Made by a program: the position numbers and the translations under genes. Positions 1 through 64,000 of a stretch of DNA of 64,000 nucleotides are shown piece by piece (position 1 is the first letter of the stretch; each line of letters opens with the position of its first letter). The notes under the pieces are model-generated. The model searched no databases and had not been told where the DNA came from. It saw only the letters and a list, made by a program, of their open reading frames with translations. The DNA is taken from contig NZ_AP023180.1 of assembly GCF_013426915.1 (NCBI RefSeq), positions 2,480,001 through 2,544,000 of the forward strand. Direction: 5' to 3'. This DNA comes from Paraburkholderia sp. PGU19. Lineage in GTDB: Bacteria > Pseudomonadota > Gammaproteobacteria > Burkholderiales > Burkholderiaceae.

Positions 1-1
1 A

Positions 2-805
2 GTCACCGAACTCGACGCGGTGTTCGCGCGCTGGATCGGCGAATCGGTGAACAGCTTGTTGCCGGCTGGCCAGATCGGCGGGCCTGTGATGATGGTGCGC
101 CAGTTGTCGCAACGCGGGCTGCGCATGCGCGACGCCGCGGCGGCGATCACCGTCAGCACCACGTTGCAGGCGCTTGCGCAAATCGTGTTCGCGATGCTCG
201 GCCTGCTGCTGTTCGGCGCGTCGGCTGCGCATGGCGCGATGCAGGACTTGCAGACGGCGGCGCTGATCGCGACGGGCGTGCTGGCGGCGATGATCGTCGG
301 CTTCTATATGGCGCAGCGGCGCGGCCTGTTCGGCAAGGCGTTGCGCGTCGTGTCGAAGGTATTCGGCAAGCGCGACTGGTCGGCGCTCACCACGCGGGCG
401 GATGCCGTCGATGTCGCCGTGCGCGAGCTATACGACCAGCGCGGCAAGGTTGCGGCGAGCTTCGCACTGAGCCTTGCGGGCTGGATCATCGGTACGGTGG
501 AAGTGTGGCTGGCGCTGCGCTTCCTCGGCCATCCCGTTGGCTGGGTGGATGCATTGCTGCTCGAAAGTCTCGGCCAGGCGATACGCGGCGCGGCTTTCGC
601 GATTCCCGGCTCGCTTGGCATCCAGGAAGGCGGCTATCTGCTGCTCGCGCCGCTGGTCGGACTGCCGCCCGAGGCGGCGTTGGCGTTGTCGCTGGTGAAG
701 CGCGCGCGCGAGTTGCTGCTGGGTCTGCCGGGCCTGCTTTATCTGCACTTCAGCGAACGTAGCTGGCAGCGGCGGCGCGATTCGCGTCTGCCTGCTGTCG
801 ATTGA
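2..805 (+). CDS. Flippase-like (lysylphosphatidylglycerol synthase TM / HpnL-type) membrane protein, 3' part
   Basis: The reading frame is open from the left edge, so the true start lies outside the window. The visible 267 residues contain about five to six hydrophobic segments separated by short charged loops. They end with the conserved region of the lysylphosphatidylglycerol-synthase transmembrane family: a glycine- and proline-rich PGSLGIQEGG turn near residue 205, then a last helix and a basic tail. Members such as HpnL are thought to move or help synthesise polar lipids, including hopanoid lipids, in the inner membrane. The next gene starts 22 bases downstream on the same strand and encodes a nucleotidyltransferase, so a lipid head-group operon reaching upstream is likely. 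The family call is reasonably firm; the HpnL assignment is not certain. Confidence 0.75.
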   Translation, partial: VTELDAVFARWIGESVNSLLPAGQIGGPVMMVRQLSQRGLRMRDAAAAITVSTTLQALAQIVFAMLGLLLFGASAAHGAMQDLQTAALIATGVLAAMIVGFYMAQRRGLFGKALRVVSKVFGKRDWSALTTRADAVDVAVRELYDQRGKVAASFALSLAGWIIGTVEVWLALRFLGHPVGWVDALLLESLGQAIRGAAFAIPGSLGIQEGGYLLLAPLVGLPPEAALALSLVKRARELLLGLPGLLYLHFSERSWQRRRDSRLPAVD

Positions 806-826
806 TTTTTTTAGAAAGGACCGCGA

Positions 827-1591
827 ATGCGCGCCATCATTCTTGCTGCAGGTCTTGGCCTGCGTCTCCAGCAACCTGTCGGAGAACAGTTTCCCAAATG
901 CCTGCTGCGTTTCGACGGCGTGACCTTGCTCGAGCGTCATTTACAAATGCTCGATGCGGCGGGCGTCGATGACGTCGTGCTCGCGCTGGGCTTTCAGCCG
1001 GAGCTGGTCGAAGCCGAACTGGAGCGGATCGAGTGGCCGCACAAGGTCGAGATCAGGCTGAATCCGCGTTTCGATCTTGGCAGTGTGCTGACGGTGCATA
1101 CCGTTGCGGATGCGATGACGAGCGGCGGCGACGTGCTGCTGATGGATGCTGATGTGCTGTATGACGAGCGCATTTTGAGCGCCCTCGTTGCGGGCGAGCA
1201 TGCTAATCGCCTGTTGATCGATCGCGATTTTGAGGTTGGCGATGAGCCCGTCAAGTTGTGTCTGAAGGATGGTGTGCCTGTTGAACTGCGCAAGCAGCTG
1301 GCTGTTGGGCTTGAGTACGACACGATTGGTGAATCGGTTGGGTTCTTCCGTCTGCGTGAAGAGACGGCAAAGCGATTTGCCGAGATCGTGGCGGGGTATG
1401 TCGATAGCGGGCGCGCGAATATGCCTCATGAAGAGGCGGTGCGGGATTTGCTGCTTGAGCGGAGTCATGTGTTTGACACTGCCGATGTTACGGGCGCGCC
1501 GTGGATTGAGATCGATTTTCCGAATGATGTTAAGCGGGCGGCTGCCGAGATTCTTCCTATGCTGCAGCCGATGGTGGGGGCTGCGCGGTAA
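827..1591 (+). CDS. Sugar/choline-phosphate nucleotidyltransferase-like protein
   Basis: This 254-residue protein starts at an ATG preceded by AAAGGA. The N-terminus has the nucleotidyltransferase signature AAGLGLRLQ with a lysine near residue 25. An MDADVLY stretch near residue 106 supplies the metal-binding Asp-x-Asp of the GT-A-like fold. LicC-type enzymes of this size activate phosphocholine or related phospho-alcohols with CTP, while other members activate sugar phosphates. Here the substrate cannot be read from the sequence. The gene follows the flippase-like membrane gene by 22 bases and is probably cotranscribed with it, which fits activation of a head group for a membrane lipid or surface glycan. 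It is followed by a large inverted repeat, so it is likely the last gene of its operon. Confidence 0.75.
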   Translation: MRAIILAAGLGLRLQQPVGEQFPKCLLRFDGVTLLERHLQMLDAAGVDDVVLALGFQPELVEAELERIEWPHKVEIRLNPRFDLGSVLTVHTVADAMTSGGDVLLMDADVLYDERILSALVAGEHANRLLIDRDFEVGDEPVKLCLKDGVPVELRKQLAVGLEYDTIGESVGFFRLREETAKRFAEIVAGYVDSGRANMPHEEAVRDLLLERSHVFDTADVTGAPWIEIDFPNDVKRAAAEILPMLQPMVGAAR

Positions 1592-1650
1592 GGGTTCGGG
1601 TTTTGGGTTTTTGGGTGTCTGCGACGCTGGGTGGTTTGCTTGTGGTTTGC

Positions 1651-2309
1651 GCTGGCATCCGCGAGTTGTTATCTAGCTTCATGCGTCGCCCCTGTGCGGG
1701 GCGGCACCTACTTTTCTTTGCCGCCGCAAAGAAAAGTAGGCAAAAGAAAGCGGCTAACACCGCCAATTTTTGTGTTTGCCTGAGGGCCCCCATCGGGTCT
1801 TACGCTTCACACGGCAGCGCACTCGTTCGCGCGTGTTGCCAACGCTTCGAATAAGCGCCTCACCCACTTCCAACACCCGCACAAAGGCTAGCGGCAGCGA
1901 ATGGTTTCTGCCGCCCAGGTGGCAAACTGTGTGTAGGTTGTCGCGTCGTATAGGTTGGCGCTCTTACAGGGTGGAACGCGTGCGCTATCGGTCCGAAGTG
2001 AGGCGTGTGCGGCGCTACGGCCTACACACAGTTTGCAACCTGGGCGGCGGCGGAATGTCCGGCGCGGCATGTGGCGACGCGGGCGCGCGAAGCGGGTGAG
2101 ACGCACCGCAAGAGCGTTGGCAACGAACATGGGTCACGTGATTGCCGTGTGAAGCATAAGACCGGTTGGGGTCCCTCAGGCAGGAAGAAGGATTGGCGGT
2201 GTGAGCCGCTTTCTTTTGCCTACTTTTCTTTGCGGCGGCAAAGAAAAGTAGGTGCCGCCCCGCACAGGGGCGACGCGTGAAGCTAGATAACAACTCGCGG
2301 ATGCTAGCG
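1651..2309. repeat. Nested inverted-repeat element (~0.65 kb)
   Basis: The outer arms, about 1651-1850 and 2110-2309, are diverged inverted copies of each other. Their outer 110 bases are nearly identical, from the GCATCCGCGAGTTGTTATCTAG motif inward to the CGGCT-ACACCGCCAAT region. Each outer arm contains its own perfect hairpin with a 14-bp stem and a 6-base GC loop, at 1707-1740 and 2219-2252. A second, inner pair lies at 1911-1937 and 2021-2047 and matches at 26 of 27 positions. No convincing coding capacity is present. The hairpin-bearing arm looks like the dispersed intergenic repeats common in Burkholderia-group genomes (recollection, not checked). The whole element separates the nucleotidyltransferase gene from the MFS gene. 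Confidence 0.85.
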
Positions 2310-2399
2310 AAAACACGAGCAAACCAACCCAGCTCGCGCAGCACAGAACCCCAAACCAACCCTCAACAGCGTCGCAGACAAAAACCAAACACTTACACC

Positions 2400-3803
2400 A
2401 TGCCTCTGGCAATAGGCACCTTCATCGTTCCACTGATAGTCGCCTGCGCGATGTTCATGGAAAACGTCGACTCGACGGTCCTCGTCACATCACTACCGGT
2501 ACTCGCGCGGGACTTGGGCCACGACCCAATCACCCTAAAGCTCGCAATCACGGCCTACGTGATCGGCCTCGGCGTGTTCATCCCCGTCTGCGGCTGGGTA
2601 GCCGACCGCTACGGCCCACGCTCCGTATTCCGCACTGCAATCGGCATCTTCATGGCCGGCTCCCTGATGGCCGCCGCATCGACGACTCTCCCGCTCTTCG
2701 TCGCCGCGCGTTTCGTACAAGGCATCGGCGGCGCAATGATGGTGCCCGTCGGCCGGATCATCATCTTCAGGTCCGTACCGAAGTCGGACTTCATCCGCGC
2801 CGTCAACTATCTGACCGTGCCCGCGCTGCTCGGGCCCGTCGTCGGGCCGCCGCTCGGCGGCTTCATCACGACGTATCTGCATTGGCGTCTGATCTTCATC
2901 GTCAACATTCCGATCGGCCTGTTCGGCATCTGGCTCACGAACAAACACATCGCCAACATGCGCGAAGCACATCCCGGTCCGCTCGACTGGACCGGCTTCG
3001 TGTTGTCGGCGAGCGGCGCGTCGCTGTTCATGCTCGGCTTGTCGCTGGTCGGTGGCGAACTGGTATCGGACCGCGTATCGACAGCGATGTGCGTGCTCGG
3101 CGCCGCGCTGCTGCTCGTCTACTGGCGCTATGCGAGCCGTGTCGAACGGCCGGTGCTCGATCTCAGGCTGCTGCGCATCCCCAGTTTTCACGCGAGCGTC
3201 GCCGGCGGCTCGCTGTTTCGGATCGGCCTGGGCGCCGTGCCATTCCTGTTGCCGCTCGCGTTGCAGGAAGGGCTCGGCATGACGCCGTTCGCGGCGGGCA
3301 CGATCACCTGCGCATCGGCGTTCGGCTCGATCTTCATGAAGACGATCGCGTCGTCGGTGCTCGCGCGCTTCGGCTTCCGGCGCGTGCTGATGTTCAACGC
3401 GGTGTTGGCCGGCTGCGCGATCGCAAGTTATGGACTGTTCGGTCCCGGAACGCCGCACGCTGTGATCTGGTTCGTCGTGCTGTTCGGTGGCGTGTTTCCG
3501 TCGTTGCAGTTCACGTCGCTGAACTCGCTCGCGTATGCGGACATTCCGAGCCGCGACGTGGGCCGCGCGACGAGCGTCGCGAGCGTGGTGCAACAGATTT
3601 CGCTGGGTCTCGGCGTGACGATCGCGGGCATCGTGCTGCAAATATCGCACAACGTGCAAGGGCATCCGACCATCGTGTGGACCGACTTCTGGCCCGCGTT
3701 CCTGGTGGTTGGTCTGTTCTCGCTCGCGTCGATTCCCGTGACGGCGAAGCTGCCGCACAACAGCGGCGAAGAACTCGCGCGCGGCGGAAGAGGGGAAGCG
3801 TGA
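2400..3803 (+). CDS. MFS transporter, DHA2 (EmrB/QacA-like) family
   Basis: This is a 467-residue polytopic inner-membrane protein with 12-14 predicted hydrophobic segments. The first segment contains the acidic MENVDSTV motif typical of TM1 in drug:H+ antiporters of the DHA2 class. A motif-A sequence, GWVADRYGPRSV, lies between TM2 and TM3 near residue 65, and a motif-C-like Gly/Pro-rich helix (GPVVGPPLGG) lies near residue 145. These support proton-coupled export of small molecules; the substrate is unknown. I chose the ATG at 2400. The frame stays open upstream to 2277, but that part runs through the inverted-repeat element and encodes a low-complexity hydrophilic peptide unlikely to be real. 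No strong ribosome-binding site precedes 2400. The gene stands alone. Confidence 0.85.
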   Translation: MPLAIGTFIVPLIVACAMFMENVDSTVLVTSLPVLARDLGHDPITLKLAITAYVIGLGVFIPVCGWVADRYGPRSVFRTAIGIFMAGSLMAAASTTLPLFVAARFVQGIGGAMMVPVGRIIIFRSVPKSDFIRAVNYLTVPALLGPVVGPPLGGFITTYLHWRLIFIVNIPIGLFGIWLTNKHIANMREAHPGPLDWTGFVLSASGASLFMLGLSLVGGELVSDRVSTAMCVLGAALLLVYWRYASRVERPVLDLRLLRIPSFHASVAGGSLFRIGLGAVPFLLPLALQEGLGMTPFAAGTITCASAFGSIFMKTIASSVLARFGFRRVLMFNAVLAGCAIASYGLFGPGTPHAVIWFVVLFGGVFPSLQFTSLNSLAYADIPSRDVGRATSVASVVQQISLGLGVTIAGIVLQISHNVQGHPTIVWTDFWPAFLVVGLFSLASIPVTAKLPHNSGEELARGGRGEA

Positions 3804-3843
3804 CGCGTGCCTTCGCGAACGTCACGCATTGACGCCAAACGCT

Positions 3844-4034
3844 CTAAACCGCTTCGCGAACCGCGCGCAGGATCTGTTGCGTGCGTTCGTGCTGCGGCGG
3901 TCCCTGCTCGATGATCTTGCCTTGCGAGAAGAAGCAGACGCGGTCCGCAAATTCACGCGCAACAAAATCATCTGATGCGTAACGATTAGCATCGTCGGAT
4001 TGTGCTCTTCGTTGCATAGCTCGCGATCGAGCAT
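3844..4034 (-). pseudogene. Remnant of an amino-acid ABC transporter ATPase (C-terminal end)
   Basis: Read on the minus strand, the segment encodes a D-loop-like LDREL, then MLIVTHQM, which matches the strand and H-loop histidine of GlnQ/GltL-type ATPases. After a one-base frame change near 3970 it continues as DFVAREFADRVCFFSQGKI and ends in EQGPP...ILRAVREAV-stop, the normal C-terminus of that family. The Walker A and signature motifs are absent, the region between LDREL and the H-loop is shortened, and no intact partner genes are nearby. This is a decayed 3' fragment, probably left after a deletion next to the MFS gene. Confidence 0.7.
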
Positions 4035-4336
4035 GACGTTACTTCATCGAACGACATCATATTAGGACGGGTTGTTAATGCGCGCGCCAAGTGATTGCAC
4101 TTCACTGCATCGGTGCTTCGATAGTATTGGCGAGTACCGTCATGTGCGGAAAATGCTGAATGAATCACAGGCTGCCTAACAGCGTCGCAGTCGTATTGCA
4201 ATTGGAATAATCGAGCGAAGCAACTCGATGCACCTGCAACAAATAGGGGTGCTTCGCAAAAGCACAGGTTGCGTGTTATAAGCCCAAAGACAGGCTTTAA
4301 GTACCGTCACTGAATAATTGTCTTTGGAGACAGGCA
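4035..4336. other. Intergenic region upstream of ggt
   Basis: These 300 bases separate the ATPase remnant from ggt and are visibly more AT-rich than the flanks. I see no protein-coding frame with a plausible start. The ggt promoter and leader should lie here. A GGAGACAGGCA stretch just before the TTG codon at 4337 serves as the ribosome-binding site. I cannot assign a -35/-10 pair with confidence. Confidence 0.4.
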
Positions 4337-6067
4337 TTGAAACTAATCGATAAAGCGAAATTCTCTGCAACAGCACTCGCCGTCGCAGGTCTCTTCGCCA
4401 CATCCGCGGGCTTGCTCGAGTCCGCACCTGCTTACGCGAAGGCACCTTCGCCGCAGCGACCCGTACTCAACGCATCAGCCGTCGCCGTCGCTGACAAGTA
4501 CAGCGCCGATGCTGCCGAGCAGATCTTCAAGGAAGGCGGCAATGCCGTCGACGCGGCTGTCGCTATCGCGTTCACGCTGGCTGTTACGTACCCTGAGGCA
4601 GGCAATATCGGCGGTGGCGGTTTCATGACGCTATACGTGAACGGCAAGCCGTATTTCATGGACTATCGCGAGCGCGCGCCGCTGGCTGCGACGCGCAACA
4701 TGTTTCTCGACGATCAGGGCAATGTGATCAAGGACAAGAGTCTTTTCGGCTATTACGCAGCGGGTGTGCCGGGAACCGTGGCAGGCATGTGGGAAGCACA
4801 GCACCGTTTCGGCAAGCTGAAATGGAAGCAGGTTCTGGCGCCCGCCATCAAATATGCGCGCGACGGTTTCGAAGTCGACGAGCAGCTTGCGAAGCGCCGC
4901 GAAGATGCCGAGAAGGACTTCGCAGGCAAGACGAACTTCGACACCTATTTCGGCAATCTGAAACAGGGCGTCAATTTCAGGCAGCCCGAGCTTGCGGCCG
5001 TGCTCACACGCATCGCGAATCAGGGCGCGCGCGAGTTTTATAACGGCAAGACGGCCGATCTGATCGCGGCGTCGATGAAGGGGCGTGGCCTCATCACGAA
5101 GCGCGATCTACAGGATTACCGTGCTGTGTGGCGTCAACCCATTCAGGCGGACTGGAATGGTTATCACGTGATTACGGCACCGCCGCCGAGCTCGGGCGGC
5201 ATTGGCCTCGTGCAATTGCTGAAGATGAAGGCGGACCTGAAGGGCGACTTCACTAATGTCGATCTCAACTCGCCGCAGTACATTCACCTGATATCGGAAA
5301 TCGAAAAGCGCGTCTTTGCCGATCGTGCGCAATACCTGGGTGACCCGGACTTCTATAAGGTACCCGTCGCGCAACTAACGGACGATGCCTACATCGCGAA
5401 ACGTGCGGCCGAAGTGAATCCGTCCGCGCCGTCGGACACGAAGACCGTGCAGGCAGGCCTCGGCACGTCGATGCCCGAGAAAGCGGAGACGACGCATTTC
5501 TCGGTGGTCGACAAGTGGGGCAACGCCGTGTCGAACACATACACGATCAACGGCTATTTCGGTTCCGGCGTCGTTGCGGAAGGCACGGGCATCGTGTTGA
5601 ACGACGAGATGGACGACTTCGCATCGAAGGCTGGCGTGCCGAACATGTTCGGCGTGGTGGGCAGCGACGCGAACTCGATCGAGCCGAAAAAGCGCCCGTT
5701 GTCGTCGATGACGCCGACCATTCTGACGAAGGACGGCAAGGTGTCGCTAGTGATCGGCACGCCGGGCGGATCGCGGATCTTCACGTCGATTTTCCAGGTG
5801 GTCAATAACGTGTACGACTTCGATATGCCGTTGAAAGACGCCGTTAGCGCGATGCGTTTCCACCATCAACTCTTGCCGCCGAATACGATCTTCTGGGAGC
5901 CGTACGCGCCTATCAACGGCGAACTCGCCAAGCAGGTCGAAGCGAAGGGTTATGCGCTGAAGGCGCAGGACTTCAACGGCGACATTCAGGCGATCAAGAT
6001 CACCGGCGAGCGGCCGGAGGCCGTATCCGATCCACGCGGACGCGGCGTGTCGCGTGTGATACCGTAA
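4337..6067 (+). CDS. ggt: Gamma-glutamyltransferase (glutathione hydrolase), periplasmic
   Basis: The 576-residue precursor matches the full length of bacterial gamma-glutamyltransferases. It starts at TTG (4337) behind a GGAGA ribosome-binding site. A signal peptide ends near residue 34 (AYA), so the enzyme acts in the periplasm, cleaving the gamma-glutamyl bond of glutathione and related peptides. The autoprocessing site is ETTHFSVVD; by alignment to E. coli the first Thr of TTH (about residue 385) becomes the N-terminal nucleophile of the small subunit. Downstream landmarks include DEMDDFA, the KRPLSSMTPT substrate-binding stretch and GTPGGSRI, all intact. The gene stands alone and ends in a strong terminator. 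Function is very likely as named. Confidence 0.95.
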   Translation: MKLIDKAKFSATALAVAGLFATSAGLLESAPAYAKAPSPQRPVLNASAVAVADKYSADAAEQIFKEGGNAVDAAVAIAFTLAVTYPEAGNIGGGGFMTLYVNGKPYFMDYRERAPLAATRNMFLDDQGNVIKDKSLFGYYAAGVPGTVAGMWEAQHRFGKLKWKQVLAPAIKYARDGFEVDEQLAKRREDAEKDFAGKTNFDTYFGNLKQGVNFRQPELAAVLTRIANQGAREFYNGKTADLIAASMKGRGLITKRDLQDYRAVWRQPIQADWNGYHVITAPPPSSGGIGLVQLLKMKADLKGDFTNVDLNSPQYIHLISEIEKRVFADRAQYLGDPDFYKVPVAQLTDDAYIAKRAAEVNPSAPSDTKTVQAGLGTSMPEKAETTHFSVVDKWGNAVSNTYTINGYFGSGVVAEGTGIVLNDEMDDFASKAGVPNMFGVVGSDANSIEPKKRPLSSMTPTILTKDGKVSLVIGTPGGSRIFTSIFQVVNNVYDFDMPLKDAVSAMRFHHQLLPPNTIFWEPYAPINGELAKQVEAKGYALKAQDFNGDIQAIKITGERPEAVSDPRGRGVSRVIP

Positions 6068-6125
6068 TCTCACGGCATGTGCTGGCGTCGCGGCCAATCT
6101 CGCGGCGCCTCGTCGATTCGCTTTG

Positions 6126-6161
6126 CAGCGGACATCGCCGGTGGGCGGTGTCCGCTGTTTT
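6126..6161 (+). terminator. Rho-independent terminator after ggt
   Basis: A 14-bp stem (6126-6139 with 6144-6157, one G-T pair) encloses a GGTG loop and is followed by TTTT. It lies 59 bases after the ggt stop codon and upstream of the VOC gene. Confidence 0.85.
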
Positions 6162-6186
6162 CACTTTCTGGAGCGGGGAGTCAGCG

Positions 6187-6573
6187 ATGAATCAGCCGGA
6201 AACACAGAGCCATGCGCAAGAGCCGCGATTCGAAGGGCTTAGTGCTGTCACGCTCGCCACGCATGACATGGAGCCCGCCGTCGCGTTTTACCTGGCGCTT
6301 GGCTTTCCGCTTGCCTATGGCGGACCCTTCGAGGCGTTCACGTCGTTTGCGTTCGGCGGCACCTATCTGAACCTGATTCTCGACACGAGAGGACCGGTGC
6401 TATGGTGGGGGCGTGTGATCGTTCACGTGTCCGACGTGGACGCCGTTTATCGCAAGGCGCTGGCAGCGGGATATCAGCCCGAGGCCGCGCCCGCCGATGC
6501 TTCATGGGGCGAGCGATACTTCCATATCACCGATCCTGACGGCCACGAGATCAGCATTGCCAGGAGGCTTTGA
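6187..6573 (+). CDS. VOC (glyoxalase/dioxygenase superfamily) protein
   Basis: This 128-residue protein contains one vicinal-oxygen-chelate domain built from two beta-alpha-beta-beta-beta modules. Landmarks are LSAVTLATHDMEPAVAFYLALGF at the start (in parts), YLNLIL in the middle and the terminal FHITDPDGHEISIARRL. The closing glutamate of the DPDGHEIS strand is the usual metal ligand of glyoxalase-I-like proteins. The superfamily includes glyoxalases, extradiol dioxygenases and antibiotic-binding proteins, and nothing here specifies which. I chose ATG 6187, behind GGAGCGGGGAG, rather than the open frame reaching back to 6079, because the earlier part overlaps the ggt terminator hairpin. Confidence 0.8.
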   Translation: MNQPETQSHAQEPRFEGLSAVTLATHDMEPAVAFYLALGFPLAYGGPFEAFTSFAFGGTYLNLILDTRGPVLWWGRVIVHVSDVDAVYRKALAAGYQPEAAPADASWGERYFHITDPDGHEISIARRL

Positions 6574-6737
6574 AGGGGCCTTAGAGCGGCCTTGAAAGGG
6601 CGTCGGAAAGGTACTTTGAACAGCCACACCCGTTGCGCAAGAGTAATATGACTGACACCGAGAAAGCTGACAATCACACGAGCCCACGCGCCGCGTACAC
6701 CCTTTTCCGCTCTGCGGAAAAAACAGGAGCCACTGTG

Positions 6738-7664
6738 ATGAAGGAATCCGAACAGGAACTTGACGCCGAGTCGCTCGCCGCACGGCAGCGCCGCTTCGAA
6801 GAAGACCTCGTCGATGCGTACGACGAGGAACTCGAAATGGAAGTCGACGACCGTATCCTCGACGGCGGCGAAGGCTTCACACCCGAAGCACGCGAATTGC
6901 GCAAGCAATATTTCCGCGAGCTGTTCCGTCTGCAGGGCGAACTCGTCAAGCTGCAGGACTGGATCGTCAAGACCGGGCATCGCCTTGTCGTGATTTTCGA
7001 AGGCCGCGACGCGGCTGGCAAGGGCGGTGCGATCAAGCGCATCACGCAACGGCTGAATCCGCGCGTATGCCGGGTCGCGGCACTGCCCGCGCCGAACAAC
7101 CGCGAACGCACGCAATGGTACTTCCAGCGCTATGTCAGCCACCTGCCCGCGGGCGGCGAAATGGTGCTGTTCGATCGCAGCTGGTACAACCGCGCGGGCG
7201 TCGAGCGCGTGATGGGCTTCTGCACCGACGACGAATACGACGAGTTCTTCCGCTCGGTGCCCGAGTTCGAGAAGATGCTCGTGCGCAGCGGTATTCAGAT
7301 CATCAAGTACTGGTTCTCGATCACCGACGAGGAGCAGGAAATCCGCTTCCAGGCGCGTATCCACGATCCGCTCAAGCAATGGAAGCTCAGCCCGATGGAC
7401 CTCGAAAGCCGTCGCCGCTGGGAGCGTTATACGCAGGCGAAGGAAGTGATGTTGCAGCGCTCGCATATTCCCGAGGCGCCGTGGTGGGTCGTGCAGGCCG
7501 TCGACAAGAAACGCGCGCGGCTGAACTGCATTCATCATCTGTTGAGCCAGGTGCCGTATCACGAGATCGAACATCCGTCCATCGTGTTGCCCGAACGCGT
7601 CTTTCACGAGGACTACAGCCGTCATCCCGTGCCGGATACGATGATCGTGCCTGACGTATTTTGA
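6738..7664 (+). CDS. ppk2: Polyphosphate kinase 2 family protein
   Basis: The protein has the PPK2 core. A Walker A motif (EGRDAAGKGG, near residue 90) is followed by a Walker B/lid region (LFDRSWYNRAGVERVMGF, near 147) and the conserved SPMDLESRRRWERYT stretch. PPK2 enzymes transfer phosphate between inorganic polyphosphate and nucleoside diphosphates or monophosphates in the cytoplasm. The length of 308 residues with the ATG at 6738 is typical. I prefer this start because AGGAG sits eight bases upstream; in-frame ATGs also occur at 6633 and 6648. A bidirectional terminator separates the gene from a convergent PiT phosphate transporter, so the two phosphate genes are neighbours without being an operon. 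Confidence 0.9.
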   Translation: MKESEQELDAESLAARQRRFEEDLVDAYDEELEMEVDDRILDGGEGFTPEARELRKQYFRELFRLQGELVKLQDWIVKTGHRLVVIFEGRDAAGKGGAIKRITQRLNPRVCRVAALPAPNNRERTQWYFQRYVSHLPAGGEMVLFDRSWYNRAGVERVMGFCTDDEYDEFFRSVPEFEKMLVRSGIQIIKYWFSITDEEQEIRFQARIHDPLKQWKLSPMDLESRRRWERYTQAKEVMLQRSHIPEAPWWVVQAVDKKRARLNCIHHLLSQVPYHEIEHPSIVLPERVFHEDYSRHPVPDTMIVPDVF

Positions 7665-7685
7665 TCCCTGTTTGAAGGGCTGAAA

Positions 7686-7719
7686 CAAAAAGCGCGGCAT
7701 GAAAATGCCGCGCTTTTTG
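7686..7719. terminator. Bidirectional rho-independent terminator
   Basis: A perfect 15-bp stem (7686-7700 with 7705-7719) with a GAAA tetraloop carries A-runs and T-runs on its flanks, so it can end transcription from both the ppk2 gene and the convergent phosphate transporter gene. Confidence 0.92.
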
Positions 7720-7766
7720 TTTTGCCGCCGCCAGATCGATTCAGCGCGGCGGCAAGGTGCGAGTCG

Positions 7767-9356
7767 TCAGAACAGGTGACGGAACAACCAGTACAGTCCC
7801 CCGGACAGCGCGATCGATGCGGGCAGCGTCAGCACCCACGCGAGCACCAGACTGCGCACGGTGCTCCATTGCAGGCCTGAGCCATTGGCGGCCATCGTGC
7901 CTGCCACGCCCGAGGACAGCACATGTGTCGTCGACACGGGCAGGCCGTACATGTCGGCGGCGCCGATCGTGAGCATCGCGACGAGTTCGGCCGATGCGCC
8001 CTGTCCATAGGTCAGATGCTGCTTGCCGATCTTCTCGCCCACCGTGACGACGATGCGCTTCCAGCCCACCATCGTGCCGAGACCCAGTGCGATCGCCACG
8101 GCGACTTTCACCCACGTCGGGATGAACTTGGTCGCGTGGTCCATCTGCTTCCTGAAGTTATCGATTGCCTTGGCGTCGTCCGCTGCAAACGCAGGCTGCT
8201 TCGCCTTTTCCATCAGACGGATCGCTTCCGACGCGACGTACATGTTGTTACGCACGTTATCGACCTTGTCTTGCGGCACGTTCGCCATCGTGCCCGACGA
8301 GCTGACCTGCTGACCGATCTGCTCCATCAGCTTCTGCAGCGCGGGCACCGTCGCGGGCGCGAGCTGCCGCGTGCGCACGTAGTTCTCCACCTCGCTGCGC
8401 GGCGCGACGACGGGCGGCACGCCTTGCGTCGCATACTTGCCGAGCGCGGCCGAAGCCTGCTGCGAAACGGCGAGGAAGGTTTGCGTTTCGCTTGCCGTGA
8501 CGGCCTTGTTCAGCGCGTAGGCGGTCGGCACGGTGCCGATCAGGATCAGCATGATGAGACCCATGCCTTTCTGGCCGTCGTTGGAACCATGCGCGAACGA
8601 CACGCCCGTGCAGGTCAGAATCAGCAGCCCGCGAATCCAGAACGGCGGCGGCGCTTTGCCTTTCGGCTCCGCGTAGAGGGCGGGCACGCGTACGAGCGCC
8701 TTGAGGACCAGCAGCAGAAGACCCGCGAGCAGGAAGCCGACCAGCGGCGAAAACAGCAGCGACTTGCCGACCCCGGCGGCTTGCCCCCAATCGACGCCGC
8801 TCGTGCCGTCCGCGCCATGCAGCAGCTGGTTCATCAGGCCGACGCCGATGATCGAGCCGATCAGCGTGTGCGAACTCGAAGACGGCAGGCCGAACCACCA
8901 CGTACCCAGATTCCAGATGATCGCGGCGATCAGCAGTGCGAACACCATCGCAAAGCCTGCGCTGCTGCCCACTTGCAGAATCAGTTCGACGGGCAGCAAC
9001 TGAAGAATGCCGAATGCGACTGCGCCGCTCGAGGTCAGCACGCCAAGGAAATTCCAAGTGCCCGACCACACGACCGCGACGTTGGGCGAGAGCGAGTGCG
9101 TATAGATCACGGTCGCGACGGCGTTTGCCGTGTCGTGAAAACCGTTGACGAACTCAAAGCCGAGCGCGATCAGAAGGGCGACGCCTAGCAGCAGATAAGC
9201 GACGATCGAACCGGTGCGAACGGATTCGAGGTCGCCGACCAGCTGAAACGCGCAGTAGATCGCGCCAGCGACCAGCGCAATCACAAAAACGGCGAGTCCT
9301 AAATTGCGGTTTTTGGCACTCGCGGTGCCTGACTGCGGGTATGAGAGTTCCGGCAT
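7767..9356 (-). CDS. pit: Inorganic phosphate transporter, PiT family
   Basis: This 529-residue inner-membrane protein has the two PiT signature repeats: NGFHDTANAVATVI near residue 70 and SFAHGSNDGQKGMG near residue 255. A further GLPVSTTHVLSSG motif lies near 475. PiT carriers bring in metal-phosphate with protons. Between about residues 292 and 408 there is a long hydrophilic insertion rich in Ala, Gln, Val and charged residues, a soluble loop between the two membrane halves. I chose the ATG at 9356; the frame remains open to 9467, but the upstream part lacks family features. The gene converges on ppk2, and the shared theme of phosphate uptake and polyphosphate use is suggestive only. Confidence 0.9.
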   Translation of the reverse strand: MPELSYPQSGTASAKNRNLGLAVFVIALVAGAIYCAFQLVGDLESVRTGSIVAYLLLGVALLIALGFEFVNGFHDTANAVATVIYTHSLSPNVAVVWSGTWNFLGVLTSSGAVAFGILQLLPVELILQVGSSAGFAMVFALLIAAIIWNLGTWWFGLPSSSSHTLIGSIIGVGLMNQLLHGADGTSGVDWGQAAGVGKSLLFSPLVGFLLAGLLLLVLKALVRVPALYAEPKGKAPPPFWIRGLLILTCTGVSFAHGSNDGQKGMGLIMLILIGTVPTAYALNKAVTASETQTFLAVSQQASAALGKYATQGVPPVVAPRSEVENYVRTRQLAPATVPALQKLMEQIGQQVSSSGTMANVPQDKVDNVRNNMYVASEAIRLMEKAKQPAFAADDAKAIDNFRKQMDHATKFIPTWVKVAVAIALGLGTMVGWKRIVVTVGEKIGKQHLTYGQGASAELVAMLTIGAADMYGLPVSTTHVLSSGVAGTMAANGSGLQWSTVRSLVLAWVLTLPASIALSGGLYWLFRHLF

Positions 9357-9585
9357 GGCCTGGGCCTCGGGGGATAGTCGGGGGATCTCCGATCCTGCAA
9401 GCCCAGCATGTCCATACGATGACAAACGCGTGACCGATATGCCCCTAACATTTGTGCGCCGCGTCACGCGGACTTGAATGCTGCGCGTTGCCCGTTAAAT
9501 CGGACGCGTGAGAAAGAAGCCGCTGAGGCCCAGACGCTAAAATGAGCGCGTGGCGCCCGAGCGCCGATCCGGAATCGAGACCTCC

Positions 9586-10539
9586 TTGAAAAGAAAAATG
9601 CCAGCGCTCAATGCGCTCAAAGCCTTCGAAGTCGCTGGGCGCACGGGCAGCTTCACGCGCGCGGCGGAATTGCTCAACGTCACGCAAAGCGCGGTGAGCC
9701 GCCAGGTGCGGCAACTCGAAGAGCAACTCGGCGAATCGCTATTGCAGCGCAGGCATCATCATCTGGATCTCACGGCATCGGGCCGCGTGCTGCTTCAGGC
9801 ATTGCAGCATTCGTTCGACAAGATCGAATGGACCGTGCGCTCGATCCAGGAAAAGACGCATCTGAACCGCTTGCGGGTCAATGCGCCGCCGACTTTCGCC
9901 AGCCGCTGGTTTTTGCCGCGACTCGGGCGCCTGCACACCGAGCACCCCGAACTGGAATTGAGCCTGTCGACGCGGCTAGAAGACAATCTTGCCGAGTCGA
10001 GCGTGCTCGATTGCGCGATTCGCTTCGGCAATGGCGAATGGGAGGGATTCGATAATCTTCTGCTGATGAACGAGCGGCATATCGCCGTGTGCTCGCCCGC
10101 GTTGCTTGCGCGCCAGGCGGGCAATGAAGCCATCGATCTCAATCAATTCACTTTGCTGCATGTTTTAGCGGGCGACAACCAGCGTTATCTGACCTGGCAG
10201 CATTGGCTAAAGGCGGCGGGCATCGAAGGCGTGGATACGTCGGGCGGTTTCGAATTCGATCTGCTCGATCACGCGATACGCGCTGCCATCGACGGCCTCG
10301 GCATCACGATCGCCGATCGTCATATGATTGCGCACGAACTCGCCAATGGGCAGCTCGTGCAGATGCTGAACGTGCATGTCGACGGACACCAGTCGTATTG
10401 GCTCGTGACGCGTCCTGAACAGGGCGACCTGCCGCATGTGACGGTGTTTCGCGACTGGCTGCAACAGGAAGTGTGGCTGACGCAGCGCAGCGTCGAAACA
10501 TCGGCGGCTGCGCGGGTGCCTTTGATCAGTGGCCATTGA
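9586..10539 (+). CDS. LysR-type regulator, GcvA-like subgroup
   Basis: The protein opens with a winged helix-turn-helix of the LysR family (ALKAFEVAGRTGSFTRAAE, then NVTQSAVSRQVRQLEEQLG as recognition helix, residues about 8-60). It continues into a periplasmic-binding-protein-like effector domain that includes DCAIRFGNGEWEG near residue 140, a signature of the GcvA subgroup. The likely start is the TTG at 9586, giving the usual MKRKMPALNALKAF N-terminus; ATG 9598 is the alternative. The gene is divergent from the pit gene, and about 230 bases lie between the two starts, so it may control pit or only itself. The target cannot be deduced. Confidence 0.88.
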   Translation: MKRKMPALNALKAFEVAGRTGSFTRAAELLNVTQSAVSRQVRQLEEQLGESLLQRRHHHLDLTASGRVLLQALQHSFDKIEWTVRSIQEKTHLNRLRVNAPPTFASRWFLPRLGRLHTEHPELELSLSTRLEDNLAESSVLDCAIRFGNGEWEGFDNLLLMNERHIAVCSPALLARQAGNEAIDLNQFTLLHVLAGDNQRYLTWQHWLKAAGIEGVDTSGGFEFDLLDHAIRAAIDGLGITIADRHMIAHELANGQLVQMLNVHVDGHQSYWLVTRPEQGDLPHVTVFRDWLQQEVWLTQRSVETSAAARVPLISGH

Positions 10540-10904
10540 TTCGTCTGTCGCTTGCGCTGTTTTTGACTCACTTAAGCTGATTCATTTGCTTCACATCACT
10601 CTCTTCGAGCAAGCCGAAGCGCTAGCGTCATGACGTTCATTACCGTGCAACGCAAACGTTACACATCCATCGCGGCTTGCGCACAAACACCGAAAAACCA
10701 CAGAAGCGCTTCCACCGCGTAAATGGACTAATTACCCACTGCGGATACTGGTATCATTTTTTTATACCAATCCATGATGTTGCGCCCGCATCGAAACGCG
10801 CAACGTCTGTATCAAAGCTTGGTGCAAACAGGGACCCTGCGGCATGCGGCGCACGAGCGCGCCCGGCCTCATTCTCGCAGTCATTTGCTCGGGGATCGAT
10901 AAAG
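10540..10904. other. Intergenic region before the GGDEF gene
   Basis: No convincing gene is seen. The downstream frame is formally open from 10677, but the encoded stretch is unlike any family domain. A short inverted repeat (TGGTAT...ATACCA around a T-run, 10750-10772) could be an operator or a weak attenuator for the cyclase gene. Confidence 0.35.
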
Positions 10905-11978
10905 TTGGCAACGAAAAGCAGGGCCGGGCAAGGGAAGAGCTTTGTCGAGCGCATTTACCGCTTGCGCATTGCCGGGCTGGGGCTTGGCTTCTTCTGCGTC
11001 GCTTCCGTTTTCGCGCTACAGCATCGCGGATTCGTGCTGTGGTCGCTGCTGGTGTTTCATGGTTTCATCTGGCCGCATGTCGCGCGGCGCGCAGCGCTTG
11101 CCTGCGAAGTGCCGTTTCGCGGCGAACGCCTGAACCTGATGGCCGATTCGATGCTCGGCGGCTTCTGGGTCGTGGCGATGCAGTTCAACGTGTTGCCCAG
11201 CGTGCTGATTCTCGCGATGCTCAGCATGGACAACATCGCTGCGGGCGGCCTGCGGCTCTTCGCACGCGGTGCGGTCGCGCATGTGCTGGGCGTGCTGGCG
11301 GGGCTCGTCACGGTCGGCTTCGTGTTTTCGCCGATGTCGCAAATGCCGACTATCCTGGCGTGTCTGCCGTTCCTCATTATTTATCCGCTTGCGTTGGGCT
11401 TTACAAGCTACCGGCTGTCGCTCAAGCTCGCCCAGCGCACGCGCGAACTCGAGCACCTGAGTCGCACCGACGGCCTGACCCGCCTTTGGAACCGCCGGCA
11501 TTGGGAAGGGCTGCTCGCCGGGGAATTCGAGCGCTGCCGCGCGAACCGCTACGCGTCGTGCCTGCTGCTGATCGACCTCGATCACTTCAAGCGGATCAAC
11601 GACACGCTGGGTCATCCCGCCGGTGACGCGGTGTTGCAGGCGTTTGCCGATCTTTTGCGCAGCCATTTCCGCGCGGGCGACAGCATTGGCCGTTATGGCG
11701 GCGAGGAGTTCGGTGTCGTCTTGCCGGGCGCGACATTGCGCGAGGCGCATACGGTCGCGAAGGTGCTGGTGCAGCGCGTGAGGGAGAAGACGAAAGAGGC
11801 GTCGACGGAATGCCCGTGCACGATCAGCGTCGGCATTGCCCAATTGACCGACGACTTGCCCGACTATCACACGTGGTTGCAGGAAGTGGACCGCAGTCTT
11901 TATCAGGCGAAGGCGACGGGGCGTGACCGGATCGTCGTCGGCGGTCTTGCGCCCGTTCAGGAAGTGGCACGCGGCTAA
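10905..11978 (+). CDS. Diguanylate cyclase with MASE2 membrane sensor
   Basis: The N-terminal ~165 residues form a MASE2-type integral-membrane sensor that starts at RIYRLRIAGLGLGF. The C-terminal half is a GGDEF domain: LSRTDGLTRLWNRRHWE opens it and RYGGEEFGV (near residue 264) is the active-site signature. An RAGD sequence five residues before the GGEEF loop is a complete RxxD inhibitory site. The enzyme should make cyclic di-GMP at the inner membrane with product inhibition. I favour a TTG start at 10905, placed shortly before MASE2; an ATG at 10677 would add 76 residues without family features. The gene is monocistronic. Confidence 0.85.
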   Translation: MATKSRAGQGKSFVERIYRLRIAGLGLGFFCVASVFALQHRGFVLWSLLVFHGFIWPHVARRAALACEVPFRGERLNLMADSMLGGFWVVAMQFNVLPSVLILAMLSMDNIAAGGLRLFARGAVAHVLGVLAGLVTVGFVFSPMSQMPTILACLPFLIIYPLALGFTSYRLSLKLAQRTRELEHLSRTDGLTRLWNRRHWEGLLAGEFERCRANRYASCLLLIDLDHFKRINDTLGHPAGDAVLQAFADLLRSHFRAGDSIGRYGGEEFGVVLPGATLREAHTVAKVLVQRVREKTKEASTECPCTISVGIAQLTDDLPDYHTWLQEVDRSLYQAKATGRDRIVVGGLAPVQEVARG

Positions 11979-12007
11979 GGCTGTGAGGTGCGCCTGAGCG
12001 GCACGCC

Positions 12008-12244
12008 TTATATCGCGAAAGCGATCCCGGCGAAAATCGAGCCGAACAGCACCCATTTGACGGCATAGTAAGTCGGCCGATGCCACGCCTTAAGGTGTTT
12101 GCCGACGCGGCGAATCGCGTACACATATTTGAATGCGCGGTTCAGGAACCCGGTGCGATCGCCTTCTTCATTCGGCGAACTGGCCGCGCGCATCACGACA
12201 TTCGAGAACATCCGGTTCAACGCAGCGGCCCAGCGGAAGTACAT
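12008..12244 (-). CDS. Small hypothetical membrane-anchored protein
   Basis: This open frame encodes 78 residues. The first 55 are basic and aromatic-rich (for example AFKYVYAIRRVGKHLKAWHRPTYY), and the last ~18 form one hydrophobic segment, VKWVLFGSIFAGIAFAI, that could anchor the protein with its C-terminus in the membrane. I do not recognise the family. The frame is preferred over the overlapping plus-strand frame because of its amphipathic-to-hydrophobic organisation and codon positions. It ends 29 bases from the end of the cyclase gene and is transcribed towards it. The ribosome-binding site (GAGCGG) is weak. Confidence 0.5.
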   Translation of the reverse strand: MYFRWAAALNRMFSNVVMRAASSPNEEGDRTGFLNRAFKYVYAIRRVGKHLKAWHRPTYYAVKWVLFGSIFAGIAFAI

Positions 12245-12541
12245 GGGCCGCTCGACATCGCAGAACAGGCTACATACGTGACGCTTAAGATAAACCAGAC
12301 GATAAATAGCCAGCGCATACCTTGATCTCCAGGCTTTACCTGAACAATCGGTCTTTAGTAACCGGATCTTGAAATGGAAATCTTAGCGAGAACTGCGCCA
12401 GCTTGCTCTTAAGGGGTATCCAGTTGAATGCAGTCCGCCAATATGCTAAAGGCTTAGCCTTAATGGCGCCGAAGCGCGGCTTTTCTTTAGCGTTTGGGTG
12501 CTTCGTAATGGGGCAAACGGACGCGTGAGAACACACGCGCC
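12245..12541. other. AT-richer intergenic region
   Basis: About 300 bases without a convincing gene. A 66-codon minus-strand frame exists, but it has no family features and no ribosome-binding site. A short palindrome AAGGCTTAGCCTT lies near 12450. Confidence 0.3.
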
Positions 12542-13606
12542 TTAACTGGGGACGGCGCCTTTTGGTGCAATACCGCGCAAGGTAATGCCGCGTTCCTGCG
12601 GCAGAGCACGGGTTTTCTCGCGCATGGGCTGCGCCATGTTTTTATTCTGTTCGGTCAAAGGCTCGACGGAGTAGCCGCGCCGTTCCCACGCGTCCAGCCC
12701 GCCTCTTAGCGCGCGAATTTGCGTAAAGCCTTTGTCGCGCATCTGCTGCGACAGCGTTCTTGCCGTGACATCGTCGGCACAGACGCAATAGACGACGACA
12801 TCGCGCGCCAGCAAGGCGGCATCGACCGTGCCGGGCGCATGGACGTCGAGCGGCAGCGCGCCGGGAATGGGCTGCGGCGTCTGTCGTTTCATGTGCTCGG
12901 GGCGGGCGTCGAGCACGATGGGCGGCTTGTCGGGACGCATCATCGCGTCGACCTGTTCCTGCGAGATTGCCGCAAGCGACAGCGGCCGCTGCAGACGCCA
13001 GCGCTGCACGAAACGGAACACCAGATAACTCGCGGCGATGGCGGTCAGCACATCGATGATCGTCCAGCCGTGCGCCCGCACTTCGTGAATCAGCAGGCTC
13101 AGCTGCCGCTCGAAAATCGCGCCGCCGAGCAGCCAGAAGGTTGCCCACGCGAGGATACCGACGGCGTCCCACGAGAAGAAGATGACGATGCCGACGCGCG
13201 TCGTGCCCATCAGCGGCGGCGTAATGATGGCAAGTCCCGGTATGAACTTCGAGACCGAGACGATTGCAGGTCCAAAGCGCATGAAGAGGGCACGCGCCTT
13301 GCGCACTCGTGTTTCGACGGCGGCCGACAGCCGCGCTAGCGCAAGGATCAGCCGCCGTCCGAGCAGGCGGCCCGCGGTAAACCATATCCCGTCGCCAATC
13401 AGCGCGGCGGCGAGTGCGGCCGTCAGCACATGCCAGAAGGACAGATGGCCGTTAGCGATCGCCGTGCCCGCGAGCAGCAGTACAGGGACGGCAGGCACGG
13501 GAATGCCGAGGCGCGTGAGCAGCACGTTCAGGAAGACAACGGCTGCGCCCCATGTAGAAATTGCCGACGGATTGAAATCGACCAATTGCAATAGCTCCTT
13601 GCGCAT
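12542..13606 (-). CDS. DedA family membrane protein fused to a rhodanese domain
   Basis: Residues about 15-190 are a DedA/SNARE-associated membrane domain with the family's re-entrant features: a PVPAVPVLLLAGTAIA helix, a GDGIWFTAGRLLGRR stretch, and an F-x-R-FGPAIVSVSKFIPGLA segment with the conserved basic residue. Residues about 215-315 form a rhodanese-like domain ending in RALRGGLDAWERRGY, with a cysteine-containing active loop (VYCVCADD). DedA proteins are linked to lipid-carrier recycling and membrane homeostasis. Start choice is open: ATG is at 13606, but an AAGGAG lies inside the frame and would serve a TTG eight codons in. A second DedA gene follows upstream on the same strand, about 100 bases away. 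Confidence 0.85.
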   Translation of the reverse strand: MRKELLQLVDFNPSAISTWGAAVVFLNVLLTRLGIPVPAVPVLLLAGTAIANGHLSFWHVLTAALAAALIGDGIWFTAGRLLGRRLILALARLSAAVETRVRKARALFMRFGPAIVSVSKFIPGLAIITPPLMGTTRVGIVIFFSWDAVGILAWATFWLLGGAIFERQLSLLIHEVRAHGWTIIDVLTAIAASYLVFRFVQRWRLQRPLSLAAISQEQVDAMMRPDKPPIVLDARPEHMKRQTPQPIPGALPLDVHAPGTVDAALLARDVVVYCVCADDVTARTLSQQMRDKGFTQIRALRGGLDAWERRGYSVEPLTEQNKNMAQPMREKTRALPQERGITLRGIAPKGAVPS

Positions 13607-13709
13607 TGCATGGCTTCGACGCGCGCTGGCTGCCGTTCATTGTTGCACGGCTTAAGGCGCCGCGTGCTTTGCAAGCGGCTGCAGAACGGGTACAAGCGGT
13701 CTAAAAGGC

Positions 13710-15728
13710 TTAGCGTTCAGTGGATGCGATCAGCGTGACGGGAATGTCGGTGCATCCCATGCTGCTCGACAGTTCGAGTTCTCGCCATTCGTCGTTGACC
13801 GACTTTGGGGAAATGAGCGGATCGAGTTGTCTGTCGGTGCGCAGCACATTGAAGGGCCACGAAGGGCGCAGCAGACGCTCATGCACGAGCGAGCCGAGCC
13901 AGATCGGCGTGGGTGCCGTGCCGTTGCGACGCGCGACGGCATAGCCCGTGCGCCAGAAACGCAGTACGTCGCGTTCGTCGGTGCGCGCGCGCTGACGGCT
14001 GAAAACGAGGGCCGACGGTATGCCGTCATTGAGCTTGGGCAGCACGGGAAGATCCATCACGGGCACGTCGGGCGAGACGAGCGAGAACAGGCTGCGCGCA
14101 TTGAAACGCGTGCCTTCGAGCCAACCTCTGCTGCGCAATTGCGCGATGATCTGCTGCCGGTCAGCCGTCCATTGCACAGTGATCGGCTCGCGCCGGTCGC
14201 CCTTCATGTCGGAGCGATAGCAGGGAAACTGCTTCCACAGCGAATCCGTCCATTGCGCCTGCGTGACGACCACGGGTGGCCGCTGGCGCACCTGCGGCGC
14301 CGCGTCCGGCTGATGTCCCAAGGCGAGCTGCAGGCCGACGCTCGCGCACAGCACGACCAGCAGAACGGCGGGCATGTATTCGCGCGAAGGCGGCGTTTCC
14401 GGATGCCGCCATACGGCCGTCAACGCGACGACAGCGACCCACATGGCAGCGAATGCTGCGCCGCCCACGGCATCGGAGAACGCGAAGCGCCCGGAAGACA
14501 GGCCAGCGAATGCGACGGTGATCACGATCAGGCTCGCGAGCGCAGTGACGGCGATACCCGTCACCAGGCCGACGCGGCGCGCCACGACGAACGCGAGAAA
14601 GCCATACACCGTGACGCTCGCGGCGACGTGATTGCTGGGGAACGCATAGAGATCGGATGGCGCGGCGGCGGGCGGCGCGTGCGGCACGATTGCCTGGATC
14701 GCGAAGATCAACACCTGCGAGAAGATCACTGCGATGAGCCAATAGATAAGCATGCGCCAGCGTTTCTCGAAGGCGATCATGACGGTCGACGCAACGACCA
14801 GCGCGGCGAGAGTCGGAATGCTGCCGAGCGTCGAGGCGCGCGCGAGCGCTTCGCCGATCCACGGCGCCTGCGCGGATTGCAGGAAGCGATAGAACGACAT
14901 GTCGACCTGAACGAGCGGATCGCCCGACACGACGTCCTGCATGACACCAAAGAAGATGCCCGCGCACACCAGCACGAAAACCGAAATGCCGACCAGCAGG
15001 CCGATAGCCGCGCGCTCGGGATCGACGATCCGATAGACCAGCTTGCCATATGGCGCCTCGTGATCGCGCGCCCAATTCACGAGGCCGCTGCGCGACGCAC
15101 CGGCCCATGCGCGCGCGTGCGAGACGACTACGCGCATCACCCAGAAGCACAGCCATACGATTGCCACGACGATCGCCAGCGCCGCGACGAGACGGAAGGA
15201 CACCGCGCCCGCCAGCTGGATCGACGCGCCGAATACAACGCCGGGAAGGATATGCGCGGGCGCCCACAGCAACGCGGACAGCACGTTCATTGCGTAGAAG
15301 CGCATGGGCGGCATTTCGAGCATGCCCGCGACCACGGGGACGATTGCGCGCAGCGGTGCGGCAAAGCGCGCGAACACGACGCTCTTCGCGCCATGCTTGT
15401 CGAAATACTTCTGGCCGCTTTCGAGCAGCACCGGGTGCGTGCTGAACGGCCAGAGCCTGCTGATCCTGTCTTTATAACGACGGCCGAACCAGTAGCTCAT
15501 GCCATCGCCCGCCACGGCGCCCACAATCGCGCTCGCAAAGAGCCAGCCGAGATTCAGCGTACCCGTGCCGACCAGCGCGCCTGCAATGAACATGGCCGTG
15601 CTGCCCGGCACGAAGGTGCCGATGAACGCGACGGCTTCGAGAAACGCAGCAAGAAACACCACGACCAGCGTCCACGCAGTGTGGCCTGCAAGCAGGTGCA
15701 GCAGCTGGGCGTACGCGTGCTCCATCAA
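13710..15728 (-). CDS. DedA-PAP2-LssY-type three-domain membrane protein
   Basis: This 672-residue protein joins an N-terminal DedA domain (about 15-170, with FVPGSTAMFIAGAL and FARFAAPLRAIVPVVAGM) to a PAP2-like six-helix membrane domain (about 245-450). A soluble LssY C-terminal domain follows (about 500-665). LssY relatives are implicated in lipid or lipopolysaccharide modification. In the PAP2 part only the FPSNH motif is recognisable. The K-x6-RP motif is replaced by a Pro/Ala-rich loop, and the last motif reads SSGRFAFSD where a histidine would be expected, so phosphatase activity is doubtful. It lies upstream of the DedA-rhodanese gene on the same strand, probably as a two-gene unit. 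Confidence 0.88.
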   Translation of the reverse strand: MMEHAYAQLLHLLAGHTAWTLVVVFLAAFLEAVAFIGTFVPGSTAMFIAGALVGTGTLNLGWLFASAIVGAVAGDGMSYWFGRRYKDRISRLWPFSTHPVLLESGQKYFDKHGAKSVVFARFAAPLRAIVPVVAGMLEMPPMRFYAMNVLSALLWAPAHILPGVVFGASIQLAGAVSFRLVAALAIVVAIVWLCFWVMRVVVSHARAWAGASRSGLVNWARDHEAPYGKLVYRIVDPERAAIGLLVGISVFVLVCAGIFFGVMQDVVSGDPLVQVDMSFYRFLQSAQAPWIGEALARASTLGSIPTLAALVVASTVMIAFEKRWRMLIYWLIAVIFSQVLIFAIQAIVPHAPPAAAPSDLYAFPSNHVAASVTVYGFLAFVVARRVGLVTGIAVTALASLIVITVAFAGLSSGRFAFSDAVGGAAFAAMWVAVVALTAVWRHPETPPSREYMPAVLLVVLCASVGLQLALGHQPDAAPQVRQRPPVVVTQAQWTDSLWKQFPCYRSDMKGDRREPITVQWTADRQQIIAQLRSRGWLEGTRFNARSLFSLVSPDVPVMDLPVLPKLNDGIPSALVFSRQRARTDERDVLRFWRTGYAVARRNGTAPTPIWLGSLVHERLLRPSWPFNVLRTDRQLDPLISPKSVNDEWRELELSSSMGCTDIPVTLIASTER

Positions 15729-16076
15729 TATCTCCAGGTGTCGAAGCGGCCATTAAAGAGCACGGCAACGCGCATGCGAGCGCAAAGGAAAGGGACCCTG
15801 AAAGTTTATCAGTGTCCTCCTGTTGGGCGCTGGCGTGCGGCCATGCAGCAATCGACGGTCAAAGGAATTAAACGTTTGAGAGCGGGTCATTATTCTCGCG
15901 GCATGCAATGCAATGGCAAAAGCCACTTCAGCAATTGCGTGTGACGAGCCTTATGCGAGGCTTAGGAGAAATGGCGTATCGATGGGCAACGGTTTTCTTA
16001 CTCAAGCTTTAAAACGATAGCGCTTCTAAGCAATTCCGTGGCATAGTCCGCGTATGTAATTCAAAGGGAGGCAATA
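15729..16076. other. Divergent promoter region, lssY-like gene / H-NS gene
   Basis: These 350 bases separate two divergent genes and hold no credible coding frame. The AT-rich part from about 15890 to 16060 is where the promoter of the H-NS-type gene is expected. AAGGGAGG at 16064-16071 is its ribosome-binding site. Confidence 0.45.
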
Positions 16077-16834
16077 ATGGCTACATTGGAAATCATCCAG
16101 GCTCGTATAAAGAAACTGCAGACGCAGGCCGAAGCGCTCATCGCTCAAGGCGCGCAAGGTGCGTTGGACCAGATCCGGGAACTGATGATCAAGCACGGTC
16201 TCACAACGGAAGATATCGAGCGTCGCGCAAAAGCACGTCGCGAACGCGAGCGCAAAGCGCGTCTTGGCGTTAGCAGCGGCAAGGCGGGAATCACGTCAGC
16301 CGTGAAAGGCAAACTGCCCCCAAGTATCGCGATCCCAAGACGGGTGCAACGTGGAGTGGTCACGCGCGACCGCCGGCATGGATCAAGGACGTGAAAGACC
16401 GTAGCAAGTTTTTGATCGATGCCGCTGCGGCTGCTGTGTCGGAAACGGTGGTGACGGCAAAGGCCGCGACGAAGAAAGCGACGGCGAAGAAAGCCGTGTC
16501 GAAGAAAGCTGTAACGGCGAAGTCGGCGGCTCGCAAGGTTGCGAAAAAGGCATCGGCAGGCGCAAAGGCTGCTGTGAAGAAAGTCGCTGCGAAGAAGGCC
16601 GCTGCGAAATCCGCCGGCAAGAAGACGGCCGCCACGAAGGTTGCGGCGAAGTCTGCGGCGCCGACTGCCGGCAAGCGCGTCATTGCGAAGAAAGCCGCCG
16701 CTAAGAAGACCGGCGCAAGCAAGGCGCCGGCGAAAAAGGCAGCAGCAAAGAAGGCAGCCGTGAAAAGCGTTGCGCCCGTGGCCGAAACGCCCGTAACGGT
16801 GCAGGCGCCGACGCCATCCGCAGGCGAGGCTTGA
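16077..16834 (+). CDS. H-NS-family protein with histone-H1-like tail, interrupted by a one-base frameshift
   Basis: The first frame (from ATG 16077) encodes an H-NS-type oligomerisation region (IQARIKKLQTQAEALIAQ, then KHGLTTEDIERRAKARRER). It breaks at the C5 run 16318-16322. Restoring one base gives the family's DNA-binding motif, KYRDPKTGATWSGHARPPAW followed by IKDV. The protein then runs to 16834 through a tail of about 120 residues made of Lys/Ala repeats (AAKKA, KKAAAKK), like eukaryotic H1 and Burkholderia H1-like proteins. The total length of 758 bases is exactly one short of a whole number of codons. The intact protein would be a ~252-residue nucleoid-binding protein. Either the gene is frameshifted in this strain or one C was lost in sequencing. 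Without repair, translation ends at 16394 with a nonsense tail. Confidence 0.85.
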
Positions 16835-17220
16835 TCCGCTTCGAAGCGGCTTTCATGTAGTTCCGGTTCGGCGACATCCTGCCGGACCGTTCCCACGCGC
16901 GGCGCTCAGGTCGCCGCGCCATTCACTCGCAGCCGGTGCAATGCCGGCTCGCGCAAAGGCGGATTCGCTGCCTTGGCGCTCTCCCCGCGCTTCCTCAATA
17001 GACGCTTCCACATATCCGCCGCATCCTCTGGCGATTCGTTCGCGTGCCCGTCATATCGCCCACAAACATGAGTTTTATGAATGTTTGACGGTCGAAATAC
17101 TCGCTTGCGCGTCATAAGGCCGCAGAGAAGAATCCGTGTCATGCGCCGGCTGCATGTTTCGCCTTGCTCTAACTCGCCGCCGGTAATGTGCTTCGCGCAC
17201 GCGTCACCAGGTAAAACACC
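16835..17220. other. Intergenic region between the H-NS-type gene and aldehyde dehydrogenase
   Basis: No gene is seen in 385 bases. A 14-base perfect palindrome (CCGCTTCGAAGCGG, 16836-16849) directly after the stop codon, followed by CTTTC, may act as a weak terminator. The promoter of the catabolic run starting at 17221 must lie towards the right end. Confidence 0.4.
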
Positions 17221-18645
17221 ATGCGACTCGACCGGAATTTCGTTGGCGGCCAGTTCGTCGAACCCGCAACGGACGAACTCATCTCCGTCTATAACCCCGC
17301 TACCGAGGCGCTGATTGCCCAGGTATCGGGTGCGTCCCGCGAAGAGGCTGTAGTAGCCGTCGCCAATGCCGCTGCCGCACAAAAGAGCTGGCGCAAGCTG
17401 CCCGCTGCGGAGCGCGCCACGTATCTGCACAAGCTCGCCGACGCACTGACCGACTGCGCGCCCGCCATCGGCGCGGCGCTCGCGCTGGAATCGGGCAAGA
17501 GCGTCACCGATGCGACCAACGAAGCCATCTACGCCGGCCAGATCACGCGCTATCACGCCGAGTGGGCGCGCCGTATCGAAGGCGAAGTGATTCCCAGCGA
17601 CACGCCCGACGAGAACCTCGTCATGCATCGCGAGCCGATCGGCGTCGTCGCATGTCTGATCCCGTTCAATTACCCCGTCTATACGTTCATGCGCAAAATC
17701 GCGCCGGCGTTGATCGCGGGTAATACGGTGGTGGTGCGGCCGAGCAATAACACGCCCACTTCCGCATTCGAAATCGCCAAGGCTGTGATTCGCGCCGAAT
17801 TGCCGCCGGGCGTCGTCAACATTCTCGCGATGAGCCATGCGACGGCGGAAGCCGTTTGCACGCATCCTGCTGTCGGCATGATTACGCTGACGGGCAGCGT
17901 CGGTGCGGGCCGCAAGGTGCTCGACTATTGCAAAGAGAACATTGCGAAGCCGTCGCTCGAACTGGGCGGCAAAACGCCTGCCATCATCGAGCCGGATGCC
18001 GATCTGGAAAAGGCCGCGCGCGAACTCGTCGGCTCGAAGACGACGCACTGCGGCCAGTTGTGCACGGCGATCGAGCGTGTCTACGTCCACGAGAGCGTGC
18101 ACGACCAGTTCGTCGCGCTGCTGAAGAAGCACATGAGCGCAGTGAAGAGCGGCGACCGCAGCACGGATGCTTCCTTGATGGGTCCGCTCGTCAACGAAGC
18201 TTCGCGCCAGTCGATTCATGCGATGGTCCAGCGCGCGGTGGCTGACGGCGCAACGCTCGAAACGGGCGGCGCGATTCCCGAAGGCAAGGGCTTCTTCTAT
18301 CCGGCCACGCTGCTGACGAACTGCCGTCAGGACATGGAGATCATCCAGGAAGAAACGTTCGGCCCGATCATGCCCGTCGTGCGCTACAGCACGCTCGACG
18401 AAGCGCTGCAGATGGCCAACGACCACCAGTTCGGTCTTTCGTCGGTGCTCTACACCGAGAACTACCGCACCACGATGAAGGTCGCGAACAACATCGAAGC
18501 GGGCGAACTCTACGTGAACCGCACGCCCGCCGACCCGTATCAGGGCTTTCACGCAGGCTGGAAACGCTCGGGTCTCGGCGGCGACGACGGCAAGCACGGC
18601 ATGCTCGAATTCACGCAGACGCGTCTGGTCGTCATGAAGTACTGA
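17221..18645 (+). CDS. NAD-dependent aldehyde dehydrogenase (AldA-like)
   Basis: The 474-residue protein has the full aldehyde dehydrogenase fold. It contains the FNYPVYTFMRKIAPAL nucleotide-binding region, a GSVGAG turn, the LELGGKTP segment with the general-base glutamate (about 246) and GQLCTAIERV with the catalytic cysteine (about 281). The sequence most resembles the AldA group, which oxidises lactaldehyde and glycolaldehyde to lactate and glycolate. It begins a same-strand run: MFS transporter, enolase-superfamily protein and GMC oxidoreductase follow. A hairpin lies between this gene and the transporter, so part of the transcript may stop. A role in uptake and oxidation of a sugar acid or polyol is inferred; the precise aldehyde is unknown. 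Confidence 0.88.
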   Translation: MRLDRNFVGGQFVEPATDELISVYNPATEALIAQVSGASREEAVVAVANAAAAQKSWRKLPAAERATYLHKLADALTDCAPAIGAALALESGKSVTDATNEAIYAGQITRYHAEWARRIEGEVIPSDTPDENLVMHREPIGVVACLIPFNYPVYTFMRKIAPALIAGNTVVVRPSNNTPTSAFEIAKAVIRAELPPGVVNILAMSHATAEAVCTHPAVGMITLTGSVGAGRKVLDYCKENIAKPSLELGGKTPAIIEPDADLEKAARELVGSKTTHCGQLCTAIERVYVHESVHDQFVALLKKHMSAVKSGDRSTDASLMGPLVNEASRQSIHAMVQRAVADGATLETGGAIPEGKGFFYPATLLTNCRQDMEIIQEETFGPIMPVVRYSTLDEALQMANDHQFGLSSVLYTENYRTTMKVANNIEAGELYVNRTPADPYQGFHAGWKRSGLGGDDGKHGMLEFTQTRLVVMKY

Positions 18646-18655
18646 TCCTGTCAGG

Positions 18656-18701
18656 GCGCATTTCGCGAGCGAAAAGCAACGCGGGATGCGCTCTCTTTTT
18701 T
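18656..18701 (+). terminator. Possible terminator or attenuator after the aldehyde dehydrogenase gene
   Basis: GCGCAT (18656-18661) and CGCG (18664-18667) pair with CGCG (18680-18683) and ATGCGC (18686-18691) around a 12-base loop. The structure is followed by TCTCTTTTTT. The interrupted stem makes it weaker than the other terminators in the window. Confidence 0.55.
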
Positions 18702-18799
18702 AACCATAAAAAGCACACGCTGCATTCATAACAAAGTAACGGAGACACGACGGCCACGGCGCATGCTGTGCTCCTCGCGCGTCTCTCAGGAGCATTTCA

Positions 18800-20118
18800 G
18801 TGGCAAGCCAACCTCTTCAAACGGACGCTTCGGCGCGCCGTTCCGCCAACGCAACCGACCAGTCCGGCAACAAGGCACAGCGCTATGTGCAACTGTTGCT
18901 GCTCGTCATCGCGGCCGGCGCGATTTATCCGATTCTCTATCTGCGCCAGGTCTATCAGCCGACGATGCTGGAAGTGTTCCACATCAGCGAAAGCCAGCTC
19001 GGTTATCTGTATTCGATGCTCGGCACGATCTTCCTGCTGAGCTACCTGCCGAGCGGCTGGCTTGCGGACCGCATCGCACCGCGCCTGCTGATCAGTTTCT
19101 CGCTCGTCGCGACTGGCCTGCTCGGCCTGGTGTATTCGACCGCGCCGTCGTTCAATCTGCTGCTGATGATCTTCGGCGGCTGGGGCCTGTCGACGGGGCT
19201 GACGTTCTGGGCGGCCGTCATCAAGCGCGTGTCGTTGATCGCGGGCGCTGACGAACAGGGCCGCTTCTTCGGCTTTCTCGACGGCGGGCGTGGGCTGATC
19301 GAAGCGATGCTCGCGACGATCGCCATCACGCTGTTCGCGTGGCTCACGCAGACGAAGGGCGAACCGGCCGCGGTCGGCTTCAAAGTCGTGGTGTATATGT
19401 ACGCGTTCCTGTGCATTGGCCTCGGCGTAGTGCTCGCACTGGTGAAAGACCCGTCGTCGAAAGCGGAGCAATCGAGCCGCGCGCAAGCGGCCAGACGCAG
19501 CAACGTGATCGCCGATCTGATCACGCTCGCGAAGATTCCCGAACTGTGGCTCGTCGCGGCGATCGTGTTCTGCGGCTATCAGGTGTTCTGGGCGACCTAC
19601 AGCTTCTCCGCGTATCTGCATGAAGGCGAGATTGGTTTGTCGGTGGTGATGGCGGGCACGATCACGACGCTCAAGCTGTGGATGCGTCCAATCGGCGGCA
19701 TTGGCGGTGGCTTTCTCGGCGACCGCTTTTCGAAAGTGACCGTGCTGATCATCGCGCTCTTTCTCGCGTCGCTCTCGCTGGTCGGCCTGATCGCCGCGCC
19801 GCAGATCAGCAGCCATGTATTGCTGGTGTTTCTGGTGCTTTTCATCGGCGTGCTGACGTACGCAATTCGCGGCTTGTACTGGTCGCTGCTCGATCGCTGC
19901 AACGTGCCCGTCGAGACGATGGGTCTCGCGATTGGCCTGATTTCAGTACTCGGCTATTCCCCGATGTTTTCCTGCCGCTCATCAACGGATATCTGACGCA
20001 GAACTATCCGGGCGTGCATGGCTATCAAATGTACTTCGGCTACGTGGCCGCCGTATCCGCCGTCGGCGGCTGCGCGGGCCTCGTGCTGCGCAATATGCTT
20101 AACAGGAAGGAAGCGTAA
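18800..20118 (+). CDS. MFS transporter (sugar-acid/organic-acid type), frameshifted near its end
   Basis: A GTG at 18800 behind AGGAGCATTTCA starts a 12-helix major facilitator protein with ~439 residues when read through. It has a motif-A-like sequence GWLADRIAPRLL between TM2 and TM3. The frame breaks at the C4 run 19959-19962. Read as found it ends at 19996 with a nonsense CRSSTDI tail. With one added base it continues as GYSP-DVFLPLINGYLTQNYPG through the last helix to RNMLNRKEA at 20118. The stop is directly followed by the ATG of the enolase-superfamily gene, as expected for a coupled operon. The length of 1,319 bases is one short of a full codon set. A sequencing loss or a recent mutation are both possible. 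Confidence 0.85.
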
Positions 20119-21336
20119 ATGAAAGTCGTCTCGCTCGAAACGCATATCGTCGCCGTGCCGCCGCCGCATATCGGCGGCATGTACTGGATCTTCGTCAAGC
20201 TGAAGACAGATTGCGGCATTGAAGGCGTCGGCGAAATCTATTCGGCCACGTTTCATCCGAATGCGATGGCGCCCATCATCGAAGACGTGTTCTCGCGCTA
20301 TCTGCTCGATAAGGACCCGCACCACGTCGAACGTCTGTGGCGCGAAGCGTATTCGAGCGGCTTCACGCAGCGCCCCGATCTGACGATGATGGGCGTCGTG
20401 AGCGGCCTCGAAATGGCGTGCTGGGACATCATCGGCAAGGCGGCCAACAAGCCGGTGTACGAGCTGCTGGGTGGCCGCGTGCATGAGCGTCTGCGTTCGT
20501 ACACGTATCTGTATCCGAAGAACCGTCGCGGCGAATACGACTACGACGATCCCGATCTCGCGGCCGAATGCGCGGCGGAAAACGTCAAGCGTGGCTTTAC
20601 GGCGGTGAAGTTCGATCCTGCTGGCCCTTATACGGCTTATTCGGGCCATCATCTGTCGCTCGAAGTGATGGACCGCTGCGAAACATTCTGCCGCAAGGTG
20701 CGCGAAGCCGTGGGCAGCAAGGCCGATCTGCTGTTCGGCACGCATGGACAAATGGTGCCGGCCTCGGCGATCCGCCTTGCGAAGCGCCTCGAAAAATACG
20801 ATCCGCTGTGGTTCGAAGAGCCCGTGCCGCCGGGGCAGCATGAAGCCATGGCTGAAGTTGCGCGGCACACGAGCATTCCGATTTCTGCCGGTGAGCGCCT
20901 CACCACGAAGTACGAATTCCACAAGCTGCTTGAAGCGGGCGGCGCGTCGATCATTCAATTGAACGTGGCGCGCGTCGGTGGCCTGCTCGAAGCGAAAAAA
21001 GTGGCGACCCTCGCCGAGGTGTATTACGCGCAGATCGCGCCGCACCTCTACAACGGTCCCGTCGGCGCCGCTGCGAGCATTCAGCTGGCGACCTGCACGC
21101 CGAACTTCCTGATTCAGGAAAGCATCGGCACGTGGGGCGGTTTCCATGCGGAAGTGATCAAGACGCCGATCCGCTGGGAAGACGGCTACATCATTCCGTC
21201 GACGGAACCGGGCCTCGGCGTCGAACTGAACATGGAAGTCGTCAGGCAGCACACGCCGTACACGGGCGAGCGTCTGCATCTGCAGATGGCGTCGAAGCCA
21301 GCCGACGTGAAGGATCTCGCGCCCGCCAAGGGCTGA
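20119..21336 (+). CDS. Enolase-superfamily (mandelate racemase / sugar-acid dehydratase-like) protein
   Basis: This 405-residue protein has the capping domain (1-120) and the TIM-barrel of the mandelate racemase subgroup. Recognisable are KFDPAGPY at barrel strand 2, FEEPVPP and SAGERLTT carrying two metal-ligand glutamates, and QIAPHLYNGP with the catalytic histidine. Two usual acids differ. The first metal-ligand Asp region reads GTHGQ, and the Asp partner of the catalytic His reads QLNVARVGG. Relatives dehydrate acid sugars such as galactonate or galactarate. The ATG abuts the stop of the transporter gene, and a GMC oxidoreductase follows 66 bases later, so all belong to one catabolic operon. 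The substrate is not known. Confidence 0.85.
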   Translation: MKVVSLETHIVAVPPPHIGGMYWIFVKLKTDCGIEGVGEIYSATFHPNAMAPIIEDVFSRYLLDKDPHHVERLWREAYSSGFTQRPDLTMMGVVSGLEMACWDIIGKAANKPVYELLGGRVHERLRSYTYLYPKNRRGEYDYDDPDLAAECAAENVKRGFTAVKFDPAGPYTAYSGHHLSLEVMDRCETFCRKVREAVGSKADLLFGTHGQMVPASAIRLAKRLEKYDPLWFEEPVPPGQHEAMAEVARHTSIPISAGERLTTKYEFHKLLEAGGASIIQLNVARVGGLLEAKKVATLAEVYYAQIAPHLYNGPVGAAASIQLATCTPNFLIQESIGTWGGFHAEVIKTPIRWEDGYIIPSTEPGLGVELNMEVVRQHTPYTGERLHLQMASKPADVKDLAPAKG

Positions 21337-21402
21337 GTGCGCGAACCTGCCATCACGTACTCCACGTATTCCACGTATTGGACGCCTGCGGGCGAATAGA
21401 AC

Positions 21403-23070
21403 ATGAATTACGACTACATCATCGTCGGAGCGGGATCTGCGGGCTGCATTCTCGCCAACCGTCTGTCGGCGTCGGGCCAGTACTCGGTGCTGCTGCTCGA
21501 GGCCGGGCGCGCCGACGATTCGTTCTGGTTCAAGATTCCAGTTGGTTTCACGAAGACGTACTACAACGAAACCTACAACTGGATGTACTACAGCGAGCCG
21601 GAGAAGGAGCTCGACAACCGCTCGCTGTATTGCCCGCGCGGCAAGGTGCAGGGTGGCTCCGGTTCGATCAACGCCATGATCTACGTGCGTGGCCAGGAAC
21701 AGGATTACGAGGACTGGGCGCAAGCGGGGAACAAGGGCTGGTCGTATCGCGATGTATTGCCGTATTTCCGCAAGCTCGAATCGCATCCGCTGGGCAACAC
21801 CGACTATCACGGTGCGAATGGCCCGATCGGTATTTCGCCGATGAAGGATCACGCGCATCCCATCTGTCACGTGTTCGTGAAGGGCTGCGAACAGGCTGGC
21901 TACAAGCGCACCGACGACTTCAACGGTGCGCAGTTCGAAGGCGCGGGCATTTACGACGTGAACACGCGCAATGGCCAGCGTTCGTCGAGCAGTTTCGAGT
22001 ACCTGCACCCGGTGCTCAATCGCAAGAACCTGACGGTCGAGCGCGAAGTGCTCGTTACGCAGGTGCTGTTCGACGCGAACCGGCGCGCGACGGGCGTCGT
22101 CGTCAAGCAGAACGGCAGTGCGCGTCATTTCACCGCGAAGCGGGAAGTGATTCTTTCGGCGGGTGCAGTCGATACGCCGAAGTTGCTGCAACTGTCGGGC
22201 GTTGGCGATAGCGCGCTGCTCGCAGAACATCGCATTCCCCTCGTGCATCATCTGCCTGCTGTCGGCCAGAACCTGCAGGATCATCTTTGCGTGAGCTTCT
22301 ACTATCGCTCGAACGTGAAGACGCTGAACGATGAAATGCGCCCGTTGCTGGGCAAGCTCAAGCTCGGCTTGCAATACCTGCTGACGCGCAAAGGCCCGCT
22401 TGCAATGAGCGTGAATCAGGCCGGTGGCTTCTTCAGAAGCAGCGAGAAAGAGGCATTGCCGAATCTTCAGCTCTATTTCAATCCGCTGTCGTATCGCATT
22501 CCGAAGAGCAACAAGGCGAGTCTCGAACCGGAACCGTATTCGGGCTTTCTGCTGTGCTTCAATCCGTGCCGCCCGAGTAGCCGCGGCTCGATCCAGATTG
22601 CGTCCGATCGCGCGGAAGATGCCGCGAAGATTCGCATCAACGCCCTGACGACGCACAAGGATATCGACGAAGCCATCGAAGGCTGCGAGCTGGTACGGAA
22701 GATCATGTCGACGGCGGCGCTCAAGGACATCACCGTCGAAGAGATTTCCCCCGGCCCGCAGGTGAACGATCGCGATGCCTTCCTGCAGTACTTCCGCGAG
22801 CAGTCGGGTTCGATCTATCACCTGTGCGGTTCGTGCGCGATGGGGCCGGACGACGGCAACTCGGTCGTCGACGAACGTCTGCGCGTGCATGGCATGTCGG
22901 GCTTGCGGATCGTCGATGCGTCGATCTTTCCGAACATCACATCAGGCAATATCAACGCACCGACGATGATGGTCGCGGAGAAGGGCGCAGAGATGATTCT
23001 CGAAGACACGCTGGCATTGGCAGGTGCGCAAGCGAAGGAATCGGCGAAGGTGTTTGCTGCGGCGCATTGA
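21403..23070 (+). CDS. GMC-family FAD-dependent oxidoreductase (choline-dehydrogenase-like)
   Basis: The 555-residue protein starts with the FAD-binding YIIVGAGSAGCILANRL motif (residues 4-20). It carries the GMC signatures GKVQGGSGSINAMIYVRG (about 85-102) and GAVDTPKLLQLSGVG (about 253-267). The C-terminal catalytic pair is HLCGSCAMG and SGNINAPTMM. Members oxidise primary or secondary alcohols and pass electrons to quinones or oxygen. Being last in a run with an aldehyde dehydrogenase, a transporter and a dehydratase, it probably oxidises the sugar-derived alcohol that the aldehyde dehydrogenase then finishes. The exact substrate is unknown, and choline is not supported because no betaine genes are present. 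Confidence 0.9.
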   Translation: MNYDYIIVGAGSAGCILANRLSASGQYSVLLLEAGRADDSFWFKIPVGFTKTYYNETYNWMYYSEPEKELDNRSLYCPRGKVQGGSGSINAMIYVRGQEQDYEDWAQAGNKGWSYRDVLPYFRKLESHPLGNTDYHGANGPIGISPMKDHAHPICHVFVKGCEQAGYKRTDDFNGAQFEGAGIYDVNTRNGQRSSSSFEYLHPVLNRKNLTVEREVLVTQVLFDANRRATGVVVKQNGSARHFTAKREVILSAGAVDTPKLLQLSGVGDSALLAEHRIPLVHHLPAVGQNLQDHLCVSFYYRSNVKTLNDEMRPLLGKLKLGLQYLLTRKGPLAMSVNQAGGFFRSSEKEALPNLQLYFNPLSYRIPKSNKASLEPEPYSGFLLCFNPCRPSSRGSIQIASDRAEDAAKIRINALTTHKDIDEAIEGCELVRKIMSTAALKDITVEEISPGPQVNDRDAFLQYFREQSGSIYHLCGSCAMGPDDGNSVVDERLRVHGMSGLRIVDASIFPNITSGNINAPTMMVAEKGAEMILEDTLALAGAQAKESAKVFAAAH

Positions 23071-23098
23071 TCGCCGGCAAGTTGCAGGTTTTCCAGAG

Positions 23099-23141
23099 CG
23101 GCCGCGTTGCACGGAGTACTCTTCCGGCACGCGGCCGTTTT
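23099..23141. terminator. Bidirectional terminator between the GMC gene and yigZ
   Basis: CGGCCGCGT (23099-23107) pairs with ACGCGGCCG (23129-23137), with partial pairing continuing into the loop, followed by TTTTGCTTTGATTTG. The two genes converge here. Confidence 0.8.
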
Positions 23142-23153
23142 GCTTTGATTTGC

Positions 23154-23747
23154 TCAGACGTTGTCGGGGAAAACCGCGCGGCCTTGCGTCATGTCGCGCA
23201 AGGCTTCGCGCGCGGCGTCGATGGCCGTGACGGGCATGCGGATCGTCAGTTGCACGTTCATGTCGTACGCACTCGCTTCGAGCGCGTAGTTTTCCTGTTC
23301 GATCCAGCGTCGCACGCGGGCCTCGTCGGGATAGCCGATTTCGACCTGCAAGGATGCAAGCGCGATCCGCTCGACACGCGGCGCGTCCTGCAGCGCGGTG
23401 GCGATCGCGTCTGTATAGGCGCGCACGAGGCCGCCCGCGCCGAGCTTCACGCCGCCGTAATAGCGCACGACAGCGGCCAGCACGCCGTCCAGATCGTGAT
23501 GACGCAGTACTTCGAGTATCGGGCGCCCCGCTGTGCCCGACGGCTCGCCGTCGTCGGACATGCCCGACTGCCCACCCGCCAGCAGCGCCCAGCAAACGTG
23601 CGTGGCCGTGGGATGTTCTTCGCGCAGGCGGCGCAGTTCTTCCATCGCGGCGTCGCGGTCGGCGACGGGAATCGCGTAGGCGATGAAGCGGCTTTTGCGG
23701 ATGTCGAGTTCCGCCTGCAGCGCTGAGGGGAGAGTGAAGGTCGGCAA
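23154..23747 (-). CDS. YigZ/IMPACT family protein
   Basis: The 197-residue protein matches the two-domain bacterial YigZ layout. The N-terminal IMPACT domain includes KSRFIAYAIPVADRDAAM near residue 20, the diagnostic DDGEPSGTAGRPIL near 67 and VVRYYGGVKLGAGGLVRAY near 95. A short C-terminal DUF1949 domain follows. The biochemical role of the bacterial proteins is not settled; the eukaryotic relative IMPACT regulates Gcn2, and a ribosome- or peptidase-related role has been proposed. The gene is monocistronic and convergent with the GMC oxidoreductase. Confidence 0.9.
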   Translation of the reverse strand: MPTFTLPSALQAELDIRKSRFIAYAIPVADRDAAMEELRRLREEHPTATHVCWALLAGGQSGMSDDGEPSGTAGRPILEVLRHHDLDGVLAAVVRYYGGVKLGAGGLVRAYTDAIATALQDAPRVERIALASLQVEIGYPDEARVRRWIEQENYALEASAYDMNVQLTIRMPVTAIDAAREALRDMTQGRAVFPDNV

Positions 23748-23933
23748 GGCGGCAGGCGTCGGTTGGTTCGGGTGCGGTCAGGGCGCTATCTTAGCGGATG
23801 TGCCTGAGCGGTCGGGTTGCCGCTATTTTGACGCATTCGGAAAGAGTCTCTTGTTAACTTGTGTGATGACGCGCTCGGCGCGCGAACCGATAATGCAACG
23901 CATGGCGGATCTAGCTCTGGCTGGGGCGACGCC

Positions 23934-24245
23934 GGACTCCTCATTCGGTGATCCGTCATTCTTCACTTCAATCAGCGAACTGCGGCATCGCTGAGACCGT
24001 TGCTGCATAAGGCGTTCCGCCTGAGTTACCCGTCCACGCCGACTGTGCCCAGATTATCCGGAGTCGCGAACGAGCAGTGGGCGGGAATCGGGCCGGTGAA
24101 TCGCCAGCGGCAGCGCTGCAGCGCGATATTTCGGCCGGTGAGGGGCAACTGATGGCGCTCGCCCATCACACCGGGCCGTCACGCAAACGGCTTGTTCACT
24201 TCGTAACCTGTCCGATGTCCGATGTCCGATGCGCGCATTTCGGCC
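23934..24245. repeat. Direct repeat copy A (~312 bp), left border of the accessory island
   Basis: From GGACTCCTCATTCGGTGATC to GCGCGCATTTCGGCC, this segment is repeated in the same orientation at 35618-35926 with scattered substitutions and a few small indels. Shared blocks include CATAAGGCGTTCCGCCTGAG and CAGCGGCAGCGCTGCAGCGC. Short frames within it are not conserved convincingly as proteins. The copies bracket 11.4 kb of accessory genes and decayed genes. Confidence 0.85.
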
Positions 24246-24839
24246 ATTGTTGACGTTGGGGCAGGCTGCGCTGTACGTCAGCAATGCGACGGATTGCCGA
24301 CGGTGGCGGAGTCGAGCAGCCTGACAGCAACTTTCTGCATCAGCGAATTACACTCCCGACCCAAAGCAGTCCCGCAGATAGCGCCACAGCAGCCGTTCAC
24401 GCCCTCCGAAGAGTGCCCAACGGATCGGCGCACGATCCAGTCTGCGCCGAGCAAATGGCCGCGCGACCTAACGACACCCCTTCACCATCTTTCATTGTCC
24501 CGGCACTTATCAACTCCATTCAGCGCTCTGTTCGGTAGACCACATATCGACCGTATTCGGATTCGTCGGAGTGAATCCGGATGACTAATCTCGTATCAAA
24601 CTCGCGTCGTTGATGCGTGCACCGTCCGACTGTCCGCGGTCCACGCCCCCCTTTGCAGATCACTAGCAATGAATTCCGTATCGCGCGGAAGCCGATAGAA
24701 AAACGATCGTATCGATATACAACACGCCTAACTGGTCGGTGAAATCACACCCGCTCTGCGCACGCGGTTTGCGTCTTAACCACCTTTGCGCATCAACCGA
24801 GTCGCTTTCGCCGGATATCTAACGACTGGCGAGGTAGCG
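24246..24839. other. Non-coding stretch between repeat A and the lipoprotein gene
   Basis: About 590 bases without a convincing gene. The part from 24580 on is AT-richer and should hold the promoter of the lipoprotein hydrolase gene; GAGGTAGCG before 24840 is its ribosome-binding site. The 190 bases to the left of repeat A (23748-23933) also contain no recognisable gene. Confidence 0.4.
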
Positions 24840-26654
24840 ATGAACTTTCAACGTTTTCTTGCAGCCATTGCCGTCATTATTGTGACGTCCTGCTCCGATC
24901 TGTCGACTGTGCTGGACAGACAGGAAAAGAATCTCGCTATCGATGGCGTCTATGAAAGACAGTTTCATACAGCGCTCTACTTTCCTAAGGGCGAAGCACT
25001 GCACTACCCCGGTTATCTGGTCGGGATCGAAAAGAGTCCGCGAGATGTCGTGGGCGGCCCGACGCCGGCGAACAGCTTCGCATACCCGGATGCAGACTAT
25101 ATTGTTGGGGATAAAGCGCGATGGCCCTCGAAGACGACCAGCGACATCCTTAAGTTGTATGAAGACCATCGCAAGGCGCTTTTTCTCTCTCATATTGTTC
25201 GGTACGGCGCGCCTTTGGTGGTGAAAAAAGGTAGTGAATCGTCAGCATTGATCGACCAATGCTTCGTTTATAACGCTTTTGAATCTCAATTTCCTGGCGA
25301 CAGTAGCAGTGTGGTCGCGTGGCGCCACTGCGGGCTGCGACCAGGCGAGAGTGACTTGAATCAAGTAAAGGTTCAGATACCTTCCGTCTCAGGTACTGCC
25401 AAGGGGGAACGCAACATCACCAGGGACCAGTTCCAGGAAGCAGGAGATACGAAAGAAATCTACAGCGGCGGCCTCAAAGCACTGAAAAAGCTCGAGTGCG
25501 GTCTGGTGGCGCACGTGAACGCCGAGCACTATACCCACCTGGTTATCATCGTGATGGGCTGGAACACGTCTCAGGATGAAGCGATCCGGAACTTTAACGA
25601 CATCGTCGGCAATATGGTTGAAGCCTCGGAGGATCGACAGTTTGCCGCGAGGTTTGCTGGCGCAGGTGATGCAGAGATCGCCGAAGCGCAATTCAAGCCG
25701 CTCGTCGTTGGTGTGACGTGGCCATCCTACTGGAACAAGTCGAAGTTGGACTTTTTCAGCTATTTCGACAAAGCCGACGATGCCGACGAGTTGGGACTAA
25801 CCTGGCTCAATGTCCTCGTGAACCGGACCATCCCTCTCGTTCTGGCACAACCGCAAAAAGACAAATCCGGTAAGTTGACTTCGTCACACTCGCTGCGTGT
25901 CGTTTTGATCGGCCACAGTTTCGGTGCACGTGCGGCAATGCGCGCGTTATTTAGTGGACCAGTTCTCACTCCTCATGCCGATCGCAAGAAGCCTCAACCT
26001 GCGGGTGGACCCGCGAAACCCACGCCGATGGTCGATCTTGCCGTGGGTCTGGAAGGCGCTGTCAGCGTCAACCGATTCATGCCATCGGAAAGCGCGGAGG
26101 GAGCACCGTATCGCGACTATGCATCGATCGGAACGAAGATTGTTCTTACCGCATCCGAATACGACCACGCCACTACACTACCTGTGTGGTACAAGCCGTC
26201 CGGTTCGGCGCACGTGTGGCGTGAGGAATGTACAAACGCAACTGACGTTTTCGACTGCTGGAGCGCCGCCGACACCTTTGCTTACGCCAGCAGACCCGAT
26301 AAGGTCACCGGCAATTTTACAGTGTGCCCGTTCACCGGCGACGGCAAGTGCGTCCCGGTATCGACGCTGCCCGCGAAAACCGACAAGAGCAAGATCCTGT
26401 ACTTCAACACGAGCGAAGGGATCACGAGGTACAACTCGCCGGACACTGGCGGAGGTGCGCATAGCGACATTTACCGACTTCCGATGGGACGTCTTCTGTA
26501 CATGTTGACGGAAACGTATGCGCGCCCGTACGCCCAGAACGATCCAGGACGTCAGATTGCCCCGTCAATCATTAAAGACGCCGAGACCGCAGCAAAGGAT
26601 TGCGCTTCCACTGGATTGACGACCGCCGGGACCGAAGACTCGTTGCGTCAATAA
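24840..26654 (+). CDS. Putative lipoprotein with alpha/beta-hydrolase (lipase-like) domain
   Basis: The start is ATG 24840 behind GAGG. It opens a lipoprotein signal peptide, hydrophobic through AAIAVIIV and ending in the lipobox VTSC-S, so the ~604-residue product is likely attached to the cell envelope. The central region has a long strand, THLVIIVMGWNTSQDEAIRNF (in parts), and a nucleophile elbow VVLIGHSFGARAA near residue 360. This is a GxSxG serine typical of lipases and esterases; a histidine candidate is GGGAHSDIYR near 540. I do not recognise a named family. The gene is isolated, lies just inside the left repeat of the island, and has less GC-rich codon use than its neighbours, suggesting acquisition by transfer. 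Confidence 0.75.
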   Translation: MNFQRFLAAIAVIIVTSCSDLSTVLDRQEKNLAIDGVYERQFHTALYFPKGEALHYPGYLVGIEKSPRDVVGGPTPANSFAYPDADYIVGDKARWPSKTTSDILKLYEDHRKALFLSHIVRYGAPLVVKKGSESSALIDQCFVYNAFESQFPGDSSSVVAWRHCGLRPGESDLNQVKVQIPSVSGTAKGERNITRDQFQEAGDTKEIYSGGLKALKKLECGLVAHVNAEHYTHLVIIVMGWNTSQDEAIRNFNDIVGNMVEASEDRQFAARFAGAGDAEIAEAQFKPLVVGVTWPSYWNKSKLDFFSYFDKADDADELGLTWLNVLVNRTIPLVLAQPQKDKSGKLTSSHSLRVVLIGHSFGARAAMRALFSGPVLTPHADRKKPQPAGGPAKPTPMVDLAVGLEGAVSVNRFMPSESAEGAPYRDYASIGTKIVLTASEYDHATTLPVWYKPSGSAHVWREECTNATDVFDCWSAADTFAYASRPDKVTGNFTVCPFTGDGKCVPVSTLPAKTDKSKILYFNTSEGITRYNSPDTGGGAHSDIYRLPMGRLLYMLTETYARPYAQNDPGRQIAPSIIKDAETAAKDCASTGLTTAGTEDSLRQ

Positions 26655-27029
26655 TCATACGAGGCTTGAGTCGGCGTTGATCGATCGCGGCGTCTCTGCT
26701 CAGCATAGGGGTGCCGGAAAGTATTGGCCGCAAATTGGGCGGAGGTTCGCCCGGCGTTCTCGATTTTCGTCAAATAGTACATCTGAGGCCGGTTGACGTA
26801 CACAGATTTGAACCGCCCCGAGTTTGGTGGAGGCTCCAACTCTTGAGAGTGATTCATCGGGTTCTGCCCGACCCCGAAGGATGAAGCGCACGACTGCTGC
26901 AGGCGGATCTGGGAAGGAATACGATCACGAGGCAGCGGTGGTCGAGGTCGGCCCATTATCTGGTGCACTGAGCCCGTTTGAGAGTTGGACCCGCAACCCT
27001 GCGAGCACCCCGAATTGTGACCGAGGGCA

Positions 27030-27325
27030 CATGTCGCCCAGGCGGAGTTCGACCGCCGGTTGAAGTCCTGAAGGCCTTTATCGATCAGCATCGCGACGCC
27101 TTCGGGGTCGAGCCGATCTGCAAGGTCTTGCGGATTGCCCCGTCGGGCTACCGGCGTTATTCCGCACAGCTTCGCGATCCGTCGCGGCGCTGTGCCCGCA
27201 CAAAACACGACGAGTTTCTACGGCCGCAGATCGAGCGCGTCTGGCAGGACAACATGCGGGTCTATGGCGCGGACAAAATCTGGAAGCAGATGAACCGGGA
27301 AGGTATCGCAGTGGCACGTTGCACC
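27030..27325 (+). mobile_element. IS3-family transposase remnant (end of orfA, start of orfB)
   Basis: One frame ends in AHVAQAEFDRRLKS-stop at 27071, the typical last residues of an IS3-family OrfA. In the -1 register and overlapping it, an OrfB-like frame runs from about 27059: AFIDQHRDAFGVEPICKVL, then APSGYRRY, RDPSRRCAR, and RVYGADKIWKQMNREGIAVARCT, where similarity stops at about 27325. The catalytic DDE core is missing, so the element is dead. Bases 26655-27029 to its left hold no recognisable gene. Confidence 0.8.
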
Positions 27326-27650
27326 CGCCGCTCATGCGACGTTCATTGTGTTGCATCGACCGGTTGAATCCGCCAGTTTGAACGGACATCTAGCCTCGAT
27401 GCGGACCAAGCCGGGCGGAACCGGATCCTTCTCGGCGGCAGACAATCAGCTAAAACTCACTCGCCCCCTCAGTCCGTACATACGCCGACCGCAAAACGGG
27501 CTGAGCTACCTATCGTTCGCTTCGGCCGGCCTCAATCCCTGTACGAATACGGTAGCCAGGCACTCACGCAGGCAACGCAAGCCCTTGATCTTTTCGATGC
27601 AGTGAAACATCAGCGTGGATCGTCGGATCGTGCCGTTCCAAACATCGCTG
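27326..27650. other. Non-coding stretch beside the IS3 remnant
   Basis: No coding frame is credible in these 325 bases. The sequence just after the transposase remnant, around 27340-27375, may include an old element end, but no matching inverted end was found. Confidence 0.3.
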
Positions 27651-28165
27651 TCATCGCCTCCGCTCCTGGAACCCGGACTTCAATGCGTCGACTACCAGTT
27701 CAACCGCCCTTGATGACTTGTGGCGGCTCGGATAATAGACACGATGCCCGACGAATTGGATACCAATCTTCGAGAACCCAGGCGAGACGCTTAGCGTCGA
27801 CGTGTGGCTGCACCAGTTCCTTCGGTACGTAGGCCAGCCCGAAGCCAGCAAGCGACGCCTCGACCATCTGATAGACGTTATTGAAGGTGAGCTGCCCCTC
27901 GACGCGGACCTGTAGCTCACGCCGCCCCTTGCTCAACTCCCATGCCAACGGCGAATTCCTCATCGGCAGGCGCAGATTAATGCAATTGTGCCGCGTCAAG
28001 TCCTGCGGCCTTTTTGCCTCGATCCTCGACTGAAGGTACTCCGGGGATCCGACGAAAACCATCGTCATATCGGGAGCAATGCGCATTGCGATTATGTCCT
28101 TCGCCACCGGATCGCCGAAGCGGACGCCGATGTCATACCGACGGGCGACCGGATCCCAAAGCCCC
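27651..28165 (-). pseudogene. LysR-type regulator remnant (effector domain only)
   Basis: On the minus strand the segment encodes RYDIGVRFGDPVAKDIIAM, MTMVFVGSPEYL, RPQDLTRHNCINLRLP and VYQMVEASLAGFGLAYVPK. These are consecutive landmarks of a LysR effector-binding domain. The last part (FVGHRVYYPSRHKSSRAVEL) is in another frame after a shift near 27765 and ends at 27651. The N-terminal helix-turn-helix is missing and the 5' side degenerates beyond 28165. The gene may once have controlled the divergent O-methyltransferase gene at 28442 or an absent target. Confidence 0.8.
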
Positions 28166-28441
28166 CGGCCGGGAGCCCGACGCCGTGGGCCGTTCCCAAT
28201 GATGACGAGGCAGAGCCAGACCTGGCCCACCATCGGGCACGGCTGCGATGAGCTTCCCGCGATCGGTTGGCTTGTCGGCATTAGCATTGATGGTGACTAG
28301 CCACGAGCATCCGGAGCGAGACGGTCGGTTGCGGCGAACATACCGAGGGGCTCGAGTTCGTCTGTACGGTAGCGAACGCTTGAAAAAGTTCGCTTCGCCT
28401 ACCATCGTATCTGACGCGTATTTACATGTTCCCCGGAAGCA

Positions 28442-29506
28442 ATGATGGAAAGCACACCGAGCATGGATCAACAGGAGCCTGGCGCTGACAACACGCGCCA
28501 GCGCGAACCCTCCCCTGACCGGCTACTTCAACTGGGCATGGGGTTCTGGGCGTCCAAGACCCTATTGTCCGCAGTCGAACTCGGTGTGTTTTCGCGCCTC
28601 GCGACCGGTCCCCACGACGCTGCACAGCTCGCTCAGGCACTCGAACTGCATCCGAGATCGGCCCTTGATTTTCTTGATGCGCTGGTCGCATTGAATCTGC
28701 TGGAACGCGAAGATGGGAAATACCGCAATACGCCAGACACCGAGTTTTTTCTCGACATGGCCAAGCCCAGCTACGTAGGTGGATTACTGGAAATGGCCAA
28801 CGCGCGACTATATCCGTTCTGGGGTTCTCTGACGGAAGCCCTTCGCACAGGGCAGCCACAGAACGAGGCAAAAGGGGGTGGCAACCCCTTCGATGCGATG
28901 TATCGCGACGAACACAAACTAAGGGCTTTCCTGCGGGCGATGAGCGGGGTCAGCCTGGGCGCGGCGAAGGCGATTGCGCAGCAATTCCCCTGGCAGAACT
29001 ACAGCACCTTCATTGACATCGGCGCGGCCCAAGGTGCCTTACCTGTGCAGGTCGCGCTCGCCCATCCCCACTTGCGCGGCGGCGGCTTCGATCTGCCGGT
29101 AGTGCGCCCTGTATTTGAAGAATACGTAACGTCGCACGACCTGCAGGACCGGCTGCATTTCTATCCGGGCGACTTCTTCAAGGATCCCTGTCCGGCGGCT
29201 GATGTGCTCGTGATGGGACACATTCTCCACGACTGGGACCTCGGGCAGAAACTCGAGCTCCTCGCGAAGTGCTACGCGTCGCTACCTCCCGGCGGTTGCC
29301 TGATCGTCTACGACGCGGTAATCGACGATGAGCGCAGGCGCAATGCCTTTGGCTTGCTGATGAGCCTCAACATGCTTATCGAGACACCTGGCGGTTTCGA
29401 CTATACCGGCGCGCAGTGTCGCGAATGGATGCAGGAAGTCGGCTTCACGCAGGTACGCGTCGAGCCGCTTACCGGTCCCGATTCAATGGTGATTGGCACC
29501 AGGTAG
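28442..29506 (+). CDS. SAM-dependent O-methyltransferase (acetylserotonin/hydroxyneurosporene type)
   Basis: This 354-residue protein has the two-part layout of plant- and polyketide-type O-methyltransferases. An N-terminal winged-helix dimerisation domain includes [19 protein letters not shown] near residue 40, [19 protein letters not shown] features near 75 and a YRNT loop. The C-terminal Rossmann domain has [16 protein letters not shown] (motif I, near 190), a conserved Asp in [15 protein letters not shown] (near 258) and LLMSLNML. It transfers a methyl group from S-adenosylmethionine to a hydroxyl of a small aromatic or polyketide-like substrate; which one is unknown. Likely start is ATG 28442 behind CCGGAAG; 28445 and 28463 are alternatives. 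It stands alone among decayed genes. Confidence 0.85.
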
Positions 29507-29870
29507 AAACTCGCCTGGAAATCCGAAGGCATTCTCATGGGCGCGAACTGACGCCACGGTACCGGTTTGGCGCGGCTGGCGCGTTGCGTGCGACATGCCG
29601 TCGCTTGCAACGTCGGATGTCCGATGCGGAGCAGCCGCTCGAATAGCCACGCGACTGCGATCTCGAACGATGGCTCCTGGCCGATAGCACCAATTCGAGA
29701 ACGCTTTGCGGAGCGATCGTTGAGATCCTCAATTGCTGCTCACTGGCAGTTGATGTGAACGGGTACTACCGGCCAAATGTTGCCGCTCGCACATCCCACA
29801 AAGCCGTCATTCGAACGGCTGGTCTGCATTCGACATCTGCCGGATTCCCAGAGAGATCACGCACGTTTGC
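29507..29870. other. Non-coding stretch after the O-methyltransferase gene
   Basis: I see no gene in these 364 bases. The composition is mixed, with short frames on both strands but none with family features. Confidence 0.3.
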
Positions 29871-30095
29871 TCAGGCAGCAGCAAACATGTCGTTGAACTC
29901 GTTGACCCATGCGTGCTCGTTAGGGCCCGGACTAGTGATATCGAGCCAAACCGCGCGCGTGCCGGATTCGCAGACGCTCCGCGCGACGGCCCGAGATGAT
30001 CACCTGATTGCCGAGCTGGTGGAGCGCTTCGGCGAGACCGCGGCCAATGCCCGACCCGCGCCCGTGATAAAGAGCGTATTGCCTGTGAGTCTCAC
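29871..30095 (-). pseudogene. Short-chain dehydrogenase remnant
   Basis: A GTG at 30095 opens VRLTGNTLFITGAG. After a one-base loss the sequence continues as SGIGRGLAEALHQLGNQVII and SGRRAERL, which is the glycine-rich NAD(P)-binding start of a DltE-like short-chain dehydrogenase. A further frame change leads to VWLDITSPGPNEHAW and a stop at 29871. The catalytic Tyr-x-x-x-Lys region is absent. Confidence 0.75.
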
Positions 30096-30165
30096 GCGAT
30101 GCGCAGGATGTCTGCATGCGATCCATGCGACAGGGCAACCATTGCCGGAATGCAGTGGCAGCGCA

Positions 30166-31287
30166 TCAGGCCGTCACGGCCTGAAAAGCGGGGTAGTCGG
30201 TATAGCCTTCGGCCGTCGGGCCATAGACCTTCGGCCAGTTGATTTCGGCAAGCGGCGCATTCATGGCGAAGCGCGCCGGCAGGTCCGGATTGGCAATGAA
30301 AGGGCGGCCGAACGCGACCATGTCCACCAGCCCGGCTTCGATTAGCCGGTTGCCACGCTCACGATCGGTATCGACGTTGGCGATGACGTTGCCGCGATAA
30401 AGCTCGCGGAAATGGCGGAACATGCCGTCGCCCGCGAGCGCCGCGAGCGGCGTTGCCGACAGGTCGGCCATTGCGCCCATCAACAGCAAATGAGAGAGGT
30501 CGTAATCGTTGAGCCGTCCGATCACGTATTCGGACGTGGCGAGTGTCTCGTCAGTCGATACGAACGCGCCCGTCTCGGACGTCGCAGGTCCCGTCTTGAT
30601 CCCAGTGCGTTGCGCGCCAACTGCCCCGACCACTGCTTCCAGCACCTCGAACAGAAAGCGCGCGCGGTTCTCCACCGAACCGCCATATTCGTCCGCGCGG
30701 AGATTCGTGCGCACGTTGAGAAACTGGTTGAACAGATAGTGATAGCCTCCCTGGATCTGCACGCCGTCAAAACCCGCTGCGATTGCGTTGTGCGCTGCGC
30801 GGCCGAAGTCTGCGACCGTGCGGCGGATGTGGTCCTTTTCCATCGGGCGCGGGACGACGGTGTCCTTGCGGCCCGTCGAAGTCACGCTCTGCTGTTCCGG
30901 GTTGACGGCGGAAGCGGACAAAGGCGGCTTGCCGGCGTGGAAATCGGGGTGTCCCAACGAACCCGTGTGCCACAGTTGCGCGACGATCCGGCCACCCGCG
31001 CGATGCACCGCGTCCGTTACCACGCTCCAGCCGCGTACCTGCGCGTCGCTCCAGAGTCCCGGCACGTCCGCCCAACCGACCGCCTCCGGGCTCACAAAAA
31101 CCCCTTCGCTGACGATCAACCCCGCCGCCGCGCGCTGCGCATAGTACTCAGCATGCAGGGCCGTCGGCTCGAACTCGGCGTTGGCGGCGCGCATGCGCGT
31201 GAGCGGCGCCATCACGACGCGATTTGGCAATTCGAGGCCCCCGAGCCGGATCGGCGTGAGAAGGGGTTGGCTGCTGTCGATGCTCAT
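30166..31287 (-). CDS. Old Yellow Enzyme-type flavin oxidoreductase with altered active-site pair
   Basis: The 373-residue protein is a complete FMN-dependent TIM-barrel ene-reductase of the NemA/OYE group. It has ELPNRVVMAPLTRMRA at the first strand, QLWHTGSLGHPDF, NVRTNLRADEYGGSVENRARF and VAFGRPFIANPDLP. OYE enzymes reduce activated alkenes, quinones or nitro compounds with NAD(P)H. The substrate-binding pair normally found as H-x-x-H/N (ELHSAH or EIHGAN) is QIQGGYHY here, so Gln and Tyr replace both positions (near residue 174). This may shift substrate choice, or mark a separate OYE subgroup. A GNAT gene and a second, canonical OYE gene lie just upstream on the same strand, suggesting one operon under the TetR-linked promoter. 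Confidence 0.88.
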   Translation of the reverse strand: MSIDSSQPLLTPIRLGGLELPNRVVMAPLTRMRAANAEFEPTALHAEYYAQRAAAGLIVSEGVFVSPEAVGWADVPGLWSDAQVRGWSVVTDAVHRAGGRIVAQLWHTGSLGHPDFHAGKPPLSASAVNPEQQSVTSTGRKDTVVPRPMEKDHIRRTVADFGRAAHNAIAAGFDGVQIQGGYHYLFNQFLNVRTNLRADEYGGSVENRARFLFEVLEAVVGAVGAQRTGIKTGPATSETGAFVSTDETLATSEYVIGRLNDYDLSHLLLMGAMADLSATPLAALAGDGMFRHFRELYRGNVIANVDTDRERGNRLIEAGLVDMVAFGRPFIANPDLPARFAMNAPLAEINWPKVYGPTAEGYTDYPAFQAVTA

Positions 31288-31314
31288 GATGATTTCCTGT
31301 GAAGTTTTACGGAT

Positions 31315-31929
31315 TTACCGAGAATACGATGGTGATTGGGTTTGGTTGGTCCGCCGGGTCAACTCGAGCGACAAGGCCCAGAGGAAGGTCGAATTCGGAT
31401 CGTAGGACGCCTGGAATCCAAGTCGCTGCGCGAGCCTGACCATCCCTTGGTTATCTGCGAGCGTCGTACCATACAGACGCGTCAAACCCGATTGCCGTGC
31501 AAGCGTGATCAAGCTCGACAGCAGTTGGGTGCCGAGCCCTCTGCCTTGCCACGCGTCGCTGATCACGATCGCGCATTCGGCGGCATCGTGCTGGCCCGGC
31601 TCCATTGCGTAGCGTGCGACGCCGATCTGCTGTTCGCGACCGTCGGTCACTACCACCGCGATCACCGCGCCTTCGCGCTGAGGATCGATATGGGTCCACC
31701 GATGCATCTCGTCGGAGGTCGGCCGTCGTCCCGACATCAAACGCTTGTACCCGGTCGATCGCGACAGTCCATTGACGAAGTCGCGTTCGAGTTCGAAGTC
31801 GTCGGGTACGATTGCACGCAACAGCACCGACGTGCCGTCCTTCGCCTCCCATACGTGCCGGACAGCTTCGGCCGGCACGTCCGAAATCGTTCGGCAAGTC
31901 GCGTACGGTTCGAGAGCGCGTGTGGCCAT
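31315..31929 (-). CDS. GNAT family N-acetyltransferase
   Basis: The ~204-residue protein carries a GNAT fold. LRAIVPDDFELERDF opens it, AVIAVVVTDGREQQIGVARY gives the central strands, and AWQGRGLGTQLLSSLITLAR is the acetyl-CoA pyrophosphate-binding motif A (Q/R-x-x-G-x-G/A). The final GMVRLAQRLGF completes the domain. The substrate is not deducible. ATG 31929 is preferred to the GTG at 31941 because GAGGTG lies nine bases upstream. The gene sits between two OYE genes with spacings of about 27 and 29 bases, indicating cotranscription. Confidence 0.82.
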   Translation of the reverse strand: MATRALEPYATCRTISDVPAEAVRHVWEAKDGTSVLLRAIVPDDFELERDFVNGLSRSTGYKRLMSGRRPTSDEMHRWTHIDPQREGAVIAVVVTDGREQQIGVARYAMEPGQHDAAECAIVISDAWQGRGLGTQLLSSLITLARQSGLTRLYGTTLADNQGMVRLAQRLGFQASYDPNSTFLWALSLELTRRTNQTQSPSYSR

Positions 31930-31958
31930 GTCGACTTTCACCTCAGCAGCAGCGCAGG

Positions 31959-33074
31959 TTATGCCGCCGCCTCTTGTTCAAGCGTCGGGTAGTCGGTGTA
32001 GCCGCGGTGGTCGCCGCCCCAGAAGGTGTCGCGGTCATAGGGATTCAGCGCGGCACCGGCACGGATACGTTCCGGTAGATCGGGATTGGCGGCGAAATGG
32101 CGGCCGAATGCGACGAGATCTGCGTTGCCTTGCGCGATGATCTGCTCCGCGCCATCGGGTTCAAAACCGCCGGCGGCGATAACCGCACCGTTGAAGCGCT
32201 TGCGCAATTGGGCGGCCGCAACGGGCGGCTTTTCGGGCACCGGCGCTTCGACGCCTTCGATGCGCGGCTCGATCACATGCAAATAGGCGAGATCGAAGCG
32301 ATTCAGCTGTTCGGCCACGTAGCCGAACAACGCTTCCGGATCGCTATCGGACATGGACGCCCACCTGCCGCTCGGGCCGACGCGTACGCCGACACGGCCC
32401 GCCCCCCACACCGAGATGACCGCCTCGGTCACTTCGAGCAGCAGACGGGCGCGGTTTTCGATCGATCCGCCATAGGCGTCAGTGCGCTTGTTGCTGCCGT
32501 CCTGCAGGAACTGGTCGAGCAGATAGCCGTTTGCGCCGTGAATTTCGACACCGTCGAAACCAGCGGCCCGCGCGCGTTCGGCGCCGCGGCGGTATTCCTC
32601 AATGATGCCGGGGATTTCTTCAATGTTGAGTGCGCGGTGTTGTGACACCGGCACCCAGCCGTCCCTGGTGACGACGACCTGCTCGAACGGCACCACCGAC
32701 GGCGCGACGGGCGGCACGCCGCCGGTCATCTCGACGTGCGATTGGCGCCCCACGTGCCACAGTTGCAGGACGATGCGGCCTCCCTTGGCGTGCACCGCGT
32801 CGGTCACCTTCTTCCAGCCGGCGATGTGTTCGTCGGCATAGATACCCGGTGCGCCAAGATAGCCGCGGCCGACGATAGATACCGGTGTTGCCTCGGAGAC
32901 GATCAGGCCACCCATGGACGCACGCTGGCCGTACATCTCGGCCATCAGATCGCTGGGGATATCGGTCGGTTGCTCGGCGCGAAGGCGCGTCAGTGGCGCC
33001 ATCACCACGCGGTGCGACAGATCGATCTTGCCGAGCTTGATGGGTGAGAACAGGTGTTTGCGTATCGTGTTCAT
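31959..33074 (-). CDS. Old Yellow Enzyme-type alkene reductase (NemA-like)
   Basis: A 371-residue FMN-dependent ene-reductase that looks fully functional. It has LSHRVVMAPLTRLRAEQ, LQLWHVGRQSH, the substrate-binding EIHGANGYLLDQFL (His and Asn near residue 175-178), SNKRTDAYGGSIENRARL and a C-terminal DLVAFGRHFAANPDLPERI. Such enzymes remove electrophiles, alpha,beta-unsaturated carbonyls or nitro compounds using NAD(P)H. ATG 33074 fits the family; the frame extends to 33260 without conserved sequence. It is the first gene of a minus-strand unit with GNAT and the second OYE. About 110 bases upstream lies a TACGnnCGTA site that also precedes the adjacent tetR gene, so induction by electrophiles through TetR is a reasonable inference. 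Confidence 0.92.
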   Translation of the reverse strand: MNTIRKHLFSPIKLGKIDLSHRVVMAPLTRLRAEQPTDIPSDLMAEMYGQRASMGGLIVSEATPVSIVGRGYLGAPGIYADEHIAGWKKVTDAVHAKGGRIVLQLWHVGRQSHVEMTGGVPPVAPSVVPFEQVVVTRDGWVPVSQHRALNIEEIPGIIEEYRRGAERARAAGFDGVEIHGANGYLLDQFLQDGSNKRTDAYGGSIENRARLLLEVTEAVISVWGAGRVGVRVGPSGRWASMSDSDPEALFGYVAEQLNRFDLAYLHVIEPRIEGVEAPVPEKPPVAAAQLRKRFNGAVIAAGGFEPDGAEQIIAQGNADLVAFGRHFAANPDLPERIRAGAALNPYDRDTFWGGDHRGYTDYPTLEQEAAA

Positions 33075-33182
33075 GTCGCGTTTTCCGAAAAGGACGAAAC
33101 TCCGAGGCGCTTGCCATGCCCCGTGTCGAAAGACCGTTGGCAGGAATCGGATCCGCCAGGAAAGTGCTCGTCGAATAATATG

Positions 33183-33192
33183 TACGGTCGTA
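33183..33192. promoter_or_regulatory. Operator-like site upstream of the OYE gene (TACGGTCGTA)
   Basis: TACG and CGTA half-sites separated by two bases form a palindrome inside AATATGTACGGTCGTAGT. The whole 18-base block recurs with one change at 33489-33506, directly before tetR. It lies 108 bases upstream of the OYE start. Confidence 0.6.
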
Positions 33193-33493
33193 GTTTGTGC
33201 GCTCGCACTAACCCGGTCAAACGATTTTTTGCGGTACCGGCTTGGCGATAGCGATGTCAAAGCAGGGGGAACTACGTCAAATCAAGGCGCTCGGAGATTA
33301 TTCGAGTTTCCCGAAAACATAATTCGATGGCCCAACGTTGACGCCGCGAGGCTCCGAGGGCATGCCCGACATCGGAGAGCATGCGGCTGCCGCGACCCGA
33401 ACGCGGAGTTCGACGCGTCTGACGCTCCGCCTGCGCAACGCGCTCCAGCCAAAACTTGTTGCACCAGCCCACAGCCTCGCGTACTCTAATATG

Positions 33494-33503
33494 TACGTTC
33501 GTA
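33494..33503. promoter_or_regulatory. Operator-like site in front of tetR (TACGTTCGTA)
   Basis: Second copy of the TACGnnCGTA palindrome, embedded in AATATGTACGTTCGTAGT and ending 13 bases before the tetR ATG. The position overlaps the probable -10 region (TAATAT), as expected for autorepression. Confidence 0.6.
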
Positions 33504-33516
33504 GTAGACTGAGAAC

Positions 33517-34101
33517 ATGGTCACCAAATCATCGAACCGGGACAAACTCCTGACCGAAGGTCTGCGCGTGGTCCACGAGCGCGGCTACATGGGCGCCAGC
33601 GTGCGTGATATCGTCAGCGCCGCGGGTGTGCCACAGGGGTCGTTCACAAATCACTTCACGTCGAAGGAAGCCTTTGGCCTTGAGGTTCTCGATTTGTATT
33701 TCGAGGACAATCGCCAGGTGATCCGCGACACGCTGCTCAACGACGCGCTGCCGCCGCTGCAACGGCTCGGTGCCTATATCGACGCCAATCTCGCGCGATT
33801 GTCGCGGGACGAGATGCGCTACGGCTGCCTGTACGGCAATTTCTCGGCTGAAGCGAGCGACCACAGCGAAGCGATTCGCCATCGTCTGGTGGAAATTTTC
33901 GATGAGGTCCAGGTCGCGGTGACGTATTGTCTGCGTGTGGCGGTAACGCATGGCGACCTGCCGGCGTCGACCGATTGCGATGACTTTGCGGCGTATTTCG
34001 TAGCATCGCTGCAGGGTGCCTTCCTGCTGGCCAAGGCGCGTCGCACGTCGGCGCCCGTCGAACGATTCAAGCGGCTGGTGTTCACGAAACTGCTGATCTG
34101 A
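33517..34101 (+). CDS. TetR/AcrR-family repressor
   Basis: The 194-residue protein has the TetR helix-turn-helix at its N-terminus (HERGYMGASVRDIVSAAGVP, then QGSFTNHFTSKEAFGLEVL, residues about 20-60). A helical ligand-binding domain of normal length follows, containing YGCLYGNFSAEASDHSEAIR near residue 107, a stretch also seen in the next regulator. The gene is divergent from an OYE operon. Both promoters carry the same TACGnnCGTA palindrome, which makes this protein the likely repressor of the OYE genes and of itself, in the manner of NemR, though the sites differ from those of NemR. The ligand is unknown. Confidence 0.88.
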   Translation: MVTKSSNRDKLLTEGLRVVHERGYMGASVRDIVSAAGVPQGSFTNHFTSKEAFGLEVLDLYFEDNRQVIRDTLLNDALPPLQRLGAYIDANLARLSRDEMRYGCLYGNFSAEASDHSEAIRHRLVEIFDEVQVAVTYCLRVAVTHGDLPASTDCDDFAAYFVASLQGAFLLAKARRTSAPVERFKRLVFTKLLI

Positions 34102-34199
34102 ACGAAGCCCTCGTCGTGGTTCACGAGGCCGGCGCTCACAGCCAAGCACTGCCGCCCCGCTATACTGGGTGATTTCAGTTGACGGTCCGGGGTCCATTG

Positions 34200-34820
34200 A
34201 TGGCGTCGAAAGTGCGCGACAAAATTGTCGATGCGGCAGCAAGCTGCTTCCATGACCTGGGTTTCAACGGCTGCAGCATCCAGGATATCGTCGACAAGGG
34301 CGGCGTTCCGAAAGGCTCCTTCTACAACTATTTCAAGACCAAGGAAGTTCTTGCCGTCGAGGTGCTGGCGCTCTACGCGCAAGGTACCAGGCGCGAAATG
34401 CTGGCCGATAGCAGCACGCCGCCGGTCGCCCGCCTACGCGGCCATTTCGAATTCATGGCGTCGCGCTACGCCGCCTTTGGCTACAGCAAGGGCTGCCTGA
34501 TCGGCAACTTCGCCGCCGAAAGCTCCGACCACACACCGCTGATCCGCGCTCATCTGGCTGACTCGCTCGCGCGCTGGACCGAAGCGGTCGCCAACGCTAT
34601 CCGTGAGGGGCAGGAGGACGGCAGCATCGTCGCCGGTCTCGACCCGGTCGGCACCGCGCGCTTCCTGATCAACAGTTGGGAAGGCGCCGTCGTACGCATG
34701 AAGATTGCCAGCAGCCGCGAACCACTCGAGGACTACTTCACTATCGCGTTTTCGCTGCTTGTCAGCCGCGAAAAGACCGTCGGTACCGGCAAGAAACCCT
34801 CCCGCAAAACAGCGGCTTAA
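34200..34820 (+). CDS. TetR/AcrR-family regulator (paralogue of the preceding one)
   Basis: This 206-residue regulator has the N-terminal TetR domain (DIVDKGGVPKGSFYNYFKTKEVLAVEV, in two parts, around residues 30-58). Its helical domain shares the motif KGCLIGNFAAESSDH with the gene just upstream, showing that the two are paralogues. The basic C-terminal tail (GKKPSRKTAA) is unusual for the family. ATG 34200 is used; no strong ribosome-binding site is seen. No copy of the upstream TACGnnCGTA site precedes it, so it probably answers a different signal or acts on another target. It is followed by a long stretch without genes. Confidence 0.85.
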   Translation: MASKVRDKIVDAAASCFHDLGFNGCSIQDIVDKGGVPKGSFYNYFKTKEVLAVEVLALYAQGTRREMLADSSTPPVARLRGHFEFMASRYAAFGYSKGCLIGNFAAESSDHTPLIRAHLADSLARWTEAVANAIREGQEDGSIVAGLDPVGTARFLINSWEGAVVRMKIASSREPLEDYFTIAFSLLVSREKTVGTGKKPSRKTAA

Positions 34821-35617
34821 ACGACTCGCGCCACGGCGGTATTGCCTCATGTCGGTACGATCGGCGGACAGGCAATCCTGCTTCGCCCGATGAGGTCTCC
34901 GGCGTCCCTGTACGTCAACACAGGAGCACGCTCAGTCGGCCACTGGCCCGCACATCAAGCGATGCGTCGCAGGACGGATGGATGGTCTGTGTTGCCGATG
35001 CGCGGGCCGTCGTAGAATAAATCTCAATCGTATGGGTTGAGCTGCCGATTACGGCGGATTCGCTCGGGGCATGAGCCGCATGGGGAATTGAACCGACAGG
35101 CCGGCTGCGTGAATGTCGCTATACCAACTTCAAGCATCAACGATCTCATCCCGCGAATGTCCGATGTAAATCCGGGACGCGCCGCACGGGTCGCAAGATG
35201 ACGGCCGGCCGCTCAGGGTCGGGTGCCGTCCTCTAGCAGAGCGAAAGTTGACATTCGAAGTGACAGGTCGTCCAACGACCGCAGAGCAATCTATGGCGAC
35301 CTTTGGCCGGCGATCGACCCAATGACCGCAATGGTTCGGTCCACGATCGGCCGTTGTGCGTCATGACGCGGCTACGCCGCAAACAGAGGGGAAGGCCCGC
35401 CAGAAGGGCTTTGGTACCTGGCTTCAAACCCGGTACAGCGGGCTCTGGACCTTGAAGCGTGGTACAGACATGCAGTCAACGGTGTGCCCAAATCTCGCCC
35501 ATAATCCAGGCGGACCGCCCGGAAACCCTTGTAAAACCGTGATAATCCCGAACTTGACCGGCGCGAGACTATTCCTTGAAAATCATGAGGTTAGGTTTGG
35601 TTCCAGTCGAGGTGATT
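34821..35617. other. Gene-poor region left of repeat copy B
   Basis: About 800 bases with no gene I can support. It contains one arm of a diverged inverted repeat (35242-35315). The frames present are short and lack family features. The sequence looks like decayed accessory DNA. Confidence 0.4.
35242..35315. repeat. Diverged inverted-repeat arm, partner at 35941-36016
   Basis: The reverse complement of this segment matches 35941-36016. Both share GATCGCCGGCCAA, CGACCTGTCACTTCGAAT and the spacing between them. The second arm directly follows direct-repeat copy B, so the arm may be part of a longer repeat unit, of which a stray piece is inverted here. Confidence 0.65.
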
Positions 35618-35926
35618 GGACTCCTCATCCGGTGATCCGTCATTCTTCAACTCAATTCAGCGAACTGCGACATCGCTGAGACCATTGCTGCATAAGGCGT
35701 TCCGCCTGAGTTACCCGTCCGCGACGGCTGTGCCCAGACTATCCGGAGTCGCGAACGGGCAGTGGGCGGGAATCGGACCGGTGAATCGCCAGCGGCAGCG
35801 CTGCAGCGCGATATTTCGGCAGGTGAGGGCGGGCAACGGTTGGCGCTTGCCCACCGCATCGAGCCGTCACCCAAACGGCTTGTTCACTGCGTGACCTGTC
35901 CGATGTCCAATGCGCGCATTTCGGCC
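35618..35926. repeat. Direct repeat copy B (~309 bp), right border of the accessory island
   Basis: Same-orientation partner of 23934-24245, starting GGACTCCTCATCCGGTGATC and ending GCGCGCATTTCGGCC. Divergence is spread evenly, including a few small indels, so the duplication is not recent. This copy continues rightwards into the 35941-36016 arm; copy A does not. Confidence 0.85.
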
Positions 35927-36329
35927 TTTGCGGTTGTGCGGATCGCCGGCCAAGGGGCGCTACAGGTTCCGCAGCGGGCGTTGCACGACCTGTCACTTCG
36001 AATGGCAGCTTCTCGCATCCCTGAGGACGTCACCTGACCCGTTCGAGACAGTCACGAAACATCCGCGAACGCCCGCCTGTTGGGCAGCATGAGACGGTCA
36101 CGGCGAGCGCACAGGGTAGCGCCTAAAAACCCGAGCCGTCCCCATAGACGGATAATGACATCCGAGACCAGGTGCGAATGGCGCAGCATTGACCATTCAC
36201 CGCACTGCATGGTGAGACCGGATCGAGTCATAATTAAACCCCCCGATGCTGTCGACCCCCGAACAACGATAGATGACCGAGATCTTCATGCGGGCGTGCT
36301 GATCTTCTCAATCTGGAAAACCGGCAATC
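35927..36329. other. Region between repeat B and chrA
   Basis: Apart from the repeat arm at 35941-36016, I see no gene in these 400 bases. The right end must include the chrA promoter; no chrB-like regulator gene is present here. Confidence 0.4.
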
Positions 36330-37565
36330 ATGGAAACAGGTATCACCTCTGCGCACTCGACTCGGGAGGGTTCCGCACCGGAGGTTCTCGCGGTTTTCCT
36401 CAAATTGGGGCTGACGTGCTTCGGCGGTCCCATTGCCCATCTGGGATACTTTCGCCGGGAATTCGTTGAGAGGCGCCGCTGGCTTGATGACGAAACCTTC
36501 ACGGATCTGGTCGGGCTCTGTCAGTTCCTTCCGGGACCGGCCAGCAGCCAGGTGGGGTACTCGATCGGTCTCTTGCGAGCGGGGTGGCTTGGGGGACTCG
36601 CGGCGTGGTGCGGATTCACACTGCCTTCAGTCCTGTTGTTGCTCGGCTTTGCTGCCATCGCCCCAAGTATTGGCGGCCTGGTCGGTGGCGGCTTGATCCA
36701 TGGCCTGAAGCTCGTCGCTGTCGCTGTCGTCGCTCAAGCAGTTTGGGATATGGCGCGGCGACTGTGTCCGGATCAACGTCGTGCTGCCATCGCGCTCATC
36801 GCCATCGGGGTGCTCAGCATTCTGACGACCGTCTATGCGCAACTCATCGTTATCGCCCTCGGCGCTGTGCTCGGACTCGCGTTTTGCCAGACGACGACAT
36901 CGTCAGACGCCAGTCGCTTACCACGACACGCGCACCCAATCCGTGTATCCCGCACGGTGGGTGCCGTCGCGTTGATCCTCTTCTGTGTCTTGCTGTTCGG
37001 GCTTCCCGCGCTGGTCCGACTCCACACGGGCCACGCACTCGAACTCTTCAATGCGTTCTATCGCTCGGGCGCGCTTGTCTTCGGCGGCGGTCACGTCGTG
37101 CTACCGCTTCTTCAGCAGCAAACCGTTGAGGCCGGCCTGGTCTCGTCGAACGATTTTCTCGCAGGCTACGGTGCCGCACAGGCCGTCCCGGGCCCCTTAT
37201 TCACGTTCGCTGCATTTCTCGGATGGATGATGACGGAAGCGCCGAATCACTGGACCGGCGCGTTGCTCGCCACGGTGGGCATTTTTTTGCCGGGTCTGCT
37301 GCTCGTGCTTGCGGCGCTACCTTACTGGCAAGCGCTGCGCGCTCACCCGTCGATGGCTGCACTGCTTGCGGGGGTGAACGCGGCGGTCGTTGGACTGCTG
37401 GCCACCGCGCTGTACTCGCCAGTCTGGACCAGCGCGGTTCTCTCGGAGCTCGACTTTGCCATCGCAGCCATCGGTTTTTTCTTGCTGACACGCTGGAAGA
37501 TTCCACCGCTCGCCGTCGTCGCGTTCTGTGCGCTGGCAGGCATTGCCGAGGCGACCTTGCACTGA
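36330..37565 (+). CDS. chrA: Chromate efflux transporter, long-chain ChrA (CHR) family
   Basis: The 411-residue inner-membrane protein shows the duplicated CHR architecture. The N-terminal half has LTCFGGPIAHLGYFRREFVE and CQFLPGPASSQVGYSIG. The C-terminal half repeats this as LVFGGGHVVLPLL and GYGAAQAVPGPLFTFAAFLG. ChrA proteins export chromate using the proton-motive force and give chromate resistance; the duplicated form of about 400 residues is the classic one. The start at ATG 36330 gives a short hydrophilic N-terminus of normal length. No chrB or chrC is adjacent, and the gene stands alone just outside the right repeat of the island, so accessory origin is likely. Confidence 0.93.
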   Translation: METGITSAHSTREGSAPEVLAVFLKLGLTCFGGPIAHLGYFRREFVERRRWLDDETFTDLVGLCQFLPGPASSQVGYSIGLLRAGWLGGLAAWCGFTLPSVLLLLGFAAIAPSIGGLVGGGLIHGLKLVAVAVVAQAVWDMARRLCPDQRRAAIALIAIGVLSILTTVYAQLIVIALGAVLGLAFCQTTTSSDASRLPRHAHPIRVSRTVGAVALILFCVLLFGLPALVRLHTGHALELFNAFYRSGALVFGGGHVVLPLLQQQTVEAGLVSSNDFLAGYGAAQAVPGPLFTFAAFLGWMMTEAPNHWTGALLATVGIFLPGLLLVLAALPYWQALRAHPSMAALLAGVNAAVVGLLATALYSPVWTSAVLSELDFAIAAIGFFLLTRWKIPPLAVVAFCALAGIAEATLH

Positions 37566-37875
37566 ATCGATGAGTGCACAGGGGAGGCAACGAGTGTCTG
37601 GCATCATGACCGTTGTCCGCTCGAAAGCCGACGGTCACGAGTCTTGTCTCTATGGCAGAAAGTGGCCGAGAGCACCAGTGCAAGGAAGGTGCGGTAGAGC
37701 TGCCGTTGAAATCTTCAACGGCAGCCTTCGGGCGGCTTCTGTGAATGAGTACAGTTGGCCAGATTCGGCCCCTCGGATATACCGCTTGCCGGTCGTTTGA
37801 AGGTCGGCTTTAACTTCGGAAGCGGCTGGTCAACCGGTTCGAAGTGAACGGCCTGCTCGCCACATCTGCTTCTAG
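37566..37875. other. Intergenic region after chrA with a perfect hairpin
   Basis: A perfect 12-bp inverted repeat (37699-37710 with 37714-37725, loop ATC) is the only clear structure; no T-run follows, so terminator function is uncertain. No gene is seen. Confidence 0.5.
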
Positions 37876-38064
37876 TCCCCGGAAAACGGCGCGTTCGCCA
37901 GCGCGTTATGGCTCGCGTCCCTGAACTTCCCGGGCTTGCTCCTGTTCGATCCGTCTGTGCAGGTCAAGCTGGACGGGATGCCAATGCGCTCACTCCTCGA
38001 AGGAAAACTCGGCACCGCGCTCTACGGAAGCTCAGCACGATTCCGCTTGGCCTCCAGCAACTGA
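37876..38064 (+). other. Open 62-codon fragment of unknown origin
   Basis: Immediately after a TAG, a frame runs for 62 codons with protein-like composition (GAFASALWLASLNFPGLLLF, then VKLDGMPMRSLLEGKLGTALYG) and ends at 38064, overlapping the 3' end of the convergent dehydrogenase gene. It lacks an early start codon. It may be the tail of a decayed gene. I do not recognise it. Confidence 0.3.
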
Positions 38065-38963
38065 ATCAGCAGTTCATCGCGCTGTCGAAGCATTTCCGGA
38101 AAATCGTACGACTCCAGTTCCGCACTAACGCCTGCCGCAATTGACTCGATGTAATCATCCGTCTCGGGATACTTACCCAAGTCTCTGGCCCACTCGCGCT
38201 GTGCCGCACCCAGATGCTGCAGCACATGCGTAATCCCACCAGCGCCACCAGAAGCGTGGAGATTGAGAAACGGACCCAGCAGCGCCCATCGAAGGCCAGG
38301 ACCATGGGAGATCGCCGCGTCGATGTCTTCCACGGAAGCGATCCCGCGCTCCACCAGACTAATCGCCTCCTGCCATATCGCGGCCTGAAGCCGGTTGGCG
38401 ATATGACCTTTGATCTCCTTGTTGACTCGGATGACCTTCTTGCCCGTCGACGCGTAGAACGCCATCGTCTTCGCGATGTTGTCGGGTGATGTGAGGCTAC
38501 CCCCGCAGACCTCCACTAAAGGAATGATGTGGGACGGGTTGAATGGATGTCCCAACACAATCCGTTCCGGGTGTTTCGCGCCAGCCTGCATCTCGCTGAT
38601 CGAAAGACCCGAAGACGACGAAGCGATGATGGTCTCCGCCTTCGCCGCCGATTCGATCTTCGCGATCAGTGCCTGCTTGACGTCCAGACGCTCGGGGCTG
38701 CTTTCCTGAATGAAACCGGCATCGCGCACCGCCGCGCCCAGGTCCGTCGTGAACGTCAGATTGTCGCGCGAGGCGCCCTCCGCCAGTCCCAGCCGCTCGA
38801 CGGCCGGCCAGTTATCGTCGACCCAGTTGCGCAGGCGCGATTCGGCTCCTTCGCCGGGGTCCGTTGCCGTGACGGCGAAACCATGAGCGAGGAAGTGCGT
38901 CGCCCAGCCGGCGCCAATCACACCCGTGCCGACAATCGCGATGGTGGTGGGTCGCTTCGTCAT
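38022..38963 (-). CDS. 3-hydroxyacyl-CoA dehydrogenase family protein (L-carnitine dehydrogenase-like)
   Basis: The 313-residue enzyme has an N-terminal NAD-binding Rossmann fold (IAIVGTGVIGAGWATHFLAHG, residues about 8-28). It also has the family motifs FIQESSPERLDVKQ, IIASSSSGLSISE and RIVLGHPFNPSHIIPLVEV, the last carrying the catalytic histidine. The helical C-terminal domain contains GPGLRWALLGPFL. The SSSSGL-GHPFNP combination and the single-domain size fit the carnitine dehydrogenase group, which oxidises L-carnitine to 3-dehydrocarnitine. It follows the BKACE gene by only three bases, the arrangement expected for an enzyme feeding a beta-keto acid to that cleavage protein. Carnitine as the actual substrate is an inference. 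Confidence 0.85.
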   Translation of the reverse strand: MTKRPTTIAIVGTGVIGAGWATHFLAHGFAVTATDPGEGAESRLRNWVDDNWPAVERLGLAEGASRDNLTFTTDLGAAVRDAGFIQESSPERLDVKQALIAKIESAAKAETIIASSSSGLSISEMQAGAKHPERIVLGHPFNPSHIIPLVEVCGGSLTSPDNIAKTMAFYASTGKKVIRVNKEIKGHIANRLQAAIWQEAISLVERGIASVEDIDAAISHGPGLRWALLGPFLNLHASGGAGGITHVLQHLGAAQREWARDLGKYPETDDYIESIAAGVSAELESYDFPEMLRQRDELLIQLLEAKRNRAELP

Positions 38964-38966
38964 TGC

Positions 38967-39887
38967 CTAAGCCTCCATGCCGACAGCCTGGATCGCTTCG
39001 CGCAGCGGCCGCAGGCCGATGATTTCGCGCGCCTCCGACGGCGTTGCCGGCTCGTAACCCATTTCGCGCACGAGGCGAACCAGCCGCTCGACCAGCTGGA
39101 CGTTGGTCGCGAGTTCGCCCTGCCTGTAGTACAGGTTGTCTTCGAGTCCGACGCGCACATGTCCGCCAAGCAGCAGCGAGTTCATCGCGGCAGGCAACTG
39201 CGCCGCGCCAATGGCGCTGACGTTGAAAACGGTGTTGCGGGGCAGGTGGTCGACCATCGTCTGCAACAGCCGCGGCGTGTAGGGCAGCGCGCCCTGGAAC
39301 GCATTGGCGCCGATAACGATATTGATAAAGTGCGGCGCGTCGTCGAGGCCCTCGTTGATCGCGCGCTGAACGTCCTGAACGATGTCGGCAAGGCCGAACA
39401 CTTCCCATTCGGGCTTGATGCCGCGCGCTTTCATCATCTCCGCGATCTGCCGGATTCGCGAAGGCGGCGTTGCCACCAGGATTTCCTTGCCGCCGAAACT
39501 CGCGATCACCGTCTGCGCGTCGAGCGTGCACATCTCGACGTCATCGCCTTCCATGCCCCTCAGACGCTCTTCCCACTGGATTTCCCACAGGCCGTTGTCG
39601 AGTTCGCGAACCATGTCGCCATTGATGCCGCCACCCGTCGAGTTGTTGAGAATGATGTCGCACTTGTCCCGGATCAGGCGGTTGATCTGGCTGTAGATGG
39701 CGGGATCGCAGGTGGCCTCGTCGTCGGGACGTCGTGCGTGCACGGCAACCACACTGGCGCCCGCGTTGTAGCAGCGATACGTGTCGTCTGCGATCTCCTG
39801 CGGCTGCGTCGGCAGGGCGGGATTCATTTTCTTGCTGGCCATGCCGCCCGTCGGGGCAACGGTCACGATGACTTTGGGCTTGCTCAT
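38967..39887 (-). CDS. BKACE (beta-keto acid cleavage enzyme) family protein
   Basis: This 306-residue TIM-barrel protein belongs to the DUF849/BKACE family, which condenses beta-keto acids with acetyl-CoA and releases acetoacetate plus a new CoA ester. Landmarks are [15 protein letters not shown] at the start, ILNNSTGGG near residue 80, [11 protein letters not shown] near 164 and [12 protein letters not shown] near 245, whose Glu is the expected zinc ligand. The first metal motif, usually H-x-H, reads [11 protein letters not shown], so one histidine appears to be Ala. Next to a carnitine-dehydrogenase-like gene it probably acts on 3-dehydrocarnitine or a similar keto acid. It lies 37 bases after the MFS gene on the same strand. 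Confidence 0.88.
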
Positions 39888-39924
39888 GTTGATGCTCTCC
39901 AGAGAAAAATGGTCTGAATGTTCG

Positions 39925-41292
39925 TTAGTGCGCGCTGGCGCTTTCGCCTGGGCCGACTCGAAGCGCGCTTTTGGGCAGGCCGAGGAGAATCGTGAGTCCG
40001 CCGCAGATGACGAGTGCCGTCAACGCCAGAAGTCCCATTTGAATGCTGCCTGTCGCGCCCTTGATCATGCCGATCAGCGTCGGGCTGACAAAGCCGCCGA
40101 GGATGCCCAGTGAACTGATCACCGCGATGCCCGCTGCGGCAGCGTTACGGTCCAGATACGTCGGCGGAATCGACCAGAACAGCGAGCCACCGCCAAAGAT
40201 AAAAAACGATGCAGCGCAGAGCATGACCATGACGGGAACGACAGCAGTACCGAGATACGAAGTCGACGCCAGTGCAATTGCACCAAGTGCCAACGTTCCA
40301 CCCACATGCCAGCGGCGCTCCTTGAAGCGGTCCGAACTGCGGCTGATGATGAGCACGCCCAGCGCGCCGAAGATATAGGGCACTGCCGTGTACCAGCCAA
40401 TCGTCGCGATCGGGGCGATGCCGAGGCCTTTGATCATGGTCGGCAGCCAGAAGGTCAGCGTGTAGACGGCGCAGGCGCAGCAGAAGTAGATGAACGCAAG
40501 CACGTACGTCTTCGGGTCCGCCAGCGCCGCGGCGAGGCGTCCATGATGTCCGGCCTTCGCCTCACCACGATGGTCGGCAGCGAGAACTTTCTGCACCATC
40601 GACTTCTCGGCGCTGTTCAGCCAGGACGCACGGGCCGGACCGTCCGGAAGCATGCGATACAGCACGAATCCCAGCAGAACAGTCGGCAGCCCTTCGACGA
40701 GGAACAGCCATTGCCAGCCGTGCATGCCGCCCAATCCTTCCATGCCGCTCATGATGGCGCCCGACAGCGGGCCACCCAGCACGCCCGTAATCGGCATGCC
40801 GAAGAGGAACAGACCCGTGACACGGCCGCGGCGCTGGCTCGGATACCAGTACGTCAGATACAGAATGATTCCGGGGAAGAAGCCGGCTTCGAAGACGCCG
40901 AGCAATAGCCTGATCGCGTAGAACTGCCAGGGCGCCGAGACGAACGCGGTCGCCGCGGAGGCCATGCCCCACAGCACCATGATTCTCAGGAAAGTCAGCC
41001 GCGCACCGATCTTTTCGAGCAGCAGATTGCTGGGCACCTCGAACAGCAGATACGTCACGAAGAAAATGCCCGCGCCGAGTCCATACACTGCATCGGAAAA
41101 CGCCAGATCGTGTTTCATCTGCAGCTGCGCATAGCCGATGTTGATCCGGTCGAGGAACGCGCAGACGTAAGCGACGAGGATGAGCGGCATGACGCGCCAG
41201 CTTATTTTCCGGAAGACGGCGTCTTCTACCATCTCGTCTGACGAATTCCCGACGAGCGCGGCTGTGGACGATAACGAACGGGCGCGAATCAT
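39925..41292 (-). CDS. MFS transporter, anion:cation symporter family
   Basis: The ~455-residue carrier has twelve membrane segments and the hallmarks of the ACS family of organic-anion/H+ symporters. [18 protein letters not shown] lies in TM1 with the D-R-x-N-I/x signature, [16 protein letters not shown] lies after TM2, and [24 protein letters not shown] spans TM4 in parts. The family imports tartrate, phthalate, glucarate and related acids. ATG 41292 is chosen because AGGAG lies seven bases upstream. Being first in the unit with BKACE and the dehydrogenase, it likely imports their substrate. This differs from classic carnitine operons, which use ABC or BCCT carriers. Confidence 0.88.
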
Positions 41293-41405
41293 TGCGTGTC
41301 TCCTGACCTTGTATGACACGCATTATTTCGGGCGACTGCCTGCACGACTGTCGATGGCGCGACAGTCGCGGACAGCGTAAACACCAAGTCGTCATGGACG
41401 CGGCG

Positions 41406-42110
41406 CTACCGGCCCAGATCCTGAAGCCCCGGCAGATCCAGCACGACGATGCCGCCGTATTCGGTGCGTACCAGACCCGCGTTCTTGAAGCGGGTCATCG
41501 CCTTGTTGCACGTCTGCCGCGAGACGCCGGCGAGGTTGGCGAGTTCTTCCTGGGACAGTTGCAGATGCGCCGCACCGCTCGGATTGGACAGCGGATGCAC
41601 CATGCCGACGAGCGCTCTGGCGACAAGGCTATCCGTATCGAGCAGGCCGTACGCCGCGACGGCGCCCATGAACCAGTGCAGCCGCTCGTTGACCCGCAAC
41701 AGCAGAAAATCGTTGAACGACGGATGGTGTTCGCGAAGCCATTCGAAGGTGGCGCGCGGAATCTGCGCGACGCGGCTATCGCGTAACGCGATGAGATCCG
41801 ACTCGCGCGGCAGGTTGCGAATCAGCGTGCCTTCTCCGAACCAGCTGCCGACAGACTGGCCACCCAGCGTCACCGTTTGTCCGTCGCGGGCCGTGATCGA
41901 CCATTTGATCAGCCCTTCGAGCACGCCGAACCAGACATGTTGACGCTCGCCATGATGTCCAAGAACCTGACCGGCTGAGACCGCGCGCTCGGATGCTTCA
42001 GCGCGCACGCGGGACTTTGCGGCTTCGTCCAGCTCGCCGAACCACGACGACTGCGCGAGCAGTTCGTCGAGGGTGAGCGACACCGTGACCGTCCGCTTTT
42101 GCCTCGTCAT
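41406..42110 (-). CDS. Crp/Fnr-family regulator without Fe-S cysteines
   Basis: The 234-residue protein has a cyclic-nucleotide-binding-type beta-barrel (about 20-130, including GSWFGEGTLIRNLPRESDL) and a C-terminal winged helix (LQLSQEELANLAGVSRQTCN, then KAMTRF, near 185-210). It contains a single cysteine, in the recognition helix, so it cannot bind an FNR-type iron-sulfur cluster. The recognition helix differs from the E-x-x-SR of FNR. It is thus not a likely reader of the FNR-like boxes further right. ATG 42110 follows GGAG. It lies upstream of the MFS/BKACE genes and divergent from the thioesterase gene, so it is the best candidate regulator of that module. Confidence 0.85.
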   Translation of the reverse strand: MTRQKRTVTVSLTLDELLAQSSWFGELDEAAKSRVRAEASERAVSAGQVLGHHGERQHVWFGVLEGLIKWSITARDGQTVTLGGQSVGSWFGEGTLIRNLPRESDLIALRDSRVAQIPRATFEWLREHHPSFNDFLLLRVNERLHWFMGAVAAYGLLDTDSLVARALVGMVHPLSNPSGAAHLQLSQEELANLAGVSRQTCNKAMTRFKNAGLVRTEYGGIVVLDLPGLQDLGR

Positions 42111-42222
42111 ATCGTCACTCCAAAGGGAGTTGAACGGCTTCGATGCGAACTGTCGCCGCATCGACAGTGTTGCGCAGGCGACCCGCGCACAATGGCTGAA
42201 CTGAAAGCAGGAGCATGGACCC

Positions 42223-42657
42223 GTGAGTAAAGAAACTGTCTATCGTATCGACGTGCAATTCGGCGATTGTGACCCGGCCGGAATTGTTTTCTTCCCGAAC
42301 TTCTCGCGCTGGATGGACGCAGCGTCGCACGATTATTTTATACAGTGTGGCCTGCCGCCATGGCGGGAGATGCAAACGCTGCCGCATTGCATCGGCGCGC
42401 CGTTGCTCGAAGTTCATACGCGTTTTCACACCTCGGCAACCTACGGCGAAAGTCTGGTGGTGCATACACGAATCGAGGAATGGCGCGGCAAAGTCTTTAT
42501 CCAGAGCCATCGGATCATGCGCAACGATACGCTGATCTGCGAAGGGCAGGCGACGCGCGCCTTGTGCGTCAAGCAGGACGATGGACGATTGAAGGCCGTC
42601 CCTGTGCCTGAATTTGTCCGCGCTGCCTGCGAATCAGTTGAGAACGTAGCGTATTAG
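42223..42657 (+). CDS. Hot-dog acyl-CoA thioesterase
   Basis: A GTG at 42223 behind AGGAGCATGGACCC starts a 144-residue 4-hydroxybenzoyl-CoA-thioesterase-type hot-dog protein. The signature is VQFGDCDPAGIVFFPNFSRW (residues 9-28), with the catalytic Asp at the start of DPAGIV. The rest matches the strand order of the fold. In carnitine catabolism a thioesterase of this kind (CdhB) releases betaine from betainyl-CoA made by BKACE. Here it is divergent from the BKACE module but only about 110 bases from the regulator gene, and an SDR gene follows 22 bases downstream. The specific CoA ester is unknown. Confidence 0.85.
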   Translation: MSKETVYRIDVQFGDCDPAGIVFFPNFSRWMDAASHDYFIQCGLPPWREMQTLPHCIGAPLLEVHTRFHTSATYGESLVVHTRIEEWRGKVFIQSHRIMRNDTLICEGQATRALCVKQDDGRLKAVPVPEFVRAACESVENVAY

Positions 42658-42679
42658 CGAAACGTAACGGAGGTGGAAT

Positions 42680-43444
42680 TTGAGCGTGCAGAAAGTTCTT
42701 GTGACGGCAGGTGCGTCAGGCATCGGTCGGGAAATCGTTCGTGCTTTCGCGAACAACGGTGCAAAAGTGTTCGTGATCGACGTCGACGCGAGTGGATTGT
42801 CGGCGCTCGCCGCGGAATCGCCGAACATCGACACTGCTGTCTGTGACATGGCCAGTCGTGCCGATATCGAACGCGTAGTGCCGGAAGCCGTTCGAGTTCT
42901 GGGCGGACTGGATGTACTGGTCAACAACGCGGGTATCTCGGGACCGACATCACCGGTTGAGAACTACGATCCCGATGCCTGGGATGCCGTCATGCAGATC
43001 AACCTGAATGGCACCTTCAACGTCACCCGGCTCGCGATCCCTTATATCAAGCAGTCGCTTGCGGGGTCGATCATCGTAATGTCGTCGGTGGCGGGTCGTT
43101 TCGGTTATCCGAATCGAAGCGCGTATTCCGTCAGCAAGTGGGGCTTGATTGGTTTCACGAAAACGCTTTCGCGCGAACTCGGCGAGTCCGGCGTGCGTGT
43201 CAATGCAATCCTGCCCGGTGCTGTGGAGGGTGAGCGTATCGAGAGAGTTCTGGCGGGACGCGCGCAGGTGAGCGGGCGGTCCGTGGACGACGAGCGACGG
43301 GACGCAATGTCGATCCAGTCGTTGCAACGCTTCGTCGATCCGCGGGATATCGCGGCGATGGCGGTCTTCCTTGCATCGGACGCAGGCAAGTCGATCTCAG
43401 GGCAGATGCTGCCCATTGATAACGACATGCAGCAGGCGTCCTGA
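42680..43444 (+). CDS. Short-chain dehydrogenase/reductase
   Basis: The 254-residue classical SDR begins at a TTG (42680) with GGAGGT upstream. It has the NAD(P)-binding VTAGASGIGREIVRAF, the NNAG motif (LVNNAGISGP), the catalytic serine in VMSSVAGRFG and the YSVSKWG Tyr-x-x-x-Lys pair near residue 154. The Asp after strand 2 (VFVIDVDASG) points to NAD(H) over NADP(H). It forms a two-gene unit with the thioesterase. Together with the 3-hydroxyacyl-CoA-dehydrogenase-type enzyme on the other strand, it gives the module two unrelated alcohol-oxidising enzymes, which could serve opposite enantiomers of one beta-hydroxy acid. Confidence 0.9.
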   Translation: MSVQKVLVTAGASGIGREIVRAFANNGAKVFVIDVDASGLSALAAESPNIDTAVCDMASRADIERVVPEAVRVLGGLDVLVNNAGISGPTSPVENYDPDAWDAVMQINLNGTFNVTRLAIPYIKQSLAGSIIVMSSVAGRFGYPNRSAYSVSKWGLIGFTKTLSRELGESGVRVNAILPGAVEGERIERVLAGRAQVSGRSVDDERRDAMSIQSLQRFVDPRDIAAMAVFLASDAGKSISGQMLPIDNDMQQAS

Positions 43445-43597
43445 ATCGCTAGTCCGGCAAACGGGACCGTCGCTCGCAGCGGCAAGAAGTGGCACGACGA
43501 ACGTGAACTTGCACGGTCGGCGCCTTGACGTGAACGCTCGCCCGACTCCCGATCGGGGAACGAGACCACCATTGGCAAAAGTCAGTTTACCTGGCCG

Positions 43598-43942
43598 CTA
43601 TTGCGTCATCACCCATTGAATCAACTGATGGGCATCCTCGGCTGAAATTGGCCCGCCGCGTTCCGGCGGCAGCGGCATGGCGGTATCGCCCCAATGCGCA
43701 CGCCCACCCTTTCTGAGCTTGATTTCGAGCATCTGTGTCGCGTTCGGTACGTTGCGGTAACGGTCGGCAATCTGATGAAACGACGGTGCAAGAAAAGGCG
43801 CATCGGATGTGTGACAGAACATACAGTGATGCTGATCGACCAGTTCGCCCGGTTCATTCGATTGTGCCCAGACTGGACTCACACCGGCGACGACAATGCT
43901 CGACGCGCACGCAAAGTATATGAGGGGACGTGCATGAATCAC
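43598..43942 (-). CDS. Small periplasmic c-type cytochrome
   Basis: This 114-residue precursor has a Sec signal peptide ending near VWAQ (residue 27). It carries one heme-attachment motif CMFCH (near 40) and a distal methionine candidate in TAMPLPPE (near 89). The layout is that of a class I cytochrome c of the c551/c552 type, which shuttles electrons in the periplasm. It lies 67 bases downstream of the nitroreductase gene on the same strand and is probably cotranscribed with it under the FNR-like box at 45106. It is the left-most gene of the low-oxygen block. Confidence 0.88.
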   Translation of the reverse strand: MIHARPLIYFACASSIVVAGVSPVWAQSNEPGELVDQHHCMFCHTSDAPFLAPSFHQIADRYRNVPNATQMLEIKLRKGGRAHWGDTAMPLPPERGGPISAEDAHQLIQWVMTQ

Positions 43943-44009
43943 GGCAAGAACTCCTTTTGTTTATCCAGGATTTTTTCTGTTTCGATCACCGAAGGACAAT
44001 TCAGCGACG

Positions 44010-45041
44010 TCAGTCGACGACATCCGACAAAGCTCGCCGCGGCGAATGCTCCGCATGTGGGCCACGGCCAACGCGCAGCAGCAACTGCGGCACGGCATCG
44101 ACCTTCAACAGGACCTTGAGCTGTTCGCGCAACGTGGCGACTTCGATGGGCTGATTCAGATACGACGCCGTCAACCCTTTGGACGCTGCAACAAGCAACA
44201 TACGTTGAAGTGCCTGCCCTGCAGCCAGCCACGCCTCGCTGTCGTCACGCATCGTGGCAATACCTACGAGAAGGGGGGAGCCTTCGACGAGCCGTTGATG
44301 CGTGGCGGGTGTCCCGGCACCGACGTCGAATACGCGAACCACTGACGCCATTAGCGGCATTGCAAAATCGAGCAGACCGCCGACGGCCGTTCCGTACGCC
44401 GGCATGCCGTCGGCGAGCCGGCGCGGATGAATCCAGCTTGCGAGTTCGCGACGAAAGCGCGGATCGGCAAACTGTATTCTGTCGGCTTCCGCGATCAGCG
44501 ATGCGATGGACTGGCGGGAAGACTCCTCGTCTACGCAGATTGCAATGGCGCCTTCCGCGTCGCATGCGGCCATCATCTCGTTCTTGAAGGACTCGGCGAT
44601 GGATTCATTGGCGAAGGGAGCACGGGTCGTCACGCGTTTCGCTACCGCACTGAACAGATTCGCCAGGGAAGCGTCGCGGGCCCCTTTAGTGGTGACCTTG
44701 ATGCGCGCGACGATATCGGGATCAAAGTCCGATGGGAACACGCTAATCGAATAGGCGAGTCCGAAATGACTCAGCGCGACGCGCAAATTGAATAACGCCG
44801 CGCCACAACTGATGAGCATCTCGCGATCGAATGGATCGACGACGGGCAACGCGCGTGTGCGGTCGGCACAGAGCTGGACGGTGTCCTCATCGACAATGAA
44901 TCGCCAGGGTTGCGCGTTGTGATTCGAAGGGGCAAGCACGGCATATTGCAGTGCGAAGCGGATCTGTTCCTTCATCGGCGCGAGGGCGTCGAACAGGTGC
45001 TCGTCGATCTGCCACGCAGACGTGGACACGGGCGCGCTCAT
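44010..45041 (-). CDS. Nitroreductase-fold protein, Acg-like
   Basis: The 343-residue protein is a duplicated nitroreductase-fold protein like mycobacterial Acg. The first half has FALQYAVLAPSNHNAQPWRF (FMN phosphate site, residues about 30-50) and the second half has ASYLNQPIEVATLREQLKVLL near the end. Acg-type proteins bind FMN without clear nitroreductase activity and are members of hypoxia regulons in mycobacteria. ATG 45041 is chosen because AAGGAA lies seven bases upstream; the frame continues to 45119 without conserved residues. An FNR-like box (45106-45119) sits 64 bases upstream, consistent with induction at low oxygen. Confidence 0.87.
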   Translation of the reverse strand: MSAPVSTSAWQIDEHLFDALAPMKEQIRFALQYAVLAPSNHNAQPWRFIVDEDTVQLCADRTRALPVVDPFDREMLISCGAALFNLRVALSHFGLAYSISVFPSDFDPDIVARIKVTTKGARDASLANLFSAVAKRVTTRAPFANESIAESFKNEMMAACDAEGAIAICVDEESSRQSIASLIAEADRIQFADPRFRRELASWIHPRRLADGMPAYGTAVGGLLDFAMPLMASVVRVFDVGAGTPATHQRLVEGSPLLVGIATMRDDSEAWLAAGQALQRMLLVAASKGLTASYLNQPIEVATLREQLKVLLKVDAVPQLLLRVGRGPHAEHSPRRALSDVVD

Positions 45042-45105
45042 GGGAATGTTCCTTTCAATCCTTGATGGACTTTCATTCATCGTGGCACGCAACGTGGCGG
45101 AGCAT

Positions 45106-45119
45106 TTGAGGCAGATCAA
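45106..45119. promoter_or_regulatory. FNR/ANR-like box TTGAGGCAGATCAA
   Basis: One half-site change from TTGAT-N4-ATCAA. It lies 64 bases upstream of the nitroreductase start, a distance repeated at the other boxes. Confidence 0.65.
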
Positions 45120-45144
45120 TCGACGTGTTGCAAGTGCTCACCTT

Positions 45145-45417
45145 TTAGAGATCGTCCTCGTCGTCGCTGAGCTTGTGGCGGATCGCATAGCGTACGAGGG
45201 CGTTTTCGCTGGGCATTTCCATCTTCTCGAGTATGTGGGTCTTGTGAGTGCTGACAGTCTTGACGCTCAGGCGGAGTTCATTCGCAATCCCGGTGATGCT
45301 TTGACCGGCGACGATACGGTGGAATATTTCGTACTCGCGGTCGGAAAGCCGTGACGGCGCTGACCAGTTCGCTGCTCGCGCATTCTTTTGTGAGGTGGCC
45401 TGAGAAAACGTCAGCAT
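45145..45417 (-). CDS. LuxR/NarL-type DNA-binding domain, receiver domain missing
   Basis: The 90-residue frame encodes a complete GerE/LuxR helix-turn-helix: LSDREYEIFHRIVAGQSITG, then IANELRLSVKTVSTHKTHIL and EKM. The stretch ending ALVRYAIRHKL is typical of the C-terminus of NarL-type response regulators. The usual ~120-residue receiver domain is absent, and only about 120 bases separate it from the next gene, so it cannot be encoded in another frame nearby. It is either a truncated remnant or a stand-alone DNA-binding protein. A TTGAC-N4-GTCAA box lies 24 bases upstream of its first ATG. Confidence 0.7.
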   Translation of the reverse strand: MLTFSQATSQKNARAANWSAPSRLSDREYEIFHRIVAGQSITGIANELRLSVKTVSTHKTHILEKMEMPSENALVRYAIRHKLSDDEDDL

Positions 45418-45441
45418 GCGCGCCTGCCGTCCGGGCAGCCG

Positions 45442-45455
45442 TTGACGTGAGTCAA
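45442..45455. promoter_or_regulatory. FNR/CRP-like palindrome TTGACGTGAGTCAA
   Basis: Perfectly symmetric half-sites TTGAC/GTCAA with a four-base spacer. It lies 85 bases upstream of the universal stress protein gene at 45541 and just upstream of the divergent LuxR-type frame. Confidence 0.6.
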
Positions 45456-45540
45456 TTTCAATTGAGCGCGTTGAACCACACTGTCAATTACCTTCACTCA
45501 TCGCCTTGACGGGCGACGACAAACTGGACGGAGGTTGACC

Positions 45541-45999
45541 ATGTATGAACGAATCGTCGTCGCACTCGACGACAGCGCCTGCGCGCAGCGCGCGCTAGGA
45601 GAGGCCGTGCGGCTGGCACAACTGTCGCACGGGGTCGTGGAGGTGCTGTCCGTCGTGGATAGGGGCAAGTGGCCGGCGGAAGGCGACACGGTATACGCAC
45701 TCGAACCTGAAACCCGCATCGCTGCGAGCATTGCCGGCCAGATATTGGAAGGGGCGGAGCAAGTCTTGCGCGAAGCCGGCGTGCGCGGAACGGTGCGGGC
45801 GATCGACGCATACGATGAGAACGTTTCCGCAGTACTGGCGCGGGCCGCCGACGAATGTGATGCCGACGTCATCGTGATTGGCACGCATGGAAGGCGTGGT
45901 ACGCGGCGGCTTTTGCTTGGCAGTGTCGCCGAGTCGCTCCTGCGTGCTACGCAACGGCCGGTGTTGGTCGTGCGGCACGATTCGGCCCATCTCGCGTGA
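45541..45999 (+). CDS. Universal stress protein (UspA family, ATP-binding type)
   Basis: The 152-residue protein is a single USP domain. It opens with ERIVVALDDSACAQRALGEA, where the Asp after the first strand is typical. It contains the nucleotide-binding motif G-x2-G-x9-G-S as GTHGRRGTRRLLLGSVAESLL near residue 120 and ends with RPVLVVRHD. USP proteins support survival under growth arrest and low oxygen. ATG 45541 follows GGAGG with six bases between. Upstream is a TTGAC-N4-GTCAA box, so low-oxygen control is likely. It is one of three USP genes in the block. Confidence 0.93.
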   Translation: MYERIVVALDDSACAQRALGEAVRLAQLSHGVVEVLSVVDRGKWPAEGDTVYALEPETRIAASIAGQILEGAEQVLREAGVRGTVRAIDAYDENVSAVLARAADECDADVIVIGTHGRRGTRRLLLGSVAESLLRATQRPVLVVRHDSAHLA

Positions 46000-46041
46000 T
46001 GTAAGGCGGCCGATGTTTTCGGCATGGTGCGGGAAGGCGGC

Positions 46042-46055
46042 TTGATTCAGGTCAA
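46042..46055. promoter_or_regulatory. FNR/ANR-like box TTGATTCAGGTCAA
   Basis: TTGAT-N4-GTCAA, identical in all 14 bases to the site at 51083-51096. It lies 71 bases upstream of the small gene that leads into phaB. Confidence 0.75.
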
Positions 46056-46126
46056 TCCGTACCGGTGATGCGCGACTAGATTAGCTAAAAGAGCTTTTGC
46101 GATTCACCGACTGTGGAGCATGGATC

Positions 46127-46297
46127 ATGAAGCGGGAAACCCCGTTGCAGAAACTTCCCGGCGTCGAGGCGCCGATCGCCAGCTTGAGTGCGTGGTCGCG
46201 CGCCTATCAGGACGCGATCATGCGTGGCGCTGCGCCTTCGCATGATGAGCGTGTCACTCAATCGCCTGCACGTCAGGCCGCTGGAGCGGGAGCCTGA
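46127..46297 (+). CDS. Small hypothetical protein leading the phaB unit
   Basis: An ATG at 46127, preceded by GGAG at eight bases, opens a 56-residue frame that ends one base before the phaB ATG. The N-terminus (KRETPLQKLPGVEAPIASL) and SAWSRAYQDAIMRG are followed by an Ala/Gln-rich tail. No family is recognised. The clear ribosome-binding site, the FNR-like box 71 bases upstream and the near-contact with phaB argue that it is translated and may be coupled to phaB. Confidence 0.65.
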   Translation: MKRETPLQKLPGVEAPIASLSAWSRAYQDAIMRGAAPSHDERVTQSPARQAAGAGA

Positions 46298-46298
46298 C

Positions 46299-47045
46299 AT
46301 GGAAAAAGGACGTGTGGCTTTTGTCACGGGCGGCATGGGCGGGCTTGGGGCGGCGATCAGCAGGGCGTTGCACGATGCCGGCATCACCGTGGCCATGTCG
46401 TACTCGACACGCAACGATCACGTGGCGACGTGGCTGATGAAGGAACGTGATCAGGGTCGTCACTTTCACGCGTACGAAGCCGATGTCAGCGATTTCGATT
46501 CGTGCGAACGCTGCGCGAAGCGCGTACTCGATGAATTGAAGAAGGTGGATATCCTGATCAACAACGCCGGCATCACACGCGATATGACGTTCGCCCGCAT
46601 GACCAAAGCGGATTGGGATGCCGTGCTGCGCACCGATCTCGATGGACTGTTCAACATGTCCAAGCAGTTTCTGCCAGGGATGATCGAGCGCGGCTATGGA
46701 CGTATCATCAACGTCAGTTCGGTGAATGGTTCGCGGGGCGCGTTCGGACAGGTTAATTATTCGGCTGCGAAGTCTGGCGTGCATGGCTTCACGAAGTCGT
46801 TGGCGCTGGAAGTCGCGAAGCGCGGCATCACCGTGAACACCGTGTCGCCGGGTTATCTGGCAACGGCGATGGTTCAGGCCGTTCCTCACGACATCATGGA
46901 ATCAAAGATTCTGCCGCAGATACCCGTTGGGCGGCTCGGACGCCCGGAAGAGATCGCAGCACTCGTGGCGTTTCTCTGCTCCGATGAAGCGGCGTTCATG
47001 ACGGGCGCCAATCTCGCGATAAACGGCGGCATGCACATGGAGTGA
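46299..47045 (+). CDS. phaB: Acetoacetyl-CoA reductase (PhaB-type SDR)
   Basis: The 248-residue NADPH-dependent SDR matches PhaB throughout. It has VAFVTGGMGGLGAAISRAL, with the G-x-x-x-G-x-G loop, and AMSYSTRND after strand 2, suiting NADP. NNAGITRDMTFARMTKADWD and the catalytic NVSSVNGSRGAFGQVNYSAAKSG (in parts, Tyr-x-x-x-Lys near 153) are followed by NTVSPGYLATAM. It reduces acetoacetyl-CoA to (R)-3-hydroxybutyryl-CoA, the monomer of polyhydroxybutyrate, and consumes reducing power, a sensible step when oxygen is short. ATG 46299 has GGGAG upstream. No synthase or phasin gene is adjacent. Confidence 0.92.
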   Translation: MEKGRVAFVTGGMGGLGAAISRALHDAGITVAMSYSTRNDHVATWLMKERDQGRHFHAYEADVSDFDSCERCAKRVLDELKKVDILINNAGITRDMTFARMTKADWDAVLRTDLDGLFNMSKQFLPGMIERGYGRIINVSSVNGSRGAFGQVNYSAAKSGVHGFTKSLALEVAKRGITVNTVSPGYLATAMVQAVPHDIMESKILPQIPVGRLGRPEEIAALVAFLCSDEAAFMTGANLAINGGMHME

Positions 47046-47096
47046 ATCCGGCGTTGCCGTTATCGCCGATCACCGCCACGACCCATGGAGACCAAC

Positions 47097-47627
47097 GTGT
47101 CAGAACCTCGCAGCACGATACTCGTGGTGTACTACTCGCGCACCGGCACGACGCGTCGAATCGCGGAGATGCTGGCGGCGGAACTGGGCGCCGATATCGA
47201 GCCTATCTGTGAGCAGGGTGCGAACGTGTCGCGCGCCGGGTCGCGCGGCTACCTGCGTTCGCTGATCGACGCGCTGTGCCGGCGTCGGGTCAGGATCACG
47301 CCTGCGATGCATGATCCGTCGTGCTATGAAATGGTCGTGGTGGGTTCTCCTGTGTGGGCGAGTCACGCTTCGGCTCCCGCGTTGGCATGGCTCGCGGAAC
47401 ACGGCGAGCAGATCCGGCACGTCGCGCTGTTCTGCTGTCTGGGCGGCCGCGGTGCGGGGCCGGCGTTGCAGCAGCTGGCCGGCGCGGCGCGAAAAACGCC
47501 TGTGGCAACCTGTGCGATCACGACGCATGACTTGCATGAACGTCTTGATGGCGACCTGCGTCAGAGCTTCGCGCGGAAAATCAGGCACAAGCTGGCGACC
47601 CGGCTGGAAACGGAATGGGGTGTTTGA
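47097..47627 (+). CDS. Flavodoxin-like protein
   Basis: The ~176-residue protein starts with the flavodoxin FMN-phosphate loop ILVVYYSRTGTTRRIAEML (residues 8-26) and keeps the second flavin loop around VVVGSPVWASHASAPALAWL (near 85). LFCCLGGRGAG resembles the third. It is longer than electron-transfer flavodoxins and akin to NAD(P)H-quinone-reductase-like or MioC-type proteins of unknown partner. I chose the GTG at 47097, with GGAG six bases upstream; ATG 47085 is possible. It follows phaB by 51 bases and converges with adhP. A role in redox poise at low oxygen is inferred from the context. Confidence 0.82.
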   Translation: MSEPRSTILVVYYSRTGTTRRIAEMLAAELGADIEPICEQGANVSRAGSRGYLRSLIDALCRRRVRITPAMHDPSCYEMVVVGSPVWASHASAPALAWLAEHGEQIRHVALFCCLGGRGAGPALQQLAGAARKTPVATCAITTHDLHERLDGDLRQSFARKIRHKLATRLETEWGV

Positions 47628-47666
47628 AAGGGTGAAGGACGGCACGTGTCGAGCAGTATGGGACAA

Positions 47667-47702
47667 GGACAGGCGTCGCGGATTCCTGCGCCACGCCTGT
47701 CC
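47667..47702. terminator. Perfect inverted repeat between convergent genes
   Basis: GGACAGGCGT (47667-47676) pairs perfectly with ACGCCTGTCC (47693-47702) across a 16-base loop, between the convergent flavodoxin-like and adhP genes. No T-run follows, so a terminator role is plausible but not sure. Confidence 0.5.
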
Positions 47703-47718
47703 TGTCCCGCGCGCCGCG

Positions 47719-48744
47719 CTAGTCGAGCGCCAGCACGACGCGCCCGTCGACGGTTCCCTCACGCAATTGCCCGAGCACGTTGTTGATGTTCTCGAGGCGA
47801 TCGCGCTGGATATGTGCGCGAACGCTGCCTTGCGCGGCGAAATCGAGCGACTCCTGCAAATCGCGTCGTGTGCCGACAATCGATCCGCGCACCGTAATGC
47901 CATTGAGCACGGTCGAGAAGATCGGTAACGGAAAGTCGCCGGGCGGCAGGCCGTTCAACGCGACCGTTCCCCCACGCCGCACCATGCCGAGTGCCTGTGC
48001 AAAGGCGCTTCGCGATACGGCTGTCACCAGCACGCCGTGCGCTCCACCGATTTCCTTTTGAATAGTGGCCGCGGGGTCCGTGGTGTTCGCATTGATCGTC
48101 AGCTTCGCACCCAGTTTGCGTGCGAGCGCCAGTTTCTCGTCGGAGATGTCGACGGCGACGACGTGCAGGCCCATCGCGATCGCATACTGCACGGCCACGT
48201 GACCCAAGCCGCCAATGCCTGAGATGGATAACCACTGGCCAGGGCGCGTGTCCGTCACGCGGATGCCTTTATACACCGTGACACCGGCGCAGAGAATCGG
48301 CGCGATTTCGTCGAATGCGATGTTATCGGGCAGATGTCCGACGTAGTTCGGATCGGCGAGCACGTATTCCGCATATCCGCCGTTGACCGAGTAGCCGGTG
48401 TTTTGCTGGTCGTGACACAGCGTTTCCCAGCCGCTCAGGCAATGCTCGCAGTAGCCGCAGGCCGTATAGAGCCAGGGCACGCCCACGCGGTCGCCTTCCT
48501 TGACGTTCCTCACGCCGCTGCCGACCTCGGCGACATAGCCCACGCCCTCATGACCAGGAATGAACGGCAAGGACGGCTTGACGGGCCAGTCTCCGTCGGC
48601 GGCATGCAGATCGGTATGACACACGCCGGACGCCTTGATGTTGACCAGAATCTGGCCCGGCCCGACTTCGGGAACCGGGACTTCCTCGATACTCAGCGGC
48701 GCACCGAATTGATGGACGACGGCGGCCTTCATGTAACGCGTCAT
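47719..48744 (-). CDS. adhP: Zinc-dependent alcohol dehydrogenase (AdhP-like)
   Basis: The 341-residue enzyme has the medium-chain dehydrogenase layout. The catalytic zinc site is [17 protein letters not shown] with GHEGVGYV. A structural-zinc lobe of four cysteines sits in [17 protein letters not shown]. The NAD-binding [15 protein letters not shown] lies near residue 175. AdhP-type enzymes interconvert ethanol and acetaldehyde with NAD and give a fermentative outlet. ATG 48744 is preceded by AGGAGG; the longer frame to 48807 is not needed. The gene is transcribed leftwards below a 430-base region that holds two small open frames and FNR-like boxes. No box lies within 100 bases of its start. 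Confidence 0.93.
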
Positions 48745-48841
48745 GTGATCCTCCTTCATAAAGTCACTGCTACAACATGGATCGATAATACTAGTAGCGG
48801 CTGGCACGCGGCACGAAGGCGCGTCGTGCGCTCAAACCGCG

Positions 48842-48973
48842 CTAGACGCGCAGCGAGCCGCGAAATGCACCGAAGTCCGTGCGTGAAGGGCGACGCGCGG
48901 GCGAACGGTCGAGGGGCTGGTCTGCATTGGCATGAAACGCTTGCGCGAAGTTGAATAGAATGGACTTCGTCAT
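48842..48973 (-). CDS. Candidate small protein (43 residues) under an FNR-like box
   Basis: A minus-strand frame of 43 codons starts at ATG 48973 and reads MTKSILFNFAQAFHANADQP, then a basic Arg/Pro-rich part and DFGAFRGSLRV-stop. Its composition resembles a real protein more than the surrounding frames do. The FNR-like box 49033-49046 lies 59 bases upstream, the same spacing seen at the larger genes of this block. The ribosome-binding site is weak. The product may be translated from the leader of the adhP transcript. No family is recognised. Confidence 0.5.
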   Translation of the reverse strand: MTKSILFNFAQAFHANADQPLDRSPARRPSRTDFGAFRGSLRV

Positions 48974-49032
48974 CGTGCATTGCTCGTGTGAGCCCCATCC
49001 TGTCGAGAGTAGAACGGTTGGCGCTCTGTCCG

Positions 49033-49046
49033 TTGATCCCTGTCAA
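49033..49046. promoter_or_regulatory. FNR/ANR-like box TTGATCCCTGTCAA
   Basis: TTGAT-N4-GTCAA. It lies 59 bases upstream of the minus-strand small frame at 48973 and 288 bases upstream of adhP. Confidence 0.65.
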
Positions 49047-49100
49047 CCCGTTCACGAATAGAACCGGTTTCCAGCGGTATTCGAGGGAATCGGAGGCTCT

Positions 49101-49114
49101 TTGACCAGGATCAG
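49101..49114. promoter_or_regulatory. FNR/ANR-like box TTGACCAGGATCAG
   Basis: Two changes from TTGAT-N4-ATCAA. It lies 62 bases upstream of the small plus-strand frame at 49177. Confidence 0.5.
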
Positions 49115-49176
49115 TTGTGACACGTCGCGGGCCGTTATCTTGAAGGGGTTCATGAATTCGCTGCGGAGCAGAAAAC

Positions 49177-49311
49177 GTGTCGATCCAGCATGGTCAACCC
49201 GACGAACTGAACGGACAAGCCGTCGCGGCTGATGAGATCACTTACGAGATCGTCGACCTCGCGACGACAGCAGCACGGGCGCCACTGCAATTGGGCGCGC
49301 AGGGGGCGTGA
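49177..49311 (+). CDS. Small acidic protein (44 residues) coupled to the next lipoprotein gene
   Basis: A GTG at 49177, with GGAG eight bases upstream, opens a 44-residue frame: SIQHGQPDELNGQAVAADEI, then TYEIVDLATTAARAPLQLGA. Its TGA overlaps the ATG at 49311 as TGATG, so translation of the next gene may be coupled. An FNR-like box precedes it at 49101-49114. No family is recognised, but the ribosome-binding site, the overlap and the acidic composition support a real gene. Confidence 0.6.
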   Translation: MSIQHGQPDELNGQAVAADEITYEIVDLATTAARAPLQLGAQGA

Positions 49312-49766
49312 TGGCACGGATGAACATCGGGCTGTGCATCGCTCTCGTCGGTTTGGCATGGCTTGCTGCGTGCGCAACGGCCTCGCGCGACACGGCGTTC
49401 CGTGCCGAAGAAGTCGAACTCTTCCATGCTCGCCAGGAAGCGAGCATTGTCTGCACCACGGCGCCCGCCTGCGACGAAGCGTGGGCGCGCACGAGAACGT
49501 TCATCGCAGCGCATTCGGCGACGCGGATCGTGCAGGCCGACGATGCCGTGATTCAGACCGCGTTTCCGCATGCGTTCGGCTATGTCTATCTGGCCGCGTC
49601 GAAAGACGCCGACGGCAACGGCGGGGCGGCCATCCGGCTGAAGGCGATGTGCCGCGGAATGTACGACAGCGACGGTAATGCCGGGCTGCTGTATGCGACA
49701 TGCGCAAAGTCGGTCATTTCGGTGGAGGCGGGTTTCAGGGCGTGGCTGGAGAAGCGGGGCGAATGA
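49311..49766 (+). CDS. Small lipoprotein, unknown function
   Basis: The ~151-residue product begins with a lipoprotein signal (CIALVGLAWLAAC-A, lipobox LAAC near residue 21). The mature part contains four or five cysteines (for example IVCTTAPACDEAW and AMCRGMYD). The DEAWARTRTFIAAHSATRI helix and later strands resemble small envelope proteins annotated only as hypothetical. GTG 49308, ATG 49311 and ATG 49320 are possible starts; 49311 overlaps the stop of the preceding small gene. It is the second gene of a box-preceded unit. Confidence 0.7.
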   Translation: MARMNIGLCIALVGLAWLAACATASRDTAFRAEEVELFHARQEASIVCTTAPACDEAWARTRTFIAAHSATRIVQADDAVIQTAFPHAFGYVYLAASKDADGNGGAAIRLKAMCRGMYDSDGNAGLLYATCAKSVISVEAGFRAWLEKRGE

Positions 49767-49862
49767 TCCCAGTTCTGCCGAAACCAACGTTTCGCGGGCG
49801 CCGCCCGCCTTCGCCCGCGATGGGCACACGGCTGTTTCGCAGTTGGGGCGCGACAGGGGCTC

Positions 49863-49876
49863 CTGATCTGAATCAA
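49863..49876. promoter_or_regulatory. FNR/ANR-like box CTGATCTGAATCAA
   Basis: One change from TTGAT-N4-ATCAA. It lies 131 bases upstream of the K+-channel-like gene at 50008. Confidence 0.5.
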
Positions 49877-50007
49877 GCGATGCATCGGGGCATGGGATAG
49901 GCTCACAGATAGGCTCACAAACAGCGACACCGGGATGTTGCTGGCACGCCAGCCTGAAGGCGGCGGCACCCGATGTCAGACAGCGTTATTTCTCACTTTT
50001 TTGCGCG

Positions 50008-50853
50008 ATGGTTAGCGGCCTCGACTTTTTCACGATCGGCGGCGCGGATTCGCATGACGGTGCGCGCGCCGTTCACGCGTGGCGCGTTATCCGCTGGCTT
50101 CTGTGCGGATGGAGCCTGCTTGCCATCCCCGCGTTCTATGGCGAACTCACGGCGACTTCACCGGGCGCGCTGGCGATTGCGCGAAGCCTGTACCTGTGCA
50201 TGTTCGCCGGCTTCGCAATCTGCCTGCTGTGGATGTTTCACGCGAGCAGGAAGCCTAAGGCATGGCTCGCGCACAATCGCCTCGACGTGACGATCATGAT
50301 CGGCGCCGCATTCAGCGCAGGGTGGGGAGCGCCGCCCTGGCAGACGGTCGAATGGGTATTGCGTCTGCTCTTCGCGAGCCTCGTTGCGATCCGCATCGTC
50401 CTGTCGTTGAAAGGTTATTTCGCACCCAACCGGCTCATCGGTCTGCTGATCGCGGGTGCCGCCGTGCTCGCCATGGCGGGCGCGGGATTCCTCTGGCTCG
50501 AACCGAGGGTCCACAACTACGCCGAGGGTCTCTGGCTCGCGTTCGAAAGCAGCGCGACGGTCGGTTATGGGGATATCGCGCCGACCACGCCCGCATCGCG
50601 CGTGTTTGCCGTGTTCGTCGTATTGCTGGGGTACGGCATGCTCTCGCTGGTCTTTGCCAGCATTGCGGCCACGTTGATCGGCAAGGAGGAACGGGCGCTG
50701 CGCCACGAAATGCACCGCGACATCAAACATCTGAACGCAGAAATTGATCAACTGCGCGCAGAGCTGCGGGCATTGCGCGAGAGCCTGGTTCCATCAGGCG
50801 ATGCGATCACTGAAGCAGAAGCGCGCCATCCCGCACTGCGAGATAAGCACTGA
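50008..50853 (+). CDS. Potassium-channel-like membrane protein
   Basis: The 281-residue protein has six hydrophobic segments. Between the last two lies a pore loop with the selectivity filter SATVGYGDIAPTTPASR (near residue 182), the hallmark of K+ channels. TM4 does not show the regular arginine array of voltage sensors. The cytoplasmic C-terminus, EERALRHEMHRDIKHLNAEI followed by DQLRAELRALRESL, is heptad-like and likely forms a coiled coil for tetramer assembly. It lies between the small lipoprotein gene and two USP genes, and an FNR-like box precedes it. A role in membrane potential during anoxia is an inference. Confidence 0.87.
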   Translation: MVSGLDFFTIGGADSHDGARAVHAWRVIRWLLCGWSLLAIPAFYGELTATSPGALAIARSLYLCMFAGFAICLLWMFHASRKPKAWLAHNRLDVTIMIGAAFSAGWGAPPWQTVEWVLRLLFASLVAIRIVLSLKGYFAPNRLIGLLIAGAAVLAMAGAGFLWLEPRVHNYAEGLWLAFESSATVGYGDIAPTTPASRVFAVFVVLLGYGMLSLVFASIAATLIGKEERALRHEMHRDIKHLNAEIDQLRAELRALRESLVPSGDAITEAEARHPALRDKH

Positions 50854-51008
50854 ACAAGAAGTGGCGCAACGGTCTTCATTCGTCGTCGCGCCGGATGAAC
50901 CGTTCACACGCCGCGAAACTGCGGAACAGGACGACGCGTGTTGCCGTGTGCCCGGTGCGATAACCGTAGCTTCGGTATCGACTCTAAACCGCGCTTCCCC
51001 CTTGTCGC

Positions 51009-51022
51009 TTGAGGCACATCAA
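51009..51022. promoter_or_regulatory. FNR/ANR-like box TTGAGGCACATCAA
   Basis: One change from the consensus, 146 bases upstream of the USP gene at 51169. First of two tandem boxes spaced 74 bases apart. Confidence 0.6.
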
Positions 51023-51082
51023 GACCTGGGTTTCGCGCTGGCTTCAGCGTGGCGCGGATAAGGACGTGCACCACGACGACCG

Positions 51083-51096
51083 TTGATTCAGGTCAA
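51083..51096. promoter_or_regulatory. FNR/ANR-like box TTGATTCAGGTCAA
   Basis: Identical to the box at 46042-46055. It lies 72 bases upstream of the USP gene at 51169. Confidence 0.75.
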
Positions 51097-51168
51097 TCCC
51101 GCAGCCGCTCCAGCATCGAATATAGAAACATCCATGGCGCACACGCCAGCAACGGCATGAGACACGCG

Positions 51169-52185
51169 ATGAACGGAAAAATGGCAAGTGAAACAGAATC
51201 GGTCGCGTTTAAACGGGTACTGATTGCCGCGGAAGGCGGCGCGGGCCTCGTCCCATTGACGCGCTTCGCGTTGCGATTTGCAGCGCAGGCCGCGCTGGTG
51301 CGGCTGGTCGATGTGATCTGCAACCCCGCCGCGCTCGTCCCAACCCTTCTCCTGTCATACCCGGACTGGAGCGAAGCCCATCGCGCGATGCTGCATGCAG
51401 CAAAGACACGTCTCGCTCAGGCTGCACATGAAGCCACAGAATTCGTTGCGCGGCCGGAAACCGATCTGATCGACCTCACCGAACTGCATCGTCAAGCGGC
51501 CGACGCGTTAGGCGACGCAGCCCGGAAATGGCACACGGACCTGATCGCCGTCGCTTCGCACCCACGCAGTCATCGTTGGGCGTGCAGGCTCGATCCCGAG
51601 GAACTCGTCGCCGTGTCGCATTGCCCGGTGCTGCATGTGCCGACCGCGTGCCTCGCGGGTGCAGACGCGGCCGTGGCGCGCGTGCTCGTGGCTGTCGACG
51701 GGTCGGACGCTTCCATGCTGGCGCTGCGTCTTGCGTCGCGGATCGTGCCCACGGGCGCCACGTTCAGGGTGATCTATGTGACGGACGGCCGCGCCCATCT
51801 GAGGGACCTGTTGCCGCGCGGCTTTTTCCGTCACGACGGCACGCGCGTGCTGGCCGCCGCCGAAGCAGTGATGAAGAGCGCTTCGCTCCCGGTAGAAGCC
51901 ACAGTCGCCGAAACGGACCTCGAATATGACGACGTCGCCAGCGTCATTCTGCGCGAAGCGAGACAGTGGCGGGCCGACCTCGTGGTGATGTCGTCCAGCA
52001 GCCGACCGATGCTCCGGCATCCTCTGCCGGGACATGTCGTCGCGCACACACTGCGCGATGCCGAGTGTCCCGTGCTTATCTGTCCGCTCTTGACTGAGCA
52101 GGCGCTGCGTGCCGACACAAGAAGTGACGGCGGGCAGCCGGCGGAATCGGAGGGCGCCGTGTCGCCACCGCCCATGTTCCTTTGA
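51169..52185 (+). CDS. Tandem-domain universal stress protein
   Basis: The ~338-residue protein consists of two USP domains, about 10-160 (FKRVLIAAEGGAGLVPLTRF to HCPVLHVPTA) and 170-320 (VARVLVAVDGSDASMLALRL to ECPVLICPLL). Neither domain has the G-x2-G-x9-G-S/T nucleotide motif. The second reads VVMSSSSRPMLRHPLPG at that place and the first VASHPRSHRWACRLDPEE, so the protein probably does not bind ATP in the UspFG/MJ0577 manner. ATG 51169 is the best guess among several. A single-domain USP gene follows 36 bases later, and two FNR-like boxes lie upstream. Confidence 0.87.
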   Translation: MNGKMASETESVAFKRVLIAAEGGAGLVPLTRFALRFAAQAALVRLVDVICNPAALVPTLLLSYPDWSEAHRAMLHAAKTRLAQAAHEATEFVARPETDLIDLTELHRQAADALGDAARKWHTDLIAVASHPRSHRWACRLDPEELVAVSHCPVLHVPTACLAGADAAVARVLVAVDGSDASMLALRLASRIVPTGATFRVIYVTDGRAHLRDLLPRGFFRHDGTRVLAAAEAVMKSASLPVEATVAETDLEYDDVASVILREARQWRADLVVMSSSSRPMLRHPLPGHVVAHTLRDAECPVLICPLLTEQALRADTRSDGGQPAESEGAVSPPPMFL

Positions 52186-52221
52186 ATTGTGGTTCGTACT
52201 GTCATTTAGGAGGAGTTCACC

Positions 52222-52698
52222 ATGTACAAGCGGATTATGGTTGCGCTGGACGGCAGCAAGTCGGGCGAGCGCGTGCTGGAAGAGGCTGTGAAAATGGCGA
52301 GTCTCACGCAGGGAACCATTCTCGCCGTCTATGTCGTCGACAAGACACCGCTGTTCGGCTATGCCGGATACTACGACCCGATCGCCCTTGTCGACGCCTT
52401 GCGCAAGGATGGCCGCGAGACGCTCCAGAACGCGGAGGCGGCATGCAAGGCAGCGGGCGTTGCATGCGAACCGGAACTGATCGAAACCGAGCGGCTTTCC
52501 GAAGACGTCGCCGAAACGCTTCGACATTACGCGGCGCGGACGCGCGTGGAACTGGCCGTGCTCGGCACGCATGGCCGTCGAGGCGTGCGCCGCGTCGTGC
52601 TTGGCAGCGTGGCCGAGCGCTTCGTCCGCTTTGCCGAGTGTCCCGTGTTGCTCGTGCGTGGCGCAGAGCCTGAGCACGAGGTCGGGACGGACGCCTGA
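52222..52698 (+). CDS. Universal stress protein (UspA family, ATP-binding type)
   Basis: The 158-residue protein starts at ATG 52222 after AGGAGGAGTTCACC. It has YKRIMVALDGSKSGERVLEE at the N-terminus, and GTHGRRGVRRVVLGSVAERFV (near residue 115) gives a complete G-x2-G-x9-G-S nucleotide motif. It is a close paralogue of the USP at 45541. The short gap to the tandem USP gene indicates one operon under the two boxes at 51009 and 51083. The PLFGYAGYYDPIALVDAL insert after strand 2 is longer than in the paralogue. Confidence 0.93.
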   Translation: MYKRIMVALDGSKSGERVLEEAVKMASLTQGTILAVYVVDKTPLFGYAGYYDPIALVDALRKDGRETLQNAEAACKAAGVACEPELIETERLSEDVAETLRHYAARTRVELAVLGTHGRRGVRRVVLGSVAERFVRFAECPVLLVRGAEPEHEVGTDA

Positions 52699-52744
52699 CG
52701 CGAGAGCGCGTCGACCTTGCCGGCAATGCAGGATCGTGCTCGCG

Positions 52745-55159
52745 CTACTGTGAGTAACGCAGATAGCGTTGCCGAACCGGCCGGAACGCATCTGCTTCGC
52801 GAGTCATCAATTCCTGTAACACCGCGGGTCCATCCCCGCGCCCGATCGCCTGCCACATTGCGTCTGAGCCGATCGCATCGCGCGTCGCGGCGATATCGAA
52901 CGCCTGCGGATATAGGGTGTGCAGGGTTGCGACGATCGCCACGCCAAGACTGCCCGGCATGCGTCCGGATAGGGTCCGCGTGATGCGGATACCGTGACAG
53001 GGTTGGCCGCGATAGGTGGATTCGGTCGGCACGAAATCGACGGGTTCGAAGCGGGCGTCGTCGCGCGATCCGTTGAGGGCGGCAGCGAGCCTCGCGCCGT
53101 CGATCCACGGCGCGCCGACCCATTCGAACGGATGAGGCGTGCCGCGGCCGACGCTCACATTTGCACCTTCGAGCAGCGCGACGTCAGGATAAAGATCGAG
53201 CGCGGACAGCGTACGAAGGTTGGGCGAGATGGGCAGCCAACCGAGCCCCGTGTCCGCGAAACGCATCGATCGCAGGTAGCCTTCCATCGGCACGACACGC
53301 AGGTCCGCGCCGATATGGCGTGCGTCGTTGAACAGGCCCGCGAGTTCGCCGGACGTCATGCCGTGTTGCAGCGGCAGCGGGAAATAGCCCGTGAAGCTTT
53401 CACGCCCGGCGTCCAGTGACGGCCCGCCGAAGCGGTCGGCGCCAAGCGGATTGGGCCGGTCGAGCACGATCAGCGGAATATGCGCGGCGGCGGCCGCTTC
53501 GAGCGCGTAGCCCAGCGTCGTTTCGTACGTGAAGAAGCGCACCCCGGCGTCCTGCAGGTCGAACACGAGCGCGTCGAGCCCGTCGAGCGCACCGGGCGGG
53601 AAGCGTTTCGTTTGCCCATACAGGCTATGCACGACGAGGCCACTCGACGGATCGATGCTGTCGCGCACAGGCTCGTCTGCGTCGATGTCGAGTCCGTGTT
53701 CGGGTGAAAAAAGCCGGACCAGCGTGACACCCGGCGCGTGCAGCAGCACATCGACTGTTCGCTGGCCGTGCGCGTCGAAACCGGTGCGATTCGTGACCAG
53801 ACCGATTCGCATGCCCGCGAGCATGCCGAACTGTTGTGCGGCAAGCACGTCGATGCCCGTGCGCACCGGACCTGTTGCAGCTGGCGGGCGCACAGCGTGT
53901 TCGAGCGCGTTGTGCGTATCCGGCAGCGCGAGTGCGATCTGCCGCGGCGACACCGGCCCAACGCTACTCGACAGCAACGCGAGCGTCTGCGCACGCAACG
54001 CTGCGGCATCGCCGCCATTTATCATATGAACGCGGTTCGTCAACACGATCAGAAAGCGCCGTGTCACGAAATCGATCCATAGCGCCGTTCCCGTGAACCC
54101 GGTATGACCGATGGCGCCAATAGGCTGCACACGATAACGATTGGCGGCCAGCGGCGCGTCGAGTTCCCAGCCGAGGCCACGCCACGGCGGCGTTGCGTCA
54201 GCCGTGAGCGGCACGGCCATCTTATCGATGCTTTCCTGACGGAGAATGCGAGCGTGGCGGGACATGTTGGGCGCCGCACTGTCGCCGTCCGTCAGCAGGA
54301 GCATGCGTGCGAAACGCGCCAGGTCGGCAGCCGTGGAAAAAAGTCCCGCGTTGCCCGCGACGCCCCCGAGCGCACTCGCGAGAGGATCGTGGACGCGGCC
54401 CTGGCGCATGCCTTGCGGATCGGAAGTCGTCGGCGCGGCGCGCGCGGAGTGCGCGGCATCGGGCGTGAAGCCGGTGTCCGTCATGCCAAGGGGCGCGAAT
54501 ATGAACTTGCGGCAATATGCGTCGAAGGGCATGCCCGACACGCGCGCGACGAGCACGCCGAGTACGACGAAGTTGACGTCGCTATAGAGGGTGCGCTCGT
54601 CCGGCGCGGCGACAGGCCGGATACTGGCGATGTCGCGCAGGAGTTCTGCCGGCATCACGCGATGCGATGTTTCTCCGAGGCCGGGCGGTTCGGCGGGCAA
54701 GCCTGACGTATGGGTCAGCAGTTGTTGCACCGTGATCTGCGCCTTGCCGTGCGCGCCGAATGCGGGCCAGTAACGTGCGACGGGCGCGGCAAGATCCAGT
54801 TCGCCGCGCTCGGCGAGTTGCATGACGGCAGTCGTCGTCGCGACGACTTTGGTCAGCGACGCGAGATCGAACACGGTGTCAGCCGTCATCGGCTCGATGC
54901 GCGGACGCAGCATGCGGTTGCCGTGCACCAGTTGCGACGATGCCCCGTCTGCCGTGCCAGCGAGGATAACGGCGCCTGGAATGCGGCCGTTGGCAATCTC
55001 ACCCGATACGATCTGCAAAAGCACGGCGCGCGCCGGCTCATCGAACAGCGGCATATCGGCTCTTGCATGCGCGGCAGCCGTCAACGCGATGAACGCAAGC
55101 GCACCCAGCGGCCTCAGTGCGGCAATTGCGCGGGATCGTAACGATTGCGGGGATTCCAT
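52745..55159 (-). CDS. Serine beta-lactamase-fold hydrolase fused to a NamZ (DUF1343) muramidase domain
   Basis: The ~804-residue secreted protein has a signal peptide ending near AHA (residue 32). Residues about 35-420 are a class-C-beta-lactamase-like serine hydrolase, with SLTK as the S-x-x-K nucleophile near residue 100, YSDVN as Y-x-N and HTGFTG in place of K-T-G. Residues about 430-800 are a DUF1343/NamZ domain (GLVTNRTGFDAHGQRTVDVL, VRLFSPEHGL, SVGRGTPHPFEW), known in Bacillus to release N-acetylmuramic acid from peptidoglycan chain ends. ATG 55159 lies inside the upstream gene, giving a 46-base overlap. The fusion suggests coupled cleavage of peptidoglycan stem and glycan parts in the periplasm. 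Confidence 0.87.
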   Translation of the reverse strand: MESPQSLRSRAIAALRPLGALAFIALTAAAHARADMPLFDEPARAVLLQIVSGEIANGRIPGAVILAGTADGASSQLVHGNRMLRPRIEPMTADTVFDLASLTKVVATTTAVMQLAERGELDLAAPVARYWPAFGAHGKAQITVQQLLTHTSGLPAEPPGLGETSHRVMPAELLRDIASIRPVAAPDERTLYSDVNFVVLGVLVARVSGMPFDAYCRKFIFAPLGMTDTGFTPDAAHSARAAPTTSDPQGMRQGRVHDPLASALGGVAGNAGLFSTAADLARFARMLLLTDGDSAAPNMSRHARILRQESIDKMAVPLTADATPPWRGLGWELDAPLAANRYRVQPIGAIGHTGFTGTALWIDFVTRRFLIVLTNRVHMINGGDAAALRAQTLALLSSSVGPVSPRQIALALPDTHNALEHAVRPPAATGPVRTGIDVLAAQQFGMLAGMRIGLVTNRTGFDAHGQRTVDVLLHAPGVTLVRLFSPEHGLDIDADEPVRDSIDPSSGLVVHSLYGQTKRFPPGALDGLDALVFDLQDAGVRFFTYETTLGYALEAAAAAHIPLIVLDRPNPLGADRFGGPSLDAGRESFTGYFPLPLQHGMTSGELAGLFNDARHIGADLRVVPMEGYLRSMRFADTGLGWLPISPNLRTLSALDLYPDVALLEGANVSVGRGTPHPFEWVGAPWIDGARLAAALNGSRDDARFEPVDFVPTESTYRGQPCHGIRITRTLSGRMPGSLGVAIVATLHTLYPQAFDIAATRDAIGSDAMWQAIGRGDGPAVLQELMTREADAFRPVRQRYLRYSQ

Positions 55160-56376
55160 AACATCCACCCATCCGTATGCTCGGCATCGGCGGCATCGAT
55201 CTGCGCGCGAATCTCGTCCGCATCGAAGTCGCGGCGATCGAATGCGTAGTCGCGAAAAGCCTGCAGCCACGGGCGAAACCTCACCCCCGGCAACCCGGTC
55301 CGGCGCTGCGCTTCAGCGAGTGAGCGGCGCACGATCTGTCCCGGATCGGTGGTCGGCTTCGTGCATCCCGGCAGCCCCCAGGTGAAGCCGGACGGATAGA
55401 GCATCGGCGAAATATAGTCGAGCGGCGCGCCGAGCGTTTCGAGTTGCTGGCCAATCGCAGTGTCGTCGAGGTTCCAGCATACGTAGCCGAAAATATCGGC
55501 GGACACGAAGACGTTGTAGGGCGCGAGACGGGCGCGAGCGGCCTGGAGAAAACCCGCGATCGCGGCAGTGCGGTTCGCTCGCGTGTTCGGCTCGCTGAAA
55601 GTCAGCCCCGCTGCGTCCGGGAAGCGCACATAGTCAAACTGGATTTCGTCGAAACCGAGGCGCGCCGCTTCTTCCGCGACGTCGAGGTTGTGCTTCCAGA
55701 CTTCGCGGCGAAACGGATCGACCCATTGCAGCTTTTCCCGATCCCGCCAGATGTTGCCCTGCGCGTCCCGAACGGCCCATTCGGGATGGGCGGTGACGAG
55801 CGGGTCATCCTTGAAAACGACGATGCGCGCGATCAGGTACAGGCCTTCCTGATGCAGATTCTGCAGCAGCGCGGCCATGTCGTGGACGACGGGTGCGGGC
55901 GATGGCGCGTTCGCTGCCGCGCCGGCTATCTCGCGCGCTTCGCTCTCATATGAGGTCAGGCCGCGGTCGCCTTTTGCGTCGATCACCAGTGCATTGACGC
56001 CATTTGTTTCCTTGAGCGCCACGGCTGCGTTGCGCAGGCTCGCCGTCGCCACGCCGTAGATGGACAGATAGACGCCCCGTACGCGAAACGGCGTCAGCGC
56101 AACCACGATCGGCTGGTTGGAAGTCGCGGTCACGGACGCCGAGCGGTAGCCCGGCGCACGCGCTGCGACAACCCGGACATGGTCGGCGCTGACAAAGGCG
56201 CCGTTGGCGTCGGCATACTGGGGTTTGCCGTCGAGGGTCACGGTTGCGTGCGGTATCGGCCGATGCGTTGCTTCATCGACGATTACGCCCTGCACCTCGG
56301 ACGCCGCGCGCGTCGACGAGATGCCGATGCAGACGAGTAGTGCGGCGCAGTACAGAACGATGCGCGCGCGCTTCAT
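55114..56376 (-). CDS. Putative glycoside hydrolase (DUF4015) with a carboxypeptidase-regulatory-like domain
   Basis: The 420-residue precursor has a signal peptide ending near TRAAS (residue 25). A short beta-sandwich domain (VQGVIVDEATHRPIPHATVT, about 28-95) is followed by a TIM-barrel of the DUF4015 glycosidase-like type. Its features are VNALVIDAKGDRGLTSY near 130, FDEIQFDYVRFPD near 245 with the likely acid residues, and SADIFGYVCWN near 298. The fold relates to enzymes of the GH13/GH18-like clans; no product is known. Its start overlaps the stop of the deacetylase gene by four bases (ATGA), and its end overlaps the NamZ fusion gene, so the three are translated as one unit. Confidence 0.85.
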   Translation of the reverse strand: MKRARIVLYCAALLVCIGISSTRAASEVQGVIVDEATHRPIPHATVTLDGKPQYADANGAFVSADHVRVVAARAPGYRSASVTATSNQPIVVALTPFRVRGVYLSIYGVATASLRNAAVALKETNGVNALVIDAKGDRGLTSYESEAREIAGAAANAPSPAPVVHDMAALLQNLHQEGLYLIARIVVFKDDPLVTAHPEWAVRDAQGNIWRDREKLQWVDPFRREVWKHNLDVAEEAARLGFDEIQFDYVRFPDAAGLTFSEPNTRANRTAAIAGFLQAARARLAPYNVFVSADIFGYVCWNLDDTAIGQQLETLGAPLDYISPMLYPSGFTWGLPGCTKPTTDPGQIVRRSLAEAQRRTGLPGVRFRPWLQAFRDYAFDRRDFDADEIRAQIDAADAEHTDGWMLWNPRNRYDPAQLPH

Positions 56377-57206
56377 CGGCGAACCTCCGCTGCCTGATCG
56401 GCTGGCGTCTCGGGCTCGCCGAGCAGGCGGCCGAGTATGCGCGGCGTCACATCGTCGACCATCAGAAAACGGGGTAGCGCCATTAACGGCGAAGAGGGCC
56501 TCACACGCTGCGCATTCAGTGTAAAGGCCGCCACATAGCCCAGCTTGCTCGCGATGCGCACCAGATCGTCGTCGTACAGACCGAAAGGCCAGGCGACCAT
56601 GTCGACCTGTCCGCCCAGTCTGGACTCGATCAGTTCGCGCGAATGTTGCAACTGCGTGCTGGCGAAACGCTCGAATTCGGCGGGCGCCTGGCGCCGCCGC
56701 TCAACGTGGAAGTTCGGATGCCACCAGGTGTGCGATTGAACGTCGAACAGTCCCGTGGCCCGCAAGGTCCGCAATTGTTCCCAGGTCAGCGCATACGATG
56801 CGTTCGAAATCGCAGACGGATAGACAAACAGGGTGACGGGCAACTGCTCGCGTTGCGCGATTGGCAGCAGCCTTTGATAGACCGATTCATGGCCATCATC
56901 GACGGTCAGCGCGACAGCCTTGCGCGGCAGCGTCGCAGCAGGATCGCGCAGCCAGGTCACGATCGCACGCAGGGGCACGATCTCGTACCCGTGCTGTTTC
57001 AGGAAGCGAAGCTGCGCTTCGAAGGTCGTGACGCGCACAGTCATCGAATCATCGGCCGTATCCGAGAAGCGGTGATAGACGAGAATCGCGACGGCCGACA
57101 CGGCCTCATGCGTGCCTTGCTCTGCGAATGCCGTGGGCGAGGCCAGCAGCGAGACGGTCATCAACATGATCGCGACCAGCAGAAGGAGTGCCGCGCTGCG
57201 GTGCAT
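56373..57206 (-). CDS. Secreted polysaccharide deacetylase (NodB/CE4 family)
   Basis: The ~277-residue protein has an N-terminal signal (LLLLVAIMLMTVSLLASPTAFA) and a CE4 domain. VAILVYHRF opens it, ALTVDDGHESVYQRLL carries the Asp-Asp metal/base motif near residue 102, and DVQSHTWWHPNFHV supplies the two metal histidines near 160. VAWPFGLYDDDLVRIA completes the core. It should remove N-acetyl groups from an amino-sugar polymer in the periplasm. ATG 57206 is chosen; the frame is open to 57344. It is first in an operon with a DUF4015 glycosidase and the NamZ fusion, below two perfect FNR-like boxes. Confidence 0.88.
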   Translation of the reverse strand: MHRSAALLLLVAIMLMTVSLLASPTAFAEQGTHEAVSAVAILVYHRFSDTADDSMTVRVTTFEAQLRFLKQHGYEIVPLRAIVTWLRDPAATLPRKAVALTVDDGHESVYQRLLPIAQREQLPVTLFVYPSAISNASYALTWEQLRTLRATGLFDVQSHTWWHPNFHVERRRQAPAEFERFASTQLQHSRELIESRLGGQVDMVAWPFGLYDDDLVRIASKLGYVAAFTLNAQRVRPSSPLMALPRFLMVDDVTPRILGRLLGEPETPADQAAEVRR

Positions 57207-57370
57207 CGCGTGCGGCGCATTGCGCGAACGCGTGAGAGTGCGTGCGTGACGAATGACGGGCGTGATGTGCGACACGACGATTCTCCGCGAAAAGCAGGCG
57301 CGATCGCGCTTCGTTCGCGCGACTGCAGTGGACTGTCTGCCCATTTAAGTCGTCTTCCGTGGCTGCTGAC

Positions 57371-57384
57371 TTGATCTGTATCAA
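57371..57384. promoter_or_regulatory. Perfect FNR/ANR box TTGATCTGTATCAA
   Basis: Exact TTGAT-N4-ATCAA palindrome in the divergent region between the deacetylase operon (start 57206, 164 bases away) and hsp20 (start 57539). Confidence 0.8.
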
Positions 57385-57439
57385 CAGGGCCCGGACAGTG
57401 GCGGCGCGGGGATAAGACATCGGCGTGGATGGCACGCGA

Positions 57440-57453
57440 TTGATCGACATCAA
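57440..57453. promoter_or_regulatory. Perfect FNR/ANR box TTGATCGACATCAA
   Basis: Second exact palindrome in the same divergent region, 85 bases upstream of the hsp20 ATG. Spacing from the first box is 69 bases. Confidence 0.82.
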
Positions 57454-57538
57454 AACCTGTGCCGCGTTATCGAGCATGCTGAACATGTCGCGCTACTGCA
57501 AACGATATCCTGGTGAGCTTACCTGAAGGAGAGATGCA

Positions 57539-57976
57539 ATGAGCAATCTGACGCGTTTTGACCCGTTCTCACTGGACCCTGTGGTTTCGGATCTGTTTCA
57601 GGGTTTTTTCCGGCCTATGCGATCGCTGGCGACGACGCAGGACGCTGAGCTTGCTTCGATGAAAATCGACGTGACGGAGAACGAGGGTGCCTATACGGTG
57701 AAAGCCGAACTGCCGGGCATCGACAAGAAGGATATCGACGTCCAGATTGACGGGCGCATCGTCTCGATCAACGCGAAGGTCGAACGGAACAAGGAAGAGA
57801 AGGAGGGCGAGCGCGTAATCCGTCGCGAGCGCTATTCGGGTGCGTTCAGCCGCTCGTTCTCGCTGGCGGGCGAAGTCGACGATACAAAAGCGACGGCTGA
57901 GTACAAGGATGGCGTGCTGTCGCTGAGCCTTCCGAAACGGGCGCCGAGTGATCAGAAGCGCATTGCGGTCAACTGA
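57539..57976 (+). CDS. Small heat-shock protein, Hsp20/alpha-crystallin family
   Basis: This 145-residue chaperone has a short N-terminal arm (LTRFDPFSLDPVVSDLFQGF), an alpha-crystallin domain from about residue 38 (ASMKIDVTENEGAYTVKAEL) through GVLSLSLPKRAP, and a short C-terminal tail ending in IAVN. Such proteins hold unfolding proteins in the cytoplasm. ATG 57539 follows AAGGAGAG. Two perfect FNR boxes upstream suggest induction by oxygen lack in place of a classic heat-shock promoter. A strong terminator follows. Paralogues of this length are typical members of low-oxygen blocks in Burkholderia. Confidence 0.93.
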   Translation: MSNLTRFDPFSLDPVVSDLFQGFFRPMRSLATTQDAELASMKIDVTENEGAYTVKAELPGIDKKDIDVQIDGRIVSINAKVERNKEEKEGERVIRRERYSGAFSRSFSLAGEVDDTKATAEYKDGVLSLSLPKRAPSDQKRIAVN

Positions 57977-58051
57977 TTCAGGGGCGTCATACGACTTGTA
58001 TTCGTGGGGAAAACCAAGTGCCCTGCGGCACGGGACGGACGGGGATGCAAC

Positions 58052-58082
58052 GCGGGCTTGAATGATAAGCCCGCTTTTTTTT
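58052..58082 (+). terminator. Rho-independent terminator after hsp20
   Basis: GCGGGCTT (58052-58059) pairs with AAGCCCGC (58067-58074) across a 7-base loop, followed by eight T residues. It ends 49 bases before the convergent rhomboid gene's stop codon. Confidence 0.9.
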
Positions 58083-58130
58083 GCATCGTTGTTTAGAGGG
58101 CAATGGCAACCCGAGGCCTCGGATCTGACT

Positions 58131-58727
58131 TCAGTCAAGCGCGTCGTGATGCAGTTTGCGGGACCAGAAGACGATGAGCACAACGGCGCCGACCATGCCG
58201 CCCAGATGCGCGAAATGTGCGACACCCGGCGCTGCCCGCGACACCCCCAGCAACAGTTCGATTGCTGCATAACCGGTGGCAAAGAGCCACGCGGGCATCG
58301 GAATGGGCGGGAACAGCAGCACGACCCGCCGCTGCGGAAAGATCAGGGCATACGCGACAAGCACACCAAACACCCCGGCAGACGCACCTATGGCCGGATA
58401 TGCATCGCCTGCAAGCATCAGGCTGGTGAGTAGCTGCGCGACCCCGCCGCACACGACGCTTGCCGCATAGAGCATCAGAGTTCTGCGCGCGCCGAGCACA
58501 CGTTCCACCTCGCTGCCGAACATGAACAGGCCGAGCATGTTGAACACGAGATGCGTGAGATTGGCATGCAACGCGCTGTATGTCAGAAGCTGCCAGAAGT
58601 GGAATACGGGAACGTCGCTGTTCGCCGTCTGCAGCGGCCACAGCGCATAGCGGTCGATCGGCGAATCCGGGCTGGCCGCCTCGATCGCGAATGCGAACAC
58701 GTTGAGTGCAATCAGGAAGAGTGTCAT
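58131..58727 (-). CDS. Rhomboid-family intramembrane serine protease
   Basis: The 198-residue protein has six hydrophobic segments and the rhomboid motifs. HFWQLLTYSALHANLTHLVFNMLGL carries the conserved His and Asn (in parts, near 43-65), GASAGVFGVLVAYAL has the catalytic serine (near 116), and AHFAHLGGMVGA has the catalytic histidine (near 170). It cleaves membrane proteins within the bilayer; targets are unknown. ATG 58727 lies 74 bases from an FNR-like box (58802) that is shared with the divergent BON gene, so it belongs to the low-oxygen block. Confidence 0.92.
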   Translation of the reverse strand: MTLFLIALNVFAFAIEAASPDSPIDRYALWPLQTANSDVPVFHFWQLLTYSALHANLTHLVFNMLGLFMFGSEVERVLGARRTLMLYAASVVCGGVAQLLTSLMLAGDAYPAIGASAGVFGVLVAYALIFPQRRVVLLFPPIPMPAWLFATGYAAIELLLGVSRAAPGVAHFAHLGGMVGAVVLIVFWSRKLHHDALD

Positions 58728-58801
58728 GGTTGAGTGGCCTTGCGGAGCACAGGTGTACGGCTAACACCTCACTCAGGTTAAGCCCACGAAGTTGCGCTGG
58801 A

Positions 58802-58815
58802 TTGATCTGCATCAG
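58802..58815. promoter_or_regulatory. FNR/ANR-like box TTGATCTGCATCAG
   Basis: One change from consensus. It is centrally placed in the divergent region: 74 bases from the rhomboid start and 73 bases from the BON-protein start. Confidence 0.75.
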
Positions 58816-58888
58816 CCCGCTTGCCCGGTTGCGGGTCGAAGCTTTCTTCTGGTGGCGCGAGCTACGCTTCGTTTCGAGGAGATGCGCG

Positions 58889-59539
58889 ATGAAATCAGAC
58901 CGGCAGTTGAAGAAAGAAGTCGAGGAAGAACTGGAGTGGGATCCCGCTGTGACGGCGACGGACATCGGGGTTGAGGTGACCGATCGCGTCGTCACGCTAT
59001 CCGGTCATCCGCCGAGCTACGCCGAAAAGCTCGCTGCGGAAAAGGCGGCACATCGCGTGGCCGGGGTGCGGGCCGTTGTGGTGGAGATGGAGGTGCGGCT
59101 GGCTCAGAAGGACGTGCGCACCGACGAAGACATCGGCAGAGCGGTGCACGATATCGTGCACTGGACGGTCGGCCTGCCCGACGATTCAGTGAAGGTGCAG
59201 GTCGAGAAAGGCTGGGTGACGTTGACAGGCGTGGTGGATTGGGCGTACCAGGCGCATGTGGTCGCGCGCGCAATCGGCCACATGCGCGGTGTGCGGGGTG
59301 TCCACAACCGGATAGAGGTGCGCGGCAAGGTCGCGTCGGAAGACATCGCCTCAAAGATCGCGCAGGCGATGCAACGGCATGCCGAGCGCGAAGTCAGGCA
59401 CATCGGCATCGACGTAAAGGATGGAACGGTGACGCTGACAGGCAAAGTCGGTTCTTACGCGGAACGGGCTGTCGCAAGAGGGGCCGCGTGGAGTGCGCCC
59501 GGCGTGCGAGCGGTTGTCGACGATATCGTCGTCGAATGA
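58889..59539 (+). CDS. Triple-BON-domain protein
   Basis: ATG 58889, behind GAGGAG, opens a 216-residue protein with three BON domains at about 3-70, 75-145 and 148-215. Each ends in a V-x-L-x-G-x-V/H-type turn (VVTLSGHPPS, VTLTGVVDWA, VTLTGKVGSY). There is no signal peptide, so this is probably a cytoplasmic or loosely associated protein, unlike the periplasmic OsmY. BON domains bind membranes or phospholipid. The gene shares its promoter region and FNR-like box with the divergent rhomboid gene. A 79-residue gene follows 64 bases later. Confidence 0.9.
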   Translation: MKSDRQLKKEVEEELEWDPAVTATDIGVEVTDRVVTLSGHPPSYAEKLAAEKAAHRVAGVRAVVVEMEVRLAQKDVRTDEDIGRAVHDIVHWTVGLPDDSVKVQVEKGWVTLTGVVDWAYQAHVVARAIGHMRGVRGVHNRIEVRGKVASEDIASKIAQAMQRHAEREVRHIGIDVKDGTVTLTGKVGSYAERAVARGAAWSAPGVRAVVDDIVVE

Positions 59540-59603
59540 CGTCGTGTCTGCCGCAGCCGTGCTTTCCGCGCGGCGCGTGGCTGTGATTCAAAAGGAGCAT
59601 ACG

Positions 59604-59843
59604 ATGGCGATGACGGGAAACGTGCAGGACGGCGCATGGTCTGTGAACGTGCAGACGGAACCTGCCGAAACGGGCGGTTATCAGACGACAATCCACGTCA
59701 GGCACTCGTCGCCGGAAGGCGACTTCGAGCATACCTTCTGCCACGGGAGGAAATTCAACTCCGAACGGGATGCTGTGCTCGATGGCCTGCGCGAAGGCAC
59801 GACGTGGATAGGTCTCAAAATGGCGCGAACCATCAAGATGTGA
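59604..59843 (+). CDS. Small conserved-looking protein of unknown function
   Basis: ATG 59604 is preceded by AAAAGGAG, a strong ribosome-binding site, and opens a 79-residue frame. The sequence has beta-strand-like segments (GAWSVNVQTEPAETGGYQTT and IHVRHSSPEGDF) and a C-terminal helix (ERDAVLDGLREGTTWIGLKM). No family is named with confidence. It follows the BON gene and is likely cotranscribed with it. A hairpin of 7 bp (59913-59932) lies downstream, between it and the convergent MBL gene. Confidence 0.75.
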   Translation: MAMTGNVQDGAWSVNVQTEPAETGGYQTTIHVRHSSPEGDFEHTFCHGRKFNSERDAVLDGLREGTTWIGLKMARTIKM

Positions 59844-59940
59844 AGGCGTGGTGCGCAGTCGGTTACGTGGGAACCGCCGGCTGCGAGCGATAAGGCGAAG
59901 GAAAGGGCGAAGGCGGCAGCCAGAGCTGCCGCTGTCGTTT

Positions 59941-61305
59941 CTATAGCCCTTCGAGTTCGACCGATTGCTGATAGACGGGCACCTCGCAGGCCCACCCAAA
60001 CGTCTCTGCAATGCGCCGCCGCATCGCATCCGCTGCCGCCGGCTCGCCGTGCGTCACGTAAGTACGCGCGGGCGGATCCCGCAGACTCGATAGCCATTGC
60101 AGCATTTCACGGTAGTCGGCATGCGCCGACAACGACGTGATCGACACGATATTGGCGCGCACGCGCACATATTCGCCATGCAGCTTGATCGCGCTTTCGT
60201 GGGCGGCGAGCGCAGCGCCACGCGTGCCGGCCGCCTGGAAGCCGACGAGCGCGATGGTATTGCGTGGATCGGACGCATAGAGCTGCAGATGATGCAGCAC
60301 CCGGCCACCCGTCGCCATGCCGCTGCCCGCAATGATCACCATCGGACCGTGCCGGGATGCAATCGCCTTCGACTCTTCGACCGTTCGTGTCATGATCGCG
60401 ACCTTGTCCATCGCATTCGCTTCGGACATCGTCAGCCGATGTTCGTCGAGGTGCTTGCGGTACACATCCGTGACGCTTGTCGCCATTGGGCTGTCGAGAT
60501 AGACGGGCACGTTCGCCATGCGGCCGGTCTCCTTCAGCTTCGAGATGTAATAGAGAATTTCCTGTGCGCGCCCAACGGCGAAGCAGGGCATCACCACGAC
60601 ACCGCCTTTGGCGAAGGTCTTGCTGAACATCTGCGCGAGTTCGTCTTCGGGGTCCGTGTCCGGGTGCAGGCGGTCGCCGTAGGTCGATTCGACGACGAGA
60701 TAGTCCGCATGCATCAGCGGTGTGGGCGCGCGCATGATGGGATCTTCCGGCCGTCCCACATCGCCTGAGAAGGCAAGTACCTTGTGGTTGCGGCACACGA
60801 CGACACTTCCCGCGCCGAGGATGTGGCCCACCGGCAGGAACCGGAACGTGATGCCATGTGGCAACTCGACGGGGGTGTCGAAAGGGCGCGGCATGAACAG
60901 ATGCAGCGCGCGTTGGGCGTCTTCGAGCGTGTACAGCGGCAGTGCCGGGTGATGTTTCGAGAAACCGTGCCGGTTTGCAAAATCCGCTTCTTCTTCCTGC
61001 AGCCTCGCGCTGTCGCGCAGCATGATTTCGCACAGTGCTGCGGTGCCCGGCGTGCAGTACACGGGACCACGAAAGCCGTTGCGAACCAGCAATGGCAGAT
61101 AGCCGCTGTGATCGAGATGGGCGTGAGTCAGTATCACGGCGTCGATCGAGTCTGCCGAAACGGGCAGCGGCTCCCAGTTGCGCATCCGCAGATTCTTGAC
61201 GCCCTGGAAAAGCCCGCAATCGACGAGAATCCGCACGCCGGTTTCTTCAAGCAGATACTTCGAGCCGGTCACGGTTTCGCTCGCACCGAGAAAGGTCAGC
61301 TTCAT
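59941..61305 (-). CDS. MBL-fold beta-CASP (RNA-specificity) metallo-hydrolase
   Basis: The 454-residue protein starts with LTFLGASETVTGSKYLLEE and has the metal motif LTHAHLDHSGYLP near residue 60. Further ligands lie in LPVGHILGAGS and AFSGDVGR. A beta-CASP region (DSPMATSVTDVYRKH, IIAGSGMATGGRVLHHL) and the closing SAHADYREMLQWL with a zinc-ligand histidine follow. These features define the CPSF73-like RNA-specificity group found in many bacteria and archaea; RNA cleavage is likely but unproven for this subgroup. Its promoter has an FNR-like box at 61369. ATG 61305 follows GGAGG. Confidence 0.9.
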   Translation of the reverse strand: MKLTFLGASETVTGSKYLLEETGVRILVDCGLFQGVKNLRMRNWEPLPVSADSIDAVILTHAHLDHSGYLPLLVRNGFRGPVYCTPGTAALCEIMLRDSARLQEEEADFANRHGFSKHHPALPLYTLEDAQRALHLFMPRPFDTPVELPHGITFRFLPVGHILGAGSVVVCRNHKVLAFSGDVGRPEDPIMRAPTPLMHADYLVVESTYGDRLHPDTDPEDELAQMFSKTFAKGGVVVMPCFAVGRAQEILYYISKLKETGRMANVPVYLDSPMATSVTDVYRKHLDEHRLTMSEANAMDKVAIMTRTVEESKAIASRHGPMVIIAGSGMATGGRVLHHLQLYASDPRNTIALVGFQAAGTRGAALAAHESAIKLHGEYVRVRANIVSITSLSAHADYREMLQWLSSLRDPPARTYVTHGEPAAADAMRRRIAETFGWACEVPVYQQSVELEGL

Positions 61306-61368
61306 TGCGCCTCCGCGTAGGTGGGCATGGTCACAAGCTCAATTGCACCCGATGTCGCCGCTGTGCCA

Positions 61369-61382
61369 TTGATCCAGGTCAG
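61369..61382. promoter_or_regulatory. FNR/ANR-like box TTGATCCAGGTCAG
   Basis: TTGAT-N4-GTCAG, 63 bases upstream of the MBL gene start. Confidence 0.55.
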
Positions 61383-61436
61383 CAACGCGTCGCGCAGCGG
61401 GCGAAAGTGAAAACACGGTCGCGCGCTTGTCACGGC

Positions 61437-61450
61437 TTGACTTGCGTCAT
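61437..61450. promoter_or_regulatory. Weak FNR/CRP-like site TTGACTTGCGTCAT
   Basis: Degenerate half-sites, 236 bases upstream of the DUF485 start. Less convincing than the others. Confidence 0.35.
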
Positions 61451-61686
61451 GCAGTTATTCGTGTAAACCCGGGCGGGAGAAACGCGTTGCCGTAAGAACC
61501 GGGTAAGCGCGTGCTCTTAATGTACTACCCGGCGCACGACAATAACGACGCATCGAAGCCCACGCGCGAAAGCATTGCACCGAATCCCCATCGGGACACG
61601 CGGTGCGTAAAGATGCCCCTCGTTACGACCATGGCCGGAAGAGGGCGCTTGTCAGTCAGCGAAAGCTGCCCATGCAGGAGACGAAG

Positions 61687-61992
61687 ATGGATGTGAAACT
61701 CGCAGAGAAAGTGAAGTCGAGCGCGGCGTATCGCGAGCTGGTGCGAAAGCGCTCACGGCTTGGGTGGACACTGACCGCCCTCGTGTTGTTCGTCTATTAC
61801 GGCTACGTTCTGCTGATTGCCTTCAACAAGCAGTTTCTTGCCGCAAAGGTGGGCACGGGTGTGACGACGTGGGGCATGCCGCTTGGACTGTTCGTTATCG
61901 TATTCACAGTGGTTATCACGGGTTTCTATGTTCGTCGCGCCAACAGCACATACGACGAACTCACCGAGCAGATCAAGCGGGAGGCAGCATGA
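61687..61992 (+). CDS. DUF485 membrane protein (YjcH-like)
   Basis: The 101-residue protein has two hydrophobic helices ([20 protein letters not shown] and [20 protein letters not shown]) and a [21 protein letters not shown]-terminus, the standard DUF485/YjcH layout. It is regularly encoded just before acetate symporters and is presumed to be a partner subunit. ATG 61687, with AGGAG six bases upstream, is chosen. Its stop overlaps the start of the symporter gene (ATGA), indicating coupled translation. Confidence 0.92.
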
Positions 61993-63650
61993 TCGCACGA
62001 CGTCTTTGCGCTTTTACTGCGCTGTCTGTCTTCTCATCGTATTGTTTCTCCGCTGGCGCGGACATGGGCCAGACGGTGAAACAGCCGACCAACTGGACGG
62101 CAATTTCGATGTTCGTCGTCTTCGTGGTCGCGACGCTTTTCATCACCAAATGGGCTGCGAGACGGACGCGCTCCGCCGCCGAGTTTTACACTGCGGGTGG
62201 CGGAATCACGGGTTTCCAGAACGGACTGGCAATCGCCGGAGATTTCATGTCGGCAGCTTCGTTCCTGGGCATCTCGGCAGCCGTCTATGCAAACGGCTAT
62301 GACGGTCTCATCTATTCGATCGGTTTTCTGGTTGGCTGGCCGATCATCACGTTTCTGATGGCCGAAAGACTGCGCAATCTCGGCCGTTTCACGTTCGCCG
62401 ACGTGGCTGGATATCGCTTCAAGCAGGCGCCGATCCGCGCATTCGCCGCATCGGGTACGCTCGTGGTCGTGGCGTTCTATCTGATCGCGCAGATGGTCGG
62501 TGCCGGACAGTTGATCAAATTGCTGTTTGGACTCGAGTATTGGGTCGCGGTGGTGATCGTGGGTGCGCTCATGATGGTTTACGTGCTGTTTGGCGGTATG
62601 ACGGCAACAACCTGGGTGCAAATCATCAAGGCGTGTCTGCTGCTTGCGGGCGCCTCGTTCATGGCATTTATGGTGCTGTGGCAATTTCATTTCAGCCCTG
62701 AAGCGCTCTTTGCGAAAGCCGTCGAAGTGCATGAGAAGAAGGCGTCCATCATGGGTCCGGGCAATTTCATCAAGGACCCGATCTCGGCAATTTCATTCGG
62801 CATTGCACTGATGTTCGGCACGGCTGGGCTGCCGCACATCCTGATGCGATTCTTTACCGTGCCTAACGCCAAGGAAGCACGCAAGTCGGTGTTCTGGGCA
62901 ACGACATGGATCGGTTACTTCTACATCCTGACCTTCATCATCGGCTTTGGCGCCATCGTTCTTGTCAGCACGAACCCCGTGTTCAAGGATGCAGCGGGCA
63001 AGCTGCTGGGCGGCACGAACATGGCTGCCGTGCATCTTGCGAGTGCGGTGGGTGGCAACGTGTTTCTCGGGTTCATTTCAGCGGTGGCGTTCGCAACGAT
63101 CCTGGCCGTCGTCGCGGGTCTCACGTTGGCCGGGGCATCGGCTGTGTCGCATGATTTGTATGCGACCGTCTTCAAGCATGGCAAGGCAGCGAGTGTGAAC
63201 GAGCTGTTTGTTTCGCGCGTTACGACTGTCGTGCTGGGTATTGTCGCCGTCGTGCTCGGGATCGTATTCGAGAAGCAGAACATTGCATTCATGGTGTCGC
63301 TGGCGTTTGCCGTGGCGGCGTCGGCCAACTTTCCAGTGCTGTTCATGTCGGTTCTGTGGCGCGGTTGTACCACACGTGGTGCGACGATCGGCGGCTTTCT
63401 CGGATTGGTTTCCGCTGTATTGCTGACGGTTCTCTCGAAAGCGGTGTGGGTGGACGTGTTCCACTTTGCGACGGCGCCATTCCCCTACGCATCGCCCGCA
63501 CTCTTTTCGATGGCGATCGGCTTCGCTGGCATCTGGCTTTTCTCGTTGACAGATAGATCCGCTCGTGCGCGCATCGATCAGGCCGGGTTCGAGGCGCAGT
63601 CGGTACGCTCGGAAACCGGGATTGGCGCGGTGGAGGGCGCAAGTCACTAA
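61989..63650 (+). CDS. actP: Cation/acetate symporter (SSS family)
   Basis: The 553-residue protein is a sodium/solute symporter of the ActP group with about 13 membrane helices. It has [20 protein letters not shown] and [13 protein letters not shown] near residue 60, [20 protein letters not shown] and RFTFADV near 110, and [22 protein letters not shown] near 275. An N-terminal signal-like segment ends near SAGA. It imports acetate and related short carboxylates with a cation. The start at ATG 61989 overlaps the stop of the DUF485 gene by four bases; this pairing is characteristic. Acetate recapture fits the fermentative genes nearby. Confidence 0.93.
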
Positions 63651-63793
63651 GCCGCGAATTGGGAGAGGCTTTGAGGCGACCTGAATGCGCAGCTAGAGGA
63701 TGTTGGCCGACTCTAGCTGCTGCATGGGTTATATCCGGGTCGCCATACAACGGAGATCTGGCTTCGCGATCAACTGCGGTCACCCGCCCAATA

Positions 63794-64000
63794 TCAGGCA
63801 GCCGCAGGGTCACTGACGAGGTCATAGCCGTTTTCCATCCGCCCCGCGAAGCGCCGCAGAAATGCGGGTTGAACATCAACCGTCACGCTAAGGTCATACC
63901 AGTTGCCACTTGCCGACACTGACCATAGGGTATCGACCGAGTGGCCGGCACGAACAGAAAATTTCCATGGGCCGTCCGCACGATATGCGTTCGACGAGAT
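63794..64000 (-). CDS. Phospholipase C C-terminus (partial, continues beyond the window)
   Basis: On the minus strand a frame is open from the right edge to a TGA at 63794-63796. Its 68 residues read SNAYRADGPWKFSVRAGHSV, then LWSVSASGNWYDLSVTVDVQ, and RRFAGRMENGYDLVSDPAAA. This matches the C-terminal repeat domain (DUF756) of bacterial phosphocholine-preferring phospholipase C enzymes: the NAY, the WYD-hydrophobic-V strand and the RR-x-AGR-x-E/N-G motif. The catalytic part lies outside the window. Its 3' end faces actP across 143 bases without a clear terminator. Confidence 0.82.
   Translation of the reverse strand: MSSNAYRADGPWKFSVRAGHSVDTLWSVSASGNWYDLSVTVDVQPAFLRRFAGRMENGYDLVSDPAAA

Follow-up and report, generated by a model that had tools for sequence, protein, structure and literature searches.

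In Burkholderia cenocepacia the low-oxygen-activated (lxa) locus spans BCAM0275a-BCAM0323; like its homologues in the Bcc, it is a single cluster of about 50 genes in a conserved order. The locus is induced by low oxygen in B. cenocepacia, according to PMC9733578 and PMC9104464, and BCAM0049, BCAM0287 and BCAM1483 are its predicted CRP-family regulators (PMC4981469). For B. cenocepacia H111, a putative Anr box preceding the cytochrome bd genes has been published (PMC9104464). The DosR dormancy regulon of Mycobacterium tuberculosis, in the comparison given in PMC6127331, gathers universal stress proteins (USP), alpha-crystallin and phosphofructokinase in one hypoxia regulon. Its likeness to the block described here is a functional analogy, not a sequence comparison. 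The DosR regulator class and DNA motif differ from the FNR type. In class II FNR/ANR promoters, the reference geometry places the box about 41 bases upstream of the start. Literature searches covering papers other than the founding lxa paper (Sass 2013) found none for FNR boxes with Burkholderia USP or with Paraburkholderia and groEL, or for an Anr regulon motif.

The block at 43598-63650 of the window (the whole stretch of 64,000 nucleotides from Paraburkholderia sp. PGU19 that was analysed) is a new, reshuffled member of this known low-oxygen survival locus. It very probably belongs to the lxa family of loci, with class II promoters of the FNR/ANR type and a role in low-oxygen survival. The lxa-like character proposed in the original prediction is borne out by gene content and homology. 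At least nine gene families are shared with Table 2 of PMC4981469 and with the lists in PMC6127331: USP, Hsp20, BON, a nitro-reduction protein, PhaB, zinc alcohol dehydrogenase, metallo-beta-lactamase, polysaccharide deacetylase (PDA) and cytochrome c, the latter just under the Pfam cut-off. Homology is measured against the B. stagnalis locus, as a Bcc stand-in for J2315, and the identities are 52-55% for the USP (others in Table 1). The B. stagnalis locus contains 15 exact boxes in 49.5 kb and its family order agrees with BCAM0276-BCAM0315 (PMC4981469 Table 2). The proteins of the block are homologous to those of this locus, which has the lxa gene order; the block itself is short and reordered (about 19 genes), and a larger lxa-type part lies on another contig. 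Unlike lxa, which carries the CRP-family gene BCAM0287, the block yielded no CRP-family regulator gene in the PF00325 search, and groEL is reduced to a remnant heading the deacetylase operon. The related islands in other genomes are likewise mosaic.

All the genes first named for the block are identified by Pfam (USP, nitroreductase, PhaB, AdhP, Hsp20, BON, beta-CASP, rhomboid and acetate symporter); the deacetylase/DUF4015/NamZ operon, the ion channel and the small cytochrome c were missing from that list. The label "Acg-like" for the nitroreductase is the naming of the original prediction. DUF1488 is not supported as the identity of the 79-aa protein, nor as a tenth family in common with lxa. 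The start codons are chosen among in-frame alternatives and the box-gene distances depend on that choice.

Table 1. Genes and FNR-type boxes of the block (window positions; hexamers scored against TATAAT; gap, bases past the box; identities are to the B. stagnalis homologue)
Feature	Coordinates	Strand	Details
Small cytochrome c	43598..43942	-	CMFCH motif; cf. BCAM0284; PF00034 E 0.0029, 19.3 bits, under 21.3 cut-off; 66%
Nitroreductase-family protein	44010..45041	-	cf. BCAM0285; PF00881; frame 44010-45119, start chosen
FNR-like box, 1 mismatch	45106..45119	-	64 bp before nitroreductase; CACGAT at gap 21 (3/6)
FNR box, exact	45442..45455	+	complementary half-sites; 85 bp before USP; also 24 bp from short LuxR-HTH frame on opposite strand
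USP	45541..45999	+	PF00582
FNR box, exact	46042..46055	+	-10-like TAGATT at gap 21, facing phaB (243 bp)
Short-chain dehydrogenase, PhaB-like acetoacetyl-CoA reductase	46299..47045	+	PF13561/PF00106
Zinc alcohol dehydrogenase, AdhP-like	47719..48744	-	PF08240/PF00107
Box pair 49033 (exact) and 49101 (1 mismatch)	49033..49114		spacing 68 bp; flanked by adhP (288 bp) and lipoprotein-like gene; TATCTT at gap 21 of 49101
Small lipoprotein-like protein	49311..49766	+	no Pfam family above cut-off
FNR-like box, 1 mismatch	49863..49876	+	TAGGCT at gap 21 (3/6); 131 bp before ion channel
Ion-channel-like membrane protein	50008..50853	+	PF07885
Box pair 51009 (1 mismatch) and 51083 (exact)	51009..51096		spacing 74 bp; 51083 60 bp before USP
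Tandem-domain USP	51157..52185	+	PF00582, 2 stretches; frame from 51049
USP	52222..52698	+	PF00582
Serine-hydrolase domain fused to NamZ exo-N-acetylmuramidase	52745..55159	-	PF00144, PF07075, PF20732; PDB 4k05; NamZ 52%
DUF4015 putative glycoside hydrolase	55114..56376	-	PF13200; PDB 4s1a; 63%
PDA	56373..57344	-	PF01522; PDB PgaB entries; 49%
FNR box, exact	57371..57384	-	complementary half-sites; class II position for PDA operon; TTAAAT 57348-57343, gap 22
FNR box, exact	57440..57453	+	complementary half-sites; 85 bp before hsp20; CATGCT 57475-57480, gap 21 (3/6); leftward TCTTAT at gap 22 (4/6)
Hsp20 small heat-shock protein	57539..57976	+	PF00011
Rhomboid-family membrane protein	58131..58727	-	PF01694, 103 bits
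Single FNR-like box, 1 mismatch	58802..58815		midway: rhomboid 74 bp, BON 73 bp
Triple-BON protein	58889..59539	+	cf. BCAM0280; PF04972, 3 stretches; frame from 58706; 65%
79-aa protein	59604..59843	+	no Pfam match
Beta-CASP metallo-beta-lactamase	59941..61305	-	cf. BCAM0300; PF10996, PF07521; 72%
Box pair 61369 and 61437 (1 mismatch each)	61369..61450		spacing 68 bp; 61369 63 bp before beta-CASP; TGCAAT at gap 21
DUF485 protein, then acetate-type sodium:solute symporter	61687..63650	+	61687-61992, PF04341; from 61989, PF00474

The thirteen boxes first listed by eye are all found at their positions, six as exact TTGAYNNNNRTCAA and seven with one mismatch. An additional weak box at 58125 (one mismatch), absent from that list and with no gene start assigned to it, brings the one-mismatch boxes to 8 of the 14 in the block. 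Two perfect palindromes had been announced: the half-sites are complementary in three boxes (45442, 57371 and 57440), and the spacer is self-complementary in none of these. Seven box-gene pairs agree with the predicted 59-86 bases between box and start codon (60-85 bp, before the nitroreductase, two USP, Hsp20, BON, rhomboid and beta-CASP genes); the other distances are 24 bp or 95-304 bp. A near-box occupies the 58802 position before BON in many related loci.

The promoter geometry is drawn from 198 non-redundant exact boxes of the window and 52 related loci, a -10 element being a match of at least 4/6 to TATAAT. At gap 20-23 such elements occur on 30% of gene sides (n = 245), on 19% of other sides (n = 151) and at 3.3% of random positions, and their profile peaks at gap 21 past the box. 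The boxes of the related islands show the spacing of class II FNR promoters. In the block itself, 4/6 is attained by only a subset of the boxes, and a good -10 is absent at several (58125; 61437 rightward). In box pairs the -10 elements lie outward in 53% and 47% of cases and inward in 6% and 4%, with 4% for random positions; most pairs thus look like divergent promoters set back to back. On this orientation, an arrangement as tandem sites of a single promoter is rejected as the main case. As in described class II FNR/ANR promoters, the inferred start falls about 41 bases downstream of the box and the -10 about 21 bases past it; unlike them, most pairs look like two outward promoters. A literature search for back-to-back FNR promoters found no paper, with no fitting title among the matches listed. 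For the leftward -10 of box 51009 no gene is in place. The lxa gene set is thereby connected with a definite arrangement of promoters, seen in islands from Paraburkholderia, Burkholderia, Caballeronia and Trinickia.

The genes facing the pair 57371/57440 include the operon of PDA, DUF4015 and NamZ. Both NamZ domains are above the cut-off (PF07075, 232 bits; PF20732, 118 bits), and the fused serine-hydrolase domain, a possible AmiE-type muramyl amidase, is recognised by PF00144 only. AmiE and NamZ are partner enzymes. The N-termini of the NamZ fusion and the DUF4015 protein look signal-like by eye, and both proteins may be exported. For PDA, a start at 57275 (GTG) or 57206 (ATG) is more likely than at 57344, and by eye the N-terminal part of its frame holds an in-frame groEL remnant. 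A groEL gene heads the operon in some relatives. The groEL comparison leaves out the GroEL locus of contig C1, where the frame taken is evidently not groEL. A peptidoglycan-only role for the operon was dropped, since the solved structures closest to PDA are poly-GlcNAc deacetylases of the PgaB type. The operon's status as a novel addition to lxa is ruled out by the BCAM0312 deacetylase (PMC4981469 Table 2) and by the deacetylase-DUF4015-NamZ set that B. stagnalis carries at the corresponding place. The operon would connect low-oxygen survival with the processing of envelope glycans.

It is unlikely that only certain genes (Hsp20, BON and USP) depend on the boxes and that this operon and others merely adjoin boxed promoters. 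Both boxes before the operon also precede hsp20 in the window, the deacetylase is present in just 19 of 144 genus genomes, and one locus (L059) keeps the operon and has no box. Only a one-mismatch box stands close before the B. stagnalis deacetylase gene. On the other hand, 18 of 20 genus loci have an exact box ahead of the operon, or ahead of the groEL gene that heads it, and some of these lack a recognised divergent neighbour. In alignment, an outward -10 faces the operon at constant distance from the box (TTAAAT in five of the nine loci and variants of it in four), and BCAM0312-0315 rise together with the rest of lxa (PMC4981469 Table 2). The operon might start from either 57371 or 57440, since the inner leftward hexamer of the latter also scores 4/6.

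The genome encodes four FNR-type regulators, all above the PF00325 cut-off (C1:2345169, C2:1824750, C3:33240 and C4:1393756). The search scored 150 of 256 candidates, so further regulators may have been missed. All four have an ExxSR helix and, besides CxxCx5C close to the N-terminus, one more Cys in the central part; we take these cysteines to be the motif of oxygen-sensing FNR/ANR. Among the candidates scored, this motif speaks against another CRP/FNR-family regulator (an NO sensor like Dnr/NnrR, or a FixK-type protein) using the boxes with a main signal other than oxygen, a quite improbable reading. The TTGAT-type half-site is common to FNR, ANR, Dnr and FixK-type proteins and does not separate them. 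Such a regulator would also agree with the control of B. dolosa FixK, a homologue of BCAM0049, by FixLJ (PMC6127331). Furthermore, B. contaminans transcribes lxa in air (PMC4981469), so oxygen may not be the sole signal.

In the favoured low-oxygen reading, falling oxygen would lead at least one of the four Fe-S regulators to bind the TTGAT-N4-ATCAA boxes. Each box, centred near -41, would then activate RNA polymerase as a class II promoter, and two boxes between divergent genes would each mostly drive their own outward gene. The products (USP, Hsp20, BON, beta-CASP, fermentation-type dehydrogenases, the acetate-type symporter and exported glycan enzymes) would allow survival without growth at low oxygen. 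The single FNR/ANR-driven set of the original prediction is supported, as far as sequence can tell, by box enrichment, presence in related islands and class II spacing, and would presumably respond to oxygen.

At up to one mismatch, TTGAYNNNNRTCAA has 19 matches in the window, whereas shuffled sequences average 4.56 (sd 2.01) and give 10 at most. Of the 19, 14 lie at 45106-61450 and 5 in the first 45 kb. The whole genome (11.25 Mb, 5 contigs) contains 93 exact boxes, while the pattern written backwards, used as a control, occurs 16 times. Six exact boxes fall within 12 kb in the block, whose box density is far above the genome background. Chance or composition can be dismissed as the source of the cluster: the motif is short, and by eye the exact pairs spaced 53 bp in four genomes (G067, G104, G134 and G164) resemble conserved coding or mobile sequence, but none of 100 shuffles reaches 19 matches, none of 20,000 uniform placements equals the block, the control stays at 16 and the boxes recur in related islands.

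The claim that no comparable sites exist elsewhere stands for the window only. Contig C4 has a larger island (C4:1338339-1399789, 23 exact boxes in 61 kb) and C3 a third boxed region (C3:31155-41103, four exact boxes); the C3 and C4 regulator genes sit within them. Other lxa-type genes lie on C4 (PfkB, PEP-synthase type, FtsH, P-type ATPase and the FNR-type gene), accompanied by GroEL and an ATP synthase set, and further ones on C3. Counting the block, this one large Burkholderiaceae genome has at least three islands with FNR/ANR boxes, each on a different contig. This splitting of the lxa-type set, together with four FNR paralogues, makes the assignment of paralogues to promoters testable.

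The spacing of box pairs was analysed for helical phasing. Across 54 spacing families within the genus (pairs listed), none of 10,000 uniform sets is as periodic at periods 10.2-10.8, the best being at the edge (10.8). The 30 families of related loci with spacings up to 95 bp, whose data overlap with this set, give a period of 10.5 (p 0.0001). An earlier clustering (45 families, pairs listed) gives p 0.0004 and a best free period of 11.2-11.3; the clustering left one lumped family with 49 of the 150 pairs listed. All 39 families of related loci, with spacings up to 152 bp, peak at 9.75 and 11.5 and 10.5 is weak. Outside the genus, 36 pairs from the same order do not reproduce the phasing (R 0.18-0.20, p 0.25-0.31). 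The last two results rule out helical phasing as a general rule and leave it as a possibility at genus level. A tentative proposal, more probably wrong than right, is that the genus islands are built of interchangeable back-to-back class II pairs with boxes about half a turn out of phase (near 36, 46, 56, 68, 79 and 90 bp; few near whole turns). Two activated polymerase complexes could then bind to opposite sides of the short region that they share; when an operon head such as groEL is lost, the boxed promoter would be kept and pass to the next gene. Spacings of 39-41 are the commonest in other genera and are absent among the exact genus pairs listed; two one-mismatch pairs have spacings of 39 and 40.

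Every one of the thirteen FNR/ANR-like boxes listed in the original prediction was located in the sequence. With one mismatch allowed to the pattern TTGAYNNNNRTCAA, a full match to which is termed here an exact box, the window contains 19 sites versus 4.56 expected; 14 of these fall within 45106-61450, six of them exact. The genome holds 93 exact boxes, the sum of three sub-patterns (23 + 55 + 15), compared with 16 sites for a backwards-read control pattern. The six exact boxes of the block lie within 12 kb; when 93 sites were placed uniformly 20,000 times, six never fell within any 12.1 kb. Box density in the block is above the genome background. With this excess and the kinship to the low-oxygen-activated (lxa) locus of B. 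cenocepacia, the proposed lxa-like reading stands with corrections: the block is an lxa-type, FNR-boxed island with a predicted low-oxygen response. To this are added the spread over several islands within one genome, a back-to-back class II promoter layout and an apparent repeated loss of groEL from the head of the deacetylase (envelope) operon.

Features of the window and of contigs C1, C3 and C4 of the same genome
Feature	Location	Strand	Content
Deacetylase operon	window 57344-52745	-	polysaccharide deacetylase, DUF4015 protein, serine-hydrolase/NamZ fusion
C4 island	C4:1338339-1399789		genes include arginine deiminase, sulfate permease, two PAS-type histidine kinases, P-type ATPase, PfkB, PEP-synthase-type protein, USP-like proteins, nitroreductase, FtsH, GroEL, MacB-type transporter, ATP synthase gene set, FNR-type regulator
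C3 cluster	C3:31155-41103		4 exact boxes
ATP synthase set	L090 6109-12731 (L090 = G000:C4:1374001-1394000)		F-type alpha, beta, a, b and gamma chains (Pfam)
Boxes in ATP synthase stretch	C4:1386794; C4:1386874		one mismatch; exact
Short HTH frame	window 45147-45417	-	90 aa, LuxR-type (PF00196, 58 bits), without receiver domain
Left box of 51009/51083 pair	window 51009-51022		leftward -10 TAGAGT
Box and 682-aa frame	G000:C1:1826861 / C1:1833029		exact box ~6 kb from frame of PgaB size
ALIL pseudoknot	window 27026-27142		Rfam RF01497

The lxa locus spans BCAM0275-0323, according to PMC6127331. Table 2 of PMC4981469 gives, in this order and with others interspersed, a USP, an unknown-function protein, Hsp20, a BON-type phospholipid-binding protein, cytochrome c, a hypothetical protein, USPs, PhbB, Zn-ADH, a metallo-beta-lactamase, a cell-division metallopeptidase, phosphofructokinase, polysaccharide deacetylase and three more hypothetical proteins. 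In PMC6127331 the unknown-function protein is a DUF1488 protein, and the first of the hypothetical ones is linked to nitro-compound reduction. The corresponding locus of B. stagnalis (L122), overlapped by no annotated feature and identified gene by gene from homology, runs USP, Hsp20, BON, cytochrome c, ..., beta-CASP, ..., FtsH, PfkB, deacetylase, DUF4015, NamZ, with 15 exact boxes over 49.5 kb. These gene families recur in the window block, which is shorter and has them in another order. The 22 related named loci from Paraburkholderia, Burkholderia, Caballeronia and Trinickia (some overlapping other loci analysed here) are just as mosaic, with 1-9 exact boxes in each. In the close relative Burkholderia sp. 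Ac-20365 (L069), whose BON protein is 95% identical, the stretch at ~49.18-58.78 kb of the window is missing, and the adhP-side promoter region is followed by the BON promoter region. Gene modules appear to be gained and lost in between boxed promoters.

The earlier statement that comparable sites were not found elsewhere does not extend to the genome, since the C4 island is its densest place (23 exact boxes) and C3 carries a further cluster. The C4 contents were assigned by Pfam (30 of the listed frames) and by likeness to window proteins, at 48% for the BON protein, 90% for Hsp20 and 85% for a 160-aa PhaB-like frame. Of the genome's lxa-like parts the C4 island is the larger, with the window block as a satellite. 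Within the C4 island, an exact box also lies ~140 bp upstream of the beta-type ATP synthase gene.

Four FNR-type proteins exceeded the PF00325 cut-off among the 150 of 256 first-look candidates scored. Each of them carries, as FNR/ANR do, a CxxCx5C motif close to the N-terminus, one more cysteine in the central part and an ExxSR helix. According to PMC9104464, B. cenocepacia H111, a strain without lxa, no longer survived anoxia once both anr genes were lost, and a putative Anr box precedes its cytochrome bd genes. As predicted lxa regulators, three CRP-family genes are named in PMC4981469, which cites the founding paper.

Promoter geometry was studied on 198 non-redundant exact boxes from the window and loci L048-L061, L066-L092 and L111-L121. 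TATAAT-likeness is maximal 21 bases past the box on candidate-gene sides (T 0.34, A 0.48, ..., T 0.57), and matches of at least 4/6 at a gap of 20-23 stand on 30% of the 245 sides with a gene, on 19% of the 151 others and at 3.3% of random positions. This distance is class II spacing. In 53 non-redundant pairs, spaced no more than 100 bp apart and with one or both boxes exact, such -10 elements lie outward of 53% of left and 47% of right boxes and inward of 6% and 4%, against 4% at random positions; 43 pairs have at least one outward -10 and 10 have both. The pairs therefore are mostly two back-to-back divergent promoters; candidate genes flank 37 on both sides, 13 on one and three on neither. 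In the window the deacetylase operon is faced by box 57371 (TTAAAT, gap 22), and hsp20 by box 57440 (CATGCT, gap 21, only 3/6). However, box 57440 also has a leftward TCTTAT (4/6), counter to a simple one-box-per-gene picture. The -10 left of 51009 is fair, with no minus-strand gene to serve; its transcript would run antisense into the ion-channel gene.

The spacing of the pairs leaves helical phasing as a possibility at genus level only. The genus holds at least 150 exact pairs, spaced 35-37, 43-50, 53-60, 65-73, 76-82 and 85-93; among the 150 listed none is spaced 38-42, 51-52, 61-64 or 83-84, and the backwards control gave no pair in the genus scan. By families, the listed pairs gave a best period of 10.8, at the edge of the tested range (n=54; 0/10,000), and for 30 families from the fetched loci the period was 10.5 bp, with a phase of 0.46 turn and p 0.0001. 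On the other hand, periodicity peaks elsewhere when all 39 fetched families are pooled, another genus family analysis gave a free best period of 11.2-11.3, and phasing is absent among pairs from the rest of the order. Of 36 exact pairs from outside the genus, 10 have a spacing of 39-41 bp, which none of the 150 listed inside it shows. Artificial tandem FNR sites are reported to show repression dependent on spacing.

The proteins of the deacetylase operon have signal-like N-termini, as judged by eye, and PgaB is among the nearest solved structures of the deacetylase. Deacetylase orthologues (E <=1e-60) were found in 19 of 144 genus genomes and at 20 loci; in two of these the match contains an internal stop. 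An exact box precedes the operon in 18 of the 20; L059 has none and the contig of L112 ends before that point. The Caballeronia locus L083, compared alongside, has one-mismatch boxes only at this place. Between box and deacetylase, L051, L052 and L056 contain a nearly full-length groEL, and remnants persist in L112 (residues 315-555), L057 (15-161) and L054 (493-522). At the remaining 14 operon heads tblastn (1e-4) detected no groEL; in four of these (window, L111, L060, L113) its first codons can still be made out by eye in the reading frame of the deacetylase. In the deacetylase tree the window groups with L111 and L112 (98/94), and L054, L060 and L113 with L051 (97/93). These groupings and the differing remnants suggest at least three events of groEL loss or truncation, with a presumed direction of change. 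The C4 groEL is of the same type (89%, 93% and 76% to the copies of L051, L052 and L056) and has an exact box upstream; in the three other GroEL loci scanned, the 4.4-4.5 kb covered contain no exact or one-mismatch box. The losses and this comparison hint that the deacetylase genes stay with the boxed promoter rather than with groEL. The 682-aa C1 frame is a distant match to the window deacetylase, with a possible link to the exact box nearby.

The short HTH frame, 24 bp from box 45442, is either a short regulator or a response-regulator remnant. The window also carries an ALIL pseudoknot, typical of IS3-family frameshifting elements.
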